Shown here one piece after another: positions 1 through 64,000 of a stretch of 64,000 nt of DNA (position 1 is its first letter; each line of letters begins with the position of its first letter). The notes beneath the pieces are model-generated. The model searched no databases. It had not been told where the DNA came from and saw nothing but the letters and a program-made list of their open reading frames with translations. A program made the position numbers and the translations under genes. Source of the stretch: Leptasterias polaris (lineage: Eukaryota; Echinodermata; Asteroidea; Forcipulatida; Asteriidae); the NCBI GenBank assembly GCA_037783415.1, contig JAZGTN010000035.1:248001-312000 (forward strand). The letters run 5' to 3'.

Positions 1-800
1 GGAGAGAGTGGTGGGTGGGACGAGTTTTGAGGGGGGATGGTTGTCAACCAACAGCACATGTCACGAAGCAATTACGGCACTTCTGATAGATATTGAGGTT
101 TCCAAATCTCAGAATCCTCCTAAATAAAACGAGAAAACCTTCCGAACATGTCAACACGTGGCTTTGCATGTTCGGGATTTTGGCTCGGTCCAAGAAAAAC
201 AGCGCAGAAAATGGACCAAATCGGGTTCGATGGGACTCGAGTCTGAGTCAAGTGCGCATCGACCCCAACTTGCAGTCAGTAAGCCGAGTCGCTGGCCCCC
301 AGTGCGGTATTCGACCACGCTTAATTGCCATCTTATAGGTAATTAAGACGTCTTGTCTTCAAACCCCGTGACAGATCGAAACCGTGCTCGAAATATTGAT
401 AATCTTTTCCGTCAGTGGGAAGGGGGACCGTCTGATGCCAGCGCACGTACCGGGGGAGAAGGTAGGTCCTCTGCGTGGGTGCTCGGTCTACCGACGAAAA
501 TTTGACCGCACTTTGCACTATAAACCAGTAGTGCGTGAAGAAAGCCTGAACAGGACGTCAGACTCATATTGAGTATATATGCATGCAGAAAAAGGCAAGG
601 GCACCATACTAAATTTTCTCACTCGTTGGTCACGCCTCTTTTGATACGTAGAAACAATGTGTGCACGAAATGCATAATGGAAAGGAGTTGTTTCTAAAAA
701 TGAGACAATACAGCCTATACAAAAAAGTAAGCCTTTTTTCCGTAAGTAATGAAACATGAAAAGTGAACATGGAATGGAACCTCTAAAAATACACCAGTAT
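1..800. other. Unassigned stretch, no gene seen
   Basis: The first 350 bases are moderately GC-rich and the rest is balanced. Only short overlapping frames occur and none has splice signals on both sides. A donor-like AAG/GTAGGT occurs near 461 without a convincing acceptor upstream. I see no repeat family here that recurs elsewhere in the window. Confidence 0.4.
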
Positions 801-835
801 GTTTGCTTGCACAGTAGATTTCAGGATGCCAAGGT

Positions 836-853
836 GGGGGGGGGGGGGGGGGG
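836..853. repeat. G18 mononucleotide run
   Basis: Uninterrupted run of 18 guanines. It is one of at least 17 G or C runs of 11 or more in the window, and it could form a G-quadruplex. Confidence 0.95.
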
Positions 854-1560
854 AGGTGAAAAAAATCATCACCCGTATTTTTTTAAAGTATCTAGAAACA
901 GGCCACTGTCAAACTAAATCTTTAAAAAAAATTGACCTATATACTTGGAAGTTTGTTCTTCTTCATTTGTTTGGGGGCAATTTAGACATTTCATATTTTG
1001 ACAACATGCCTCAACACTATGTTTTTATGTTCAAAATTGAGATCAAAGAACTCGCCCTCATCTATTTCGGATCCGATCTTTCCTAAATGGGTCGTGTGCA
1101 TTCTGACTATTTCTATAAATCAATAATCGAACAAACAAAATGACCCTGATCTTTAAACTTTGAACTTTGAGAATCCCATACAGGTGACCTTTGTTAATAC
1201 AGTCACCTTGGTGCTTTAATACCACCAAGCCAATAGTCTGGCCCGTTATCGCAAACTGAACATCACTACTCATATAATTGTAACGGGATACAGGGTGTCA
1301 TACCGCAGAGTGATTAAAGAAGTCAACTGAGTCATTACGGAAGTAGGGGTCTATCTTAAGTCCCCTCATCTTTTACCGCCCTCCTTTGATCTATTAACGG
1401 ATACGTCTGGTATCATCTCGGTGAATGATGATGGATTCTTCATTAGGGGAGAATGTCATCACAGGATTAGGAGGAATAAGACATCCCTTCACTCTCTCTC
1501 TCCATCTGTGACGTCATGCAGACACGAGACCATCAATCTAGAGTACGAACAGAGATGCCG

Positions 1561-1704
1561 CACAGGGGCGTAATCCATCGGACCATTCATTGTCCATTTT
1601 TGTATCTCAATTTTAGGATGGGCAAGATGGGGTAAGGGTTCTGAGCTGCAGGTGGGGGGAGGGGGGGTCCCGCCTCCTACCACATTCTGGTTACGCCTCT
1701 CTGA
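1561..1704. mobile_element. Short inverted-repeat element with G-rich core (family L)
   Basis: The left edge reads CAGGGGCGTAAT and the right edge GGTTACGCCTCTCTG, which are imperfect inverted termini. The interior ends in a G-rich tract. The same architecture (GTAACTAGG-type ends around a poly-G core) occurs at 45300-45636 and in part at 49766-49830. It looks like a non-autonomous element. Confidence 0.45.
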
Positions 1705-2260
1705 TGCTGCAGCGTGTCATTAATCGCTCGGTTCAAGCGCCTCATCCAAAGATGCTGGGATGAACTGACGACGTATGCACACAAGCATTTGACCATTCCT
1801 CGTGACCCAATAACCCCGGCCACATCTTCCTGTTTACCAAAGACTCGACCTCTATCAATAATAATGTAGCTCTATGGTGTCGACTGTCGCTTAGGGTGTT
1901 GCAAAGGACGTCCATGTGACCTGTGACATCACATGTTTACAAAAGAGCCACCATAGCCTGGACTTCCTGCAGGCACAGTTTGTACGTAGCTCAATGGAAG
2001 AATACAATCAATCTTATGTTTTATGGAGATTGCACTGTCTGATTTTTCTCAACTTTTGATATGAAGAAAGGGGGGACATCTCAAAAGCTGTACAGCTGTT
2101 GCTTTTGTAACTCTTAAATTTATGTGAAAATTATGACACCAAATGTAAATTTTCCCATATGGCCAGTGTAGTATCTTGCCAGTCGGGAAATGCATTAGAA
2201 TGTACAATGTCACTATTTCTGTAAACAAAGGTAACATGGTCTATACTCAACGCACAATGA
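1705..2260. other. Unassigned stretch, no gene seen
   Basis: Balanced composition with no open frame that could be supported and no repeat shared with other parts of the window. Confidence 0.4.
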
Positions 2261-2350
2261 CGCAGCGATTCAGCCGTAGCAGTAGCTGTAGCCAAAGCTG
2301 TAGCCGTAGCCGTAGCCGTAGCCACAACCACCAATTCGGACACGGCCCAA
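2261..2350. mobile_element. GTCCGAATT / GCTACGGCTACGG element (family E), copy 1
   Basis: Tandem GTAGCC/GCCGTA hexamers lead into an AATTCGGACACGGCCC end. Related copies at 40567-40656, 45045-45166 and 49884-50010 share the GTCCGAAT-type terminus and the GGCTACGG repeat core. It is interpreted as a small dispersed inverted-repeat element with a slipped hexamer core. Confidence 0.55.
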
Positions 2351-2811
2351 TTTACACATATTGAGTTGTGCTCCCTCTATTAGTTCTATTATATAAATCT
2401 ATGTTCTGGATTTCAAGTTCGAAGAGACGGTTTATATTGAATATAGATAACGAGATTACATAATTATTATCAAAATAAAACAAATTTCAATCTAAGCAAA
2501 TCATTTCTATACCAATAATGCTCCGAGGAAGTATTTCGTCAGAAAGAGTGGCAAAGTTGAGATCATTAGATCTATGCCACAAAATCATGGAGGCTTGGCT
2601 CGAAGGGAAACACATAATAATGAACGTGCACAAAACGTATATGAATGTTAATGATCTTATTTGACTGTTGAGTGCTGATGCAGTGAAGCATTCCCTTTCA
2701 AACGAAATTGAATGAGCCGGGTTTTTAAACTGAGTGAGTATTTGTTGGAATTGGCCGAGAAAACATATATTACGTAATCGACTCGACCAGCCAACGTCAT
2801 TTACCCTGTTC

Positions 2812-3076
2812 TACATCCACCTCGCTTATACGAGTGGAATGCTCTATCATGATGCCATTGCAGTATCTTGAGAGTTTATAAGCGAGGTGGCAGTGCTCAA
2901 ACATTCTCACTAAGTGAAGATGGCATAGGCAAATCGGCTGTGTAAACCGTGAAAGTCTCGCGCGTATTCGAACATTTCTTGAAAAATGTTGGTCCCACAA
3001 TACTCCTCTATCTAACGTGTGAAGGAAACAAACTCGCGCATTTTAACGGGTTCCAATGTTCGAGTACGCGCGAGAG
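2812..3076. repeat. Nested inverted repeats (family F)
   Basis: Two inverted pairs lie in 265 bases. CCACCTCGCTTATA near 2817 pairs with TATAAGCGAGGTGG near 2877. GTCTCGCGCGTATTCGAACAT near 2954 pairs with ATGTTCGAGTACGCGCGAGAG near 3056. The second motif recurs at about 45183, directly beside a family E copy, so this is probably a dispersed element. Confidence 0.55.
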
Positions 3077-4104
3077 TTGCAGTCTTTTCCACTTGGAACG
3101 AAATGATCTTGAGGGAACAAAATAATATTTCGAGGGCACGACATTGTACATTCCCTTTTGTTTTAAACTATTTTGTTCTTTACCAATCCCTGTCTTTGTT
3201 GCAAAATCCTCCCTCCTATTGTGTCTTCATTGGAGTCTAGGAATCCCAGGAATTCTTTAGAGGAGTTTCGATTGGGGGGGGGGGGGGGGTACCTCTGCAC
3301 AAGAGGGGAAGAGTTTGTTGGAGTATGTGACCATCGGGGGGGGGGGGGGGGGGGGGGACTCCCTCGTTCACGTAGTATAGTCCATTTAGGCGCTCCATAC
3401 AATGGTGTCAAAAACACATTTAATGACAATACTGTTCTACCTCCTGAGTCACACATTTCTTATGAATTGCGCCCAATAAGCCTTTTACTATTATAAAACG
3501 GTACCAATGTTCACTTGAAATACCTTCGTAGGGTCAACAGCCACAAAAAGTAGCAGTCAATCGATATGTAAAACGTTTCTACCCATTATTGATCCCGCTA
3601 CGAGATACAAAACACTAAAATACCACGTACAAGTACAATAACTACGACGGTTGATGGAAATCGAAAGCGATGGTGAGGTGTAACGATCTTTTTATAAGAG
3701 AGAGGAAGCCAAGTCATTCAGACGATGCCACAAGTATAAATCAAACAACGGCGATGTTGCTGCTTATGAAATGGTGATGATGATGATGTAGGTTATCACG
3801 AGGAGAGGTAGTGGTTCAAGCACATTCGAGTGTCGACACGGGTTAAAAGGTAGGACATTGTCGTTGTAATCAAGAGTACGGTCAAAGTTGATGTTTGAAG
3901 TCGTTTCAACCCGTCTTGTACACTACACAAGCACTGTTTAGTCAGTGTTTTCCGGAAGAAATTCTTCCTCGGGTGAGATTCGAACCCACGACCCCTGGTC
4001 AAAGTTAGTGAAATGCATAGCTTCGGTAATTTTAAATTGGCTTCTATTCGTACCCCTTTGTGTAAGATTAACCGTTTATATCATTGCTTTTTCTTGCGTG
4101 CTTT
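3077..4104. other. Intergenic stretch with two G tracts and a tRNA-like remnant
   Basis: Poly-G runs sit at 3274-3289 and 3336-3357. On the minus strand near 3968-4000 a B-box-like GGTTCGAATC segment is preceded by a GTCGTGG stretch. That suggests a decayed tRNA-derived SINE head, but no A box is convincing. A short GAT triplet run lies near 3775. No gene seen. Confidence 0.4.
3336..3357. repeat. G22 mononucleotide run
   Basis: Run of 22 guanines about 50 bases from a second G16 run at 3274-3289. Confidence 0.95.
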
Positions 4105-4290
4105 GAGTTTTGAGAAGGGGTCTCGTGGGGCCTGCTCTGGGGCACTATGACCCGGAATTTATGTGAAAATTATCAAGAAATCGGTCATACTGATGCAAAA
4201 TCCCATTTTTGGGGGCAAGTTTCTGCGTCAGCCTGACCCCAACCCCTTTATACCCGTAATCCGGAACAATTCTTACCCGGGAATGTTTAG
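4105..4290. repeat. Degenerate GACCC/GGGTC-rich repeat, copy 1
   Basis: Irregular recurrences of GACCC, CCCGGAAT and their complements separated by AT-rich spacers. The same word pattern occurs at 6545-6885, 32860-33180 and 44120-44432. No clear termini, so the copies look like decayed low-complexity or satellite-like segments. Confidence 0.5.
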
Positions 4291-6351
4291 AGTGTAGAGT
4301 ACAACACTAGGGTATAATTAGGTTCCGCACACCATGGTGTTTAGAAAAGCTACCGCCGGGTAAAATACCTGATTGTTCTGATATCAAGATAAAGTACAAC
4401 ATTTGTTGTAATAATATTGATACAATTGTGGTATGCTTGACTGTGAAAATGACGAATAATATTATGAGCACTTATTACTCACCGGTGTCTTTCTAATTGG
4501 CGATTATCATGAGAAAAATGTACCAACCAATAAAAGGATATCCACTTTGAACTAAGCCTTATTCTGTTTGTCCATTGTCTCGAGAACAAGGTGAATTAAT
4601 GGGTAGGTTGTCCTTCATAAACTTGATCCTTACACATTATTTAATATACAGAAATTGACCTTTACCCACTTCTGTGACATCATTTCTGGTGTCATGATCT
4701 CAGCGATCCGGCGTACTCAGCAATCCGGATAACCAAATACGGTAGCATTACGTCATGCCATGCCTGCGCACAGCAAGCGAAAGTAGTCCGGTTTAAAAAA
4801 AAAATCGCAGTTCAAAAACCCAACCCCAACAGGAATGTCTCCAAATTAGAGTTAATATCAGCTACCATCCCCACCCCACAAAAAAGGGAGAAAGTTAAAT
4901 AGAAGCATTTTGAAAAATAGTAGAGCAACTTGCTCACCTCTGTTGTCGGTCACAAGATATTTCCGCCACGTGAGGAAGGAAAGATTAAGTCCCCGTCCGG
5001 AAAACCTAAGCACGGCGCAACACGTACACATAAACTTCTCGACCGTGATGTAAATAGATGTGCGGTGCAACTCGGGGTATCGTTGGTCGACTTGACGTGA
5101 CCGGTCGCTTCCCATTTCAGATCCCTCGTTGCACGTACAAACAAAAGAGCACAATTTGATCAAATGACCGGTTTCATTAGTTTCATCACTAAATATCAAA
5201 CAAAAATAGAGATGTTTAACCATTAAAGAGTACGTCAAAAACTACATGTTAGAACAACTGTTGATTGTTAGCGACGTTTCACGGCTGCATCTATATTTAC
5301 GGGTGTCGCCTTTGGAACCAGACTACTGTACGCTCGTCATGAGTTCCACTGGCGACAATTTCGCTTTGTGTTTAGAGTTGAATTAGTTGAAGTAGAGCAT
5401 TATTAACTTCATGTTAGCATGACTCCATGATGCCTCGTTCAAGTCGAAGAAATCAGAACGAGGCCGGCTGATTTATAGCATGGTTCATATTCAGGCCTTG
5501 TGTTTAAGCTTTTCGTATAAAGTAGCCAACCAGGCTAGTAAACTGTGCGTTTTACTCGTCCTCGGGAAGTTTTAGTGGCACAGATTTTAAACATGTATTG
5601 TTAGCATCTTTCTGAAGAATTAACGGTAACGATCACAACCGGTTTATATTGGTTAAATGAAGTTACATTCACACACTCAAAACTAAATTAACACATTTTC
5701 AAAATATATTATTCACATCTTAAAAAATGACAGAATATGAGCATTTTAAACAAGTAAAGGTTCCACAGCTGTAGCCCACAGGGAAGGTTTAGAAGTTGTG
5801 TTTACTAGCCAGTAGCAGTTTTTACTAGACAATGTACGCCGGTAACGCCTGATGTTTGGTCTCGAATTTCATTGCTGATGTTTAGCCGCAAGATAGCCAT
5901 AATGTAACAAATATATGGTCATGCGTTTTGGTTTGTTTCTTAGAGTTTTATTTTGTTTCATTTTTAGTTTTTTTGCTCCAAACCTACTTCCAATGTATCA
6001 CCCATTCATGAGCTGTAACAAAACTTGTGAACGATTATTTAGAAGCATACGTTTCAATAAAAAGGAAAAACACGGCGAGCAAGAATTGTGTCTCCTTATT
6101 ATTTTATTTGATATTGAAATCAAGATATAAAAATTCGAAGTTGCAAATAAAAAGTATAGTTCTCGAAAGCAAGACCAAGTAATTCGATGAACGATGATTT
6201 TCAAAAAAAATGTGTTAAAAGTTTAAAAAAACCAATGACGTGCCATAATTATGTAATACTTTTCTGGTTAACTAACAGTCATATTGAACGCTGATCTCTA
6301 ACAGATTAAAAATAAAAGTTTACAAAATGATAAATTGATAGCTTTTAAAGG
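4291..6351. other. AT-rich intergenic or intronic stretch
   Basis: The longest frame is a minus-strand ORF at 4858-5238. It has a GTGAGC donor-like site at its 3' side (minus strand, about 4937), but its acceptor is weak and the protein is not recognised. I do not call it a gene. The rest is AT-rich with no structure that I could match to other copies. Confidence 0.35.
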
Positions 6352-6455
6352 CAAAGTAAACCTTTTGTTTTTTGAACTGTTCGATTGTTTTAATCCTGTA
6401 TACACTACCTAATCTGTGAAAATTTCATTTCAAGCTAGAACGTGCATTTTGCTTT
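6352..6455 (+). mobile_element. MITE-B left-end fragment
   Basis: Begins with TTTTAAAGGCAAAGTA and continues with the GTTCGATTGTTTTAATCC and GTGAAAATTTCATTTCAA blocks that define MITE-B at 13933, 15532 and 19273 (reverse). Only about the first 100 bases are present; the right half is missing. Confidence 0.7.
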
Positions 6456-6544
6456 GCTTTTAACTAGTAGTGTTTATAAAGTAAAAACTATGCTAATGGC
6501 GGATATGTAAGCAGTAAAACCTCTGCTTAAATATGGTTTATGAA

Positions 6545-6885
6545 ATTTGACCCAGCCCTATGAAGCTGGGCCATGAACAAGCGCAACAGCTCTATCATAC
6601 CCTCTTAAAATACCCGGGTCTAAATTAAAATACCCGGGTCTAAATTGACCCGGATTCCAGGTCCAGGGGGGGGGGGGTGCCAAACCCATTTATTGATCAG
6701 GCTGATCAGGAAGTTGGCCCCAACGATGGGATTTTGACGAAGATTCTGGGCAATTTAACACATTTCTGGGTAATTTTGACACAAATTCCGGGTAATCCTG
6801 ACCCAGAAATGGTCAGGCCCTATAGGATCCGGATCCGGATCAATTCTACCCCGGGAGTTTTCAGGGTGATAGTCAACCCCTTAAA
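6545..6885. repeat. Degenerate GACCC/GGGTC-rich repeat, copy 2
   Basis: Dense GACCCGG, CCCGGGT and GGGTAAT words. It contains an exact 20-bp tandem duplication (AAAATACCCGGGTCTAAATT, twice, 6606-6645) and a G12 run at 6666-6677. Related to copies at 4105, 32860 and 44120. Confidence 0.6.
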
Positions 6886-6911
6886 ATGAATTAAGGCTTC
6901 TCTATCGTGTC

Positions 6912-7236
6912 GTTACGTCCGAGCGGTCTAGCTCACCGGACCCAAGCTCTGGTGTTGTCATGAGCAGAGTGTGGGTTCGAATCCCGGTCATGACACTTGT
7001 GCCCTTGAACAAAGTACTTAATCATAATTGCTTCGTAAAGAGTTGGGAATGTTTGCGTTCTGCTCTACCAGCCTGGCTCATAGTGGATGGCACCCATGCC
7101 TTCATCCTCATGGACTGTGAAGGGGGTAACCCTGTTTCAGCCCAAGGAGAGCTTTGGGTCGGCAGCCCAGTTAAGTGTAGCCCTCACCTTGAAGTGGCCG
7201 TCCGGCCCTGTGATGTTAGGCGATATCTCATATAAA
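6912..7236 (+). mobile_element. tRNA-derived SINE (SINE-1), plus strand
   Basis: The head has an A-box-like CCGAGCGGTCTAGCTC and a B box GGGTTCGAATCCCGG about 50 bases later, followed by CACTTGTGCCCTTGAACAAAG. The head matches copies at 12208-12512 and 22955-23205 (minus) and 25021-25437 and 51396-51560 (plus). The body ends near GGCGATATCTCATATAAAAAAT. The Leu/Ser-type GAGCGGT head suggests derivation from such a tRNA. Confidence 0.8.
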
Positions 7237-8118
7237 AAATATAAACAATCTCAATCTTGCCAGCCGAATATTTATGTGTGAAGGATATAGGTTGGTTTTA
7301 TATAACATAGTTAATTAATTCAAATCAATTTGGTAGTTAATGAACGATTTGTAAAAATGTATTATTCACAATGAACAAGTTTCCCCCTTGTTGCGTATCG
7401 CGGGAGGATACCCAGCTAACATTCCCCCCGGGGTTCGGATTCCTGACGACGTGTCGCGACACGAGTAGAGCAGTGAAGCGTCACACACCTCCATCACCTT
7501 ATGCACTGCATGGATTATCTCTCAACACATCACAAGAGGGGCCAGACTAATTATTCTCAGTTTTGCAGCATTTGTTTTGTCCATATTAAATACTAGCCAG
7601 AATGATGATAGATAATTACTTAATTTACCATATTAGGGGAAGTTGCCATTTGATACACTCCAACAAACAGTAAACAGTTTCCTCAACCATTAATGTAATA
7701 CCGTGATTGATGTCCCTCCAAGCAATGCAAGATTTCTCCCCACGTAACAGAAGCTTTACGCATGAGATGTGGTCGAGTCGGATGAGCGAGACGCGTACGG
7801 GGGCTACGGGTGTTTCGTCAACCGGCTCCCCTCGGAAACAAAGCCCTTGGCACGGTATTTCCCTCGTACATGCTTCATGTGTACAAACATGTGGAGGATA
7901 TCATGACAAATCTCGTATCTTGGTGACAGCTCCATTCTGTGGAAAAAATAACGAGAGAACATTTTATACTCTGACCTATTTTTATACAGCGTATACTTAT
8001 TAAAAGAACAGTCAAAACAGTTGAAGCACCTTTTCTTCCAGAAATGATTGCACTAGATTTGTTTTGGTGACCGAGACCGTGGAGCATCTAAACTGAGTGG
8101 TGTGTTGCGGGCTGGGGT
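7237..8118. other. Intergenic stretch, one weak open frame
   Basis: An open frame from an ATG at 7710 to 8003 on the plus strand has balanced base composition. It has no recognisable domain, and neither a promoter nor a splice site anchors it. I see no repeats shared with other regions. Confidence 0.3.
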
Positions 8119-8139
8119 GGGGGGGGGGGGGGGGGGGGG
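8119..8139. repeat. G21 mononucleotide run
   Basis: Run of 21 guanines, with a second G11 run about 90 bases downstream at 8229-8239. Confidence 0.95.
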
Positions 8140-9403
8140 AGGAGAGGGAAACAGTGAGACGTCTCCCAGAAGATACCCAGATAGAATGAGAGGGTGAAAG
8201 AGGTTGTGGGAAAAAAGACTCAGAAGAAGGGGGGGGGGGTGGTGGTTGCTAGATGGAATTTCATATATGGGTGGATTAAGCAGAAGGTGTTGATGTCATA
8301 AAGGGGGTTCCCGATCAGGGGCATTGATTTCACCGATTGGGATAAAAATGACAATAATTGGGAGAAATTACAATGATTGGGGTAAAGATGCTGGGGTCGA
8401 CAAAATTTAAGCACATGGAGCCACATTGGAGTAGAATTGACAATGTCACTCGCAGATCTCGTAATCAGAAACCAGATATTATATATCTTCTTTGGGAGAT
8501 CACGCGTCTGGTCAGGATATAGAAATATACCTCAAACGGGATAACCCACAAAGTATTGCCTGTCAACTTATGTTTATTAATACCGTCTTCTGACAATTAA
8601 ACGAATGGCTCGCGTGTGCGGCACCAAAATAAAGACGAGAACGAAGTGTATAGCCCAAGCCTTTACCTAAATGTAGCCTAGGCCAGGATTAACGCTACAT
8701 TCAGGTCTCAGGCTACATTAAAATGACGCTTATTCGTGTTTGTTGAGAAGCATCAACTAATGTTCTTTGCAAATTCAATACCTGAGATTAGCCCTGAAAG
8801 AGTTCGACGGTTTCAAACATGAAGAGGCTAAAATCTGAGGGGAAACAAAACAAAAACACTAAAAATCGGATGCAACCCTAAACAGAATTAACATGCTTAA
8901 AATTTAACACAATTTAAAAAAAACTTTTTCCATGTTATGAAAAACCGACATAATTTAATTTAAAAGGGGACTTTCTTCTTGATCAATAATCTTGCAGTTA
9001 TACTACACGCGCGCTCTGGTCACTTAACAAAGGGCGCCGTCATTGTGGCGGCTAGCGCACGCGAGCATGCAATAACTGGATTGCAGTTCATTACGTCCGT
9101 GTACAGCGACATGCCTGCTATGATCTTGATGACATTTCTCCCTTTATTTCCATCTAAAAATGCTCGTCCTTGCCCTTACCGTATTTCTTTGCGTACTTTA
9201 TTTGGCGTGAAACCACAACAGCTATTATTTGCTCTGCTGTTCGAGATTTTGTTTAATCTGATAATCTGGCACTTCAGGGAACTAAGCCCATAAAAAGGCA
9301 CGTGTGTCTAGAGAATAATAACATAATGGCATAACATTGTACATAAATTTCAAAATTCTTAACGTATGTGAATATTTGTTTAAGTAAAGATAGGAAAAGA
9401 TTG
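8140..9403. other. Intergenic stretch, no gene seen
   Basis: Around 8325-8395 there is a degenerate GATTGGG/AATTGGG/GATTGGGG tandem of roughly 27-base spacing. The open frame near 8979-9293 starts at a non-ATG codon and has no supporting signals. Nothing else was recognised. Confidence 0.35.
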
Positions 9404-9907
9404 CTACTTGGTATTTGGTACTTGGCACTTGGCACTTGGCACTTGGCACTTGGCACTTGGCACTTGGCACTTGGCACTTGGCACTTGGCACTTGGCACTT
9501 GGCACTTGGCACTTGGCACTTGGCACTTGGCACTTGACCGATTTGGCACTTGGCACTTGGCACTTGACCGATTTGGCACTTGACCGATTTGGCACTTGGC
9601 ACTTGGCACTTGGCACTTGGCACTTGGCACTTGGCACTTGGCACTTGGCACTTGGCACTTGACCGATTTGGCACTTGGCACTTGGCACTTGACCGATTTG
9701 GCACTTGGCACTTGGCACTTGACCGATTTGGCACTTGGCACTTGTCACTTGACCGATTTGGCACTTGGCACTTGGCACTTGACCGATTTGGCACTTGGCA
9801 CTTGGCACTTGACCGATTTGGCACTTGGCACTTGGCACTTGACCGATTTGGCACTTGACCGATTTGGCACTTGGCACTTGACCGATTTGGCACTTGACCG
9901 ATTTGGC
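9404..9907. repeat. Heptamer satellite (CTTGGCA)n with a 30-bp higher-order unit
   Basis: About 500 bases are built almost entirely from the 7-bp unit CTTGGCA. A 16-bp variant, CTTGACCGATTTGGCA, is inserted at intervals. From about 9661 to 9850 the order becomes regular: two plain heptamers plus one 16-mer, giving an exact 30-bp period. One copy carries a T for G change (CTTGTCA, near 9743). Because 7 is not a multiple of 3 and the unit has no stop, several frames on both strands stay open through the array. Those frames are artefacts. Confidence 0.97.
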
Positions 9908-9914
9908 CCTGAAA

Positions 9915-10028
9915 ATGTCAGACATCAACCTCGTTCTCAGTGGTGTACGATCTCACCACAATGCTCAGATTGCACGCTACATATGCGAGCGAGGCTGTGC
10001 TGACTGTACACTGTGTGACGTCCAGTGA
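9915..10028 (+). CDS. Short cysteine-bearing ORF beside the satellite (hypothetical)
   Basis: A complete 37-codon ORF starts at ATG 9915, eight bases beyond the satellite edge, and ends at TGA 10026. Residues 24-34 carry four cysteines in the pattern C-x3-C-x2-C-x2-C (CERGCADCTLC), which could bind zinc. Composition is protein-like, with no repeats. I see no TATA box or splice donor at its end, so it could be an isolated frame, a first exon read through its donor, or chance. Function unknown. Confidence 0.22.
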   Translation: MSDINLVLSGVRSHHNAQIARYICERGCADCTLCDVQ

Positions 10029-11119
10029 CTATCTAGTATAATGTATTACAAGATGGCCAATCCATGGTTGTCTGTAGACTTCATTATTGTTCGGTATGAT
10101 ACCCGGGGATCCCATTTTGAAACCCTTTGCCAGCTGAATTCAGCTAGAAGCAGGTGACTTTTATTGGATCGGGAATTTTTCCCGCCATTTTCATGGAGCA
10201 TTTTGGATGCTAATCCTGACGTCGTTACACCATGGAAGACTCAATGTGAAACGGGTTATCAAATAAACCACTGGGACTGTATTCAGGCTACCTTGATTTT
10301 CAAGCTGCATCATCCTTAGATGTTGCTTCCACGATGCATTATCATCACCATTTTGCATCGTTATTCTCTCCCACTGGTCCGTAGAGCTTCACCCCTTAAA
10401 ATAATTTCTGTCTCTCAATGTAAGCTTTCTTCATTGTCATGTAACAATGACAAAGCTATACCATTGGGGGAAAATGGGTTTGTTATCGGCCATGTTAAGA
10501 GCTTTGTTGGAGCTACACCCATCGTCAGTTAGTCAATAAATAAAACTGTTCAAACGATTTAACCTCTTAAAGGGGTGGTGTAATGACTTTGTTCAAGTGT
10601 GGAACTAAGAACAAAAGAGACTTGAAAAGCTATGTGGACTTCACCACGTCCACAAAGTGTTTTTGACAGTGTAGAAAATTGCTTTTTCTTAAATGCACAG
10701 AAAAATGGAATGTCCACCCAACAAACGAATGTCCATAGAGTTGCAAAACAGAGCTGCGTGTATGTGTGAGCGTATGATCTTTAACCAAACAATCCGGGTG
10801 TTTTGACAAACCGAGAATGTCCTAGAATCGATTGTGTGCATGATAATAAAGTCCACGTAATGGCAAAAGAAGGAATAATGAAATTGTAAATTGACCTTTT
10901 GAAATCTCATTGAAAATGGTCCTGACAACTTCGACAAAATGGCGCGCGTTACTCGTTGTTTTGTATATTGTATTGTTTATAATTCTGTCTCCCCTTCAAT
11001 CTTTCTTCTTCGTTTATAATAGTGGCCTGCAAAGCAGGCTGATATATTGTAATGCTGGATTTCTCTCATTTATCCAACGCCTGCATATTATACGTGGTAG
11101 GTTTAATGGCGTTGATGGT
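10029..11119. other. Intergenic stretch, no confident gene
   Basis: A hairpin-forming segment lies near 10632-10655 (TGTGGAC / GTCCACA). The plus ORF from ATG 10916 to 11194 encodes a hydrophobic stretch after about residue 10, but its 3' third is shared with a dispersed repeat and no regulatory signal supports it. Confidence 0.35.
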
Positions 11120-11560
11120 ACAAGCATGGAATTTGGCGCACAGTCAGAGTGTGTCATGAGAAAGACATTTGGCTATTTGCCCTTTGCACGGTAAGCCATT
11201 TGCGTGTGTATATAAAGCCTCGAATTTGGGACAGAAGTGAACAGAAGCATTTTATAACTCTGTATTGTCACGGTAATGTTATGAAACTTTCATCCAAACA
11301 GATGCATAAATACAATGCAAATGAAGCATGAAGTCGAGGCTCTACACGCACATGGCACAGATTTGTCGTAAAGTTAGAATAACAAGCAATGGCATCCATT
11401 TTGAAAATTTGCTTCTTGTTCTACCTATTTTCCAAAACTCAAAATGGCCTTATAGCCAAATATCTTTCTCACTCTGTATGCCAAATCTAATGCTTGCATA
11501 TCACCAAAGGCACAATTCCCGAAATATTTCCCCTATTATATTTGTATTCTCGATTATATG
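11120..11560. repeat. Dispersed repeat (family K), copy 1
   Basis: Blocks such as CACAGTCAGAGTGTGTCATGA, GAAAGACATTTGG, TTGCTTCTTGTTCTACCTATT and CCAAAGGCACAATTCCC reappear in diverged form at about 32690-32830 and 47650-47830. The GCACACAGTCAG word is at one edge and its complement CTGACTGTGTGCC at 47769, which suggests inverted termini. Confidence 0.45.
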
Positions 11561-11886
11561 ACTTACTGGGTCCTTGGCAAGCCCAGCGACATCCCCAAAT
11601 GTCTGTGTACCGGTAGGCCTACCTCACCAAACGGACTATTTACACCACGACCCACGCGCCAACTCGACCTGCCTGACCACGGTAACCCCGGGTGGCAAGG
11701 TTATGCTAACATACAAAAATATGAGTGGAAGTTCTTCGAACACGCAGAAGTGTTATCATATAGCCGTACTTCAAATCCACATTGCGTATAGGTCAGTAAA
11801 ATTGTATTTGCTTTCTGGCGCAAACGGAAAATGCGAAGAGCCCTTTTTGCAGGGTATGTATTTTTTCCCAAGCCATTTCTTGCGCG

Positions 11887-12207
11887 GTGGTGATCACGTC
11901 AGAATGCGACCTGTTTATTTTTGACAAGCATAATATTGAACCACAAACCATGGAACACTTGCTGAGCTGCCCTCAATTGGGGCAACCATTCATAGCTGAT
12001 GACCTCGCAACTTTCAATGACAATGCTAAGCAATGCACTCAGTTTAGCTGTACCTTGTTTAGCCTGCTCGTGGACACGATAAGAAGAGGACTGTCAAATT
12101 TCGAAATCAAACTATGATGTGATGTATTACCGTAAATTGTGTATTATTGTAATTATCATAATTTTTATTATATTTATGGTGATGATACCAAGGATGCCTC
12201 ATAAGTG
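11887..12207 (+). mobile_element. Non-LTR retrotransposon (LINE) 3' end with reverse transcriptase C-terminus
   Basis: The frame to TGA 12115 encodes EPQTMEHLLSCPQLGQP followed by a hydrophilic tail. The EQTMEHLLSCP-type zinc-knuckle motif is typical of the extreme C-terminus of jockey/RTE-like reverse transcriptase polyproteins. The usual first cysteine pair of the knuckle is degraded. An AT-rich 3' tail to about 12205 follows, and a SINE in the opposite direction abuts it. The rest of the element is missing, so this is a 5'-truncated dead copy. Confidence 0.7.
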
Positions 12208-12512
12208 AACTTAATCACTGTAGCTCGCAAGCCTGAGGAAACCTGTAAACAAGGGTGCTTGCTATGTGAACCAGAAACACGGGGGTTATATTAACCCCCT
12301 CTTCATCCGTGATAAGTGTTATGGGTTCTTTTACGTGCACTACAAATCCTAATCACATGACCTGTACGGCTTAATGTCTAAAGGACAAAGCAATTATGGT
12401 AAAGTATCTTGCTCAAGGACACAAGTGCCACGACCGGGACTCGAACCCACACTCTGCTGATCAGAATCACCAGAGCTTGAGATACGGTGCTCTCAACTGT
12501 TCGGCCACCTTC
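12208..12512 (-). mobile_element. tRNA-derived SINE (SINE-1), minus strand
   Basis: Read on the minus strand it opens with GGTGGCCGAACAGTTGAGAG and has the B box GGGTTCGAGTCCCGG near 12440. CACTTGTGTCCTTGAGCAAG follows. The tail includes a CCCGTGTTTCTGGTTCACAT block that recurs as a 3' fragment at 48243-48315. It abuts the LINE end, and the two may share a 3' end recognised by the same machinery. Confidence 0.8.
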
Positions 12513-12555
12513 TGCTGGGGGATCAAACCTATCTGTAGTTGACCACAGAGCTGGC

Positions 12556-12826
12556 TAGTCGAAACAAAACTTATTTCACTACCAGAGACAGTGAAACTAA
12601 TCACCAGTATCCCTCCAACCCACTATTACAATTCTTTTCCACTGAGATGGTTAAGTTATAGAACAAGGGACCAAATTTCATAGAGCTTCTTAAGCACAAT
12701 AAGTATAGCCATACGCATAACAAAATATGCTTACCAGAACAAGGCAACCATCCTATATACCACGTCACGTACAACTTGTGACTGGTATACTGATAAGTTT
12801 TGCTTAGCAGAAACGTTGTCAACAAT
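12556..12826. mobile_element. MITE family M, copy 1
   Basis: Contains GGGACCAAATTTCATAGAGC followed by CTTAAGCACA and TTTTGCTTAGCAGAAAC. The end related to CATGGAGC/CTTAC is shared with 36050-36218 and 45648-45718. Assigned by these shared blocks; the exact termini are uncertain. Confidence 0.45.
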
Positions 12827-12974
12827 ATTTTCTGCAGAAAGTAGATACCGCATTGGTGTCACTGCAAACCGAAATTTCTATCGGTACTCCACCATGAAAG
12901 AAACTATCACGAACGGGTAAAGGAAAGTTCCATTAGAAGTATTCTATGTCGTAATAATTGTTTACATAGTGCAT

Positions 12975-13352
12975 CTTTAAAGGCACTGGACACGTTTGGT
13001 AATTGTCGAAGACCAGTATTCTCACTTGGTGTATCCCAACATATGCATAAAATAACAAGCCTGTGAAAATTTGGGCTCAATTGGTCATCGAATTTGCAAG
13101 AGAATAATGAAAGAAAAAACACCCTTGTTGCATTACTTTGTGTGCTTTCAGATGCATAATAAAAGACTTCATGCATGAAGTCTGTTATTATTTTAGTGAG
13201 AAATTACCTTTTTCTCAAAAACTACGTTACTTCAGAGGGAGTCGTTTCTCACAATGTTTTATACTATCAACAGCTCTCCGTTGCTCGTTACCAAGTAAGT
13301 TTTTATGCTAACAATTATGAGTAATTACCAAAAGTGTACAGTGCCTTTAAAA
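12975..13352 (+). mobile_element. MITE-A, full length
   Basis: Starts CTTTAAAGGCACTGGACAC and ends GTGTACAGTGCCTTTAAA, giving short inverted termini around about 375 bases. A central palindrome (AGACTTCATGCATGAAGTCT) lies near 13165. Copies at 19649-19991 (same orientation) and 34301-34655 (reverse) share CTGGTC..TCACTTGGTGTATCC and CAACAGCTCTCC-type blocks. No coding capacity. From memory this family is abundant in sea star sequence. Confidence 0.85.
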
Positions 13353-13932
13353 AACAGATGAGTTCAACTTCAAGCTAAAGTCGTTACATTCTAAATTCTC
13401 CCATGTCACTGATTTTGACTGTACGTCTGACTGTACAAAGCCTACTGCAAAGATAATAATATCAGAACTGCAACATTTTGGGCTACGTGTCTCGCTTCAA
13501 GTTGCTATACGGAAGCTCTGACGGTGTTTTCCGCAATAGCTGGCTAATCCGTAAGCGGCCTGTCCCCAAGGCTACGCGGGGGAAAGCGTGGGTGTGCAGG
13601 GCGATTGGGGTCTACACGGTATTGAGCATTCTCGATCGCCAGTTGCGTCCAGGAAGTTTTTGTCACAATCACAAAATCCAGATTCCACGAATGGGGTCAA
13701 AATATTCAGAATTCAGATGGAGGCAGTTTTAGGTTTTCTTCAGATGTTTTAGCGGCTTGAGTGTCAGGCGTCTACACTTACCACGACTTTGTAATGTACA
13801 CGATTGAAACGACTGGAGTGCCTTGAAGTTAGATAACAGAGAGAGCATTGCTGGAAAAGAAGGGGTAGGGTTTGGGAAGGCATTAGTACACATTATAGTT
13901 AACCATTTAAAATAAAATGATTATACTGGTAA
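13353..13932. other. Unassigned stretch between MITEs
   Basis: A GC-richer island at about 13480-13740 is open on the plus strand but only from a TTG codon. I see no start or splice support and no repeat match. Confidence 0.3.
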
Positions 13933-14339
13933 CTTTAAAGGCAAATTATACCTTTTAGTTTTTGGAACCGTTCGATTGTTTTAATCCTATATAAATGTTT
14001 ATATAAGCCTATACAAAACTAACCTGTGAAAATTTCGTTTCAAAAGGTGGTCGCGCTTTTTAGATATCGCCGAAAATCCGGAGCGAATATATCCACGTAG
14101 GAAGAATAATCCCTGATAGGAATACATAATCTGACTGAGCTTTTCTTACAGACACGTTTCTAAGTCTCAAATTTTGGGGCAGAAAAACTGATATATTTTT
14201 ATATTAACCACATTACTTCGAAGTAAAATGTTTCTCAACATGCTTTGTGCAATCGAAACCTGCTGTACTTCTAACCAAGTAAGTTTTTATTGGAATTAAT
14301 TTTAATAGTGATTACCAAACGTATACTTTCACTTTAAAA
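13933..14339 (+). mobile_element. MITE-B, full length copy 1
   Basis: Begins CTTTAAAGGCAAATTATACC and ends ACGTATACTTTCACTTTAAA. Internal blocks GTTCGATTGTTTTAATCC, TGGTCGCGCTTTTTAGATAT and AAACCTGCTGTACTTCTAAC match copies at 15532 and 19273 (reverse). It shares the CTTTAAAGG terminus with MITE-A but little of the interior. Confidence 0.85.
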
Positions 14340-14532
14340 TTTAAATAACATTTACAATTCTTCCTATCTCTTTATTACAACCGTTATTGTATACTTTTTC
14401 CCCTTCCAATTTACACATATGTAGGCCCATGGTTTTTGGTGTTTTTTTCACGAAGACAGGCCGATAAGTGGCGTGGTACGTTTAAAACATTTTACATTAT
14501 GTTCGTCATGATTGCTCATGCTAATTTCTTTC

Positions 14533-14880
14533 TCGTTAAAGGTGTAACACAGCCATTTAATGGCAAGAAAATAAATTATCTGAAAAATTATACCTTCGAG
14601 TCCATCCACGTTTACCAACCGCGTCTCTGGCCGCAGCGTTCGCGAACGGACACCGCAACCCTCAGAAATCTGTAAAACGATTCATACATGAATCATTTTA
14701 CAGATTCAAATGTTTTGATGGGGTAATGCAATTATCCAAAACCATAATGTGGAAATTCGAAGGGAATCTTTTCCAAAAATAGTTTATTCTATCAACAGCT
14801 GCAGTGCTATGTTAAAAATAAAAATTACGGTAAATATTTGTTATAGAGTACTTATCAAAGTACGCCTATATCCCTTTTAA
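14533..14880 (-). mobile_element. MITE-C, copy 1 (reverse)
   Basis: Contains CTGGCCGCAGCGTTCGCGAA and GACACC followed by a palindrome around GATTCATACATGAATC, the hallmark blocks of the family also seen at 16525, 18188 and 50298. Ends near TCCCTTTTAA, again a CTTTAAAGG-like terminus. Confidence 0.75.
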
Positions 14881-15012
14881 TGCCGAAACAGCTTCACAAC
14901 AATACATATATTTTGTTCTGATGTGGAAGGCACATCAAATCCACGATGTTATTATTGGTATTCGGCATATCAAAAAGAAAATATTTAAACAATTGCAAAA
15001 AGAACATAAGAA

Positions 15013-15185
15013 TAGACCTTATGCATTGACGTCACCAAGCCGCCATCTTAGAGGTAAACTGATGATGAAACAATGGAAACGCGCTGATTTGTACGCGCGG
15101 CGCACAAGACTGGCCAATGAGCATCTTCCTTTTGACCTCTAGGTGAGGGCGCCCTACTCAAATGACGTCATATGCATAAGGTCTA
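15013..15185. mobile_element. MITE-D, copy 1 (173 bp, with twin CRE-like sites)
   Basis: Perfectly opposed ends TAGACCTTATGCAT / ATGCATAAGGTCTA enclose 173 bases. Just inside each end lies TGACGTCA, the CREB/ATF palindrome, and the interior has a CGCCATCTTAGAGGTAAAC block. Copies at 52712-52885 and 62560-62732 are within a few bases in length and about 80-90 percent alike by eye. A solo end lies at 55702. No coding capacity. Confidence 0.9.
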
Positions 15186-15435
15186 TATAAACAAGAAAAT
15201 GCCAGTCGCACATGCCTGGAATTTAATTACTAAATTACTGTGACTCGAAAGCCTTATAATGATGAACTGGCCACATACAAATACATACCATATCTCTTGT
15301 AAACTGTCTGTTAAAAAGAGTTGCTGGATATCTTTGAACTCATGAACAATTAATTTGATAACACTTTTGGGGGGGGGGGGGGTAGACAAACATTAATGGT
15401 CGGATGTTTCGACCACGAAAGAGTCTTTCTTAATG

Positions 15436-15488
15436 TTTAAACAATCGAACCGTTCCAAAAACCAAAGGTATACTTTGATTTCAAGCGA
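15436..15488 (-). mobile_element. MITE-B end fragment
   Basis: About 50 bases of the left end in reverse orientation (AACAATCGAACCGTTCC, AAAACCAAAGGTATACTTTG). It ends 44 bases before an intact MITE-B and is probably the remnant of an earlier insertion. Confidence 0.65.
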
Positions 15489-15531
15489 AGAAAATAACAC
15501 TCTTAAAAAAAAGAAGAATTGATGTGTACAG

Positions 15532-15900
15532 CTTTAAAGGCAAAGTATGTCTTTGGTTTTCGGAAGCGTTCGATTGTTTTAATTCTATATAATTGCTAAT
15601 ATACAATAGAACTAACCTGTGAAAATTTCATTTCAAAAGGTGGTCGCGTTTATGTCCACGCAGGAAGAATGATTCTTCCTAACAGGAATACACAATCTGT
15701 GAAACAGAAAACGCTTCTCAGATTCAAATTTGGGGGCATAAAAACTGATATTATGTTTACATAACCACAAAACTTCGAATGAAATGTTTCTCAAAATGCT
15801 TTATACTATCGAAATCTGCTGTAGGCTTGTAACCAATGGGTTAATTTTTTATTGCCATTAATTTTAACAGTGATTACCAAACGTATACAGTTCCTTTAAT
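15532..15900 (+). mobile_element. MITE-B, full length copy 2
   Basis: Begins CTTTAAAGGCAAAGTATGTC and ends ACGTATACAGTTCCTTTAA. Same block order as the copy at 13933. Confidence 0.85.
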
Positions 15901-16024
15901 AAATAAAGCAAAAAGGGTAGGAAACTAGACGAGGGTGAAAATTTAACATTTTTGAAATATAGCACCCCACACATACCCTCTGGCCCCCTTTTTCTTGCAA
16001 AACAAATTTATTCATAAAACGTTA

Positions 16025-16285
16025 TTATGTTTTAAGCATTTTTACATTATTCAATTTCGCAATATTTTGTACGATATCCGCCTTTGTTTTACATCTGTTC
16101 TTGAAATAATGTGCTTTTGTTTTTTCGACCCCGAGTTCCTCAGATCGGAAGTATTTAACCGAAGCAACGTCAATCTGGCCTTGGGGTTGTAAAAGGTAGA
16201 ATAAAGCTCTTTGTGATCTCCCTGATATTTTGTTAGAAATTCCTGCAAACAGTAAAATTTCGTCTCTGACTGTATTAGACACCAA
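16025..16285 (-). CDS. Candidate internal or terminal coding exon, two overlapping frames (hypothetical)
   Basis: On the minus strand a splice-acceptor-like ACTGTTTGCAG ends near 16243. Beyond it two frames are open for about 65-75 codons. One ends KLNNVKMLKT and stops at 16025; the other carries KYQGDHKELYSTFYNPKARL. I do not recognise either. The stretch is not shared with other parts of the window. Only one frame can be real, and with one splice signal this may be chance. Confidence 0.22.
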   Translation of the reverse strand: MVSNTVRDEILLFAGISNKISGRSQRALFYLLQPQGQIDVASVKYFRSEELGVEKTKAHYFKNRCKTKADIVQNIAKLNNVKMLKT

Positions 16286-16524
16286 TATGAACGCAACGGC
16301 TGTTGAATGCGTTAATGAATTTCTAAATTGATTTAAGTCTACGGAATCGTTTTGAAATGTATGAAAGAAAACCTCATAACTAAAGGAAGGGCCATTACTT
16401 TGGCAATTGACCCAAATTAGTTTGAGTAATTTCTATCTGAAAGCTAACTTGTTATAAAGACGGTAATGGTTGTAAGCATACTGTGAAATCAGTTCGTCTG
16501 AAATGCCCCAGTTGATTAGAAATC

Positions 16525-16733
16525 AAGTAAAACATTTGAATATGAGAAACGATTTATGCATGAATAGTTGGTGTCCGTTCACGAATTCTGCAGCCAGAGA
16601 AAAAATTGATGCGGTTGGTACATGCTGTCCCCGAGTCGCTAAACATAGGTGGATTCAAACGTTCTTGGGAAGCTTGACAGTTTTCTCAGGTGAATTTTAT
16701 AACTGCATCTTTTTTGATAATTTTGCCTTTAAA
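16525..16733 (+). mobile_element. MITE-C, truncated copy 2
   Basis: Matches the right part of the family (AACATTTGAATATGAGAAAC, TGGTGTCCGTTCACGAAT, GCAGCCAGAG, AGCTTGACAGTTTTCTCAG) and ends TTTTGCCTTTAAA. The left part is missing or too diverged. It ends about 12 bases before the 27-bp minisatellite. Confidence 0.65.
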
Positions 16734-16744
16734 TCGGCGTTACT

Positions 16745-17512
16745 TCCTGTTGCTGGCAATATTGCAGCTGCTGCTGCTGCTTTTGTTGTTCTTACTGCTG
16801 CCAGTGATGTTGCTGTTGCTGCTGTTGTTGTTCTTGCTGTTGTCGGTGATGTTGTTGTTCTTGCTGTTGTCGGTGATGATGTTGTTCTTGCTGTTGTCGG
16901 TGATGTTGTTGTTCTTGCTGTTGTCGGTGATGTTGCTGCTACATGCTATACTGTTGTTGTTCTTGCTGTTATCGGTGAGACGGTGATGTTGTTGTTGCTG
17001 CTGTTGTTGTTCTTGCTGCTGCCGGTGATGTTGTTGTTGCTGCTGTTGTTGTTCTTGCTGTTGTCGGCTATGTTGTTGTTCTTGCTGCTGCCGGTGATGT
17101 TGTTGTTCTTGCTGCTGCCGGTGATGTTGTTGTTCTTGCTGCTGCCGGTGATGTTGTTGTTCTTGCTGTTGTCGGTGATGTTGTTGTTCTTGCTGTTGTC
17201 GGTGATGTTGTTGTTCTTGCTGTTGTCGGTGATGTTGTTGTTCTTGCTGCTGCCAGTGATGTTGCTGCTGCATGCTATACTGTTGTTCTTGCTGTTATCG
17301 GTGAGACGGTGATGTTGTTGTTGCTGCCGTTGTTGTTCTTGCTGTTGTCGGTGATGTTGTTGTTCTTGCTGTTGTCGGTGATGTTGTTGTTGCTGCCGTT
17401 GTTGTTCTTGCTGCTGCCGGTGATGTTGCTGTTTTTGCTGCTGCCGGTAATGTTGCTGGTGTTGCCTTGGTTGTTATTACTGCTGTAGTGATGCTGCTGC
17501 TGTTCTCAATCA
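16745..17512. repeat. 27-bp minisatellite, TTG/CTG-rich
   Basis: Tandem array whose commonest unit is GAT GTT GTT GTT CTT GCT GTT GTC GGT (27 bp). Variants replace GTT/GTC by GCT/GCC. A block containing CATGCTATACTGTTG and CGGTGAGACGGTGATG appears twice (about 16940-17000 and 17270-17325), showing a larger segmental duplication of about 330 bp. All plus frames read hydrophobic and the minus frames read Gln-, Asn- or Thr-rich, with no stop for over 170 codons. That is expected of a triplet-based repeat and is not evidence of a gene. Confidence 0.95.
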
Positions 17513-18187
17513 CATCAAAACTGATGCTTATTGCGGTTTACACGGTGGAACGCCATTGTAATTCATCAAGGTTAGACTCTTCTCCTTATTAAACCATCTT
17601 TAAGTCCCACGAAACAGTCGTCAATAAGCATGAGCATTCTCCACAGTGTTGTAGGATATAATGTCCCGAGAGAGGCATCAGCGCCCGCGGCAAATTAAGA
17701 AAGCGACACAGTCTTGCAACACCATTTTGTCAAGGAGTTTGTATGAGACATCATCAGCGAGACACCGAGCCGACGGTGGTATGCTTTACATTCACAGGTC
17801 ACATAAGAACATTGTTGTATAAAACAAAATCCATATTTCTCCTCTAGAGTTTAAAAACGCGATCTTAAGATTCAGTGCAACTCTTGCAGGTGAAAAGTAG
17901 AAGATGCTTGATACAGTCGCGAAAACTTTTCAAATCAACTTAAAAGAAGTAATCAGATATATAGGTATCGTCACAATTCAGGAATATGAAACCGATTAGT
18001 TGAAACTGTGGGTAAAGGTCTTTACTTTGGTCGTTGAAATCTGAAATGTTTGTGTTTCCGAGAGTTTTCAAAAAAAAATTTAAAAAATGTCGTTCGGCTT
18101 TTGAAAATTGCAGACTCAACATTTCAACTCCCCCGCCCCACCCATCTACAATTTCCATGCAGGTTTTCACCACCGGGCCTTCCTTCC
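17513..18187. other. Unassigned stretch, no gene seen
   Basis: Mixed composition with no supported frame and no shared repeat recognised. Confidence 0.4.
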
Positions 18188-18619
18188 ATTTAAAGGTAGG
18201 GTCATAGATTGTTAAATACTCAAAAAATGAGTTATCCTAAAACCTTCCTCGGTGAGAAGAACTGCAGCTGTTGATATCAAGTTTGGATAATGTCTCGCCC
18301 TAAAAACATTTGAATCTGAGAAACGATTCATGCATAAATTTGTTCTCAGATTTCTGAGGGTTGGTGTCCGTTCGCGAATGCTGCGGCCAGAGATAAGGTT
18401 GGTACCCGCAGTCACCTCGCTGATTGTGGATGAATTCGACGTTCTTGAGAACAAAAAACAGCGACATGTTTTTGCTGTTTTCTCAGCAAGTAGACACCAT
18501 ATTCAGCTGAAACCTTTCCGTGTGATTATTAATGTATTTTTTTAAATAATTTTTTCCATGAATCAGCATTCCGTTGTAATGCTGGAAAAAACATCTACAA
18601 ATTATAACCCTCCCTTTAA
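18188..18619 (+). mobile_element. MITE-C, full length copy
   Basis: Begins TTTAAAGGTAGGGTCATAG and ends near AACCCTCCCTTTAA. The centre has a palindrome-like ACGATTCATGCATAAATTTGT flanked by CTGAGAA words, then TTGGTGTCCGTTCGCGAATG and TGCGGCCAGAG. About 430 bases, the best reference copy for the family in this window. A fragment of its left end (TAGGGTCATAGATTGGTAAG) also sits at about 20765-20820. Confidence 0.8.
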
Positions 18620-19272
18620 CGTGATGCATTGACCGCCAAATTATCAAGCGGATTTTGTCTTCATTTCTCCCCCTGCATTTTGAAGCAATAAGAGGTAAGG
18701 TCCCCAGGGCTCGTGAAGGCACAGCGTAATTCTCGCTAGCATTGCTCGATCTCCCCCTCCCTGGGACCTTCGACGTCTTGTTAATATGACCAGAAATGAT
18801 CGAGGTTGAGCCTTAATATTCTCCTTGGAAAAGGAAACGGAGGACAATACATTATAGTGAAAATACTCTGGAGTATCCGTTGATGTATCAACCATTATGA
18901 AGTAATACTCACTGACATTGCTGTCATATTCGAGATAAGTGTAATGTGAATGGTTCATTTATATGCCCAGATTGTTCTATATTCCAGACATAAGGTGATG
19001 TGCGGACGATTGTAAACACAAAAGAAACTGAGACTTTGTTTATGCTGATAGCGTTTTGCCGATAGCGTTTTGCCGTGTTCGTATTCGTGTTTCTTCTTCT
19101 TCTTCCGACAAAAGCAACAACATTAATGATAACGTCAGCAGTGACTTTCTTAAAATGAAAACGTAGATAACTTTCCCTTCGTTAAGTGTTTATTAACGAT
19201 TTTGATCTTGTTACAGGTACACAAAACATAAAAGTCTATTATACTTACAATTTTAATTTAAAAAAAAAAAAT
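18620..19272. other. Unassigned stretch with a hairpin and a short tandem
   Basis: AAGGTCCCCAGGG at about 18694 pairs with CCCTGGGACCTT at about 18760, a potential 12-bp stem. GATAGCGTTTTGCC is tandemly duplicated at about 19046-19073. No gene seen. Confidence 0.45.
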
Positions 19273-19656
19273 CCTTATAGGGTTTGTACACGCTTGGTAA
19301 TCACTCTTAAAATTAATGACAATAGTAACCTATTAGTTAGAAGCCTGCAGCAGCTTTCGATAGTATAAATCATTTTGAGAAATATTTCACTTTGAAGTTT
19401 TGTAAAAAATATATCAGTTTTTATGCCCCCAAAGAATCGTCTCTGTCAGAAATGCTTCTCAGGTTGTGTATTCCTTTTAGCGATTATTCTTCCTGCATGG
19501 ACATGCTCGCTCCGGATTTTCGGGGATATCTCAAAAACGCGACCACCTTTTGAAATGAAATTTTCACAGGTTAGTTTTATTGTATATATCAACATTTATA
19601 TAGGATTAAAACAATCGAACGCTTCCAAAAACCAAAGGTATGCTTTGCCTTTAAAG
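19273..19656 (-). mobile_element. MITE-B, full length copy 3 (reverse)
   Basis: Reverse complement of the MITE-B block order, ending at 19656 with TATGCTTTGCCTTTAAAG. Its terminal CTTTAAAG is also the first bases of the neighbouring MITE-A. Confidence 0.85.
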
Positions 19657-19991
19657 ACCAGTATCCTCACTCGGTGTATCCCAACATATGAATGAAATAA
19701 CAAACCTGTGAATATTTGGGCTCAATTGGTCATCGAAGTTGCAAGAAAAAAACTACTCTTGTTGCGTAGAATTGTGTGCTTTCGGATGCCTGAGAACCGA
19801 AGCCTTTCTCAGATGAAAGTGTTTTGGTAAAAAAATTATCTCCTTCTCTAAAACTACATTACTTCAAAGGGGGTCGTTTCTAACAATGTTTTATAATTTC
19901 AACATTTCTCCAGTGCTTCTTACTTCGTAAATTTATGTGTTCATTAATTATGGGAGTAATAGTATAATTACCAAAGGTGTACCCTTCCCTT
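19649..19991 (+). mobile_element. MITE-A, copy 2, fused to MITE-B
   Basis: Starts at the shared CTTTAAAG of the preceding MITE-B and runs to about 19991 (TGTACCCTTCCCTTA). Same block order as 12975-13352. Sharing a single terminus suggests insertion into the neighbour's target site or recombination between ends. Confidence 0.75.
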
Positions 19992-21220
19992 ATTGGTTTT
20001 GTATGTGAAAACCGCTCATACAATGATAACTACTTCTCCATAATCTCAATTTCGAAATCTCATTATTTCAGTATTACTTATAATCTCATTATTGTTGTGA
20101 AGCATTTTTTAGATTAATCATCAGTTCTTGATAAACGGAATAATCTCGACTCTCTCCTCACCAATCATGCGTCCCCTAAAAAACAATTGTCCTTGTAAAA
20201 ACATTAAGGAATCAAAACAAAAGGGGGGCCCGGACAGTGTTGTGTTTACACAGGCGTTATTTCGTGGTCTTTCCGTTACTATCTGAAAATAATAAAAGGA
20301 AAACGGCCGTTGCCGCCACATGAACAAAAACAAAATGGTTCCTGGAAAAATCAAGACTGTAATGTGAGGCGTGTTTTGGTTTTGTTGTCTGTTGTTTTTT
20401 GCTTTCTTGTTGCCCCCCCCCCCCCACTCCACATGATTTAACTGTTTTCAGTTATTGATAACGTTCACAATCAATGTCCATTTTCTTGTTCCCTCTTGTG
20501 TTTCATCTCCTCAGCAAGCTGTTCACGAACAATAATAAATAAACTTCCCTTCACTGTCTACGTCTTAATGTTGAACTCTGATTCCAAGAATTCATCACAA
20601 TTCGCTGCAGTGACAGCCTCGAGAGCCGGGGGGTTTCGCGACGATTGCCGGCCGGCCAGTCGGCCTTAGACCCAGATGAAATAAACATAATTCATGGGTA
20701 ATAATGTTAATTGACCCAGAATGTTAGTGTCTGTAGACATTGTAGTCCTGTCTGTAAGCTAAAAGTAGGGTCATAGATTGGTAAGTACTCCAAACATTAA
20801 TGACAATAACAACTTGGTTAGACGGGAAATAATAATAACAGACGAATCTTATAGCGCATAATATCACCCTGAGATAAAAGAGAATCAAAGACAAAAAGGG
20901 AAAAATTATAATTTACACTTCAAGTCTTCTTCACACAGTCAAAGTTCGTTGAAAAATTAAGTAATTAGACATTAAGTTAAGTTAATTGTAATAGCATTGA
21001 TTGAACAGATGTGTTTTAACCCAGGTCTTAAGTTGATCAGTGGTTTCAGCATTTATCATTTTGTGCATGGTAAACTGCTCAAAAGTTGCACACTCACTTA
21101 GTAGTGAGCGAAAACCAACGGAAATTGCCGGGGCCTAGGTTCACATCCAGAGTGATCGGCTTTGTACAACGGCTATCACCTGTACCAATGACCTCAGCAC
21201 TAAAGGTATAAAGTCCCAAG
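19992..21220. other. Intergenic stretch with repeat fragments
   Basis: A TTGCCGCCACATGAA segment near 20310 matches the left end of the inverted-repeat element at 42551. A C13 run lies at 20413-20425, and a MITE-C end fragment at about 20765-20820. At 20820-21060 a stretch ending AACAGATGTGTTTTAACCC looks like a retroelement tail, but I cannot name it. No gene seen. Confidence 0.4.
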
Positions 21221-21337
21221 CTAAATTGAGGGGGTGGGGGTTGAATCTGTCTGGCCCTTCATCAAGTCAATCACCGATCTTGTGGGGGTACGACTATAAA
21301 CAAAACCTTCGTCTTCAAAACTGACCCTCTTGGACAT
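21221..21337 (-). CDS. Small ORF with an RVxF-type motif (hypothetical)
   Basis: Minus-strand ORF of 38 codons from ATG at 21337 (context AGCACCATGT, a good Kozak match) to TAG at 21221. It begins MSKRVSFEDEGFVYSRTPTR, continues through a DLMKGQ segment and ends TPTPSI. KRVSF fits the RVxF docking consensus of protein phosphatase 1 partners; the motif is short and common, so the role is speculative. The frame stays open about 22 codons upstream of the ATG, so it could also be the 3' coding exon of a larger gene. A TTAAATA box lies about 90 bases upstream. Confidence 0.35.
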   Translation of the reverse strand: MSKRVSFEDEGFVYSRTPTRSVIDLMKGQTDSTPTPSI

Positions 21338-21420
21338 GGTGCTTGGGACTTCCAGTGAATTACAAGACAAACACAGCGTCTGACAGGGTCTACACCATGT
21401 CAACGGGCCAATGCTGGTTA

Positions 21421-22208
21421 TTTAACCCCTCTCGAAAAATCTCCCGTGTTTACACAACTTTTTTGCTTACATAACCAGCCCGTGTTCGACTCCAGCGAAG
21501 TCGTTGGGGCCCCGTAGAGTGTTATCAACCGAATTGACGGTGGTCCAAGCCTCTCGGAAACGCTGAGAGGTCTGCTCGTTCCCCCACTCTCAATCACAAG
21601 TGCAGTTGATCCATTTCTCTTTCAAATACTAATAGCTGGTTCCTCAAACAAGGGGAAGGGGGGAGGGGTTCAGCCCGTCACCCTTCCCCTTCACTTTAGA
21701 GAAGCGATGGTCGCATGTTTCTTCATCTCCCTCTGACGTAAAGACTTGTGCACTCAAGGGTTCTACGTCATCAATTTAAGACGTTGGTGGCGGGGGAGAG
21801 TTGGAGGGGAAAAACACAAATTAAAAATGTTGACGTCGAAACTTGAGATACGTTCATACGAGTCGTACCGATATACGGAAGGATTTATGAGAAATGCCCT
21901 AAAGTGTCTCCAGATAAACAAGGCAGGATATCGTTTTGGATAAAATGATTGTAAACAAATACGAATATAGATTGTTTTTCTTGTCTTAGCTATGGGGTAT
22001 AACACAGATGTGTTAAAAAAGAAAGATGTAATTTAATTTGTCTTAAGTGTTGTTAGTAGCCGTTGAGGAGTGGGTGCTGAAAATATCTTTTGGCGTGATA
22101 CTAGTAAAGACAGTTCCAAGAACAGGGAAACCTAAGAAGCTGTCGCATTGTTCGATTGGTGAAAGAAAAAATGTAGGCCTATAGTCTTTTTAGGAATTCA
22201 ACAGCTGA
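21421..22208. other. Intergenic stretch, hairpins and purine tracts
   Basis: CCTCTCGGAAACGCTGAGAGG near 21550 is a short hairpin. AAGGGGAAGGGGGGAGGGG near 21651 faces a CCTTCCCCTTC near 21692. No supported gene. Confidence 0.4.
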
Positions 22209-22560
22209 ATGGGACAAGAAAAATACCAAGGCTATAGTCTCGTAGTAGATAACGAGTTGATGTTGTTTGGTATTACTGGTGACAAATTCAAATGCCTTAA
22301 TCTTATACTTTTAATAGCTCGTTTTCACATTTATAAAATGACATCGAGCGACAGACGTGCTTGCATCGTAGCTTTTAAAAAAGACATGGAACGGTGGAAC
22401 CTCTCAGAAATGTAATTCGAAATGGAATAAGTCTTCTGTATTCTGTGAGCTACCTACTTTAACCAGTTTAATTCTTTGCTGCAAGATATGCTGTTTTGTT
22501 TATTATCGTTTTTATGTTTATGTTGATAAGACAGCAATAAAATAAAACAAAAAGAAGAAG
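22209..22560 (+). mobile_element. LINE reverse transcriptase C-terminal fragment and 3' tail
   Basis: A 68-codon frame (22209-22415) contains LNLILLIARFHIYKM followed by a basic segment ending KDMERWN. A run of leucines then FHIYK or YYIYK then basic residues is characteristic of the post-thumb C-terminal part of several non-LTR retrotransposon reverse transcriptases. An AT-rich 3' region follows with CAATAAAATAAAACAAAAAG near 22535, like a LINE 3' end and A-rich tail. It is 5'-truncated and dead. It is a different family from the LINE end at 11887. Confidence 0.65.
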
Positions 22561-22954
22561 AAAAAGCAAAATTACCCCTCTAAAAGAAAAAAACACAACA
22601 AGAAAAAATACGAAAAAACAAACAAACAAACACCCCAACAACCCAACAAACAAACAATAGTTTAAACTGACAGAAGTTTCAGTGCAATGGTTAATGCAAT
22701 ACTATGCAACTGATAAATGTAAAAAGAGATTGCTTCACAATACGATTTGAAGATGTAAAGAACAATGCTCCCAATGAAAGGTCCAGCTTCATTATAGGTA
22801 GCAAAACAATAAATCACTGTTGCAAAATTGTTCCGTAGTAAGAGCCCCCCCCCCCCCCCCCCAATCTAAAACGCATTTTCCCGTCGTCTTACATTTAGGG
22901 TATACAAATGATATTACGCGGTTCTTATGATATTGCGTTTTTCCCACCCGAAGG
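22561..22954. other. A-rich and C-tract stretch
   Basis: An A-rich stretch with AACAAACAAACAAAC repeats lies near 22600-22655. A C18 run spans 22845-22862. No gene seen. Confidence 0.5.
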
Positions 22955-23205
22955 CTTCACAAAGCGCTCATTATATATTATGCAGCGCTATGCTTGGAAC
23001 TATAAGACCCATTAATATTGACAACGTGTACTTGGTGCTTTTGCGTTCATTACACAACACACGGAACCTACGGCTGTACGTCCCATCGGAAGGATGAAGT
23101 AATGATGGTGTGTCCAGAACGGGACTCGAACCCACACTCTTGCTGATCAGGAATCACAGAGCTCGAGTCCGGTGCACTTGACCGCCGAGAGTTACTGTTA
23201 GACGC
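22955..23205 (-). mobile_element. tRNA-derived SINE (SINE-1), minus strand
   Basis: On the minus strand the head reads through CTCGGCGGTCAAGTGCACCG to the B box GGGTTCGAGTCCCG near 23126, with the GATCAGCAAGAGTGTG block before it. Same family as 25021 and 12208. Confidence 0.8.
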
Positions 23206-23486
23206 TATTTGAGGGTGCATTGTTTTATTACCATGGTATTAGAACAATCCGGACTCAATCATTCTGAGTAATAGTTTCGATGAAAATCTGCAAACTTCCA
23301 TCAGCTTGTGTTCCCGAATTCAATTTTCGCACTTACGGATACAAACCTCTGCTTATACAGTGTTAGCGCTAAATGTTTGCTGCCACTTCCCAGGTTGTAT
23401 TGTAAACTTGTGTGTGACCCCTGGCTAGCTTCTGACTGGGACTGGCACACCAACGTTGACAACATAGTGCGACCGCCTACATAAAG

Positions 23487-23600
23487 GGCTTGTAGATAGC
23501 TTAGTTGGTAGATCGCCTAGTTGGTAGATCGCCGCCGGCACGTTAATCCGGAGGTTGTAGGTTCAAATCCAGCTCTCCGGTAAATTTGTCTATAATGTTA
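23487..23600 (+). mobile_element. tRNA-derived SINE (SINE-2) with duplicated A box
   Basis: The head contains TAGATAGCTTAGTTGGTAGA, and a 16-bp unit TAGTTGGTAGATCGCC is present twice in tandem. The B box GTAGGTTCAAATCCAGCT follows, then CCGGTAAATTT. Same family as the minus-strand copies at 26909 and 44660. The duplication covers the RNA polymerase III A box. Confidence 0.75.
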
Positions 23601-24150
23601 AACCCAAAACTAGATGTAGCGAATAATATTTATGAGGTACACACGAATTCCTTGCTAACCACTGTTTTTAATAGATTCGAGAAGGTAATTAGCTTTCGTT
23701 TACGGTATTTCACCGGGTAGAAAAAAACCCGCTAACGTTAGTTAATTAAAAAGTAAAATTGTTGTTTGGATCTCGAAATGATCTCTCGTCCATCAACAAT
23801 GTGCAATTTTTGTTCTTGTAAGATATAATGTTTTGCATTGACCGTGGTATATGCCATGTAATAAATGCTTTTGAATTTGAAATGAGCCCCATCATCTTTC
23901 AAAATTTGTTCAGAGAAAAACTTCTGAAAACAAATTTATTTCGGTGAAAATCGGGCCATGCACTATACGTTGAGATAAGAGCCATTCAATCTGGTCTATA
24001 TAGTTTAAACAATTATACTTTTAAAATTATAATATAATTATTAATTCTAATTATAATATGCTGCTTTCTAAAATTGGGGTTTCTGTAAATGTTTGTTTTG
24101 CAGAACAAAAACAACCCACCAATTATACCTTCAACAAGGTGCGTTCTTAC
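23601..24150. other. AT-rich stretch with a retroelement-like tail
   Basis: CATGTAATAAATGCTTTTGA followed by ATTTGAAATGA near 23855-23885 resembles a LINE or SINE 3' end. The rest is AT-rich with no supported gene. Confidence 0.4.
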
Positions 24151-24260
24151 CATGCCACAGTAGTAATAGCGACGCTTGTTAGTTAAACGTAAGAGAGAGA
24201 GAGTAATTCGTGACGTCATCCTCACCCAGGTTGGTCCTTTACCCGTAGATGTTTGTCCAA
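24151..24260 (-). CDS. Candidate internal exon, minus strand (hypothetical)
   Basis: A strong minus-strand acceptor (pyrimidine-rich run ending TTTGTTTGCCTTGCAG) abuts 24260, and a GTAAGA donor follows at 24150. The 110-nt exon is open in one phase for 36 codons, including GQTSTGKGPTWVRMTSRITL and ending NKRRYYYCGM (phase 1 in, phase 0 out). A shorter alternative donor (GTGAGG) lies inside. I do not recognise the product and found no partner exon. The frame also continues upstream of the acceptor. Confidence 0.28.
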
Positions 24261-25020
24261 CTGCAAGGCAAACAAATGTTGGGGGGAAAAAGAACACGCT
24301 CCGAAGCCCGGAAGTGGTTTCACAATTATTCCGAAATCCCATCGAGCTCGGATTGCCCGCTGACCTAAAACACTGGTTGATGTCTCCGATGATCGCAGCC
24401 GTGGCTAACAAACAAGCTGCGCATGACTGCAAACTTCAATGAACTTAAAAGTTTGCTGAAGGGCGCCGCCCGGGGTCGATTACCACCTCTTCAGGGATGC
24501 TGGTGCGCATTTTACATCATTACTTAACCTTGCGCAAATACTAAATACGGCTTGAAGGGTACCAGTCCCTTGGATGCACGCCAACCGGAAATGAACTAAT
24601 TTTTAAGAGGCCTGTCTATCAAAGCTGCGTATATTAGCACTAACTTGTTAATATTAAAGCTTTTATGTTTGCAAATGTGGTGAATGGTTTACGGCTCTGA
24701 TTTTGTTAACGTTTAATATTATGCAACAATTCCATGGTGTTAAATCACAGTCTTATTATAGACAAGGTATAGGTAATTGGTAATTGTTTCAAATTAATCT
24801 GCAAGCTCACTGATTTTAAAGATCGATTACACAATTTACTTATTTTGAAATCAGCCCAAAATAAACATGCACCAAAATCCCAGACAAAACGAAAACCATT
24901 TAGATCTGTTTCGTGATCGAGGAGCTCGATGAATTATTGTTCAATGGCATGATCCTATGATAAGGGTATCTAAAAGTGAAACATGGGAATTGTTTAATCT
25001 GCCGCAGAGAACTTTTCCCT
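24261..25020. other. Unassigned stretch, no gene seen
   Basis: Mixed composition with no shared repeats recognised. It lies between a candidate exon and a SINE. Confidence 0.4.
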
Positions 25021-25437
25021 TAAATGTCTTAGCCGAGCGGTCAAGCGACTCAAGCTCTAGTGTTTCTGATCAGCAGAGTGTGGGTTCGAGTCCTGGTCTT
25101 GTCACTTATGTCCTTAAGCAAGACACTTAACCAGGGACGTATAGCCGTAGGCCCCGTTGTATAATGCACGTAAACGAATCCAGTGACACTTATCGCTACA
25201 AAGAGAAGGGGTGTGCACCGGTGTTTCTGGTAGTGGCCGCTGAGTGCGCCGCAGCACCTTGTAAACCAGTATAAGGTGCTATACGTGTCTCACATTATTC
25301 ATAACCTTCAAAACCTGTCTTAAAAAGTGTTTTCTCCAGTGCCTTAAGCACCTTATTGGTGGGTACGTGCGCAATATAAGACTTCAATATCATTTATCAT
25401 AATATCATTTATCATTTCAATATCATTTACCGAAAGT
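25021..25437 (+). mobile_element. tRNA-derived SINE (SINE-1), longest copy
   Basis: The head AGCCGAGCGGTCAAGCGACT and B box GGGTTCGAGTCCTGGTC are followed by CACTTATGTCCTTAAGCAAG. A long body contains CACCGGTGTTTCTGG and GCGCAATATAAG. It ends in a short tandem of ATATCATTTA units (25390-25437), which is likely the 3' tail repeat of the SINE. Good reference copy for the family here. Confidence 0.85.
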
Positions 25438-26404
25438 TTCTCTTCTAGTTCGTTGATGAGGATAAAGACCCCCTTTTTCAATGTAGTCCAGAGATCAAGT
25501 TACGCAACAACAGACAATCAAACTCACTCCAGATCCTAATTATATCTTTCTTTTGTAATTGAGTTCATTGAGCTTTCATATGTGTCTTCAATAGTGTTTT
25601 CCCCTAATTCCGATCAAATTTGTGACAAGTCAACGGGGAAGAATTCTCCATTGAGTGGGTGGGCAGGAAACTCAGAGGGGGGTAAGGTGCAACAAAGAAC
25701 CTGATATCGAACGGGGAAGTCAGTCTATATTTTATAGGGTATCATATAATCTTCGTCATAGTCAATACATACACTTCAGGATTGATTAAAAAGCCACGCG
25801 TATACATTCTGCGAGTCACAAAGAAGACCTACTACTACGCCAACCCATCTTCCATGACTTGGGAAATAATGAGTTTTAATTAGTATTCCCGCCCAGTGGG
25901 CAGAGGCCAGATCTGTTTTTCCAGTTGGAAAACACAGCCCCATGAGGGCCCTCAACATCCCTTCACGGTCGCTGCCACTTTGTGGTTGGCCACTTATCTC
26001 CTCCCGTCAAGTGCCTCTCTGAACCCCCCTGTCTCAACCCAGGCGGCATTCGGCGATGAGGATGCTGGGAGGGGTAGGAAGAGTGGGGACTGGTACCCAA
26101 GATGCGGTCATTGTCTGTACCTACACTCGGTACGTGTATCACTCTCCCGCATCTCACACGTGCGGAGAATTAAAAAAGTGGCCCATAATCAAATTTTAAT
26201 TTTATTGCAAACATGCAGAGGGAATCTAATAGTCGCGAGCAAGTGACGATTGCAACACCGCACCGCGATGTCCTACTTAGTGCATGCGCTATCCATACAC
26301 GAGTCTGCGCGTTGCTGTGAGCATCACGTGGTCCTCTGACGTAGGAGGAATTGTGGTGATTTGTCTGCAAGTGTGTGCCACCCCCCCCCCCCCTGTCAGT
26401 GGTA
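25438..26404. other. Upstream flank of the candidate secreted-peptide gene
   Basis: The part from about 25890 to 26350 is GC-richer than its surroundings and holds long frames on both strands, but those begin at non-ATG codons. A C13 run lies at 26381-26393. This could be promoter-proximal regulatory sequence for the TATA promoter just downstream. Confidence 0.35.
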
Positions 26405-26466
26405 CGTTATTGTCACCAATCACGCGTGTGACAAGATATAAAAGCAATAGCATTATATGGGCAGTC
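26405..26466 (+). promoter_or_regulatory. CCAAT/TATA promoter of the candidate secreted-peptide gene
   Basis: CACCAATCAC (CCAAT box, about 26414-26423) is followed by GATATAAAAGC with TATAAAAG at 26437-26444. The start would be expected about 25-31 bases after the TATA box, near 26467. An ATG at 26457 therefore falls outside the transcript. The downstream leader ends at a consensus splice donor, which supports this as a genuine core promoter. Confidence 0.5.
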
Positions 26467-26632
26467 AAAGCATTTCAAAGTCGCCCATCAGTATCACTAC
26501 AACGGGAACCGGTGATTTTTTACTCTACTTCTTCTGTTTTTTGTCATCTTTCAGACAGTCCGCTCCTCACCAAAGTTAGTCTACATAGTATAAAGCACAC
26601 ACACGCGCACACCCCCCAACACAGTCCACACG
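26467..26632 (+). other. 5' leader exon without any ATG (exon 1 of secreted-peptide model)
   Basis: About 166 bases from the expected start to a donor CACACG/GTAAGTGT (GT at 26633). The leader contains no ATG, as expected for a 5' UTR exon. The next exon in the model begins exactly with ATG, so translation would start at the splice junction with context CACACGATGC. Leader-only first exons are common in genes for small secreted peptides. The transcription start is inferred, not observed. Confidence 0.48.
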
Positions 26633-26908
26633 GTAAGTGTTCTTTTCATTTTTAAACTTCTTAACTGGGATGTTGTTTCTTTATACTTTTCAAATTTGAA
26701 GAATAGGTGGATCTTCCTGTATTTATAGCGTACGAGAAATCAAAACATTTGTGTTGGTAGATTCAGAGAAGTTCTCTCCATTAAGTTTGAGGCAACGGAA
26801 AACCGAAATGACAGCATTGAAGCCCGGCACCGGTGCTCAATTTTGTTCCGTTTCGGTCCGCTGACGGTATAGAGCAAGCCAAACTAACCAAGTTCAATCT
26901 TATTAGGT

Positions 26909-27062
26909 AATAAACCACAAGGGAAACTGACTGGATAAATTTTAAATATTTCTGGGTTGAACAAAGATAAATTCACCAAGCAGGACTTGAACCTGCGACC
27001 TCCGGAGTAACGTCGCGGCGTTCTACCAACTGAGCTCTACCAACTGAGCTATCTAGTCCTAT
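26909..27062 (-). mobile_element. tRNA-derived SINE (SINE-2) with duplicated A box, minus strand
   Basis: On the minus strand: CTAGATAGCTCAGTTGGTAG with the 14-bp unit CTCAGTTGGTAGAG partly repeated in tandem (plus-strand CTACCAACTGAGCT twice), then B box GCAGGTTCAAGTCCTGC, ATTTATCTTTGTTCAACCC and a tail ending CCCTTGTGGTTTATTACC. It lies in intron 1 of the peptide gene model. Confidence 0.8.
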
Positions 27063-28309
27063 TGTTGGCGATCTTCCGTGTGGTCAATGTCTTGTTCGGG
27101 GTGCCAGTCCTATAACTGCAGTATAGCTATAGGGATCACGCCGGGTAGTCAAGGTTGTCACGATGATAGTCATCACTTTATGATTGTTATCAGAAATACC
27201 AAGTGAACCTATTTTTTCTAAATTTTTCGCTTTTAAACGGTTCCTGTTTTGTCGTACTCAAGACGAATACATCAGCAAAAAGCTTTTTCCCAACAGAACA
27301 GCACCCGCGGCTTTCAGCGGAAATTTCACCGGTACCGTAAATTGAACGCCCGTAAAAACTTGACACTGTTTTAGAATCGGTCTTGATGTTTCTAAAAAGA
27401 TAAGTGCAGATAAAAATTATTGTACAAGAAACATCTTTACAAGCTTAGCTTCCACAAGTGCGTGCCGAGAACAGGTTGGATTCAATTTATGTTTGAATTG
27501 TCATAATCTTGTGACCGTATCAATCAAATGCTGCTGACTAAAATTAGACTAGTGTGTGAGTGTGATGGCGCCTGAAACGATTCAAAATGTGGGCCTGGTT
27601 TATCTCGCTAACAGGCACGGTGAAATTGAAATAATAGTCCTGCATGTTGAAATCAAAACGAGACTGGCTGTTTAAATAGTCTGCTTCCTGTATAGCCAAT
27701 AGTGTTCATTATTCAAAAAAGAGTTACTTTAGCAACCGATGTAAAAATATATATTCAAAGGAATCCATTGCTTGATTGAAGAATGTTTGCGTTGTTTGAG
27801 GTATTTCCCTTTTTTAGAAATATTTTTGTGTAATGATCATTAGAAAAAAAGTACCCTCGAGGCGAATTTCAGGAACAATCCGACCAGACAAACTCCGGCC
27901 TTGATTAACTGATGAGCTTGGTTGTATTCAGAGCAAATAGAAAATTGCATTTTGCTGAGACTAATCATCAGTTTAATACAATATTTTTGAGGGGAACTAG
28001 TCAATGAGACGTTTTGGAACATTCATGGATAAAATTGAAGTCTATTGTGAGCCCAAGGAGAAAAGGGAAGAAAGTAAACACCAATGAGAAAAATAGAATG
28101 GAGGAACAGGGATTTATTCCAAAGCCGATATCGAACTGTACAAATATGAAAATCATGCATAGTTGAAACCGAAAAGGGAAAAGCAGGCTTGATTTGTTTT
28201 CAGACATAAATTATTTTGAATTGATTTTAAAGTGATCTAACTTCGTAACTCGGGTTCGTTTAGCATGTGTGCCGCTTGAACCCAGGCGTTTTTCCCCTTC
28301 TGCAAATAG
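27063..28309. other. Intron-like AT-rich stretch
   Basis: No repeat family recognised and no supported exon. It lies in intron 1 of the peptide gene model. Confidence 0.35.
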
Positions 28310-28407
28310 ACTGGCCACTCACTCGTGGAGACAAGGTATTTTTGTTAAATAAGATTAAGGATTCAACCTTCTCGATCACCGATTTTGATTTGGGAAGTGC
28401 AAATCTG
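28310..28407 (+). CDS. Candidate 98-nt coding exon (hypothetical)
   Basis: A pyrimidine-rich acceptor (CGTTTTTCCCCTTCTGCAAATAG) precedes 28310 and a donor CTG/GTAAGG follows 28407. The frame is open on phase 1 in, phase 0 out, and reads WPLTRGDKVFLLNKIKDSTF then SITDFDLGSANL. Composition is protein-like and the stretch is not a known repeat here. It lies inside intron 1 of the peptide model on the same strand, but its phase does not fit before the ATG exon. It would belong to another transcript. Product not recognised. Confidence 0.3.
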
Positions 28408-29189
28408 GTAAGGGGTGCCACACCTAGAAATAATGCTCATTTGGTGTTACAATTCTCGCGAGAAACTGTATTATCTCGATGAAATATTCTTAAAATTGAG
28501 TGGAAATTGAATTTGCCACAAACACAAGTATCTGGTGTTTTTTTAAGGAAGAGTTATGAAAAGGAAATTTTCTTTCAGATGATTTGGTATTTCTGTTAAC
28601 GTTTTTTTTCCTTAGTAACTCCAAAATCCCGCAATCCCAAAAATCTGTTTTTCTCCTCACAAAGTTTCCTCTATCATTTTGATTCTTTTAAACTCGACAT
28701 TTCCCTTTTTTTTTTTTTTTCGACGTCACATCCCTGGTGAAAATAAAATCTATTTCGACTTCGATTCACAGACACATTGTGGTATCGAGTACACTCCATC
28801 GGAAGTTTTGCTGAAATTATTTCGGTATTAATTGAATTCGGCCGGTGAGTATAAAGTGCCCACCGGCTGCCATTCTAGCTCATATACCACGGGGGGGGGG
28901 GGGGGGGAATATATATATATATATAAGAAGAAGACGTAAGAAGAAGTAGAAGAGGTTGAAGACAACAGCCCGGACAGGCGAGTGCCTGATCATGTTATTA
29001 TTGATAATGTGTAACTCAATCCAGCATCTACATCAGTATTACGGCAACTAGTTAGGTGTTTCTCATATGTTGCTGAAGTCTCTTCCCACCTGTCAACTAA
29101 TTGGGGCGTGGACTAGGGGCCTTTTTGTATTTCTACAAAATCATCCAATTCACTGCTTTAAAGATTCATTTCTGGCGGGAAAACACGGT
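28408..29189. other. Intron-like stretch with homopolymers
   Basis: A T run lies at about 28697-28711, a G17 run at 28891-28907 immediately followed by (AT)n at about 28910-28924, then AAG-rich sequence. No gene seen. Confidence 0.6.
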
Positions 29190-31109
29190 GGGGTATGCAC
29201 CCATGGACCTTTAGACCTAGATTCAAAAGCCCCCAAGCATTTCTAATCCAGTTATATTTCTTGCTCGATGAGATTGTGGTCTCAAATGCGGGTATCATCA
29301 GTGTGTGGGGTTTGCGTCGAGAAGACAAATTACCACAGATGAAAAAGATGGGGGGAAAAAACATCCGTTTGTTTGGGCGAGCACGCCGGTTGTTAGCGTA
29401 GATACGTGTGATCTTCACATCTGCAGCTGCCGCGATCGGGGAACTCGACTCTGCTCGCCTGCGTCAATGTTGCAAGAGATAAATCATTGCTTGCAGTGGT
29501 CTGACTGTGGTAATGAGGGACAAGCATTCGATAAGAAGAAGAGTGATAGAAGAAGAAGAAAAATTCAAGCATTTTAGAGTGCAGTTGGGTCGGATTGCGA
29601 GAGTGCGTGATGGGAACATCGCACGGCAGGTTTTGAAACCTTCAGCGTTGTTCCCGGAGAGTTGGTGATGGTCGTGGTCTTTTAGGGCCGGCGTTTATTA
29701 CCGGGTGGGATTGCAATTTGTATCTTATCATCAGCACTCTTATTTACGACGATGTGTTGTATAGATAAGTCTTAAAAACGAGGGTGCATTCAGATTTTCT
29801 ATCTTCATCCACTTGACTTTTCACCCACCTGGTTTTGTACTATGTCCCGAAATAGTTTTTATTTTATTTATTTCGATGATAGAGTGGTGTTCTTTCATAT
29901 TTAATACATGAGTTTGCTCCGGCTCGATTTCGCACGAAAGGATCTGGCATTAGAATAAAGTGTCCATAGTTCCCATCCCAAAATGTGTTTCGCTGAGTTT
30001 CCATTCCGCATCTAAAGGGCAACCATTCGCGGTATCATCTGACTTGGGGGTGGGGCCGGTAAGAGGGTTTGGGCTGATAGAAGTCTTTGAAAGAAGGATG
30101 TAACCAAAGTTTTACCGGTAAAAAGGGCGCAAGCAATATGTGCAAAATTGTGCTTCAAGAAAACTGTGCGTGAAAGTTTGATCCTTTTTTGCAATTAATA
30201 AGTCGTTACAGGAAGGTTATAACTTTAGCGACAAAAATCGAACAGTATCGCCGTTTTTCCTTTTTTTTTTTCAGGAGCCATTTTATTGTTTATACCTTCA
30301 GTAACTGGGACAAAATACTTCTGTGCCTAATGGAAGAAGGGCGTAGAGCCTTACGCCCATTTCCGGGCACACGGCGAAGTGCTACAGACATTCCTTTATG
30401 GTTTCATTAACTGAAACTGTTCAACGATTAAACAATTGTGAAAGTTAAAAGCTTCCAAATACATTAAGAAACATAGCAGCACCATCGCAAATTTATACCC
30501 AGAAGTGACCAGGGTTAAAAAACTACTTTAAAGAACATTTTACACAAAAATTGACACCTCCCTAAGAGAAACAAACCCAAACACAAAAGACCGTTGTTTT
30601 CCATGTGGAAAGAAACTCAGTGATGAATCTATTTGAAAACTCAATTTCGTTGTTAACTTCCTTTTCTCCCCCGTAGAGATATCGAAAACCGTAAAAAACA
30701 TATGAAATCTATCCGTCAATTTCGATCGTCAACCTCACAGTCGCTGCGTAATTTAGGTAAGGTTGTTTCATTGACGCTACACTGGAAAGAAAAGAAGAAA
30801 AAAACCGAACATTTTCATTTCTGAAAGGCCCGTGTAACATCACACACCGGACAAACAATATTTCAAAGACAATTTGACACCGTCAAGAGTTGTTTTAATC
30901 AAATAAGCTTCAAGTTGGAAGTTAGTGAATGGTTTATTTCGAAAGCGACGAGGATAACATTGCCGGCTTTTCAACATTTAACTCTGCTGGCTCATGTCAC
31001 TGCATGATTGTATTTTTGAGCTGACTCTTTTTAAAGTGTAACGCCTCGCCATCCATGTTTCTGGATCAAGGAACACATTTTCATTTTAGTTCTCTTGTCG
31101 AGGGACTGA
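29190..31109. other. Intron-like stretch with weak open frames
   Basis: Three overlapping frames at 29158-29577 (both strands) are open. One plus frame carries six cysteines between residues about 35 and 70, but it starts next to no promoter and has no splice signals. An acceptor-like CAACCTCACAG and donor-like TTTAG/GTAAGG bracket only 16 bases near 30752-30767. Nothing here is called as a gene. Confidence 0.3.
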
Positions 31110-31265
31110 ATGAGAGATCCAGAGAGTGGGACGGCAACTAATAACGGTGTTGTGTGCGAGGAGTCGGGGACTGCCGGCGGACGCAAGGACAGTTTAGATC
31201 GCCTGTCACTCCAGGTTTTCTGCTTCTCATTTCGCTTCGGTCAGAAAGAGTTTCACCAGCAGTAA
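31110..31265 (+). CDS. Short complete ORF of 51 codons (hypothetical)
   Basis: ATG 31110 to TAA 31263. The product starts MRDPESGTATNNGVVCEESG, continues TAGGRKDSLDRLSLQ and ends in an aromatic segment VFCFSFRFGQKEFHQQ. It sits in a GC-richer patch inside otherwise AT-rich DNA and is not part of any repeat I recognise. No domain is recognised and no signal peptide is seen. It may be a first coding exon or chance. Confidence 0.22.
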   Translation: MRDPESGTATNNGVVCEESGTAGGRKDSLDRLSLQVFCFSFRFGQKEFHQQ

Positions 31266-31987
31266 TTTACATGGTTTACAGAGCGATAAAGCGTAGCAAC
31301 TGGTGATTGGATGCTGATGTGTTTTGACTAATGGCGAGAATACACGTTGCCTCGCCTCTGAGTTTTAGAGCAAGTCGTTTTCATAGGGATATGTACAATT
31401 TTTGAACCCATGGTTTGTGCTTGGTCTCTGGCTTACAGGCACGGTCCGTCTTTTTATAAAGCCCGGAGTTCCAAAAGCGCATGTTTTCAAAATGACCGAC
31501 ATAATCTATTAAAGCTGAAACCAACTTTGTTTTGAGCCACCAACCGTATTCGTCAATTCTCAGATGCATTACAAGGAAACTTGAGAAGCGTTCTGTGCAG
31601 CATATCGGTTTTTCGGCTGCGAGAGTTCGCGATGATACTTCATCGGATTAAGCCGTAGTTATAAATGCACATGTCAGGGGAAACTGAACTGCAACTTCAT
31701 CGATTTTAGATGAAGGATTCAGTTATGTTTTATGAACCCATTTTACGAGTATGTTGATCAGTGTGTTCTCTGTATACATGAACAGACGGTTTATTTATTT
31801 ATTTATTTATTTATTTGCTGTCCTTCATGACCAATTTAGTGATCATGGGTCGTGGTGTGAATCAAATTCATGTAATGTTTAAGTTCTAGATCGTGATAAT
31901 AATAAAATAAGACCGGAACAGCTTTGTGTTCGTCCAAAGAACAAGCACCTAATGTCTAGTTATTATTATTAGTACTCTGCAAAACCT
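31266..31987. other. Intron-like stretch with a TTTA microsatellite
   Basis: (TTTA)n of about 6-7 units at 31791-31817. A minus-strand 62-codon ATG frame lies at 31381-31569 with no supporting signals. Nothing else recognised. Confidence 0.5.
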
Positions 31988-32213
31988 GAGGTGGTAAAAT
32001 TGACACCATGGGTGTTGTTACATATAGATACCCCAAAAGAATCAAAATTTACACAATAGGCCTAGACTGTTAACATAACACTAACTTTTGCCAACAAAAT
32101 TACATTGGTGTTATTTTAACACCTTACGGTGTTAATTTTGATTCTCTCTTGGGTGTCTATTTGACAACACACACGGTGTCAATTTTAACACCCAAGTTTA
32201 TTTGTTGCAGTGT
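31988..32213. repeat. GGTGTT/AACACC-rich degenerate inverted element
   Basis: TGACACCATGGGTGTTGTTAC at the left and GGTGTCAATTTTAACACCC at the right, with several internal TGGTGTTATTTTAACACC palindromes and two TCAAAAT/ATTTTGA-type blocks. This word-palindrome style is widespread in animal genomes as degenerate non-autonomous elements. No coding capacity. Confidence 0.6.
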
Positions 32214-32859
32214 AGTAGTAGTGGTATTGTAATTGCCCCCATTATATAATTAAATATTCAACACTAAAAGGCTAATGGTTTTTATTTATCGCTATAGAGT
32301 TACCTGTGTGAGAAAGATGGACTGAAACAACAAAAATAATCAAACTAAACTATTCTGATAATGTTTATTTCCTATTGTGACGTTGAGGTCAGGATCTGTT
32401 GTTTGCCCAAGCTCTAGGAATTATAAGCAGAACTTCCCTCTCCACCCACAATCGCGCCCCACCCACTTCTTGTAATGACGTTGATAGGGACAGTGAATTC
32501 TCTTAAACGAAAGTAAATATAAATGGGATGACGAAAATTGAAAGTAAATATAGCTCACTCTGAAAAATAAACATCTTGAACAAAATTGATGGCTACACAC
32601 AAAAGTATTTTATGAGGAACAGTAATGCGTGTTTTAGTGGGGTAGATAGAGGAACTATCGTACCTTATATGTATACAGACATGGACTTTGACACAGTCAG
32701 AGTTTGAGAAAGATATTTGGTTATCAGGCCATTGAATTTTGAAAAAAATACATAGGTTTAACAAGCAATGTTGAAAATTTTGAAAATTGCTTATTATTCT
32801 ACCTATAATGGACAAGGACAGTTTTGCTGTACTATTTTATTTAGTTCGACAGTCAGTTC
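32214..32859. other. AT-rich stretch with family K fragments
   Basis: GACACAGTCAGAGTTTGAGA, AAAGATATTTGG and ATTGCTTATTATTCTACCTA near 32690-32808 are diverged matches to the repeat at 11120-11560. No gene seen. Confidence 0.4.
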
Positions 32860-33180
32860 GACCAGTATCCCGGGTCAGGCTTCCCACACATGGGTAAGGT
32901 CCCGGTGGGCAAAAGTTACCTGGTTTTCGGAGCCAACCAAACGGGTAATAGGACAAGTAAGTGTGTCAATGAGCGTCCGGGTCTGTCATCAGACTGTCCC
33001 AAACACTGGTCAGGTTCCGGGTCAGCCTTGATCCGGTTCTGAGTCAGAACCACTGGAAATAAGGGTCAGAATGTGTGCCTGGTTGCTGACCAAGACTCCA
33101 GGGTAGCAACATTGACTCAGTTTCCTGAGTCAAAACAACTAGAAATTAGGGTCAGACCGACCCACATTGAGTCACATCTT
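32860..33180. repeat. Degenerate GACCC/GGGTC-rich repeat, copy 3
   Basis: Repeated CGGGTCAG, GAGTCA and GGGTCAGA words at irregular spacing for about 320 bases, as at 4105, 6545 and 44120. Confidence 0.55.
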
Positions 33181-33679
33181 GTCAGACTTAATCAATACAG
33201 ATCCTGGAATCCCAAAAGTGAAACAAAAGAGGAAAATCCCTCGAGATTTTGAACTAATATTTGCGAGGTGCTCATTTTAACTGAAATAACATTGCATTAC
33301 AATAACTTGCTCTTTTGTATTTACCGACTGTGTATTATAGCTTAATACTGTGGCCACTGTGCAACTCAGCCTCTGGGATACAATATGGTGTGAACAAACC
33401 AATAACAATAACAATCTGCTTCATAACAATTAGCCGGTGACAGCATAAAGCGCTGGAGTATTTCGAAATATTGTACCGTGAAAGATTGACCAATCACTTC
33501 CTGCTTTGAATAAGGATAGTTGAAGTCTTAATATTACACAAGGGAGATGCATCTCAAATCACTGACATGTGCATTGGATTTTCTCTTGATAATCTTAATA
33601 ATCCTTGTGAAGAATTGTTGTTAGTATTGCTATTACTTTGTTGTTATTACCAATATTGTTATTATCTTCAACAATACAG
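33181..33679. other. End of intron 1 in the peptide gene model
   Basis: AT-rich. The last 60 bases are T-rich (TTGCTATTACTTTGTTGTTA and following) up to the acceptor AATACAG at 33679. No repeat recognised. Confidence 0.4.
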
Positions 33680-33746
33680 ATGCAGTCGTCAACAGTAGTT
33701 ACCTTGGCAACGTGTCTGATCATCGCCACTATCGTATCAGAGTCAG
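33680..33746 (+). CDS. Signal-peptide exon of a candidate secreted peptide precursor (exon 2)
   Basis: The acceptor TCAACAATACAG ends at 33679 and the exon begins exactly with ATG. It encodes MQSSTVVTLATCLIIATIVS then ES and one extra base (67 nt, phase 1 out), ending TCAG/GTAGGG. The residues form a classic signal peptide: short polar N-region and a hydrophobic core of about 13 residues. Joined to the exon at 46134 the split codon becomes Ala and creates Ala-Ser-Ala, an ideal signal-peptidase site. A small phase-1 signal exon after a leader exon is typical of neuropeptide and hormone precursor genes. I do not recognise the family. The GTAGGG donor is usable but not the strongest. Confidence 0.55.
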
Positions 33747-34300
33747 GTAGGGCGAAAAAGCATTTTGTTACTTCTAAATATTTCTTTTGAGATACCGAGT
33801 TTCTGAGAGAAGTTAATTGATGGTCTTAAAACCTAAGTGTGGAATCGGCACTTTGAGTTTGACTTGTGACGATGCTTTGTCATGTTTGAGATGTAAGACA
33901 TGAAGGTGAAGTTAAAGAAGGACTGCGGGGTAAATGTCACTGTGTTTGATACCCTCAAGCGCAATTTTTGTCAACAAAATAAATAAATCGATGATGTCGC
34001 ATTTCAAATGGTATGTACATTTTAGTACAGAGAAATTTCAGTTCATTCCTGATTTTTGAAGATATTTAATCAAAACGGCATTGAAATTGACCTTATGACT
34101 GGTGCAAATAAATTCCACTTTTGGAATTTACGGACCCATTGGTTTTTGGTGTCCGATGACGTCATGTTTCAAATTTCGCTTCGAAAGAGTATAAAATAAA
34201 AGGGACGTTTTATATGAGACTTTTCCCCACTTTATGTGGACTCTTAGGCATTGGAAAATGAGTGCATCACAAAACTCAATTTTTTGACATTTAAGCCCCT
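33747..34300. other. Start of intron 2 in the peptide gene model
   Basis: Mixed to AT-rich with no supported exon and no repeat recognised. Confidence 0.35.
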
Positions 34301-34655
34301 CTTTAAAGGCAGTGTGTAGTTTTGGTATTTAGGCCTACTCCACAAGTTAATGACCATAAAAACTTACTTGGTAAAGAGCACTGGAGAGCTGTTGATATTA
34401 TAAAACATTGCTAGAAAAGACCACCTTTGAAGTAATGTAGTTTTAGAGAAAGAGGTATATTTCTACCTACAAATTTGAATCTGAGAAGGACACTTTTATG
34501 CAACAAGGTCGGTTTTTTCTTCCATTATTTTATTACAATTTCGATGACGAATTTAGCCCAATTTTTCACTGGTCTGTTATTTTATGCATCTATTGGGATA
34601 CACCAAGTGAAGATACTGGTCTTTGACAATTACCAAAAGTAAACCCAGCCTTTAA
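34301..34655 (-). mobile_element. MITE-A, copy 3 (reverse)
   Basis: Begins CTTTAAAGGCAGTGTGTAG and ends CCAGCCTTTAATA. Blocks AAAACTTACTTGGTAAAGAG, GGAGAGCTGTTGATATTATA and GGGATACACCAAGTGAAGAT are the complements of the 12975 copy. It lies in intron 2 of the peptide model. Confidence 0.8.
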
Positions 34656-36049
34656 TAAACTTAACTTTTACTTAGACTCGCTTAAATCGTAACTCTCCCG
34701 TTTCGTAAAGTAAGACCTAAAGTCTAACAGCCCTGCGCATACCTCACGGTATACAGAAAACGTTCATAACACCACCGTGGAATAAAGGATTTCACTAAAC
34801 ATAGTATGCATAGATTGAGTGCACCGACTAGTTATAAAAGATCTGGACATTGGATACACTCGGCATGAAGGGAAGAAACATTAAAAAATATACGAAGCAA
34901 AGTTTTGGTCATTGTATGAAAAGTATTGTGTGGAGGAGGCACAAGAAAAAATGAGGGGTGGTTGGGGACGCTTAATGTTTTGCATGGGTCCTGATTAAGT
35001 TCATTTCCGAATGAGAAATTAAAATACTTGTGACCATATTTAGTCTGTGAAACTTGACGGGAGCAAGCACGACTAGAAAGCGGCGTTTTCTTGAGCAACT
35101 TACAAATTGCAGCCTGTATCTCACGAGCCTTTCCTTCCTGCGCGATGTCTCCCCCCCCCCCCCTTTCCAATTTTCCCGGAAGGAATTTTGCAATTCGAAC
35201 CGTCTACCACAGTAATTATACACCAAAATTTGAGAAAAGATTTGCAAGGGTATCCAGGCCTGGCGGAATCGATATGTAGTAAACAATGTTTTGATTATGT
35301 ATGTTTTAACTCACGTTTTTCTCAATTTAAGAAAATAAAATACTTCAACTCAAAACATTTAATAAATACATATTAAACAGAGTTGAAACAATGGCAGTCA
35401 AATTAGAATGAAAACAAATTAAATATAGGTAAAATAATACAAAGTGATATAGGGTCGTGGTTATTCCGCTTTTACTTTTCGTAGCTTCAAATCCGTTTAA
35501 TAAAATTAATATAGAATCATACAGAATAGTAGAGTTTATGATCTTTTTAAAGCAAAAAGTTGTTACATTGCGAAACTCTCTGATTGAATAATTCAGCTTC
35601 AAAATTAAACAAATACTGCGTTTCAATTTATAATTTAGAAGAAAAAAAATCATTACTTTACACATCCAACTGCGCAGTTAGCGTCAATAACGTGATAAAT
35701 GTATAGGATACGATGAAGAAATATTCAGTTTTAGATGTGGGGGGAAAAACAACATTGGGGAAAACCGACGCAATCCGAAATGCACTAAAAATCTAATCCA
35801 GGCGAGGCGCCGGTCTGAGGTGAGATTCGAACCGTTGTCCACAGATTTGAAAGGCACTGTAAAGAAACCGCTGAGCCAACAAAGAATCAAACATTATCTT
35901 CTCCTGCGAAGACGATTTTGAACATCACTGATGGAACATCGAGTTGATTCACAATCGGTCCCTTTTCAGAACCAGCACATTTCATTACGCAGACACAAGG
36001 GGTTACGGCAAAACGTTTCTTCCGTGCAAAGCTTCAAACGTTACAAATA
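34656..36049. other. AT-rich intron-like stretch
   Basis: A C13 run lies at 35151-35163. The long minus frame at 35345-35665 is in very AT-rich DNA with low-complexity residues and is not called. A tRNA-like remnant is listed separately. Confidence 0.4.
35813..35880 (-). mobile_element. tRNA-like SINE head, minus strand
   Basis: Minus-strand TTGTTGGCTCAGCGGTTTCT (A-box-like GGCTCAGCGGT) and B box ACGGTTCGAATCTCACC lie about 45 bases apart, as in a tRNA-derived promoter. The B-box side matches the remnant near 3968-4000. The spacing between the boxes is longer than in a functional tRNA with no intron, so this is a SINE head or pseudo-tRNA. Confidence 0.5.
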
Positions 36050-36218
36050 AATTACGCTCAACGTAAGCGTGTTTTATAGGCTAGCAAGGACTTCGTGTTT
36101 CGCGTGCGTACTTCCACGTAAAACACACATTTACACAGCTATAGCAGAGAATGCTGACCGTAAGTGCTGACATTTACGCGGTAAAGCAGAGCCATGAAAT
36201 CAGGCCCAGTTCCCGCTT
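36050..36218. mobile_element. MITE family M, copy 2
   Basis: Ends with GACATTTACGCGGTAAAGCA then GAGCCATGAAATCAGGCCC, closely matching AGAAATTCGCGGTAAGCA then GAGCCATAAAATTGGGCTC at 45668-45708. The left boundary is uncertain. Confidence 0.5.
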
Positions 36219-38139
36219 GGGAGCTTACCCGTATTATATGAACCAATAGTTATTTTCTAGACAATTTCTTCATAATAATGATAAAGATAACATGTTTGGT
36301 TCAAACTTCAAACGAATCGGCACGGATATGCCATGGATTTAGACACGTGACCATGTGATTTTGTCGGACATTTTGGTTGGAAAATCTGAACAATTTTCAG
36401 TAATAGGCCCCTGTTACAATTTCTAACAAAAGGAAAAACATTATTTCCTGACATTTGAGGTAAATATTCTTTTCATCCCAGGTGAACTATTTTATCAAAT
36501 TTCGCCAACAATTAGGGCCACTGCCTCAGTCAGATTGTTGTTGAAATTTCAAGTATTATTAACAGTTCATGATGTGCAGCAAGTCTAGTAGACCAATGAA
36601 GGCCTCGACGAATTTCAAAATGTCTGAGCAAGCAGACATAAACATTATCTATTTAAAATATGACATTTATTTCTTAAGATCGGTTTTACAATTTGTTTAA
36701 ACCCATCCGAATTCCCATTCTTGAACACATTAGACAAACAGACCCGACTGTGAAAACTACACGAAACGGAAAAATAAAACACGCAATAATGTTATGATCT
36801 GCGCAGAATGTAATTCCAGTGCTTTTTACAATAGACAAAGTAACGGAAAAAACAAAAGATTTGAAGAGAAAGAGAGTCAACACAAGGAATGTAGAAGAGC
36901 GAGAGGGGGGAAAATATCCTGAAATCTCCTGGGAAATATTCTTTACAAGGACGCTTAGTTTGTGCAGTGGCCTTCCGTACGCATCGCTACTCTCATCGGC
37001 TTAGCTTAGCGGACATAAAAATTACCCCACCGAGACTAGAAGCTTCTTAAGACCATCTGCAATTTTTTTACCCTCCCTCTTCGTTGTTTAAGACGGTGTT
37101 TTTCCTATAGCATCTTGCTTACGTCATATCTCTAATACCGATGGTAACCGAGGGAGGTTGCGACAAAACACCTTCATTTCAATCCCCTTTTTATTACTTA
37201 CATTATTTGTGTTTTTTTCTTGTTTTGACGCAACGAAGTCTCACTTTTTGAAAAGTACTATCGATGATCCAATAATTCCAAAGATGAAAAGAAAGGACTG
37301 GACACAGAAGGATTTACACAAAATCTATAAGTTCGGTCTTGCATTTATTTTATTTTATGCTTCCGAACAACCTCCTTTCACACACTATATTCAATTTTTG
37401 TTAACACGTCCGCCGGAATTATTCGGAATATATTGATTTGAATTATAAGTGTTTTCACATCATTTGTAAAACTCCCAAAGCTTTGCTTCAAATTGATGTC
37501 TAAACAAATCCACGACGCACCAAAAGATCAGCTTTTAATGCCTGAAAGACCCATCATTAACATATTCCTTCAGATGACAAGTTGCTATTATTTGTATATA
37601 GTAAAGTTTTATTTAGTTCAAAAAGAGAACAATTTTAGTATCTAAAAACCTCTCTGTATGAATAAAACACAATATAAAAGGTGTGTAACATTAGGACTGA
37701 AGTCTGAAATTCTCGGTGTGTACAATATTAGTTTCCCATCATTATAAATGTGTCACCGTATTAATTGTTCCAAAATCATTGCTATGTATTGGGTTTTGTT
37801 TTTAAATACTGAATTGAAAGGATAGTGCATACACTTCCTCCTATAGCAAAGTGAGCGTATATCTTTTTTGGCGGGAATGCGGCCGGGAAGATGTCGTCTG
37901 CGTCAGTCAGTGAGGCAGGTGCGTCCTAATTGGCTCGCAATACCAGGTCGTTCCTCTTGAATCAAAGGATTGATTTCAGATCAGAACCTTAAAGGCTGCA
38001 TGGACTTAATGAAAAAGGCTAATAAAATTCCAGAGTTTCGGTTGTAGATGAAGTTCTTCAAAACGTGATGTACCATAACTGCAAAAGTCTTGAGTCATTA
38101 CAATTCACTGACATCACTTTTGTATTTCAACTGGACAAT
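36219..38139. other. AT-rich intron-like stretch
   Basis: A CACGTGACCATGTG segment near 36343 has overlapping E-box-like palindromes. The frame at 37158-37436 encodes a hydrophobic N-terminus but starts from TTG, so I reject it. No supported gene or repeat. Confidence 0.35.
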
Positions 38140-38572
38140 TCAACTGGACATTTATTTCCATATTGCAAAATGTACATACAATTAATATTAAGAAGGTCTA
38201 TTAAGCAAAGATGTATAAATAACTTATTTATAAAAAAAATAATAATTATAAGAGACTCAATGAAGCAGAGGCAAATATGGAGGCATATTCAGAAGACAAA
38301 GTCTTGTACAGAAATGCCTTATACAACAAAGACTAGATTACTGAACGGAGCTTAAATTACAACAAAACATACAGACAGGGACGAAACAGGACAAACAACA
38401 AAAACACTTTACCAAAAGAGCAAGGACGGAACAAGAAGGGAAAACAAAACTGCGAACTCAAGAGGAGAAGGATGTAAAGAGAAGAAGCTACTCAATATAA
38501 TTGGAGACAAGATGTTTTTTGTAACGGTTATTTAACTCAAAATCTGTAACAAATTATGATTTTCTGAACGAA
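38140..38572 (-). other. Possible 3' UTR of a minus-strand gene
   Basis: Downstream (minus sense) of the coding frame ending at 38573. On the minus strand it contains TATGGAAATAAATGTCC, with AATAAA at about 38149-38154, roughly 420 bases after the stop. A 10-bp CAACTGGACA duplication lies beside it. It could also be the tail of a retroelement. Confidence 0.3.
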
Positions 38573-38831
38573 TTAACATAAGTCATTGCAGCTTCTTCTT
38601 TTGTACGTTTCAAAAAACAAAACTTCTTTAGAAGTAACATCAATCCGATGATTGCTATAGCTTGCACAGTGTTGCCAATTCCCTCTTACACTCTCGGGCT
38701 CCATGTGGAAATTAAGCAACTCCGGATATTGACTAGGATTAGGAAAGTTATATAACGGTAGTCCAGCTGAGTCAGTTTCGCCACTCATTCCATTATTTCT
38801 AATAGGAACTGAGCGTGTCACATCAAATGCA
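38573..38831 (-). CDS. Candidate 3'-terminal coding exon, minus strand (hypothetical)
   Basis: A frame of about 85 codons follows a minus-strand acceptor (GTGACCTTCTAG, AG at 38832-38833) and stops at 38573. Segments include DVTRSVPIRNNGMSGETDSA, LYNFPNPSQYPELLNFHMEP and a C-terminal KRRSCNDLC. Composition is that of a soluble or cytoplasmic-tail protein, without low complexity. A candidate AATAAA lies about 420 bases downstream. The acceptor's pyrimidine tract is modest and I could not find the preceding exon. Product not recognised. Confidence 0.35.
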
Positions 38832-39054
38832 CTAGAAGGTCACGTTGGTAAAACGCAATTTCTTGACGCCCCATCCTATATTAACCATGACGTCATGCCA
38901 ATGCGCTAATTTTCCAATACGTCATTAATGATAATGTCGATACTTTTAGGCATGGGACCTTTCCGTGAAATATTATTGCATTTAAGGAATATTTTAATGA
39001 CGTATTCCAATTCATTTGTTTCTTCTTTACTTTATTTAAAAAAATATTATTTCT
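38832..39054. other. Short intergenic stretch with inverted CRE-like sites
   Basis: CCAATACGTCATTA near 38915 faces TAATGACGTATTCC near 38996, an inverted pair around about 70 bases. An ATGACGTCATG palindrome lies near 38888. Possibly a further MITE. Confidence 0.4.
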
Positions 39055-39282
39055 ATGTGGGGAGAGGGTAGTGTTACAACTGCTTTAAGTGTGTCCCACA
39101 TTGTTATCTGGTGCGTACTAACAGCCTGTTACTCTGAGAACTTGTCAGTTGGTATTTCACACGTAAAATGTACGTCGGACATACGGTATCGTATGGCACG
39201 CCGATGGCCGACCATACACCCGGATGGGGGCAACAAAGAAAAGTACGTTCGCTTTATAACAGATGGGATATGTACACGGTAA
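39055..39282 (+). CDS. 75-codon ORF with hydrophobic N-terminal segment (hypothetical)
   Basis: ATG 39055 to TAA 39280. Residues about 8-27 (TTALSVSHIVIWCVLTACYS) are fairly hydrophobic and could act as a signal sequence, followed by a basic, hydrophilic part with RYRMARRW and HPDGGNKEKYVRF. Three of its four cysteines are in the first 40 residues. No promoter is recognised; a weak donor-like GTAATA overlaps the end. Could be a small secreted peptide or chance. Confidence 0.2.
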   Translation: MWGEGSVTTALSVSHIVIWCVLTACYSENLSVGISHVKCTSDIRYRMARRWPTIHPDGGNKEKYVRFITDGICTR

Positions 39283-39297
39283 TACACTGAGCATCTT

Positions 39298-39314
39298 GGG
39301 GGGGGGGGGGGGGG
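39298..39314. repeat. G17 mononucleotide run
   Basis: Run of 17 guanines ending in an AGAGATG stretch. Confidence 0.95.
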
Positions 39315-40566
39315 AGAGATGCAAGACAGCTATTGGGAGACGGAGTAGGGGAGCATCTACGAAGTAACCGCATCTTAATCCTGGCCGTTATCAAGTTAGA
39401 AAGAACCATCTGCTGCGGTGAGAGGAGATTGTTTATCGCGAGATGTCTTCGTAAAGTGACCGTAATAAAAAATTATAGTGACGGTGTTGTTGTTTGAGTA
39501 ATGTTAAGCCTTTTATTGTTACGTTATTTTATAATTTTTTTAATGCGATCATAATCTGTCTAAATTCCCCCTCCCCAAGTTGGTTGTAGTTGATTTTAGT
39601 ATGAAGGATTTTTACTGCCATTGTTCCGTGAATTGCAGAAAACATATCGGCAACATTTTAGTATAATGACTAGTGTCATAAAGAAAAACGATACCCCGTT
39701 AGATAAACAATCTAAACGTTCACAATCTTGCACTGACATCAAATCTTCTTCAGAGGTATTTGCCGCCAAATATATATATATCGTCTGCCCTAATATGTAT
39801 CGCTAAATCAACGGGCACATCAGGTCTGGTCAGAATAAGTAATCTTTGTATTGCATTTAGGTGTTTTCTTTATTTTATTTTAAAGACAAGCTTGAACAAA
39901 ATCGACAACAGGTGTTTTTTGCTGAAAATCATTAAAAATGTTTTCAGTCAATAATGAAATTGAGTTCACGTGAGAGTAAACAGAATATAATTGTTTAAAA
40001 AACAATCTTTTTGAATACCCTTCACCGGTGCTTTTCACGAAAGATTCGCGAAAAGCCCCGTGACGTCATCACTCCTGTAACGTCATTTTTGGAGCTCCGT
40101 GTTGTTGCAAAAACAAATCATTATCCCACAGATGACGTCAAAGTATTATCATTTTGACGCAAACCGTCATCGGCAGAAGTGTAGCTAGTCTTTGAAAACT
40201 TAAGGTTGATTTTTTGATTGATATTACGAAAAATTCAGAAATATAAACTCATTAAAATTACAATTAACGATAATCAAACACATTATAAATACGTTTAAAT
40301 AGCATTCCCGTTAATTTTTTCCCGCTCAAATAGCTGTTTAAAGGAACATAATTTATGCATAGAATCCCCCTCCTCCCTTGTCTGAGCCACCATCGCTGAG
40401 GTCAAACAACGGAAACGTGAAGGCCCTTACGCGCTGCACACAACTCTCCGCCAATGACAGGTCTTCATTGACCTCAGAGAGGGCGCTGTTTTTCGGCTTG
40501 TGGCGTCATTATTCGGGTCTATTGGTATCCTACTTTGTTACAGTATTTTTCCCAAAAGTAAGGTTA
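39315..40566. other. Intron-like stretch with CRE-like palindromes
   Basis: TGACGTCATCACTCC at about 40060 and GATGACGTCAAAG at about 40133 flank an AACGTCATTTTTGGAG, a cluster of ATF/CREB-like motifs. A TATATATATATCG run lies near 39770. No gene seen. Confidence 0.4.
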
Positions 40567-40656
40567 TGTCCGAATCAAGCGGCGTTGGCTACGGCTATGG
40601 CTGTCCGGCTGCAACCAGCGACCATAGCCACTGTCGAAGTCGTCAATTCGGACACT
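40567..40656. mobile_element. Family E element, copy 2
   Basis: TGTCCGAATCAAGCGGCG at the left and GTCGTCAATTCGGACACTG at the right, with GGCTACGGCTATGGCTGTC and CATAGCCACTGTCGAAG inside. Inverted termini around a 90-bp body. Confidence 0.7.
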
Positions 40657-40689
40657 GCCTTGAACCACGCTTCTTGAACTTATTCATCC

Positions 40690-40880
40690 CTTGGGATGAC
40701 GTCACATGCGGGCTACTGTCTGCCACGGTCGCCATTTTGTGTGTCAAAATGCACGTACGAGTTATGGTAAACGGGAAGCACAGCGTTGCCTAAAATGCGC
40801 ACTACAGCACTGTACAACACACGAGGACATTGACTTCAGAAATGGGGCAACAGGAATTATTGTTATGATGACGTCAGGTG
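40690..40880 (+). promoter_or_regulatory. Promoter-like CRE and YY1 motifs with a short open frame
   Basis: GGATGACGTCACATG (CRE at about 40697-40704) is followed by CGGTCGCCATTTTGTG (YY1-type GCCATTTT near 40731). An ATG at 40706 opens a 62-codon frame with RCLKCALQHC near its middle. A donor-like ATGACGTCAG/GTGAAT lies near 40877. Such CRE plus YY1 combinations mark TATA-less promoters in animals. No start site is known. Confidence 0.25.
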
Positions 40881-41216
40881 AATTGTATCAATAGATAGCT
40901 TTACTCATCCCGAGGAAGGAACATTTTCTAGTTTTTTAGTTTTATATTCTTCTTCATCATCTACTTTTCGATAATCACATTGTATCCGACCAAATTAACA
41001 TCGGTGTGAAAACTTCATCAAAGATGGTCACGTTTTTGGAAAAAGCTGAAGGAAAACAGGGAATTCGTGCTCGTCCATGTGCGAGCTTATGTCACGGTTG
41101 AGGTAGTCGAAGTAAGCAGCGGTGGTTTTAAGCAGTCTCCAAAATGATTTTGTTGATTTTGACATTATTTCCAATGTTTTTGAGGATTGATCCACTGGCA
41201 TCAACTTTATAATTAA
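40881..41216. other. Stretch with one minus-strand open frame
   Basis: The minus ORF around 41028-41231 contains STKSFWRLLKTTAAYFDYLN and an HMDEHEFPVFLQLF segment, amphipathic and protein-like, but it begins inside a SINE tail and has no splice support. Not called. Confidence 0.3.
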
Positions 41217-41283
41217 GTAATAATAAACCACAAGGGAAACTGACTAGGTAAATTTTATAATCAGTGTACTTTCAGATTGAACG
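41217..41283 (-). mobile_element. SINE-2 3' fragment, minus strand
   Basis: AATAAACCACAAGGGAAACT then GACTAGGTAAATTTTA matches the 3' part of the SINE-2 copies at 26909 and 44660. The tRNA head is absent, so the copy is 5'-truncated. Confidence 0.7.
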
Positions 41284-42224
41284 TGTCAATTTTGCCTGAG
41301 TGTACGTTTTCTTTAGTTATACGTTACAGTTATTTATTTGTAAGCACCAAGGAAACAGAATAATCATATTTTCTGTGTCCTATAGAGATATCCAAAAAAG
41401 GGTAATAGAATCAATCTTGTGAAATTGTAAGCTGGCGATAGATCAAGGGCCTTTATTTGTATCGTAACAAGAAACACGAATGTCACAATAGAAGCATTGG
41501 CGGAAGTAGCTGAGGGAGGCACAAGGACGTGTAGTCTTCACTTCAAGACGCCTCAAAGGTCACTTCAGAAGTTATTTGAGACCTTCATGTCTTATGTTGG
41601 ACTGGCATTAGGGTACGAGCGTTCCCAGACCGCACAGCGTCTCTCCACCGATCCTTCATCGGAAATCCTGCTGTGCGCTGTCCGAAGCTTTTACGATGGA
41701 GTTCCAGCTCCCCCAACCTCTTAAGATCAGAAAAAAGGGACCAGGCGAAATTAACTCACCAGGTACTACTTTCTTGGCAAATAATTGGGTCGATTCCTTC
41801 AACCAAACTGATTTCTTAATTTCATTTTGTGTTGTTGCGATTTATTTTAATGGTAAAAAAAGTAGGGGCGCGCTTTGTCGTCAACATCCCCCGCACGCTG
41901 AGTGTCAGCTCGTCATGTTAGGTGAATTGAGACACCACGCTGATTATTTGCCAATTTTCGCGCGCAATGACACTGAGGAATTTTTTTCCGCTTAAAAAAA
42001 AAAAAAAAAAAAAGGGAAAGAGAAGAAAGGAGACGTTTAATGCTTTTAAGCCCCAGGGAACTGGACTATTATGGAAAGTAATTTGTCACTCAGGGGGGGG
42101 ATGATTAATAATGAAGACCATGATGTATTTAGGATGATGAAGAACAGTAAAATATTACTATCCCTGGAGGGGAAAGTAAAATTGGATCTTCATTTTTTTT
42201 TCTTTTCTTTTTTACCTCTGTAAA
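41284..42224. other. Intron-like stretch with an unclear GC-richer island
   Basis: At about 41460-41760 the sequence is GC-richer. An ATG at 41696 opens MEFQLPQPLKIRKKGPGEIN and meets a donor-like CACCAG/GTACTA at 41761. No promoter motif is recognised. An A-run of about 17 lies at 41996-42013. Confidence 0.35.
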
Positions 42225-42890
42225 TGCCGTCGAAGAAGTTGTTCGGCGGTGAACGAGCTGTATTTTAGAGATGATATCGCACTAAAGAGAAAATTACAAA
42301 ATATAATAAGTAGAAAGTTAATAATTATAAATCTTAATAAATATTGAAAAAGGGGAATAAATAACAGACAATTTGTGTCTTTTTACCCGTGTTTTAATAT
42401 TTTTTTAAGCAACTGTTCAGCGGCGATTGAGATGTGGGCCTAAATAATGGTATTACACAAAAAATATATAAATACAAACAAATAAATATAAATTTGTTTA
42501 AAAAAATGTAGGTAGCAAAATTTAAAACAAAGAGATGAAATACTAAACTAACGGAAGCGTATTGCCGCCACATGAATCAAAAAGTGTCTCTCTTATTGTG
42601 TACTTACACGATAAATATCTTTTACATGCACGATAAGTTTGGACTTATCGTGTACGTATACGATAAGTTATCGTGAACGTACACGATAAGTTATCATGTA
42701 CGTACACGATAATATAGATTTTTTTTTCCCTGTGAAGGCAATACGCTTCCGTAAAAACGGTGGTGGGTAAAATATAATTTGTTTAACTCTTGAATTATCC
42801 GTCCGAAGAAACTGTTCGGCGGGAAACGAGATGGTAACAAAAACAATTGCGCACCACAAAGAAATAAAATAGATATAAAAAATGATGACA
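42225..42890. repeat. Three diverged tandem copies of a roughly 180-bp unit
   Basis: The block AGAAGTTGTTCGGCGGTGAACGAG (about 42235) recurs as GCAACTGTTCAGCGGCGATTGAG (about 42409) and GAAACTGTTCGGCGGGAAACGAG (about 42805), each followed by an AT-rich ATAAATA tract. The first spacing is about 174 bases and the second about 396. Subtracting the 202-bp inserted element at 42551 gives about 194, so the array predates that insertion. Confidence 0.65.
42551..42752. mobile_element. 202-bp inverted-repeat element with a palindromic ACGATAAGT core
   Basis: Perfect 16-bp inverted termini ACGGAAGCGTATTGCC / GGCAATACGCTTCCGT. The core holds at least five alternating CACGATAAG / CTTATCGTG words with TACGTA spacers, so the single strand could fold into a long stem. 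It is inserted in the tandem array at 42225-42890. A related left end lies near 20310. Confidence 0.85.
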
Positions 42891-44119
42891 AATGTTTGCA
42901 AAACATACTAAAGGCATACCAGATTGGCATCTATTGGAAAACTAAACGGACGATGTTTTTTAATCAGAGAGTTTTCTGTTTTTAGAAATGAAATTATTTT
43001 CCTGCGATACGTCAGTTCTTATAGAAACTTGGATTTGAAAATCGGAATCAAAATTAATAATAATTAATAATAATTATTTAAAAGTGCACAAAATTCGGGA
43101 GGAAAAAACACACATTTAATTTCATATTCTCAAAACGATTGATTCGATTTTAATTCCCCCCCCCTTTTTGTTTACAGATTTGTTGTAGGCCTATGGCATG
43201 GTTATTGAAAACTATACAACGTGATTAAAAGCGTTTTTGGAGTAGTTCATGAAAACTAGAATTATATTTACTTATGATAAAATAAATAATATACAATATA
43301 AAAAAAAAAACATGTATATTTATAAATACAAAATTTACTATAAAGACTTTTTGAAGGAGCTGCATTTTTGCCCGATCGCAAACCACAAAGACGGTGCCCC
43401 TTCCGGGGATGAAGCTAGTCTCTGGGTGCCTTCATTTACTCTCGAAAATATGACAATCCGCTGACATTAAAAATACAAGTGTTCTCGACGTCGGCGCTAT
43501 TGGCCCCATCCATGTCTCCACGCAATTATGATGTGATGCATTAATTCAACGGGTCACATTGAAGTGCGATGCACGCGGGTTACCGAACCACGTCTGGCAA
43601 ACATTGCAGAGTCAATTTTGCCAAAAAGCCACTAATTCGGATGCGTTGCTTCCGTTTGTGTCTTCGGAGAGGAACACTTAAACTACTTTTCACCCCCGCG
43701 GTCGCTTTTGTTTTGCATCTGTAATACATCGGCCCCCAGCACGGTCATTTTAATAAATATGAAAGTGATAAAAAGCTTGTACGGATGCCCTTAAACCCTG
43801 AAGGGTTACCCGCAGTAAGGAGCGAATTGGGTGTAAAAGAAGAAGAAAACAAATTGCACTTAGATCAGATTTATAATGCGCGGGAGTTGAGTACTCTCTT
43901 GCATCATTTACAACCTGTAACCCTGCCATAAAAAAATGTGTTCAATATCAAATAATCGATTGTCAATTCTAGTAATTTGTCTTCCCCTCGGTAAACGTTT
44001 TTTATATGATTAAGGACACATCTTATTGAACCAATGAAAAAACAACTCATTTTCATACCGTCCGTTCTATCGGGTTGTTTTTCTTCAACTTTAGGCTAGT
44101 GTGCTTTCGGTAGTTCCTA
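42891..44119. other. AT-rich, then GC-balanced stretch, no gene seen
   Basis: 42890-43340 is strongly AT-rich, and the frame there is low complexity. 43480-43860 is balanced, with no supported frame. A C9 run lies near 43157. Confidence 0.4.
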
Positions 44120-44432
44120 GTTTTGACTCGGATTCCCTAATGCGTCTTAGTTGTACAAATAAAAAGAGGATCATGAGTTAGAAATTGACCCTGAGTCAGA
44201 AACAGATCCAAGATCTAAGACTGACCCGATTTGGGGTCAGCTATGGGCTCCGGATTGAGTCCGGTTTTAGCCGGACTCACTCGAGGTCAAACACGACACA
44301 GTTGCCAGATCAGGTTAACCAACAATCCGAGCCTATAGTTATGGTGGTTTAATCCTGACCCTGAATCGCGCTGACCCAAATTGGTCTTTACTCTGACCCT
44401 GACCCCAACATCAGGATCAATTCTGACCGGGG
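44120..44432. repeat. Degenerate GACCC/GGGTC-rich repeat, copy 4
   Basis: Recurring TTGACCCTGAGTCAGAAAC, CTGACCCGA, GACCCTGACC and CTGACCCAAATTGG words at irregular spacing. Confidence 0.6.
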
Positions 44433-44659
44433 ATTTACTTAGATGTGAGTGAAACAGCTGATGTATAGTACTGAAAACTAGGATCATAGGTACCCTGCAC
44501 ATGATCCAAGACGAGAAATCTACTGAGAGACAGTTTGTCACAAATCTTGATAATGATAGTTTCTTGCATATTTTATCGCCCTTTTAACGTTGCTAATGCC
44601 ATCTTTTTACAACTGACTGTAATTGTATAATGTCTTTCTTATTGTAGTTAATCTTAAAT

Positions 44660-44801
44660 AATAAACCACAAGTGAAAATGACTGGGTAAATTTTAATTAA
44701 TAATTGGAGTTGAACAAAGAAAAAAATGACTAGAGCGAAATTTGAACCAACGACCTCCGGATTAACGTGTCGGCGCTCTACCAACTGAGCTATCTAGCCC
44801 T
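44660..44801 (-). mobile_element. tRNA-derived SINE (SINE-2), intact A box, minus strand
   Basis: Minus strand: GGCTAGATAGCTCAGTTGG then TAGAGCGCCGACACGTTAAT, B box GTTGGTTCAAATTTCGC, then TTGTTCAACTCC and the CAGTCATTTTCACTTGTGG tail. Unlike the copies at 23487 and 26909 it has a single A box, so it shows the unduplicated head. Confidence 0.8.
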
Positions 44802-45044
44802 ATGTTGGCGGTCTCCCTATTTTGTCAGTACCTTTGTTTTTGAATGTAGAGTTTTTTGTGGCCGCAAATCAGCTGGTTGAGTATCAATAAAACCATTTCA
44901 AAACAAGTTGACCTATGCGTGGGAGATGACTTACCGGGCACTGCGCAAGCTCAGACCTACATAACCAATGGAAGTTAGTTAACTGCTGCCACCTATCGTT
45001 TCAAAGTCTCCCATTGGATGTGATCCCCGTAATGGATTGATACG

Positions 45045-45166
45045 CCGCGCCGAATCAAACGACTTTGGCTACGGCTACGGCCGTTGGCTGCAACAACGTT
45101 GAAGAATAGGACTTTTCGGCAATCTAGCCATAGCCACTGTCGAAGCCATTAATTCGGACACGACCT
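45045..45166. mobile_element. Family E element, copy 3
   Basis: GCGCCGAATCAAACGAC at left, AATTCGGACACGACC at right, with GGCTACGGCTACGGCC and AGCCATAGCCACTGTCGAAG inside. Immediately to the right (about 45183) is CTCGCGCGTATCTGAACAT, the family F terminus. Confidence 0.65.
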
Positions 45167-45299
45167 TACAATAGACCGCTCAAGTCTCGCGCGTATCTGA
45201 ACATCGGGATCCAACGTGATTTTGGTGTCCTTTACACACTTGAAGATAGGGCCCGATCTCGTGGCTTTTCTTACCACAGAAATTCTTCGCTTAGATGTT

Positions 45300-45636
45300 C
45301 AGCACCGTAACTAGGGTAAAATTTTAGGGGGCACAAGGGCCAAGTTACCGTTTTCTTTAAAAAACAAATTTTCAGCGCTTTACAATTTTTATGTAAAAAT
45401 AATTAGGTGTTAGTGTAAAAACTGAAATTTTCTGCGTGTAAATAGAAAAATAGTTTTAAAATCATCGAAATTATCACATTCAAACTCTGGAAACCTCCAA
45501 TCCCCAATAGTCAAGATTTCAAATGAGGGCACCAGGTGCACCGTGGGTGGGGGGGGGGGGGGGGGGCATGGACATCAACTGGCGGGAGAGGGGGGGGCAC
45601 GAGTACCCCTTGCCCTCCTAGTTACATCACTGCTTC
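45300..45636. mobile_element. Family L element with G18 core, copy 2
   Basis: Left edge AGCACCGTAACTAGGG and right edge CCTCCTAGTTACATCACTGC are imperfect inverted termini. The interior has GGGGGCACAAGGGCC near the left, a G18 run at 45549-45566 and GGGGGGGCACGAG near the right. About 337 bases, non-coding. Confidence 0.65.
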
Positions 45637-45647
45637 GTCATCATGTC

Positions 45648-45718
45648 AAGCGCATGGGCTGTAAGCGCAGAAATTCGCGGTAAGCAGAGCCATAAAATTG
45701 GGCTCATCAGGTTCCCCA
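45648..45718. mobile_element. MITE family M, copy 3 (fragment)
   Basis: CGCATGGGCTGTAAGCGCAG then AAATTCGCGGTAAGCAGAGC and CATAAAATTGGGCTC, matching the end of the copy at 36050-36218. Frames through it are repeat artefacts. Confidence 0.55.
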
Positions 45719-46133
45719 AAATAATGATCGTACACGCGCTAGTATTGCTTTTTCTACAGGAGACATGTGTCGTATATACGTATGAACCCATATTGATATC
45801 GTTGTCACACCCAATGTCACATTCCCCTCATCATTTCGATGTGGTCAATACTGCGTCTCGGATTCCTGGCCCAGTTCTGGCTCAGGTTTACCCAAACCCT
45901 GTCATTGTGTTCTTCCTTATAATGCTACCATTATTCCCTGTAAAGAATGACACGTGTGACAGAGCATAAGGGTTGCTTAAATAAGCTAAACCATCGTGTC
46001 CATAAAAAGAGTAAATCAATAAAAATGCATTGCGGAATATACTGCTGACGATGAAAAAAAACCTACCCAAAAACCAAAACAACTCAATATTGCTAAAGTA
46101 TAATTCTGCTTTTCTCTTTTCCTTTCTCTCCAG
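45719..46133. other. End of intron 2 in the peptide gene model
   Basis: No repeat recognised. The last 35 bases are a strong pyrimidine tract (TTTTCTCTTTTCCTTTCTCT then CCAG) leading to the acceptor at 46133. Confidence 0.45.
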
Positions 46134-46178
46134 CCAGCGCATTAGCCTTCCAAGGTTCTCAAGACAGAGCGAAAAGAT
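46134..46178 (+). CDS. Symmetric 45-nt micro-exon of the secreted peptide model (exon 3)
   Basis: One of the best splice contexts in the window: about 25 pyrimidines then CCAG/ at 46133, and GAT/GTAAGTAA after 46178. It is 45 nt long and phase 1 at both ends. In frame with exon 2 it reads A-SALAFQGSQDRAKR plus one base. The junction gives Ser-Glu-Ser-Ala-Ser-Ala, so cleavage after Ala-Ser-Ala is predicted. The exon ends in Lys-Arg, a prohormone convertase site, which would release LAFQGSQDRA. Being symmetric, it can be skipped without a frame change. The evidence is splice signals, phase and the two processing motifs. No homologue is recognised. Confidence 0.5.
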
Positions 46179-47311
46179 GTAAGTAACTAACCTTTCTTTT
46201 ACTCCATTCGGAACAAGATTTGACAAATTACCAACGGGGGGCCGTAATAACCATTACATTGCCTTCTTCTTCTCCCCCTGAAAAAAGAGAAGAAAAAAAA
46301 CACGCTGGCGACGGGATTGTCTCCTTCCCTCCCGGGGGTACGTGTCAAACACAGAAAGCATTAGAAATTTAACTACCTCTTCGGGAGATTGTGTTAACTC
46401 TCTCTCTGTCCCCCTTTACCCCTTGCTGCTACATATGTTTTTAGTTCCACGCAATACATATGCTGAACTCCATTAGGGGGAAACAGATTGATAAAGTGTC
46501 GGCGCTCATCTCGGCTGATGCTCCTCGCCATATCTTCTTTTTGTTTGTGGGTGCCCGGGCCCTTATATAGTTTAGCGGCGTTATTTTACATTACGTTTGA
46601 AACTGCTGCTATCGTGTGAAGATTATAGCACACTAACACGATATGACAGAACACCTCGTGGCAAGACTTGGCCACGTGTAACTTGAGCCCCAGTGCGTTA
46701 TCATCACATCCAGGATTATGTTTCATCGATATCATAATTATAAAGACGGTCTGATATCTTTATCTGTGTTTTAGGGTTGGGGTGGGTTAGGAGGTGATAA
46801 CTCATTCATGCTTTGGTTACTTCAAAAAGAGAATAATTCGGCTGTAAATCAAGTCAATTTGGGGTAAGATGGAGAGACTTGATTTGGGAACTTATATCCT
46901 TATCAAAACTCATTGAGATTTGGTTGTGCTTGTCTTCACTTATCGGTGGCTTCTAAATGAAACATAATTTGTGCGAATGCTCAGTTTCAATTTCAGGTTA
47001 GGCCTGCATAAAGAGTTGTTTACAGTTAATGGCAGGTCTACCGGTCCGTGGATGGCTACAGGTTAAAAAGCAGTGCATTCCTATTCTTCAATTGGTAGGC
47101 TGTGTGTCGGCAGATTTTCCTGGTGAATTTTCATTGTTAACCTAGTTCTGATCATGCGCACATCTCCGAGAACAATGGATTTACATAAGAAGTCTGCTGC
47201 CACCTAGAGTTCTGTGAATTCTTTCCATTGCAGGAGGCTTGTTCGTGTTTATTATAGGGACACAACGTCGGTCACCCGTTTTAACCCTCATCTGTTTGTT
47301 TCATTTCACAG
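46179..47311. other. Intron 3 of the peptide gene model
   Basis: A CCCTTATATAG segment near 46560 resembles a TATA box, but no exon follows clearly. The final 30 bases (CATCTGTTTGTTTCATTTCACAG) form a strong acceptor. No repeat recognised. Confidence 0.4.
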
Positions 47312-47344
47312 TGTTCTGGGTGGACAAAAAGAGCGTGAATGAAG
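47312..47344 (+). CDS. Symmetric 33-nt micro-exon of the secreted peptide model (exon 4)
   Basis: Strong acceptor TTTCATTTCACAG/ at 47311 and strong donor GAAG/GTAAGA after 47344. The 33 nt are phase 1 in and phase 1 out. After exon 3 it reads L-FWVDKKSVNE plus one base, with a dibasic KK. If KR (exon 3) and KK are both cut, the pentapeptide LFWVD would be excised; otherwise LFWVDKKSVNE stays joined to the tail. Without splicing, the frame stops within ten codons. The exon is short enough to be missed by gene finders. Confidence 0.45.
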
Positions 47345-48242
47345 GTAAGAAACATCAATCCCACAGAAGTTGATGTTAAGGGGTGGGGTGGGGTGGAGTG
47401 GGGTTGGGGAGAGGATAGCCTCGCTACCATGGGCAGCGCGCCGTATCGCCCGCTAGCTTCCATGCATGTACGATTGAGAAAGGCATTCTGGGAAAGCGGC
47501 GAGATCGTACACTACTGGGAACGAGGTTGGGGAGAGGACAACTATCAGTATCATGGTCAAACTTTGACAGTGTATCACCCTTAAACTTGTATTGAGTTGG
47601 AGATTGCAGAGCTGAATCTCAACTCGTCTGGCAAAGAACTAATAATTATATGATTGCACCATAATAAATATATACAGTTACCATTTTCACTTAAAGCACT
47701 TATAACTATACACTATTAACAGTTCTGGGTAAAAATTTACCCGGAAGAATCACAGTGGGCCACGCTGACTGTGTGCCAAATCCCATGCTTATATCTTTCA
47801 AAGGCACCATTCCCCTATTTCCCCCATATGTAACCCACTACATGAGTGGTTTATACAGGTTCATAATGCATATTCGATTTAGTAAATCAAATAAGAACGT
47901 GAGTATTTGAGTACATTTTATTCGCACATGTCAGACATTCAGACTGGAATCTCGGGACCTTACCTTTTATCCGGATCAAGTTCATCGAAGTCCTGACATT
48001 AGCACCCCCCCCCCCGCCCCCGATCTTTACTGTGTAGCGTACTATTATGAAGATTCTGTTTTTTGGGCGGAAATAATTAAGTTCCTTCATCCAGTTTTCT
48101 CTAAGCACAGCATGCAACCAACCCATATATGAAACCTATATGAAACATAGTCATCGAATTCAGCGGTCATGGTTTAGTGAACATAAGACGGAAGCAATGT
48201 AAATTGTCAAGGAATTTGTGGCAAGGAATTTGTGGGCATATT
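47345..48242. other. Intron 4, first part; GGGGT tract and family K fragment
   Basis: GGGGTGGGGTGGGGTGGAG lies near 47379 and an imperfect GTTGGGGAGAGGA duplication at about 47404 and 47525. The frame at 47339-47584 starts just inside the donor of exon 4 and is not called. At about 47650-47830, CTGACTGTGTGCCAAATCCC and CAAAGGCACCATTCCCCTAT match family K. A C11 run lies near 48005. Confidence 0.4.
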
Positions 48243-48315
48243 TCTTAGGGTTAACCCCGGTGTTTCTGGTTCTCATAACTAGCACCCAATTGTTTACAGG
48301 TTTCACAGTGATTAA
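48243..48315 (-). mobile_element. SINE-1 3'-body fragment
   Basis: AACCCCGGTGTTTCTGGTTC then TAGCACCCAATTGTTTACAG matches the complement of the SINE-1 tail at about 12240-12300. No tRNA head is present. Lies in intron 4 of the peptide model. Confidence 0.55.
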
Positions 48316-48789
48316 GTCCAAGTCTACCATAGTGAATATCATTGCTCGAGAACGAAACTGTTTTTTAGTCGCTATATCAACCACGGTACTTAAGCATGTA
48401 TTTATGACTCTGTGTCTAGATACCGGGGTGCAGGAACATGTACTGGGATCCCACATATAGATTTGAATAAACGATTTTTTTGCTCATGGTGTCAAATTCG
48501 GAGCCATATTGAAATTCGGATGCATGATCGTTTGAAATCTGATGTGAGCGTCGTATCAAAATACACGGCTCTGGTCTGACTTTGAATAATGTTCACGTTT
48601 CATTTTAACAAAATCAAGAATCTGTTTGCAGTCCGTTTTATTTTTCTCTCTGTTACACTTTTCATTTACTTTCATTTATTGATTTTGGTTTTGAAGCCAG
48701 CAAGGATTCTCAGAAAAGCGAACTTAGTCACAATACTAGCCATTAAGAACCCCATGTTGAGAAGACAAAGAAGGAAGTTTCTGTTTTAG

Positions 48790-48965
48790 AAGTGCCCGGG
48801 GAGGAAAACCACAAAGAATTATTCAAGGGAAAACCCACGCAATCAGGGATCATCGGAGATCATCGGAAGGCGAGGATTATACCTCAACGCCAACCCGACC
48901 ACCCTTTAAAGAAAAAAGACGCTGCTAATTCTGTCGATACTAAAATTGCTAACATACACGGGTAA
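48790..48965 (+). CDS. 3'-terminal coding exon of the secreted peptide model (exon 5)
   Basis: The acceptor AGTTTCTGTTTTAG ends at 48789. Entering in phase 1 from exon 4 the frame reads Glu then VPGEENHKELFKGKPTQSGI, IGDHRKARIIPQRQPDHPLK and KKDAANSVDTKIANIHG, stopping at TAA 48963. It is hydrophilic, cysteine-free and rich in basic residues, with a KKK cluster and single-Arg/Lys sites, as in peptide precursors. The full model is 106 residues with its only cysteine inside the signal peptide. The same frame is also open upstream to a TAA at 48744. An alternative phase-1 acceptor at 48696 would give a shorter product ending SKDSQKSELSHNTSH. No ATG lies in this frame, so it is invisible to ATG-based ORF lists. 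Confidence 0.45.
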
Positions 48966-49104
48966 AAACACACGATTTTTCAGGTTGAGGGCTTATGTTA
49001 TACTTGTTATTTATAGTCCGTATTATCCAAAGAGCAAATTTGTCTCTAAGACAAAATGCTTGATTGTGTACCTTCATAATTCTTACACCGACTGGACAAA
49101 TTAA

Positions 49105-49124
49105 AATAAATAAACTCATAATAA
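49105..49124 (+). terminator. Clustered polyadenylation signals after the peptide gene model
   Basis: AATAAA occurs at 49105 and 49109, and ATAATAAAC at about 49118, roughly 140 bases after the stop of exon 5. This would give a short 3' UTR. The hexamer is frequent in AT-rich DNA, so this is supportive only. Confidence 0.4.
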
Positions 49125-49765
49125 ACAAGCACGACATCACAAAACCAACACGAACCCATATGCGATGTTTACCAGTTAAATAGGATCACCCAAACAACTT
49201 TATGAAATGTTGACAGGCATAGTGTTTTAATTAAAAACTAGAGCAGAATGAAAATAATTTTGCAGAAAAATAAGGAAAAGTACAAAATGACAGAAAGCTT
49301 AAACAACCCATCGAAATGCCCCCTAACTTCTTAACACAAATTCAAATACTATACTCCGTTTGCATTCGCCATGTCAGATTGTCACCCGATCCTTGTGGTC
49401 CGTAAACCAGATTAGGCTGTCGAGAATAAAATTAAAGCCTACCCTTCCTACTTTGTCAACTGTGCTGATTTCATTACTGTAAACTCATTCGGGGGGGGGG
49501 GGGGAGTCCCGTGGATTTTGTTGCATGTGATCTTTACTGCTACGTGGGCGGCGCTTGGAGTCACACGAATGATTTTCCCTTTGCTTTGATCGATGTTGTG
49601 AACAAACCGTCATATCGTCTTGTAGTTGTTCTTTTTGCCACAACTGACAACTTTAAAACGAGGCCCTAAACCAACGTGTGGCTTGGACCTGAATTGTGAC
49701 ATCCCCATGCATGTGTTTCCCGCCAACATTCAAAAACTGGGTTTCACATCAGTGAGACTAAGAGC
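49125..49765. other. Intergenic stretch after the peptide gene model
   Basis: AT-rich, then balanced. A G14 run lies at 49491-49504. No gene or repeat family recognised. Confidence 0.4.
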
Positions 49766-49830
49766 TGTGGCGTAAGGAGGGATGGTGGGGGGGGGGGGGG
49801 GGGGGGGGGCACGTGCCCCTAATTGATGTA
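49766..49830. mobile_element. Family L end with G23 core (partial copy 3)
   Basis: GCTGTGGCGTAAGGAGGG, then a G23 run at 49787-49809, then CACGTGCCCCTAATTG. Matches the left or right end of the 45300 element; the other end is not found. Confidence 0.5.
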
Positions 49831-49883
49831 TGTACGACGATAACTGATGATCATTAAGGATACTATGCCAGAAAAGTGTAGAG

Positions 49884-50010
49884 CGTGTCCGGATTGGTGC
49901 CGGCTACGGCTACAGTGGTTGCTAATGGTGTTGCTATATGCATTATAGGCCCTATATACTTCCACGCTGTTCATGTGACGTTCAGGCAAAAGCCGCTAAT
50001 TCGAACAGGG
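49884..50010. mobile_element. Family E element, copy 4 (diverged)
   Basis: GTGTCCGGATTGGTGCCGGC at left with GGCTACGGCTACAG, and AAGCCGCTAATTCGAACAGG at right. The interior has drifted from the other copies. Confidence 0.55.
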
Positions 50011-50297
50011 CCGTACGGAGGAACAGTGGATTGTTGTTTTTGAAACACACTAAGTTTATGAAATATATCATATTGTAGGGTGTAGGCCCTATAGTATTAT
50101 TGTTAATTATTGGTAATTATTGTCATTTCACAGATTCAACAATTTGCGTCAGAGCTTCTTCAGCTGACGTTATAACTGGTAGGTACAGAGTTGATTTTTA
50201 TTAAACAATCTCGTTCGACTAAATAAGAACCCCCGACCTTCCCATGATTTGAAACTGCACATCGCGCATGCGCACTAACACTACTGAGCTCAATTTC
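50011..50297. other. Short stretch with a possible tRNA-like remnant
   Basis: A degenerate minus-strand head (GCTCAGTAGTGTTAGTGCGC then GCAGTTTCAAATCATGGGA) near 50225-50290 resembles A- and B-box spacing. Too degraded to call. Confidence 0.3.
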
Positions 50298-50638
50298 ATA
50301 GAGCTGTTGGTAGTATAAACTATTTTGAGAAAGGATTCGTTTGAAAGTAATATGGTTGGGATATTCCCTCAAAAAGTGCACAATTCGTTTCTCAGATTTA
50401 TCATGGGTCGTGTTCTCAGATTTATCATGGGTCATGACTGTTCGTGAATAATGCGGCCGGAGATGCGGCTGGTACCCGCTGCACCTCGCTAAACTTGTAT
50501 AGAGTTTTGGGCTGTGTTTTTTCACACTGTATTCAGCCAAAACTCTCACATGTGGTTTTTATTGTATCTTTCTTTATAATTTCCCATATAAATCAGCATT
50601 ACGTTGACAAAAACCAGCCTACGATCCTACCTTTATAA
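50298..50638 (-). mobile_element. MITE-C, copy 4 with internal duplication
   Basis: Contains AATAATGCGGCCGGAGATGC and GTACCCGCTGCACCTCGCTA, as in the 18188 copy, and ends CTACCTTTATAA. TTCTCAGATTTATCATGGGT is present twice in tandem (about 50382-50432). The left terminus is unclear. Confidence 0.6.
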
Positions 50639-51395
50639 CTACAGCCAATTCAAAGCTCTTCCCGTGTGCTTAACAAAAATGACAGCACAAGAGCACATTA
50701 ATTTGTTTAAGAGAATTAAGAAGACACCGGGAATATAAATAAAAAAATTGCATTATCGTACAAGAATAGAATTTGAAGCACGTTCCTAAAGAGAGGCAGA
50801 GCTCCCGAACAGTCGATCACGTGCCACGTCCCCTGTTTTGAATTCCAAACCACAAGCCATCACCCTAAACGCGAATAGATATTATTGGAAAATTGAGAAC
50901 ACGAAGAGAAACTCGTAGGTATAGTTTCCCATTGAGCAGTCGCCTCTTGTTTCACTCTGACCGTATCAGCCAAACATAGGGTCCGGGGCCACCCATTCTT
51001 AAGAAAACAGTCCCCTGCCATGAAGGACTGAGTGAGTCAAGAGGGGTCTTAATGGAGCGAAACATGCTACGTAGCCCCACTCGTATGAGAGCCCCCTCCC
51101 CTCCACTTCGTTACTTCAGGTTGTGTGCCAGTTTTACGGGACGGCACCACTTGACACATTGTTGAGGAAGGTTAGAGAGCAGAGAGGTCAAGATGGAAGA
51201 TGCATTCTTATAAAGGAAAAGACAAACTTCCCGCTGCACACACCAGGGACCTCTACGCTGTCCCTGAAGAGGGAGGCATTGCCCCGTGTTTCAAAAAAAT
51301 AGCTAGACTAACAAGAAACTCAGTCGTCAAATACAAATCACGTACGGGTTCGTTTACGGTTAAAGACGATACAACGACTCGTTTGGCTAGCTTTG
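50639..51395. other. Intergenic stretch, no confident gene
   Basis: A frame from ATG 51200 runs into the SINE at 51396 and therefore is not trusted. No shared repeat recognised in the rest. Confidence 0.35.
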
Positions 51396-51560
51396 TCGTT
51401 GCTGAGCGGTTCAGAGCAACCTACTCAAGCGCCGGTGTTTCTGATCAGCAGAGTGTGCTCGAGTCCTGGTCGTGTCACGTGTGTCCTTGCGCAAATTAAC
51501 CATAACTGTTTTGTCCTTCGAATGGGACATTAAGCCGCATTTCGACATTAAGCCAACTTT
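51396..51560 (+). mobile_element. tRNA-derived SINE (SINE-1), truncated, plus strand
   Basis: TTGCTGAGCGGTTCAGAGCA, GTGTTTCTGATCAGCAGAGT and a degraded B box GCTCGAGTCCTGG, then GTCACGTGTGTCCTTGCGCA. The first G residues of the B box are lost. Confidence 0.75.
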
Positions 51561-51667
51561 TTCCATCGTGCAACTATTTTCCTGAATCAGTTTGGGTGTT
51601 CAACGTTACGTGTGCAAATTTCAAAATACTGAAGAATGCGAGCTTGTTGTTTCAATAAAATCTGTAT

Positions 51668-51714
51668 ATACGTTTATTCATTTATTCATGTATTCATTTA
51701 TTCATTTATTCATC
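51668..51714. repeat. TTCATTTA microsatellite
   Basis: About five imperfect units of TTTATTCA across 47 bases. Confidence 0.85.
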
Positions 51715-52711
51715 AGAGTGTTTCATCACATGTATGACACGTCAGTTCAAAGAGTGCGAGTATTTCTGCAAAGGTGACAGCGAACCCTGCATTTCTCTTT
51801 GCAAAACCAAAAAGCCCGACTGCGCCATCAACTGCCTAGCAAGGGAACAGCAAAGCCAATGAGGACAGCCGACCAATCAGATGGCCAAGAGATGAACTGG
51901 CTGTACAATTCTGACCAATAGAAATCCTCGACCCAAAACTTCAATGTCCGACCTGACCTTTGACCGGGAATTGATTTTATTCCATTGTGATCGGGTGGGT
52001 GGGAAGTTTGTTTGTTTTTGTTTTTGTTTTTTTGAATACCGGCTTATATGGAACAGTCCTTGAACAAAATTAATCATTCATTTTTCACGAAGAAATAGTT
52101 TGCAAACTTTAAGGTTTAATCAAAGGGTTGGTATTACACCACACCTCAAGATAAATAGATAAGAGATATACATGTACACGAATAAGCTACATGAGTTAAT
52201 GATTTCAAAAAGGGTAATTTCTTTGATTCAGGTATAATTAAAAAAAATTATAACCGCCTGACCGCATCGGAATTAATTCCCAATTTTTAAGAGGCTTTTA
52301 ATTATAGACTTGAATTTTTCTTTAAGATAAATATATTTTTTCTCCACGTGACATCCTCGTGGTCTTAGAAGACTCTTCTTATTTTAAAATAATAATAAAT
52401 AACAAAACTTAATGTAAATATGATTGTTGAATAATGCACAGAAAGTCAACCTAGTGAAAGTACGGCAGTTTTTAAGTGGATGTTATGCAAATAAGATGAC
52501 CCAGGGGTCAACCCTCCATACTGTGCTGATACAAATACAGACTGAAAGTTATAGCTTGATTTATAGATTCACGTTAGAAGCATGTGTTGAAACTGCGCCA
52601 CCATCGCATAGTCAAAGCATGCAAATTAACTTAGACAGAGAGTAGTAGAAACAAAACAAAAAGCGGGTCGGAATTCTTATGTATATAAACATATCCAGGA
52701 GGTTGCATTAT
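51715..52711. other. Intergenic stretch with a CCAAT cluster
   Basis: AGCCAATGAGG, GACCAATCAG and GACCAATAG fall within about 70 bases near 51857-51920, a possible CCAAT-type regulatory cluster without a clear exon. A (TTTTTG)n-like run is near 52011. No gene called. Confidence 0.35.
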
Positions 52712-52885
52712 TAGACCTTATGCACATGACGTCACTTGAGGAGGGCGCCCTCGCGAAGAGGTCAAAAGGGCTTGTTAGTAGTGGCCTATCTATGTGGCGC
52801 GCGTATAAGTCCGTACGCTTCCATTGTTTCATCATCGGTTTACCGCCTAAGATGGCGGCCGGATGACGTCAATGCATCAGGTCTA
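52712..52885. mobile_element. MITE-D, copy 2 (174 bp)
   Basis: TAGACCTTATGCACATGACG at left, GACGTCAATGCATCAGGTCTA at right, with the CATGACGTCACTTGAG and GGATGACGTCAATGC CRE-like sites and a CTAAGATGGCGGCC block. Orientation is opposite to copy 1 and the same as copy 3. Confidence 0.9.
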
Positions 52886-53942
52886 TTGATGTGATATTTT
52901 TAAAAGTCAACCAGTGATTGTCAGTTTAAAACAATGGCAAATTCCATCCGCGCAAAGTAATGGCAAATACACAAAGCTACTTATGACGCTTAAAAATTAT
53001 TTGCTTAGCTGGGAACCAGTCTCCCGCAATGTCATGATTTTGGCTGGAAACCAAGTTCTTGTTCAATAGAACTATTATTCTGTGCTAAACAAATTCATGT
53101 GCTAAACAAATTCATGTGCCATGCAGTTTCATTACATGAGGCCACGTAATCACATTGCTCCCAAACCGTATCGGGCAATGACTCATACCAACATGGCCGA
53201 GTGGTACATCTACACAACCGTGTCAATCCGTGGGAAACAAAACTTATACGACTAACGCCCTTTTTAAGCACCCTACTTTTATGCACTATCGAAAAAAATT
53301 GTGAATAGTAAAGAAGCTTACATAATACGTTGCATGTACAATGAAAGTGTTGCCCAAGCGTTTTCGAAACAGTTTAACTGAATTAAAACTGTCTGATTGG
53401 ACATAGTGTAATTTGGATCTTAAGTTGAAGCCACTGCGTCGCCATGTTGTCACTCTGCCCAGCGGGCGCACTGCTGCGCTAATGGGGAATTATTTCCAGT
53501 GTTGGACCATTCTTTGAAGTAACTATCGTTTACGTGTAGAGTGGTACAATGGCGACACGGTGGCTTCAATCACTACTCAGTTGGCGACCATGGTAACCTC
53601 TCTGCTCAGTCGGTATGGGGGTTGTGATTATTAATTGCCATTGCTGTTAATTATTTAAATGACTTATTAAGTATAATTATATTAAATTAAAACATTGCTG
53701 GGATTTTTCCATTCGTAGACGAGGTTTGGAAACCTTACGGTTTTGAGAACCATGCACACGGTCACCTAAAACAAATTATGGTTGATCGATCCGAACCCCA
53801 GTTGGCCACTGACGTGCGTTTACACACAATTCAAACCACATCAGCAAACGGCAAAAACTGTACTCCCTTTACTAAGCCACGAATTGAATGCATTTGTGGC
53901 TCCCTCCTTAAGTAACTTGCCTGTAAAAATCTGGGCTAGTCC
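52886..53942. other. Intergenic stretch, no gene seen
   Basis: TGTGCTAAACAAATTCA (17 bp) is tandemly duplicated near 53081-53116. A CATGGCCGAGTGGTACATC word near 53193 resembles a tRNA A box, but no B box follows at a usable distance. Otherwise unassigned. Confidence 0.4.
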
Positions 53943-53990
53943 CACGAGGCAATTTACATAACGAGGCAATTTGTATAACGAGGCAACTTG
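53943..53990. repeat. Three tandem 18-bp units
   Basis: ACGAGGCAATTTACATA, ACGAGGCAATTTGTATA and ACGAGGCAACTTG follow each other with an 18-bp period. Confidence 0.9.
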
Positions 53991-55207
53991 TTGGAGGCAG
54001 TCAAGTGTACTGCACACATTGGCACAAGAATTTTTGTCAAACATAGTCTGGAAACTGGAAAAATATGAATTTCGTTTCTTCTTGGGGAGTGCTTGGAATT
54101 AACCGGTCGCCTGTAAATACCTCGTGTGTGAAATTCACTGTTAGGGTTGCATGAAGGTCAAATTGTAACAATAGAAACTAATTGCACGAATTATTTATGA
54201 CTAATAGATTTGATTAAGTCCTATTCCCAAAACATTCTTGCAATGTAAACGAAAACTGACTAATCTTCGTATTCAATGTGGTGGAACACATTTCTGTTAG
54301 TCTATTTCTGAATTAATCCATACAACTAAATAGGCTCCTTTGGTGATAATTTTTCTCAATTTTATGGGAGGATGCTTTACTTAAATCCTTTCTTTCTTTT
54401 GCGAATTAAAAATGAGACCAATTGTTTAACAAAGTAAAAACAATTTGCCTTTGAAGTTTATGTCAGTTTAAAATAGTAATTGATTCCCCCTGTTTTACAT
54501 CAGTTACTTAAATTAAATACGAATCGTAAATTGTGTTTTACAATAAAATTAAGCTGTAGCTATTCAAAATGAAACAACACCTTACTGTAGTATTTTGTTT
54601 TGATTTTTGTGTTGAGATGTATAATATTAGACTTGACTCAAGTCGGACTTTGATTGAGTCCTTGTTAGCTAGTAATTAATCCACTGCATGCACTCCATGT
54701 AGTCCATGCACTCATGCACTCATGCACTCATGCACCATCTAAACATCACAGCTTTAATTCACCACTTTGTTGTGCGCCCTCATTCGCCAGGGCGCGTCAC
54801 AACAGTTCATACACTAGGCCCCTACTCTGACTCGATTGGCACTTGAACCAAGGTCTAGGATGTTATAGGTTTTTCCGGATAACTTCAACATACAATAATA
54901 AATTGAACACCCGGTTCATTTAATTCGTTTGCATCAGCATTCAACAGTAAAAAGAATGAGTTAAATTTCAACAGTTTATTATCTGGTTAAAATGATAAGA
55001 ATAATATTCTAAATCGTTAGGTTGCAAAGACCATTCAAAGCCAGCAGCGAGAGGCTTGTCAACCATTCAACTCAACTGAAGCACATTGAAAATGTAGTCT
55101 TGCATGCATATAAATGAAATAGGATTACTAAAACGAACCTGACTGAGAACAACGAATCGTTACTTGTTGTGAACGAAAATGAAGTTGAAGCAATAGTAGC
55201 TTAAAAA
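53991..55207. other. AT-rich stretch, no gene seen
   Basis: A TGCACTCA microsatellite (four imperfect units) lies at about 54690-54736. The rest is AT-rich and unassigned. Confidence 0.5.
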
Positions 55208-55304
55208 GGTGCAACAAAAGCAGTCAAGTGGAAAGAGATGACAGGGATGACTTGTGTCCTTCCATCTATGTTATATCTTTCCGTTTGACTGCTTTTGTTA
55301 CACC
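55208..55304. mobile_element. 97-bp near-perfect hairpin element
   Basis: GGTGCAACAAAAGCAGTCAA then GTGGAAAGAGAT at left pairs with ATATCTTTCCGTTTGACTGC then TTTTGTTACACC at right. About 28 of 32 positions match around a loop of about 33 bases. Either a small MITE or a structured transcript hairpin. Confidence 0.75.
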
Positions 55305-55701
55305 TGTTTGCCTTCTAGAGAAACTCTGCTATAAGGTCAATCGAAACATCAGGCCACTAACACATTTTTGCATTCTCCACAATCTAAAACATTAGGCCAA
55401 TCCTCTACGAAGATGTTCTGAAAAAAAAGGTGCTGATTTTGAAAGTGTTTAGTTTGGCACTTTTAGTTATCTTTTGTTTTATTTTTGTGAATTTTACATG
55501 CTGTGGTAATCTGGGGATTCTTGAGGGACTGAAGTGATCGAGAAAGTACAAAATGGTATTCTTAAAATATATAAACTGTCTTTGATACACAACGCGTTAT
55601 GTGAGTTCTGTATGAGGTTTTATGGGAAAGTAGATTGATAAAGGGATAGTGAAGCGACAACAGTAAGTTATATAATGTTTTATGTTGCCGAATTGCCACT
55701 C
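55305..55701. other. Unassigned stretch
   Basis: AT-rich; a short minus-strand frame is low complexity. No gene seen. Confidence 0.4.
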
Positions 55702-55755
55702 AATAGACAACACATGACGTCATTTGAGTAGGGCGCCTTCGCCCGGCCATGACTA
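55702..55755. mobile_element. MITE-D solo end
   Basis: AATAGACAACACATGACGTC then ATTTGAGTAGGGCGCC matches the left 45 bases of MITE-D with a small internal deletion. The right half is not found, so the copy is truncated or recombined. Confidence 0.65.
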
Positions 55756-55847
55756 GAGACGAAGCTGAAGGCGCATTTTTGAAAGATTATTATGGCTTCT
55801 GCTTGGCGCCCCGAACAAGGATATTGACAAACAGACCACTAACATAC

Positions 55848-56130
55848 GGCTGGATATCTCAGTTGTTGGAGCGCCTGGTGTTTTGTGTGTGTCCCCTCCC
55901 CCCTCCCATGGGAAATTAACATGGACTGAAGGAGGTTGATTCGAAAGAGGGCGCTATTGGAAGAAATGTGTACACAGATCGCCGTATGTACGTGTGGGGG
56001 ACAGAATCTCCGGGGAGGAGACAGAATGTCCTGCCACACAGGCGTTGAGGTCGTTGGTTCAAAACCTTCTCCTGTCAAGTTTTCTTTGTTCAACCCTTAA
56101 TTATTTAGAACTTACCTGAGTGGTCAGTTT
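55848..56130 (+). mobile_element. SINE-2 copy split by an insertion between A and B boxes
   Basis: GGCTGGATATCTCAGTTGTTGG (A box) ends near 55880, but the B-box region GAGGTCGTTGGTTCAAAACC comes about 165 bases later (about 56050), followed by the family tail TTCTTTGTTCAACCC and GGTCAGTTTCCCTTAAGG. The intervening segment has a GGGGACAGAATCTCC / GGAGACAGAATGTCC duplication. In the intact copy at 44660 the boxes are about 35 bases apart. Confidence 0.65.
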
Positions 56131-57130
56131 CCCTTAAGGCGTATAACTTGATAATAAATAATACATGCATAAATAAATAGTAACAAAGCTTAGGACATAA
56201 TTGTTGCAAATTTTTATTAATAAACTCAGTTATCAGCGGGGTACCACTCCAGTAGTTTCATCCTCTTTACCGTGTCGTCATTTTCTGATGATTAAGTAAA
56301 AAAAGTACATCGCTCAGTAGAAACTGGCGACCCGGCAAAGAGAATGCATTTATTTTGACTAGTGCCCCGTCAACTTTTACCTTGGTTTTGCTCAGAAGTT
56401 GGCCCAGCACGTGTTTTTTTAGTGTTCGTATAGAGGGCGCTGTTAAAAGTTGCCATGACGCTCTTGGGTCTGAAGCGGGCAAGATGATCACCAAAGTAAA
56501 GTATCTTTTTCTAACCACTGTGAAGAAATTATTTGCCAATTATTAAGAAATTATTTACGAACACGAACAAAAAAATGTTGTCTTTAGCACAGAATCAAAG
56601 AAAAGGTTAGTTTCAAACTGAAACCGTAGGGCCTACTGATTATGAACTTCAAAATAAAACCTGACGTTTCGTCCTTAAGGGTCTTTATTGAGATTCCGCT
56701 TGTTCGCGCTCAGTGTCCGCGAAAGTCAGGACACTTTTATCACAGATCATTATTTTGAGTTCGTAAAGCACCAACAAACTAATTACTTTTTTTTCACGAC
56801 GGTTCTTACATTCTCAAGATGGCATTCTATGTTTAGCTAAGTCTGATGAAAGTGCACAAAGTCTCAGCCAAAATAAAGCCCGATGCATTTTACGTTGTTA
56901 TCACGTGGTTATTAAAACGTGGCACACGCGCTTTCAAGTCTTCTCGGTCGTTTTTATGATAACACATTTTCTCACGTTTATCTGCTAGTATAGTAAGCAC
57001 ACTTGCTCACCGATAAACAGTTTTATGAAACTGTGTGACCTGTTCTTTTGGCACGCACAAAGCTCCACTACTTCTGGTGGCAGTAGATCCCCCCAGCATA
57101 AGCATTCCTTATGAAAGAGAAACTCATAAT
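56131..57130. other. Unassigned stretch, no confident gene
   Basis: Frames on both strands at 56267-56546 overlap and neither has support. No repeat family recognised. Confidence 0.35.
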
Positions 57131-57290
57131 AGACCGATCCATTAAGCCCCGCCTCCTTACGAGTTGACCAATCAAAGCCGCGAAACCCGATCACCATTAG
57201 TGCAAAGATCACCAAACGGCTCAAATGGTGATCAGATTTAGCGGTTGTGATTGGTCAAAGAGAAATGGGCGTGGCTTAATGGATCGGTGT
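57131..57290. mobile_element. 160-bp inverted-repeat MITE (family O)
   Basis: ACCGATCCATTAAGCCCCGCC at left pairs with GGGCGTGGCTTAATGGATCGGT at right, about 21 of 23 matching. Inner segments TTGACCAATCA / TGATTGGTCAA and TGATCACCATT / AATGGTGATCA extend the pairing, so nearly the whole element folds on itself. Confidence 0.85.
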
Positions 57291-58100
57291 GAGAAGACCT
57301 CGAGTCTTTGAAGAACGCGGCCAGGTGTACATTAATAAAGATCATTATTAATATTAGCATACGAAGATTCTATTCATTTTAACTATACTCTTGTGCAGAA
57401 CGCATTAACAAAAAGCTACTAAGTGGGCTTCATGAGACCCACTCCTCGTCCTACTCCTCGTCCTACCTTTTCAACGTGTGAGGTACACCGTCTGCAAAAC
57501 AAAAACCAAAACGCAAAACAGCGATTGCCGAATGTTATTCAATCGTGTTAAAACAGAATGATGTTTCAACCAAATTCAACATTTTCTGCAAACTTTCGAT
57601 TACATTAAATACCTCCCAAAATAATTCAACAGTCAACACTATTTTTGGGGTGTTTTTTGTGTGTAACGTTGTTCTAAACTCTGCGGGTTGTTTTGCATTT
57701 ATCGCTTTCCATAATCCAACATTGGCTGTCAAAAACTCGGGCTGTGACGTTGCAATAGAGAGGTCTAGCAGTTTGCACCACATGCTAAAATAATGAGTTT
57801 ATTAAGTGGGATGCACCCCCTCAAAATAATTCGGGAATTACTCATAATAATAATAATAATGTGATTGCAACGGTTGATACTCTAAAAAACAATAATATGG
57901 TTTTCCCTTAAAATCAGTATGATTTTATGGATCGTCCGAAACGATGAACGCTGGGCTGGCAGATTTCCGAAATGAAATAAAATCTAATAAGGGAGGGGCG
58001 CATCCACCGTCCTCCCCCCCCCCCCCCCCCCCCCCCCGCCCCGACGGACTCTCTCGCCCTCTCATGCGACTGGTAGCAAGTCTAATTGAGCAGCAGTGCG
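57291..58100. other. Stretch with one minus-strand ORF and a C24 run
   Basis: A 12-bp CTCCTCGTCCTA duplication lies near 57442. The minus ORF from ATG 57783 to TAA 57535 (82 codons, with ELFWEVFNVIESLQKMLNLV) has an equally long overlapping plus frame and no promoter or splice signs, so it is not called. An (ATA)n run lies near 57842 and a C24 run at 58014-58037. Confidence 0.4.
58014..58037. repeat. C24 mononucleotide run
   Basis: The longest homopolymer I counted in the window, 64-87 bases upstream of the promoter-like region at 58101. Confidence 0.95.
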
Positions 58101-58305
58101 TGACGTTTGTGTGACGTATTTGCATGACGCCATTTTGCGAAGTACACCCAAACAAACGGCGTCGTGTGCGGAGAGCACGGTTTTTCTCTTCAGAAAGATT
58201 TATGACATGAGAGCCGTATCTGGTCAAATTAAGCGATTTGGTACAGGCCATAGAAGTGAGAGTTACTTGGAGCTCACAGAACAGTCATGGCTGAATCAGA
58301 TAAAG
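58101..58305 (+). promoter_or_regulatory. CRE/YY1 promoter-like region and candidate first exon
   Basis: TGACGT half-sites at 58101 and 58112 and a YY1-type GCCATTTT at 58129-58136 resemble a TATA-less animal promoter. Downstream, a consensus donor AAAG/GTGAGA follows 58305. Two start codons reach that donor. ATG 58207 gives 33 codons (including TGHRSESYLELTEQSWLNQI) and phase 0, which fits the phase-0 acceptor at 61529. ATG 58287 gives MAESDK in phase 1, which would fit an acceptor at 61214. Which start is used, or whether either is, cannot be told from sequence alone. Confidence 0.38.
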
Positions 58306-59192
58306 GTGAGATTTCATGTGCAAATTACTCGATAGGAAGTCGCCATTTTGCCAATGCGAGCCAGTCTTCATAAAAAGTTCATTGACTTGTTGTATTGTAA
58401 ATGTATTGAATGTATGTTGCTGATTGCGATTGGTATTTGGAGTTGTACAGTGTGTCTACGATAGGTCTTGTATTTACGACAGTTTTCACTTTCGGGGTAA
58501 CAATTGAGCCTTGTTCATTCTTCCTGCGAATGCAAATGCGGAGCACAGATTTTGACGTTACAGCTCTGTTTTCACTGCAAATGTTTTTGCAGGAGTTGAG
58601 TACAGTTCAAATCTTCTGAATCTGATTTATTTGTTGCAAATTTGTGACTTCAAATTCGTAATCGTATCGCATTTGCAAGAAGTATCTACATATTCAGCTA
58701 CTTGTCAAAGCCTGTTCAGCATCTAGACAAGTATGTATGAACCGGGATTTTTACGTTTCCGAAGAGTCGCTGATCACAAAATAAAATGGCCGAAAATTAT
58801 TGACTTTTGGTCCGCTTTTTAATTAATTTTCTCCCATAAACTTTGAGTTTGATAAATGCTTGAGTTGATAACTCTTTGTTTATTATTTAATAATTAATTT
58901 GATAAGTTAAATTTGTTCTTTAATTTAATAACAATATTTTTAATTTAATAAACATTTTCCTGAAGTATAAATTTTAAGTTGCTTCCAAAATTGCGCCAGC
59001 CGCAAAATCAGTTCTCTGAACACCATTTGGAAAATTTAATAAAAGGTTGTGATATACATGTATGATGTAGCCACCAATTGTGCAAAGATTTAGTAAAGTA
59101 TTACAATGGAAATCTCATGATCACAGGTTTTACGATCGTTGATAAGGGGGAAAAAAAACAGCGCGCCCTCACAGTGATCTTGCGCGATTGTG

Positions 59193-59348
59193 ATTGGACG
59201 ACCGTTGGGTACGTCATCGCTTCGAAAGGCGCTTGGCTATCGGGCTCTGTAGTATATAAGACATAAGCGGTGGTTGGTCAAAAAGTGTAATCGCGGGCGC
59301 ACGATTGTTACGAAATTGGCCAATCAAAATCCACGTTTGAAACGACGA
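59193..59348 (+). promoter_or_regulatory. CCAAT/CRE/TATA promoter of the 3' gene region
   Basis: GATTGGACG (reverse CCAAT, 59193), TACGTCATC (CRE-like, 59209) and GTATATAAG (TATATAAG, 59253-59260) are in canonical order and spacing, with a start expected near 59285. A palindromic ATTGGCCAAT lies at 59315. A coding exon with a strong donor follows. Confidence 0.45.
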
Positions 59349-59453
59349 ATGAATAGAGAAGGCTCCAATGCTGTTTACATAAGCAACCCTCGAATGTGTA
59401 TTTACGTTGTTGAGCTGCGCCACGCTGCTGAAGCTGATGCTGACGGAAATTTG
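59349..59453 (+). CDS. Candidate first coding exon of the 3' gene region
   Basis: ATG 59349 opens 35 codons, starting MNREGSNAVYISNPRMCIYV and ending AAEADADGNL, to a consensus donor TTTG/GTGAGT (GT at 59454) in phase 0. The next supported coding block begins after an acceptor-like TATTCAAAG at 61529, also in phase 0, with GKQHGRKRYFTGKRKAKKQK. The joined reading is acidic then strongly basic, like a nuclear protein N-terminus. Product not recognised. The frame-intact exon beside a broken downstream region suggests recent decay or sequence errors downstream. Confidence 0.4.
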
Positions 59454-60346
59454 GTGAGTATTACTAATTTAGCAGACTAAGTTATGCCTAAAATGTAGCT
59501 TTCAAAGATTTTTGTCACCTTAAGTAACGAGAATGTACATTAAACTTTCGTTTGATACCATTTTAAGATCAATTAGTTACACGAAACTTCTGATTTGCTT
59601 GCGCCCGTAAAGTGCCTCTAAAAACAAGTTGAACAAAAATGGCAACTTTCACAGAAGCGCTGTGTGTCTGTGTATAGTGCATGCACGCGATGCAGATGCC
59701 GTGTAATTGGCTTTGTACACGGCCTAAAATGTGCGTGCGCGGTCTTCCCAATCCTCCGTGGTTGTGTGTCGGGTTGGTGGACAGGAATTTTTAGCAATTG
59801 TAAACATTTTAGAACATAATTTTAAGGCTTACTTGATGCCAAAAAAGTATTCACATCATCTTAACACTTGAAATGTCAATATTCATTTTGAAGATGTTTT
59901 GAGTGTATATTCGACAGGATGTGGCTTGATTATGTGGATTTAAACGGATGAATTTCAGGCTGGTTGTATTGTCATGATTGTTGAATAAAACATCAACAAT
60001 GAAAACTTATAAAGTGCACAAATCCACAAAAGTGCTCATGGCGCTAATACAAACAATAACATATACATCATTTCATGTACAATAATCAAAATGGAACTTA
60101 GGCCCACCGGTGAATTTACTGAAAGTCATGAAATTCTAATAAAGTTGTGGCATATCATATCTCTTCTGTAGTTTTAAGTGCATGGATTTGATTAATATAT
60201 TTTTTTCTTTTATTTCTCTAGCTGGGTTTTGCACTGATTTTGTCCGCATAATTAATTATTAGATTGGTCACCAGTTGTTTTCTTGTAAATGTGGCATTTC
60301 ATGTGGCTTTTGGGGATAGAGTTTCTGTTAATTTTTTTTCCACTCA
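59454..60346. other. Intron-like stretch
   Basis: AT-rich with no supported exon. It lies between the candidate first exon and the 61.5 kb coding region. Confidence 0.4.
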
Positions 60347-60797
60347 ATTAACCCTAACAATCCCTAACCCTACAAATTCAAACAGGGCAAAGTGTTTAAT
60401 TTTGTTAGGTTAAGTACAGTGAAGTTAGGATTGGGTGTTTGATTCTGTGGGATTGTGTATCCTTGCTGACAAGTAATGGTGTTTGAATTTGATTGAGTGG
60501 GTATGGTGGATGTGTGAAATGTACATGTCTGGCATTGCTCTTTCCTCCATGGTCTAATGAGATAGTTGTTGGATTATGTTATGTTGGGTACTGTGTGATT
60601 TCACTGATCAAATTTTGCACATGCCAAGTGTACACACTCCAACAAAATCAAACAAAAAAGGCCTGTTGGAGTTTGTTAGGTTGTGTATCGTCCCCCTAAG
60701 ATTGGGTACAGTTCCCATCTCATGGTAGTATAAGCTGTTGGAATGTGTTGGGTTAGGGATGGATTCTAGTAAAAATGCTTTGGGAGTTAGGGTTAAA
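60347..60797. mobile_element. 450-bp element with telomere-like inverted ends
   Basis: TTAACCCTAACAATCCCTAACC at left and GAGTTAGGGTTAAAG at right form inverted ends made of the telomeric hexamer. Between them GTTGG, GTTAGG and GGGTT words recur, and CACACTCCAACAAAATC faces GTTGGAGTTTGTTAGG. It is probably a non-autonomous element rather than a telomere relic, because only about two hexamers are present at each end. Confidence 0.45.
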
Positions 60798-61529
60798 GCA
60801 AAGGTGTGCATGTGGTGAATTGAAAGTTCCCCCCCCCCTTTATATGTTTTTTATTTGTTGACTTCTTTGAGCTGAGATAATTATTTATTTTTTTAAGATA
60901 GTTAAAAATTAGCTTTGGAGTACAGATTTTTTAAGATGCAATATTTGAATAAAATATTATTAATTAACAACACATTCAGTTTTCAAATGCTGGAATGTTT
61001 CGCTGTTTCTTTTGAATTTTACATCTCTTTGTATATATAAAAAAAATTAAGTTCAGTTTGTACAAAAAATTCTGTGCTAAATATTTGGCAAAATACGTCA
61101 AAAATAACTATTTTGTTTGAATTATTTTTATCATACAACACACTTTACAATATTTCTTTTAACATTACAAATTAAAAATAATTGTTCTTGTTTTCTTTCA
61201 CCTCTCACCTGCAGGTTTGAAACCATTTTCTTCAATTTGTTTTCCTTGCTGCCTATACAATCACTTCTCTGATTTGGTCATTGGACATTCTAATGAAACA
61301 TTCATTATTGCTATTCAGTAATTTGGTAGTGCCAACCCCTTCATTGATATTTTAAACTATAAACTAGATTGCGCTTCCTCTCAAAACTGGACTAACAAAC
61401 AAAATGTAATCGTTTTCTCTTTTTTTCCAATGTGATGTGGAAGCTCTCCTATGCCCCTTCTTTTAGCAGTTCAACTTCCAAATGGAAGATGTAAACCCTA
61501 GTTCATGATTAAATTTACATTATTCAAAG
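60798..61529. other. AT-rich intron-like stretch with a strong acceptor
   Basis: A strong acceptor (TTTCTTTCACCTCTCACCTGCAG) ends at 61214. In phase 1 the following 34 codons are open (including CFPCCLYNHFSDLVIGHSNE) and then stop. It may be a decayed exon of the same gene or an alternative one. Confidence 0.35.
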
Positions 61530-63963
61530 GGAAAACAGCATGGGCGTAAAAGATATTTCACTGGCAAAAGAAAGGCTAAAAAGCAAAAGACTGACACTTT
61601 GTCAGAGCTATTAGCATCCAAAGGGGAACCTGTTACATTTAAGAAAGATAATAAGGTATGTCTTGGATGGGTCGGCGATAGGGTCCGGGAGGGACAGTTC
61701 ATGGTTCAGTCGAGAAATCTTGTGCCAGTGGATGAAGATGCTGGTGGTCTTGCTGGATGCACATATATCGTAAAAGAAACCAACCAGCCTGTACTACTTA
61801 AAAAACTTCCCTCAAATGAACTGCTAGAAAGGGGGGGCACAGGTGCTGTTTGTCTGGGACTGGGTTCCAGGCTCATCAGATTTCATTGAGCTTAGACCAG
61901 CTGTGTATCTCTGCACAGAAAGAGATTATGTCTGGGTTAAACCTAATGGAGTACATGCTGTGCGGACAGAGATGACTGAGGTTTTTTGCTGTCCGTACCC
62001 TGTAGAAATAGACAGGAGTGTAGCAACTCAAGTGCACCAAGGGGATGTAAATGTAGTCAGCATGATTATAGATACATACGAACGTGCATTCAGAGATACA
62101 CAACTGGTCTTCCGAGCATCTAGAGAAAGATTACTCCAGTCAGAAGGAGGAAAAGCTGCCCTTGCACTTAAACTTAAGTTTCTTTTAGATATATACCAAA
62201 AAGCTTTAACCACTATCAAATGACCTCCGGAATGCTCTTTTCAGCGCACATGGACAGTGTAAAGAAAAGTCTGTCAGAATTATAACACTAGTGGAGACTA
62301 TTTCTGAAATGTTGATTTAAATCGACAACATTTTAAGATAATAGAGAATAATCAAGAAATTTGTGTTCTGCGAGAAAAATTGCAAAGCACACATCAAGAA
62401 AAAAACCTCCTCAAAGATAAACTTCAAGAACTTTCAACTCAAAATAAAGAATGGGAACAGTTAGCCAAAAACTTAGAAGGTGAAATATCCAGTGCACAAA
62501 TTCAAAATGAGAAGTTGCAAAGGGAAAATGATTGTTTGCAAACAAAACAGTCCTTCCAATAGACCTTATGCATATGACGTCATTTGAGTAGGGCGCCCTC
62601 GCCTAGAGGTCAAAAGGAAGATGCTCATTGTCCAGTCCTGTGTGCCGCGCGTACAAATCAACGCGTTTCCATTGTTTCGTCATCAGTTTACCTCTAAGAT
62701 GGCAGCTGGATGACGTCAATGCATAAGGTCTATTGGAGCAACGGCCCAGCTCATCAGCAGGACATCAAGTCTTGTTGACACGGCCAGCAGGAAGTAAAGT
62801 CAAGCCACATACCTTTGTTCCGCTATCCATGCCTCAAACATGCAGCACTGAAGCCTCTGCCAAAACCATGACCTATCGAGCAAAGGAGCTGAAGAAGGTA
62901 AATCAATATTTTTAAATGCCAATACCTTCGATCCTGCTGTAAAAAGATGCAAGAAGTATATATATATATAATAAAGCTGATCCTAGAAGAGGTGGAGACA
63001 CCAAGGCCAATGGTCCCTACCATCATTCTTTGGTCTTAAACCACATTCTCCCCATCATCCATGACATGACTCATGTTGTTCCCCCTATTTTGCACATCAT
63101 GTTGGGTCTAGTAGTCCGCTTTTATCGCTCTCTAGAGGACCTGTGTAAGCGTAGTGATAACAATACTCTGGGAGAAAGAGATGAAGATTTGAACACAAGG
63201 TGGGAAGAAAAGTCTGTAGAGGTTGAAGAGTGTGAGCGAGAGTATTTGTTGGCTTCCGAGGAGCAGAAGTTTCAAGAACGGTTGTACGAAGGTTTTCGAA
63301 AGATACAGCAAGGTAGACGAGGGAGAGGTGCCAGTGATCCATGTGCATTGCCTGCCTGCACGCTGTCTGTCATATCACACGACAAGGTAGGCAATGTTCA
63401 TTGGATCCAGTGCGACATGTGTGGTGTTGATGACGAAAGTGGGTGGTTCCACACAGATTGTGTTGGCTTGAGAAATATTGAAGTAAGGGATGCGAGGTTT
63501 GAATGTCTGTATGTAAAGGGGAGGTTGCAAATGTTGGAGATGTTGTTGGAAAACAACTAATAGTTGTGGAGAGACACAATGGAATGGTGAAAGAATTAAA
63601 GAAGAGAAGAGATGAAGGGAGGAAGGAACTTGACTCTATCTTTAATGAAGTCAAGGCTCACATGGGTCCTCTAGAGCAGGAACTCGGTCGAGTATTGGGG
63701 AATGACCTGGGTGTGAAAAAACAGGCATACCATTCCCAGTGTTTTGTTGGAAATCATTGCCACATAATCCTAAACAAAATGTGTTGAAAGGTTTTCCCCA
63801 GGAACTGGAAAGATTAAATGACCTTTTTGCCAGGCTCAGAGACATTTTCAGTTTTTCTGGGAGCACTTTTTTAAGTGACAAGGATGTGGGAGTGCTTTCT
63901 GCAAAGTGCTGGGAATTGTGGGATTGCCACGTCTTAGAATGCCAAAGTTTGATTTTACTATAG
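61530..63963 (+). pseudogene. Broken coding region: basic N-part, coiled coil, PHD-type zinc segment (unrecognised protein or mobile-element protein)
   Basis: Long open blocks follow each other in shifting frames. Block 1 (61530-61889) is basic, then a globular part (SELLASKGEPVTFKK, CLGWVGDRVREGQFMVQ). Block 2, after a G7 run near 61830, has WDWVPGSSDFIELRPAVYLC and runs to 62223. Block 3 is 62222-62327. Block 4 (about 62320-62559) is a heptad-rich coiled coil. A MITE-D insertion interrupts it, and the next block ends at a donor-like AAG/GTAAAT near 62900. The block from about 62962 has HVVPPILHIMLGLVVRFYRS, a second coiled coil and a PHD-like CDMC..WFHTDC segment. There the last cysteine pair is lost at a frame change near 63500, and another frame change lies near 63785. 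At least five breaks imply a pseudogene, a decaying transposon protein, or indel errors in the sequence. Family not recognised. Confidence 0.6.
62560..62732. mobile_element. MITE-D, copy 3, inserted in the broken coding region
   Basis: TAGACCTTATGCATATGACG at left and GACGTCAATGCATAAGGTCTA at right. The coiled-coil frame runs directly into it and is stopped by its TAG (plus-strand CAATAG). The coding pattern resumes on the far side (TTGGAGCAACGGCCCAGCTC). The insertion is therefore later than the coding sequence. The element is very close to copies 1 and 2 in length, suggesting comparatively recent movement. Confidence 0.9.
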
Positions 63964-64000
63964 ACATGCATTGTGTCTTTCAAGTGTACGTGTATTAAAT

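Follow-up and report, generated by a model that had tools for sequence, protein, structure and literature searches.

A starfish gene that very probably encodes an np18-type neuropeptide precursor: five coding exons, phase-1 micro-exons and a cysteine-rich C-terminal domain

A 64,000-nucleotide stretch of starfish DNA (hereafter the window) contains a gene that, with high confidence in both the gene model and the family, encodes an np18-type neuropeptide precursor. The corrected gene consists of five coding exons, placed by homology, and a candidate non-coding leader, and its product is 111 residues long. Judged by its sequence, this starfish gene is a new member of np18, a family already described in echinoderms. 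The active np18 product differs between published papers, being a pentapeptide in one account and a large cysteine-rich polypeptide in another, and the corrected gene model shows where cleavage would occur and which peptides, of which masses, could be looked for directly. No np18 receptor or functional study was among the literature matches listed.

Gene structure

The preliminary description of this DNA joined a leader to four coding exons. Its 106-residue product can be reproduced from the letters, with exon lengths of 67, 45 and 33 nt, splice dinucleotides and phase-1 joins as it had claimed. A protein search with this product returned three proteins at E up to 10 (4 candidates), all annotated as uncharacterised: P0001 of Asterias amurensis, P0002 of Acanthaster planci (LOC110987268) and P0003 of Patiria miniata (LOC119729377). 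Residues 1–48 of the window product, which cover coding exons 1–3 and both junctions between them, are nearly identical in these proteins (47/48 in A. amurensis, 41/48 in Acanthaster planci and 40/48 in Patiria miniata). Because the three proteins span both junctions, the first three coding exons, whose boundaries had been given exactly, are confirmed as biology. The predicted phase-1 micro-exons of 45 and 33 nt likewise stand, as exons kept in the homologues, and all four introns within the coding part are phase 1 in the corrected model. A profile search for distant relatives recovered the same three starfish proteins among 87 candidates, and neither it nor the protein search (4 candidates) reached a non-asteroid protein at E up to 10.

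Conservation of the earlier model in related species holds only as far as position 47344: the exons up to that point are kept in all three starfish, but the proposed terminal exon at 48790 occurs in none. We therefore reject 48790 as the last exon, since that part is missing from the A. amurensis, Acanthaster and Patiria homologues, which continue instead into two exons that had been missed. When P0001 was compared with the window by tblastn, DSTICVRASSADVI was matched at 50133–50174 and the cysteine domain at 51713–51856, both on the strand of the gene and in the right order (E values in Table 1). The first of these exons has the acceptor ttcacag and the donor gtaggt, the second has the acceptor ttcatcag and the stop codon TGA, and both are entered in phase 1. 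The coding part thus ends at 51862, not before 49000 as first described, and the product has 111 residues rather than 106, of which 80% are identical in A. amurensis, 66% in Acanthaster and 63% in Patiria. The np18 precursor places the source starfish closest to Asterias amurensis, with Patiria and Acanthaster further away. Besides the candidate AATAAA listed in Table 1, an ATTAAA lies at 52237, nearer to the stop.

In favour of a genuine alternative isoform ending at the 48790 exon, the frame there is open for 58 codons and is followed by AATAAA, but we consider such an isoform highly improbable. That part is found in none of the three homologues, and among the 4 search candidates only the three starfish proteins reached E 10, none of them through it. 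Its pyrimidine tract is weak, falling below 60% at the earlier model's own acceptor, and similar frames are common. Fifteen of them begin in 47400–62500 when the frame must be phase-1, open for at least 50 codons, preceded by a 60% pyrimidine tract and followed by AATAAA within 400 nt, a length limit that leaves the true last exon (48 codons) outside the count; the number rises to 19 if the AATAAA condition is dropped. One of the 15 uses an acceptor 3 bases downstream of that of the earlier model.

At the 5′ end, the arrangement of CCAAT, TATA and an ATG-free stretch running to GTAAGT has a single match on both strands of the window, a pattern that was devised after the earlier model had been seen and so counts as support, not proof. 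Splicing of the leader (26632) to 33680 places an A at −3 of the ATG. The leader exon is a probable non-coding part of the np18 gene, and Ajnp18 of the sea cucumber Apostichopus japonicus likewise has one non-coding exon, according to the text of PMC6586643.

Table 1. Features of the np18-type gene and positions in the window
Feature	Position	Strand	Content and evidence
Candidate core promoter, CCAAT and TATA	26405..26464	+	Sequence; pattern with leader and donor single in window
Candidate non-coding leader exon	26465..26632 (start is a guess)	+	No ATG within; donor gtaagt at 26633
Coding exon 1	33680..33746	+	Start and most of putative signal peptide (residues 1–22, first base of 23); 21/22 residues shared with A. 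amurensis P0001
Coding exon 2, 45 nt	46134..46178	+	Putative signal end, FQGSQDRA spacer, KR (residues 23–37); identity 15/15 to P0001, 14/15 to P0002 and P0003
Coding exon 3, 33 nt	47312..47344	+	LFWVD, KK, SVNE (residues 38–48); 11/11 identical to P0001; LFWVD is the published np18 peptide
Earlier terminal exon	48790..48965	+	Judged outside the gene; in 0/3 homologues, many similar frames
Coding exon 4, 45 nt, absent from earlier model	50134..50178	+	DSTICVRASSADVIT, residues 49–63; tblastn with P0001 E 0.012, in order, phase 1
Coding exon 5, absent from earlier model	51717..51862	+	Cysteine-rich domain and stop, residues 64–111; tblastn with P0001 E 1.65e-16
Candidate polyadenylation signal AATAAA	52394..52399	+	Pattern alone; 532 nt 3′ of stop

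Assignment to the np18 family

No named neuropeptide family had seemed to fit the precursor, yet np18 does so in its dibasic residues at 36/37, its nine cysteines, LFWVD and five coding exons, the last of these known for np18 from Ajnp18 alone (text of PMC6586643). The np18 identity is drawn from length, the place of the dibasic site, the number of cysteines, LFWVD and the number of exons, compared with published descriptions, with P0001 standing in for Arnp18. Arnp18 of Asterias rubens (KT601737) is described as a precursor of 113 residues with a 27-residue signal peptide, in which the dibasic pair lies at 36/37 and residues 38–113 include nine cysteines (Semmens et al. 2016, PMC4772807), and P0001 equals every Arnp18 figure given in that text (a length of 113, KR at 36/37 and, beyond it, nine cysteines). 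The window product resembles Arnp18 in having a signal peptide (putative here), the same dibasic position, nine cysteines beyond it and, by the text of PMC5627052, a single LFWVD; it differs in length, with 111 residues against the 113 stated in PMC4772807. If Arnp18 is indeed that long, this difference speaks against A. rubens as the source of the window.

Other echinoderm relatives share parts of this layout. Ajnp18 (MF422081) has six exons, five of them coding, as in the window model, and eight cysteines, the same number as in the core of the window product. However, it is 121 residues long, and its authors, in the text of PMC6586643, mention no dibasic site and suggest a product of 96 residues. 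Ovnp18 of the brittle star Ophionotus victoriae (MF155258) shares LFWVD and a cysteine-bearing C-terminal region, but carries four LFWVD copies against one in the window gene, and its sequence, which is partial, includes at least four cysteines (text of PMC5627052). The same text gives a single mature np18 peptide for A. rubens, Strongylocentrotus purpuratus and A. japonicus, whose C-terminal regions contain 9, 8 and 8 cysteines, respectively; the sea urchin precursor (Spnp18 or Sp-Np18), with the eight, belongs to the family by its published name. A crinoid precursor, AmedPCNP18, has the number 18 in its name and eight cysteines, as described in PMC9793003.

A full-text literature search for LFWVD brought up PMC5627052 and, apart from it, just one unrelated paper on public health; the A. 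japonicus paper was not among the results, so the peptide is not spelled out in its main text. No paper matched a literature search with sequence strings of the precursor, and a text search of the Acanthaster nerve-cord paper PMC9971248 did not find np18.

Processing and candidate peptides

The prediction of a secreted, dibasic-processed peptide precursor is supported by the starfish proteins, in which the dibasic sites are kept, and fits published np18. The putative signal peptide has a hydrophobic run and, by eye in the sequence, Ala-x-Ala at 23–25 and 25–27. It would route the precursor into the regulated secretory pathway, where a proprotein convertase would cut after KR (36/37) and KK (43/44) and a carboxypeptidase would trim the basic residues after cleavage. 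The predicted products would be: (i) FQGSQDRA or LAFQGSQDRA; (ii) the pentapeptide LFWVD; and (iii) a 67-residue polypeptide from the C-terminal side, carrying eight core cysteines and one extra. The expected MH+ values are 679.345 for LFWVD, 908.422 for FQGSQDRA and 1092.543 for LAFQGSQDRA. If the 27-residue signal predicted for Arnp18 is carried over to the alignment, FQGSQDRA would remain, not LAFQGSQDRA; either is a possible second peptide. Sea urchin larvae suggest by analogy that the gene would be expressed in serotonergic sensory-neurosecretory cells. In these larvae, apical sensory neurons that are positive for serotonin express Sp-Np18 together with Sp-AN and Sp-PPLN2, and co-expression around the mouth varies (text of PMC6209648).

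LFWVD, which the preliminary description had put forward as a possible product, is indeed published as the predicted np18 peptide, in the text of PMC5627052, where Ophionotus victoriae has four copies. It occupies residues 38–42 and is invariant in all four starfish sequences, each of which has KR at 36/37 before it and KK after it. Residues 26–45 (LA, the spacer, KR, LFWVD, KK and S) are invariant in 20/20 columns of the four sequences, compared with 28/63 for residues 49–111 (Fisher p 2.7e-6, four sequences) and 18/25 for the signal region. Because the domain is far more variable than this invariant stretch, the short peptides are favoured as the conserved ligand. Conservation cannot single out LFWVD among them, since the FQGSQDRA spacer is equally invariant in 4/4 sequences. 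On balance, LFWVD is the likeliest receptor ligand, which we hold with moderate confidence.

The same gene has also been read in print with the large cysteine-rich polypeptide as its bioactive product (Arn18, 76 residues, in the text of PMC4772807; Ajn18, 96 residues, in that of PMC6586643), the short stretch before it being just propeptide. Retention of eight cysteines in 4/4 sequences is consistent with this, but the domain's 28/63 invariant columns, set against 20/20 in residues 26–45, and the four LFWVD copies of a brittle star (PMC5627052, in the text) argue against it, and we hold it to be a distinctly less likely possibility. In our main reading, the cysteine-rich domain, which varies much more, is less likely to be the conserved ligand than to help with folding or sorting or to form a second product.

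The cysteine-rich domain and its divergence

The domain overturns an earlier statement that the precursor is cysteine-free after the signal: nine cysteines lie C-terminal to the dibasic site, encoded by the exons that had been missed. With Cys12 of the signal excluded, there are nine after the dibasic site in the window product, P0001 and P0002, and eight in P0003. The second domain cysteine is residue 69 in the window product and 70 in P0001. A Pfam scan of 4 family members at E up to 1 contained no neurophysin domain; the sole family it reported was Toxin_3, in one member (E 0.39). A search of solved structures gave three matches (E 0.31 to 1.5), of which the top one is an unrelated enzyme. 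A scorpion-toxin-like reading of the domain was tried and is not significant (Pfam E 0.39 in 1/4 members; solved structures E 0.6 and 1.5). An AlphaFold model of P0001 from three sequences is of low confidence (mean pLDDT 53.8, pTM 0.40), so no disulphide pattern is claimed. Vasopressin/oxytocin-type and NG-peptide precursors are alike only in layout, with a short peptide on the N-terminal side followed by a cysteine-rich domain. Neurophysin is larger than the np18 cysteine domain and has more cysteines.

Change in this part of the precursor is lopsided. Where Acanthaster and Patiria agree at ungapped positions, the window has 12 changes of its own in residues 49–111 and A. amurensis has none (two-sided binomial p 0.0005), a count that assumes a gapless alignment at residues 69–76, where the cysteine shifted and five of the changes fall. 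With residues 69–76 omitted, the count is 7 against 0 (two-sided binomial p 0.016). The one-residue shift of the second domain cysteine explains part of the excess. Residues 1–48 carry one window-only change and none restricted to A. amurensis. Both fast evolution of residues 49–111 in this lineage and a paralogue would fit this pattern. In the latter case, the window gene would be a second np18 copy with a diverged last exon, not a strict P0001 orthologue. The 12 to 0 count over residues 49–111 and the shifted cysteine speak for such a copy; however, identity to P0001 is 47/48 over residues 1–48 and the window holds no further exon copy at E below 0.1, and we regard a paralogue as unlikely.

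Copy number of LFWVD

Seven FW[VILM][DEN] motifs occur on both strands of the window, and as candidates for extra LFWVD exon copies they were set aside, as only the one at 47314 continues as FWVDKK. Searched by tblastn with the exon products, the window yielded no further copy of any of the exons at E below 0.1; three weak matches have E values of 0.12, 0.45 and 0.76.

How the copy number of a peptide rises within its precursor is left unclear in the text of PMC5627052, which suggests unequal crossing-over. More ambitious is a joint reading, which we offer tentatively and think doubtful as a whole: duplication of a phase-1 micro-exon raises the number of LFWVD copies, FQGSQDRA is an overlooked bioactive peptide, and the cysteine-rich partner evolves fast, here too. 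The LFWVD exon is 33 nt long with phase-1 introns on both sides, so its duplication keeps the frame and adds one copy of the peptide; by the exon structure, LFWVD copies could multiply in this way. The exon layout would be a checkable answer to the copy-number question posed by the text of PMC5627052.

Cysteine pattern of the np18 domain

An eight-cysteine core is common to the np18-type precursor encoded in the window and its homologues from Asterias amurensis (P0001), Acanthaster planci (P0002) and Patiria miniata (P0003), because the cysteine at residue 53, present in the window product, P0001 and P0002, is missing from the Patiria sequence. The first two domain cysteines lie at residues 65 and 69 in the window product and at 65 and 70 in the other three starfish. 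The second cysteine, on the coding exon at 51717-51862, is thus one residue closer to the first than in P0001, P0002 or P0003.

PMC9793003 describes a candidate crinoid precursor, AmedPCNP18, with an amidated 60-residue product containing eight cysteines. The number 18 common to this name and np18 may be a matter of chance.

Other features of the window

The 12.4 kb intron of the np18 gene contains an Rfam tRNA match on the minus strand; ARAGORN called no tRNA at that position. The minisatellite is open in several reading frames, and its long ORFs are therefore probably artefacts. Long low-complexity ORFs also arise on both strands of the tandem array. The three closely spaced frames possibly represent a mobile element or another gene; in the last of them the match to a PHD finger is weak, at 15 bits (E 0.026) vs a cut-off of 24.

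Additional features and their window coordinates
Feature	Position	Strand	Details
Minisatellite	9406-9880		30-nt units on underlying 7-nt repeat
Tandem array	16769-17499		27- and 42-nt units; base period 3 nt
tRNA match (Rfam)	44727-44799	-	36.8 bits vs gathering 29
Three open frames	61509-63560	+	closely spaced
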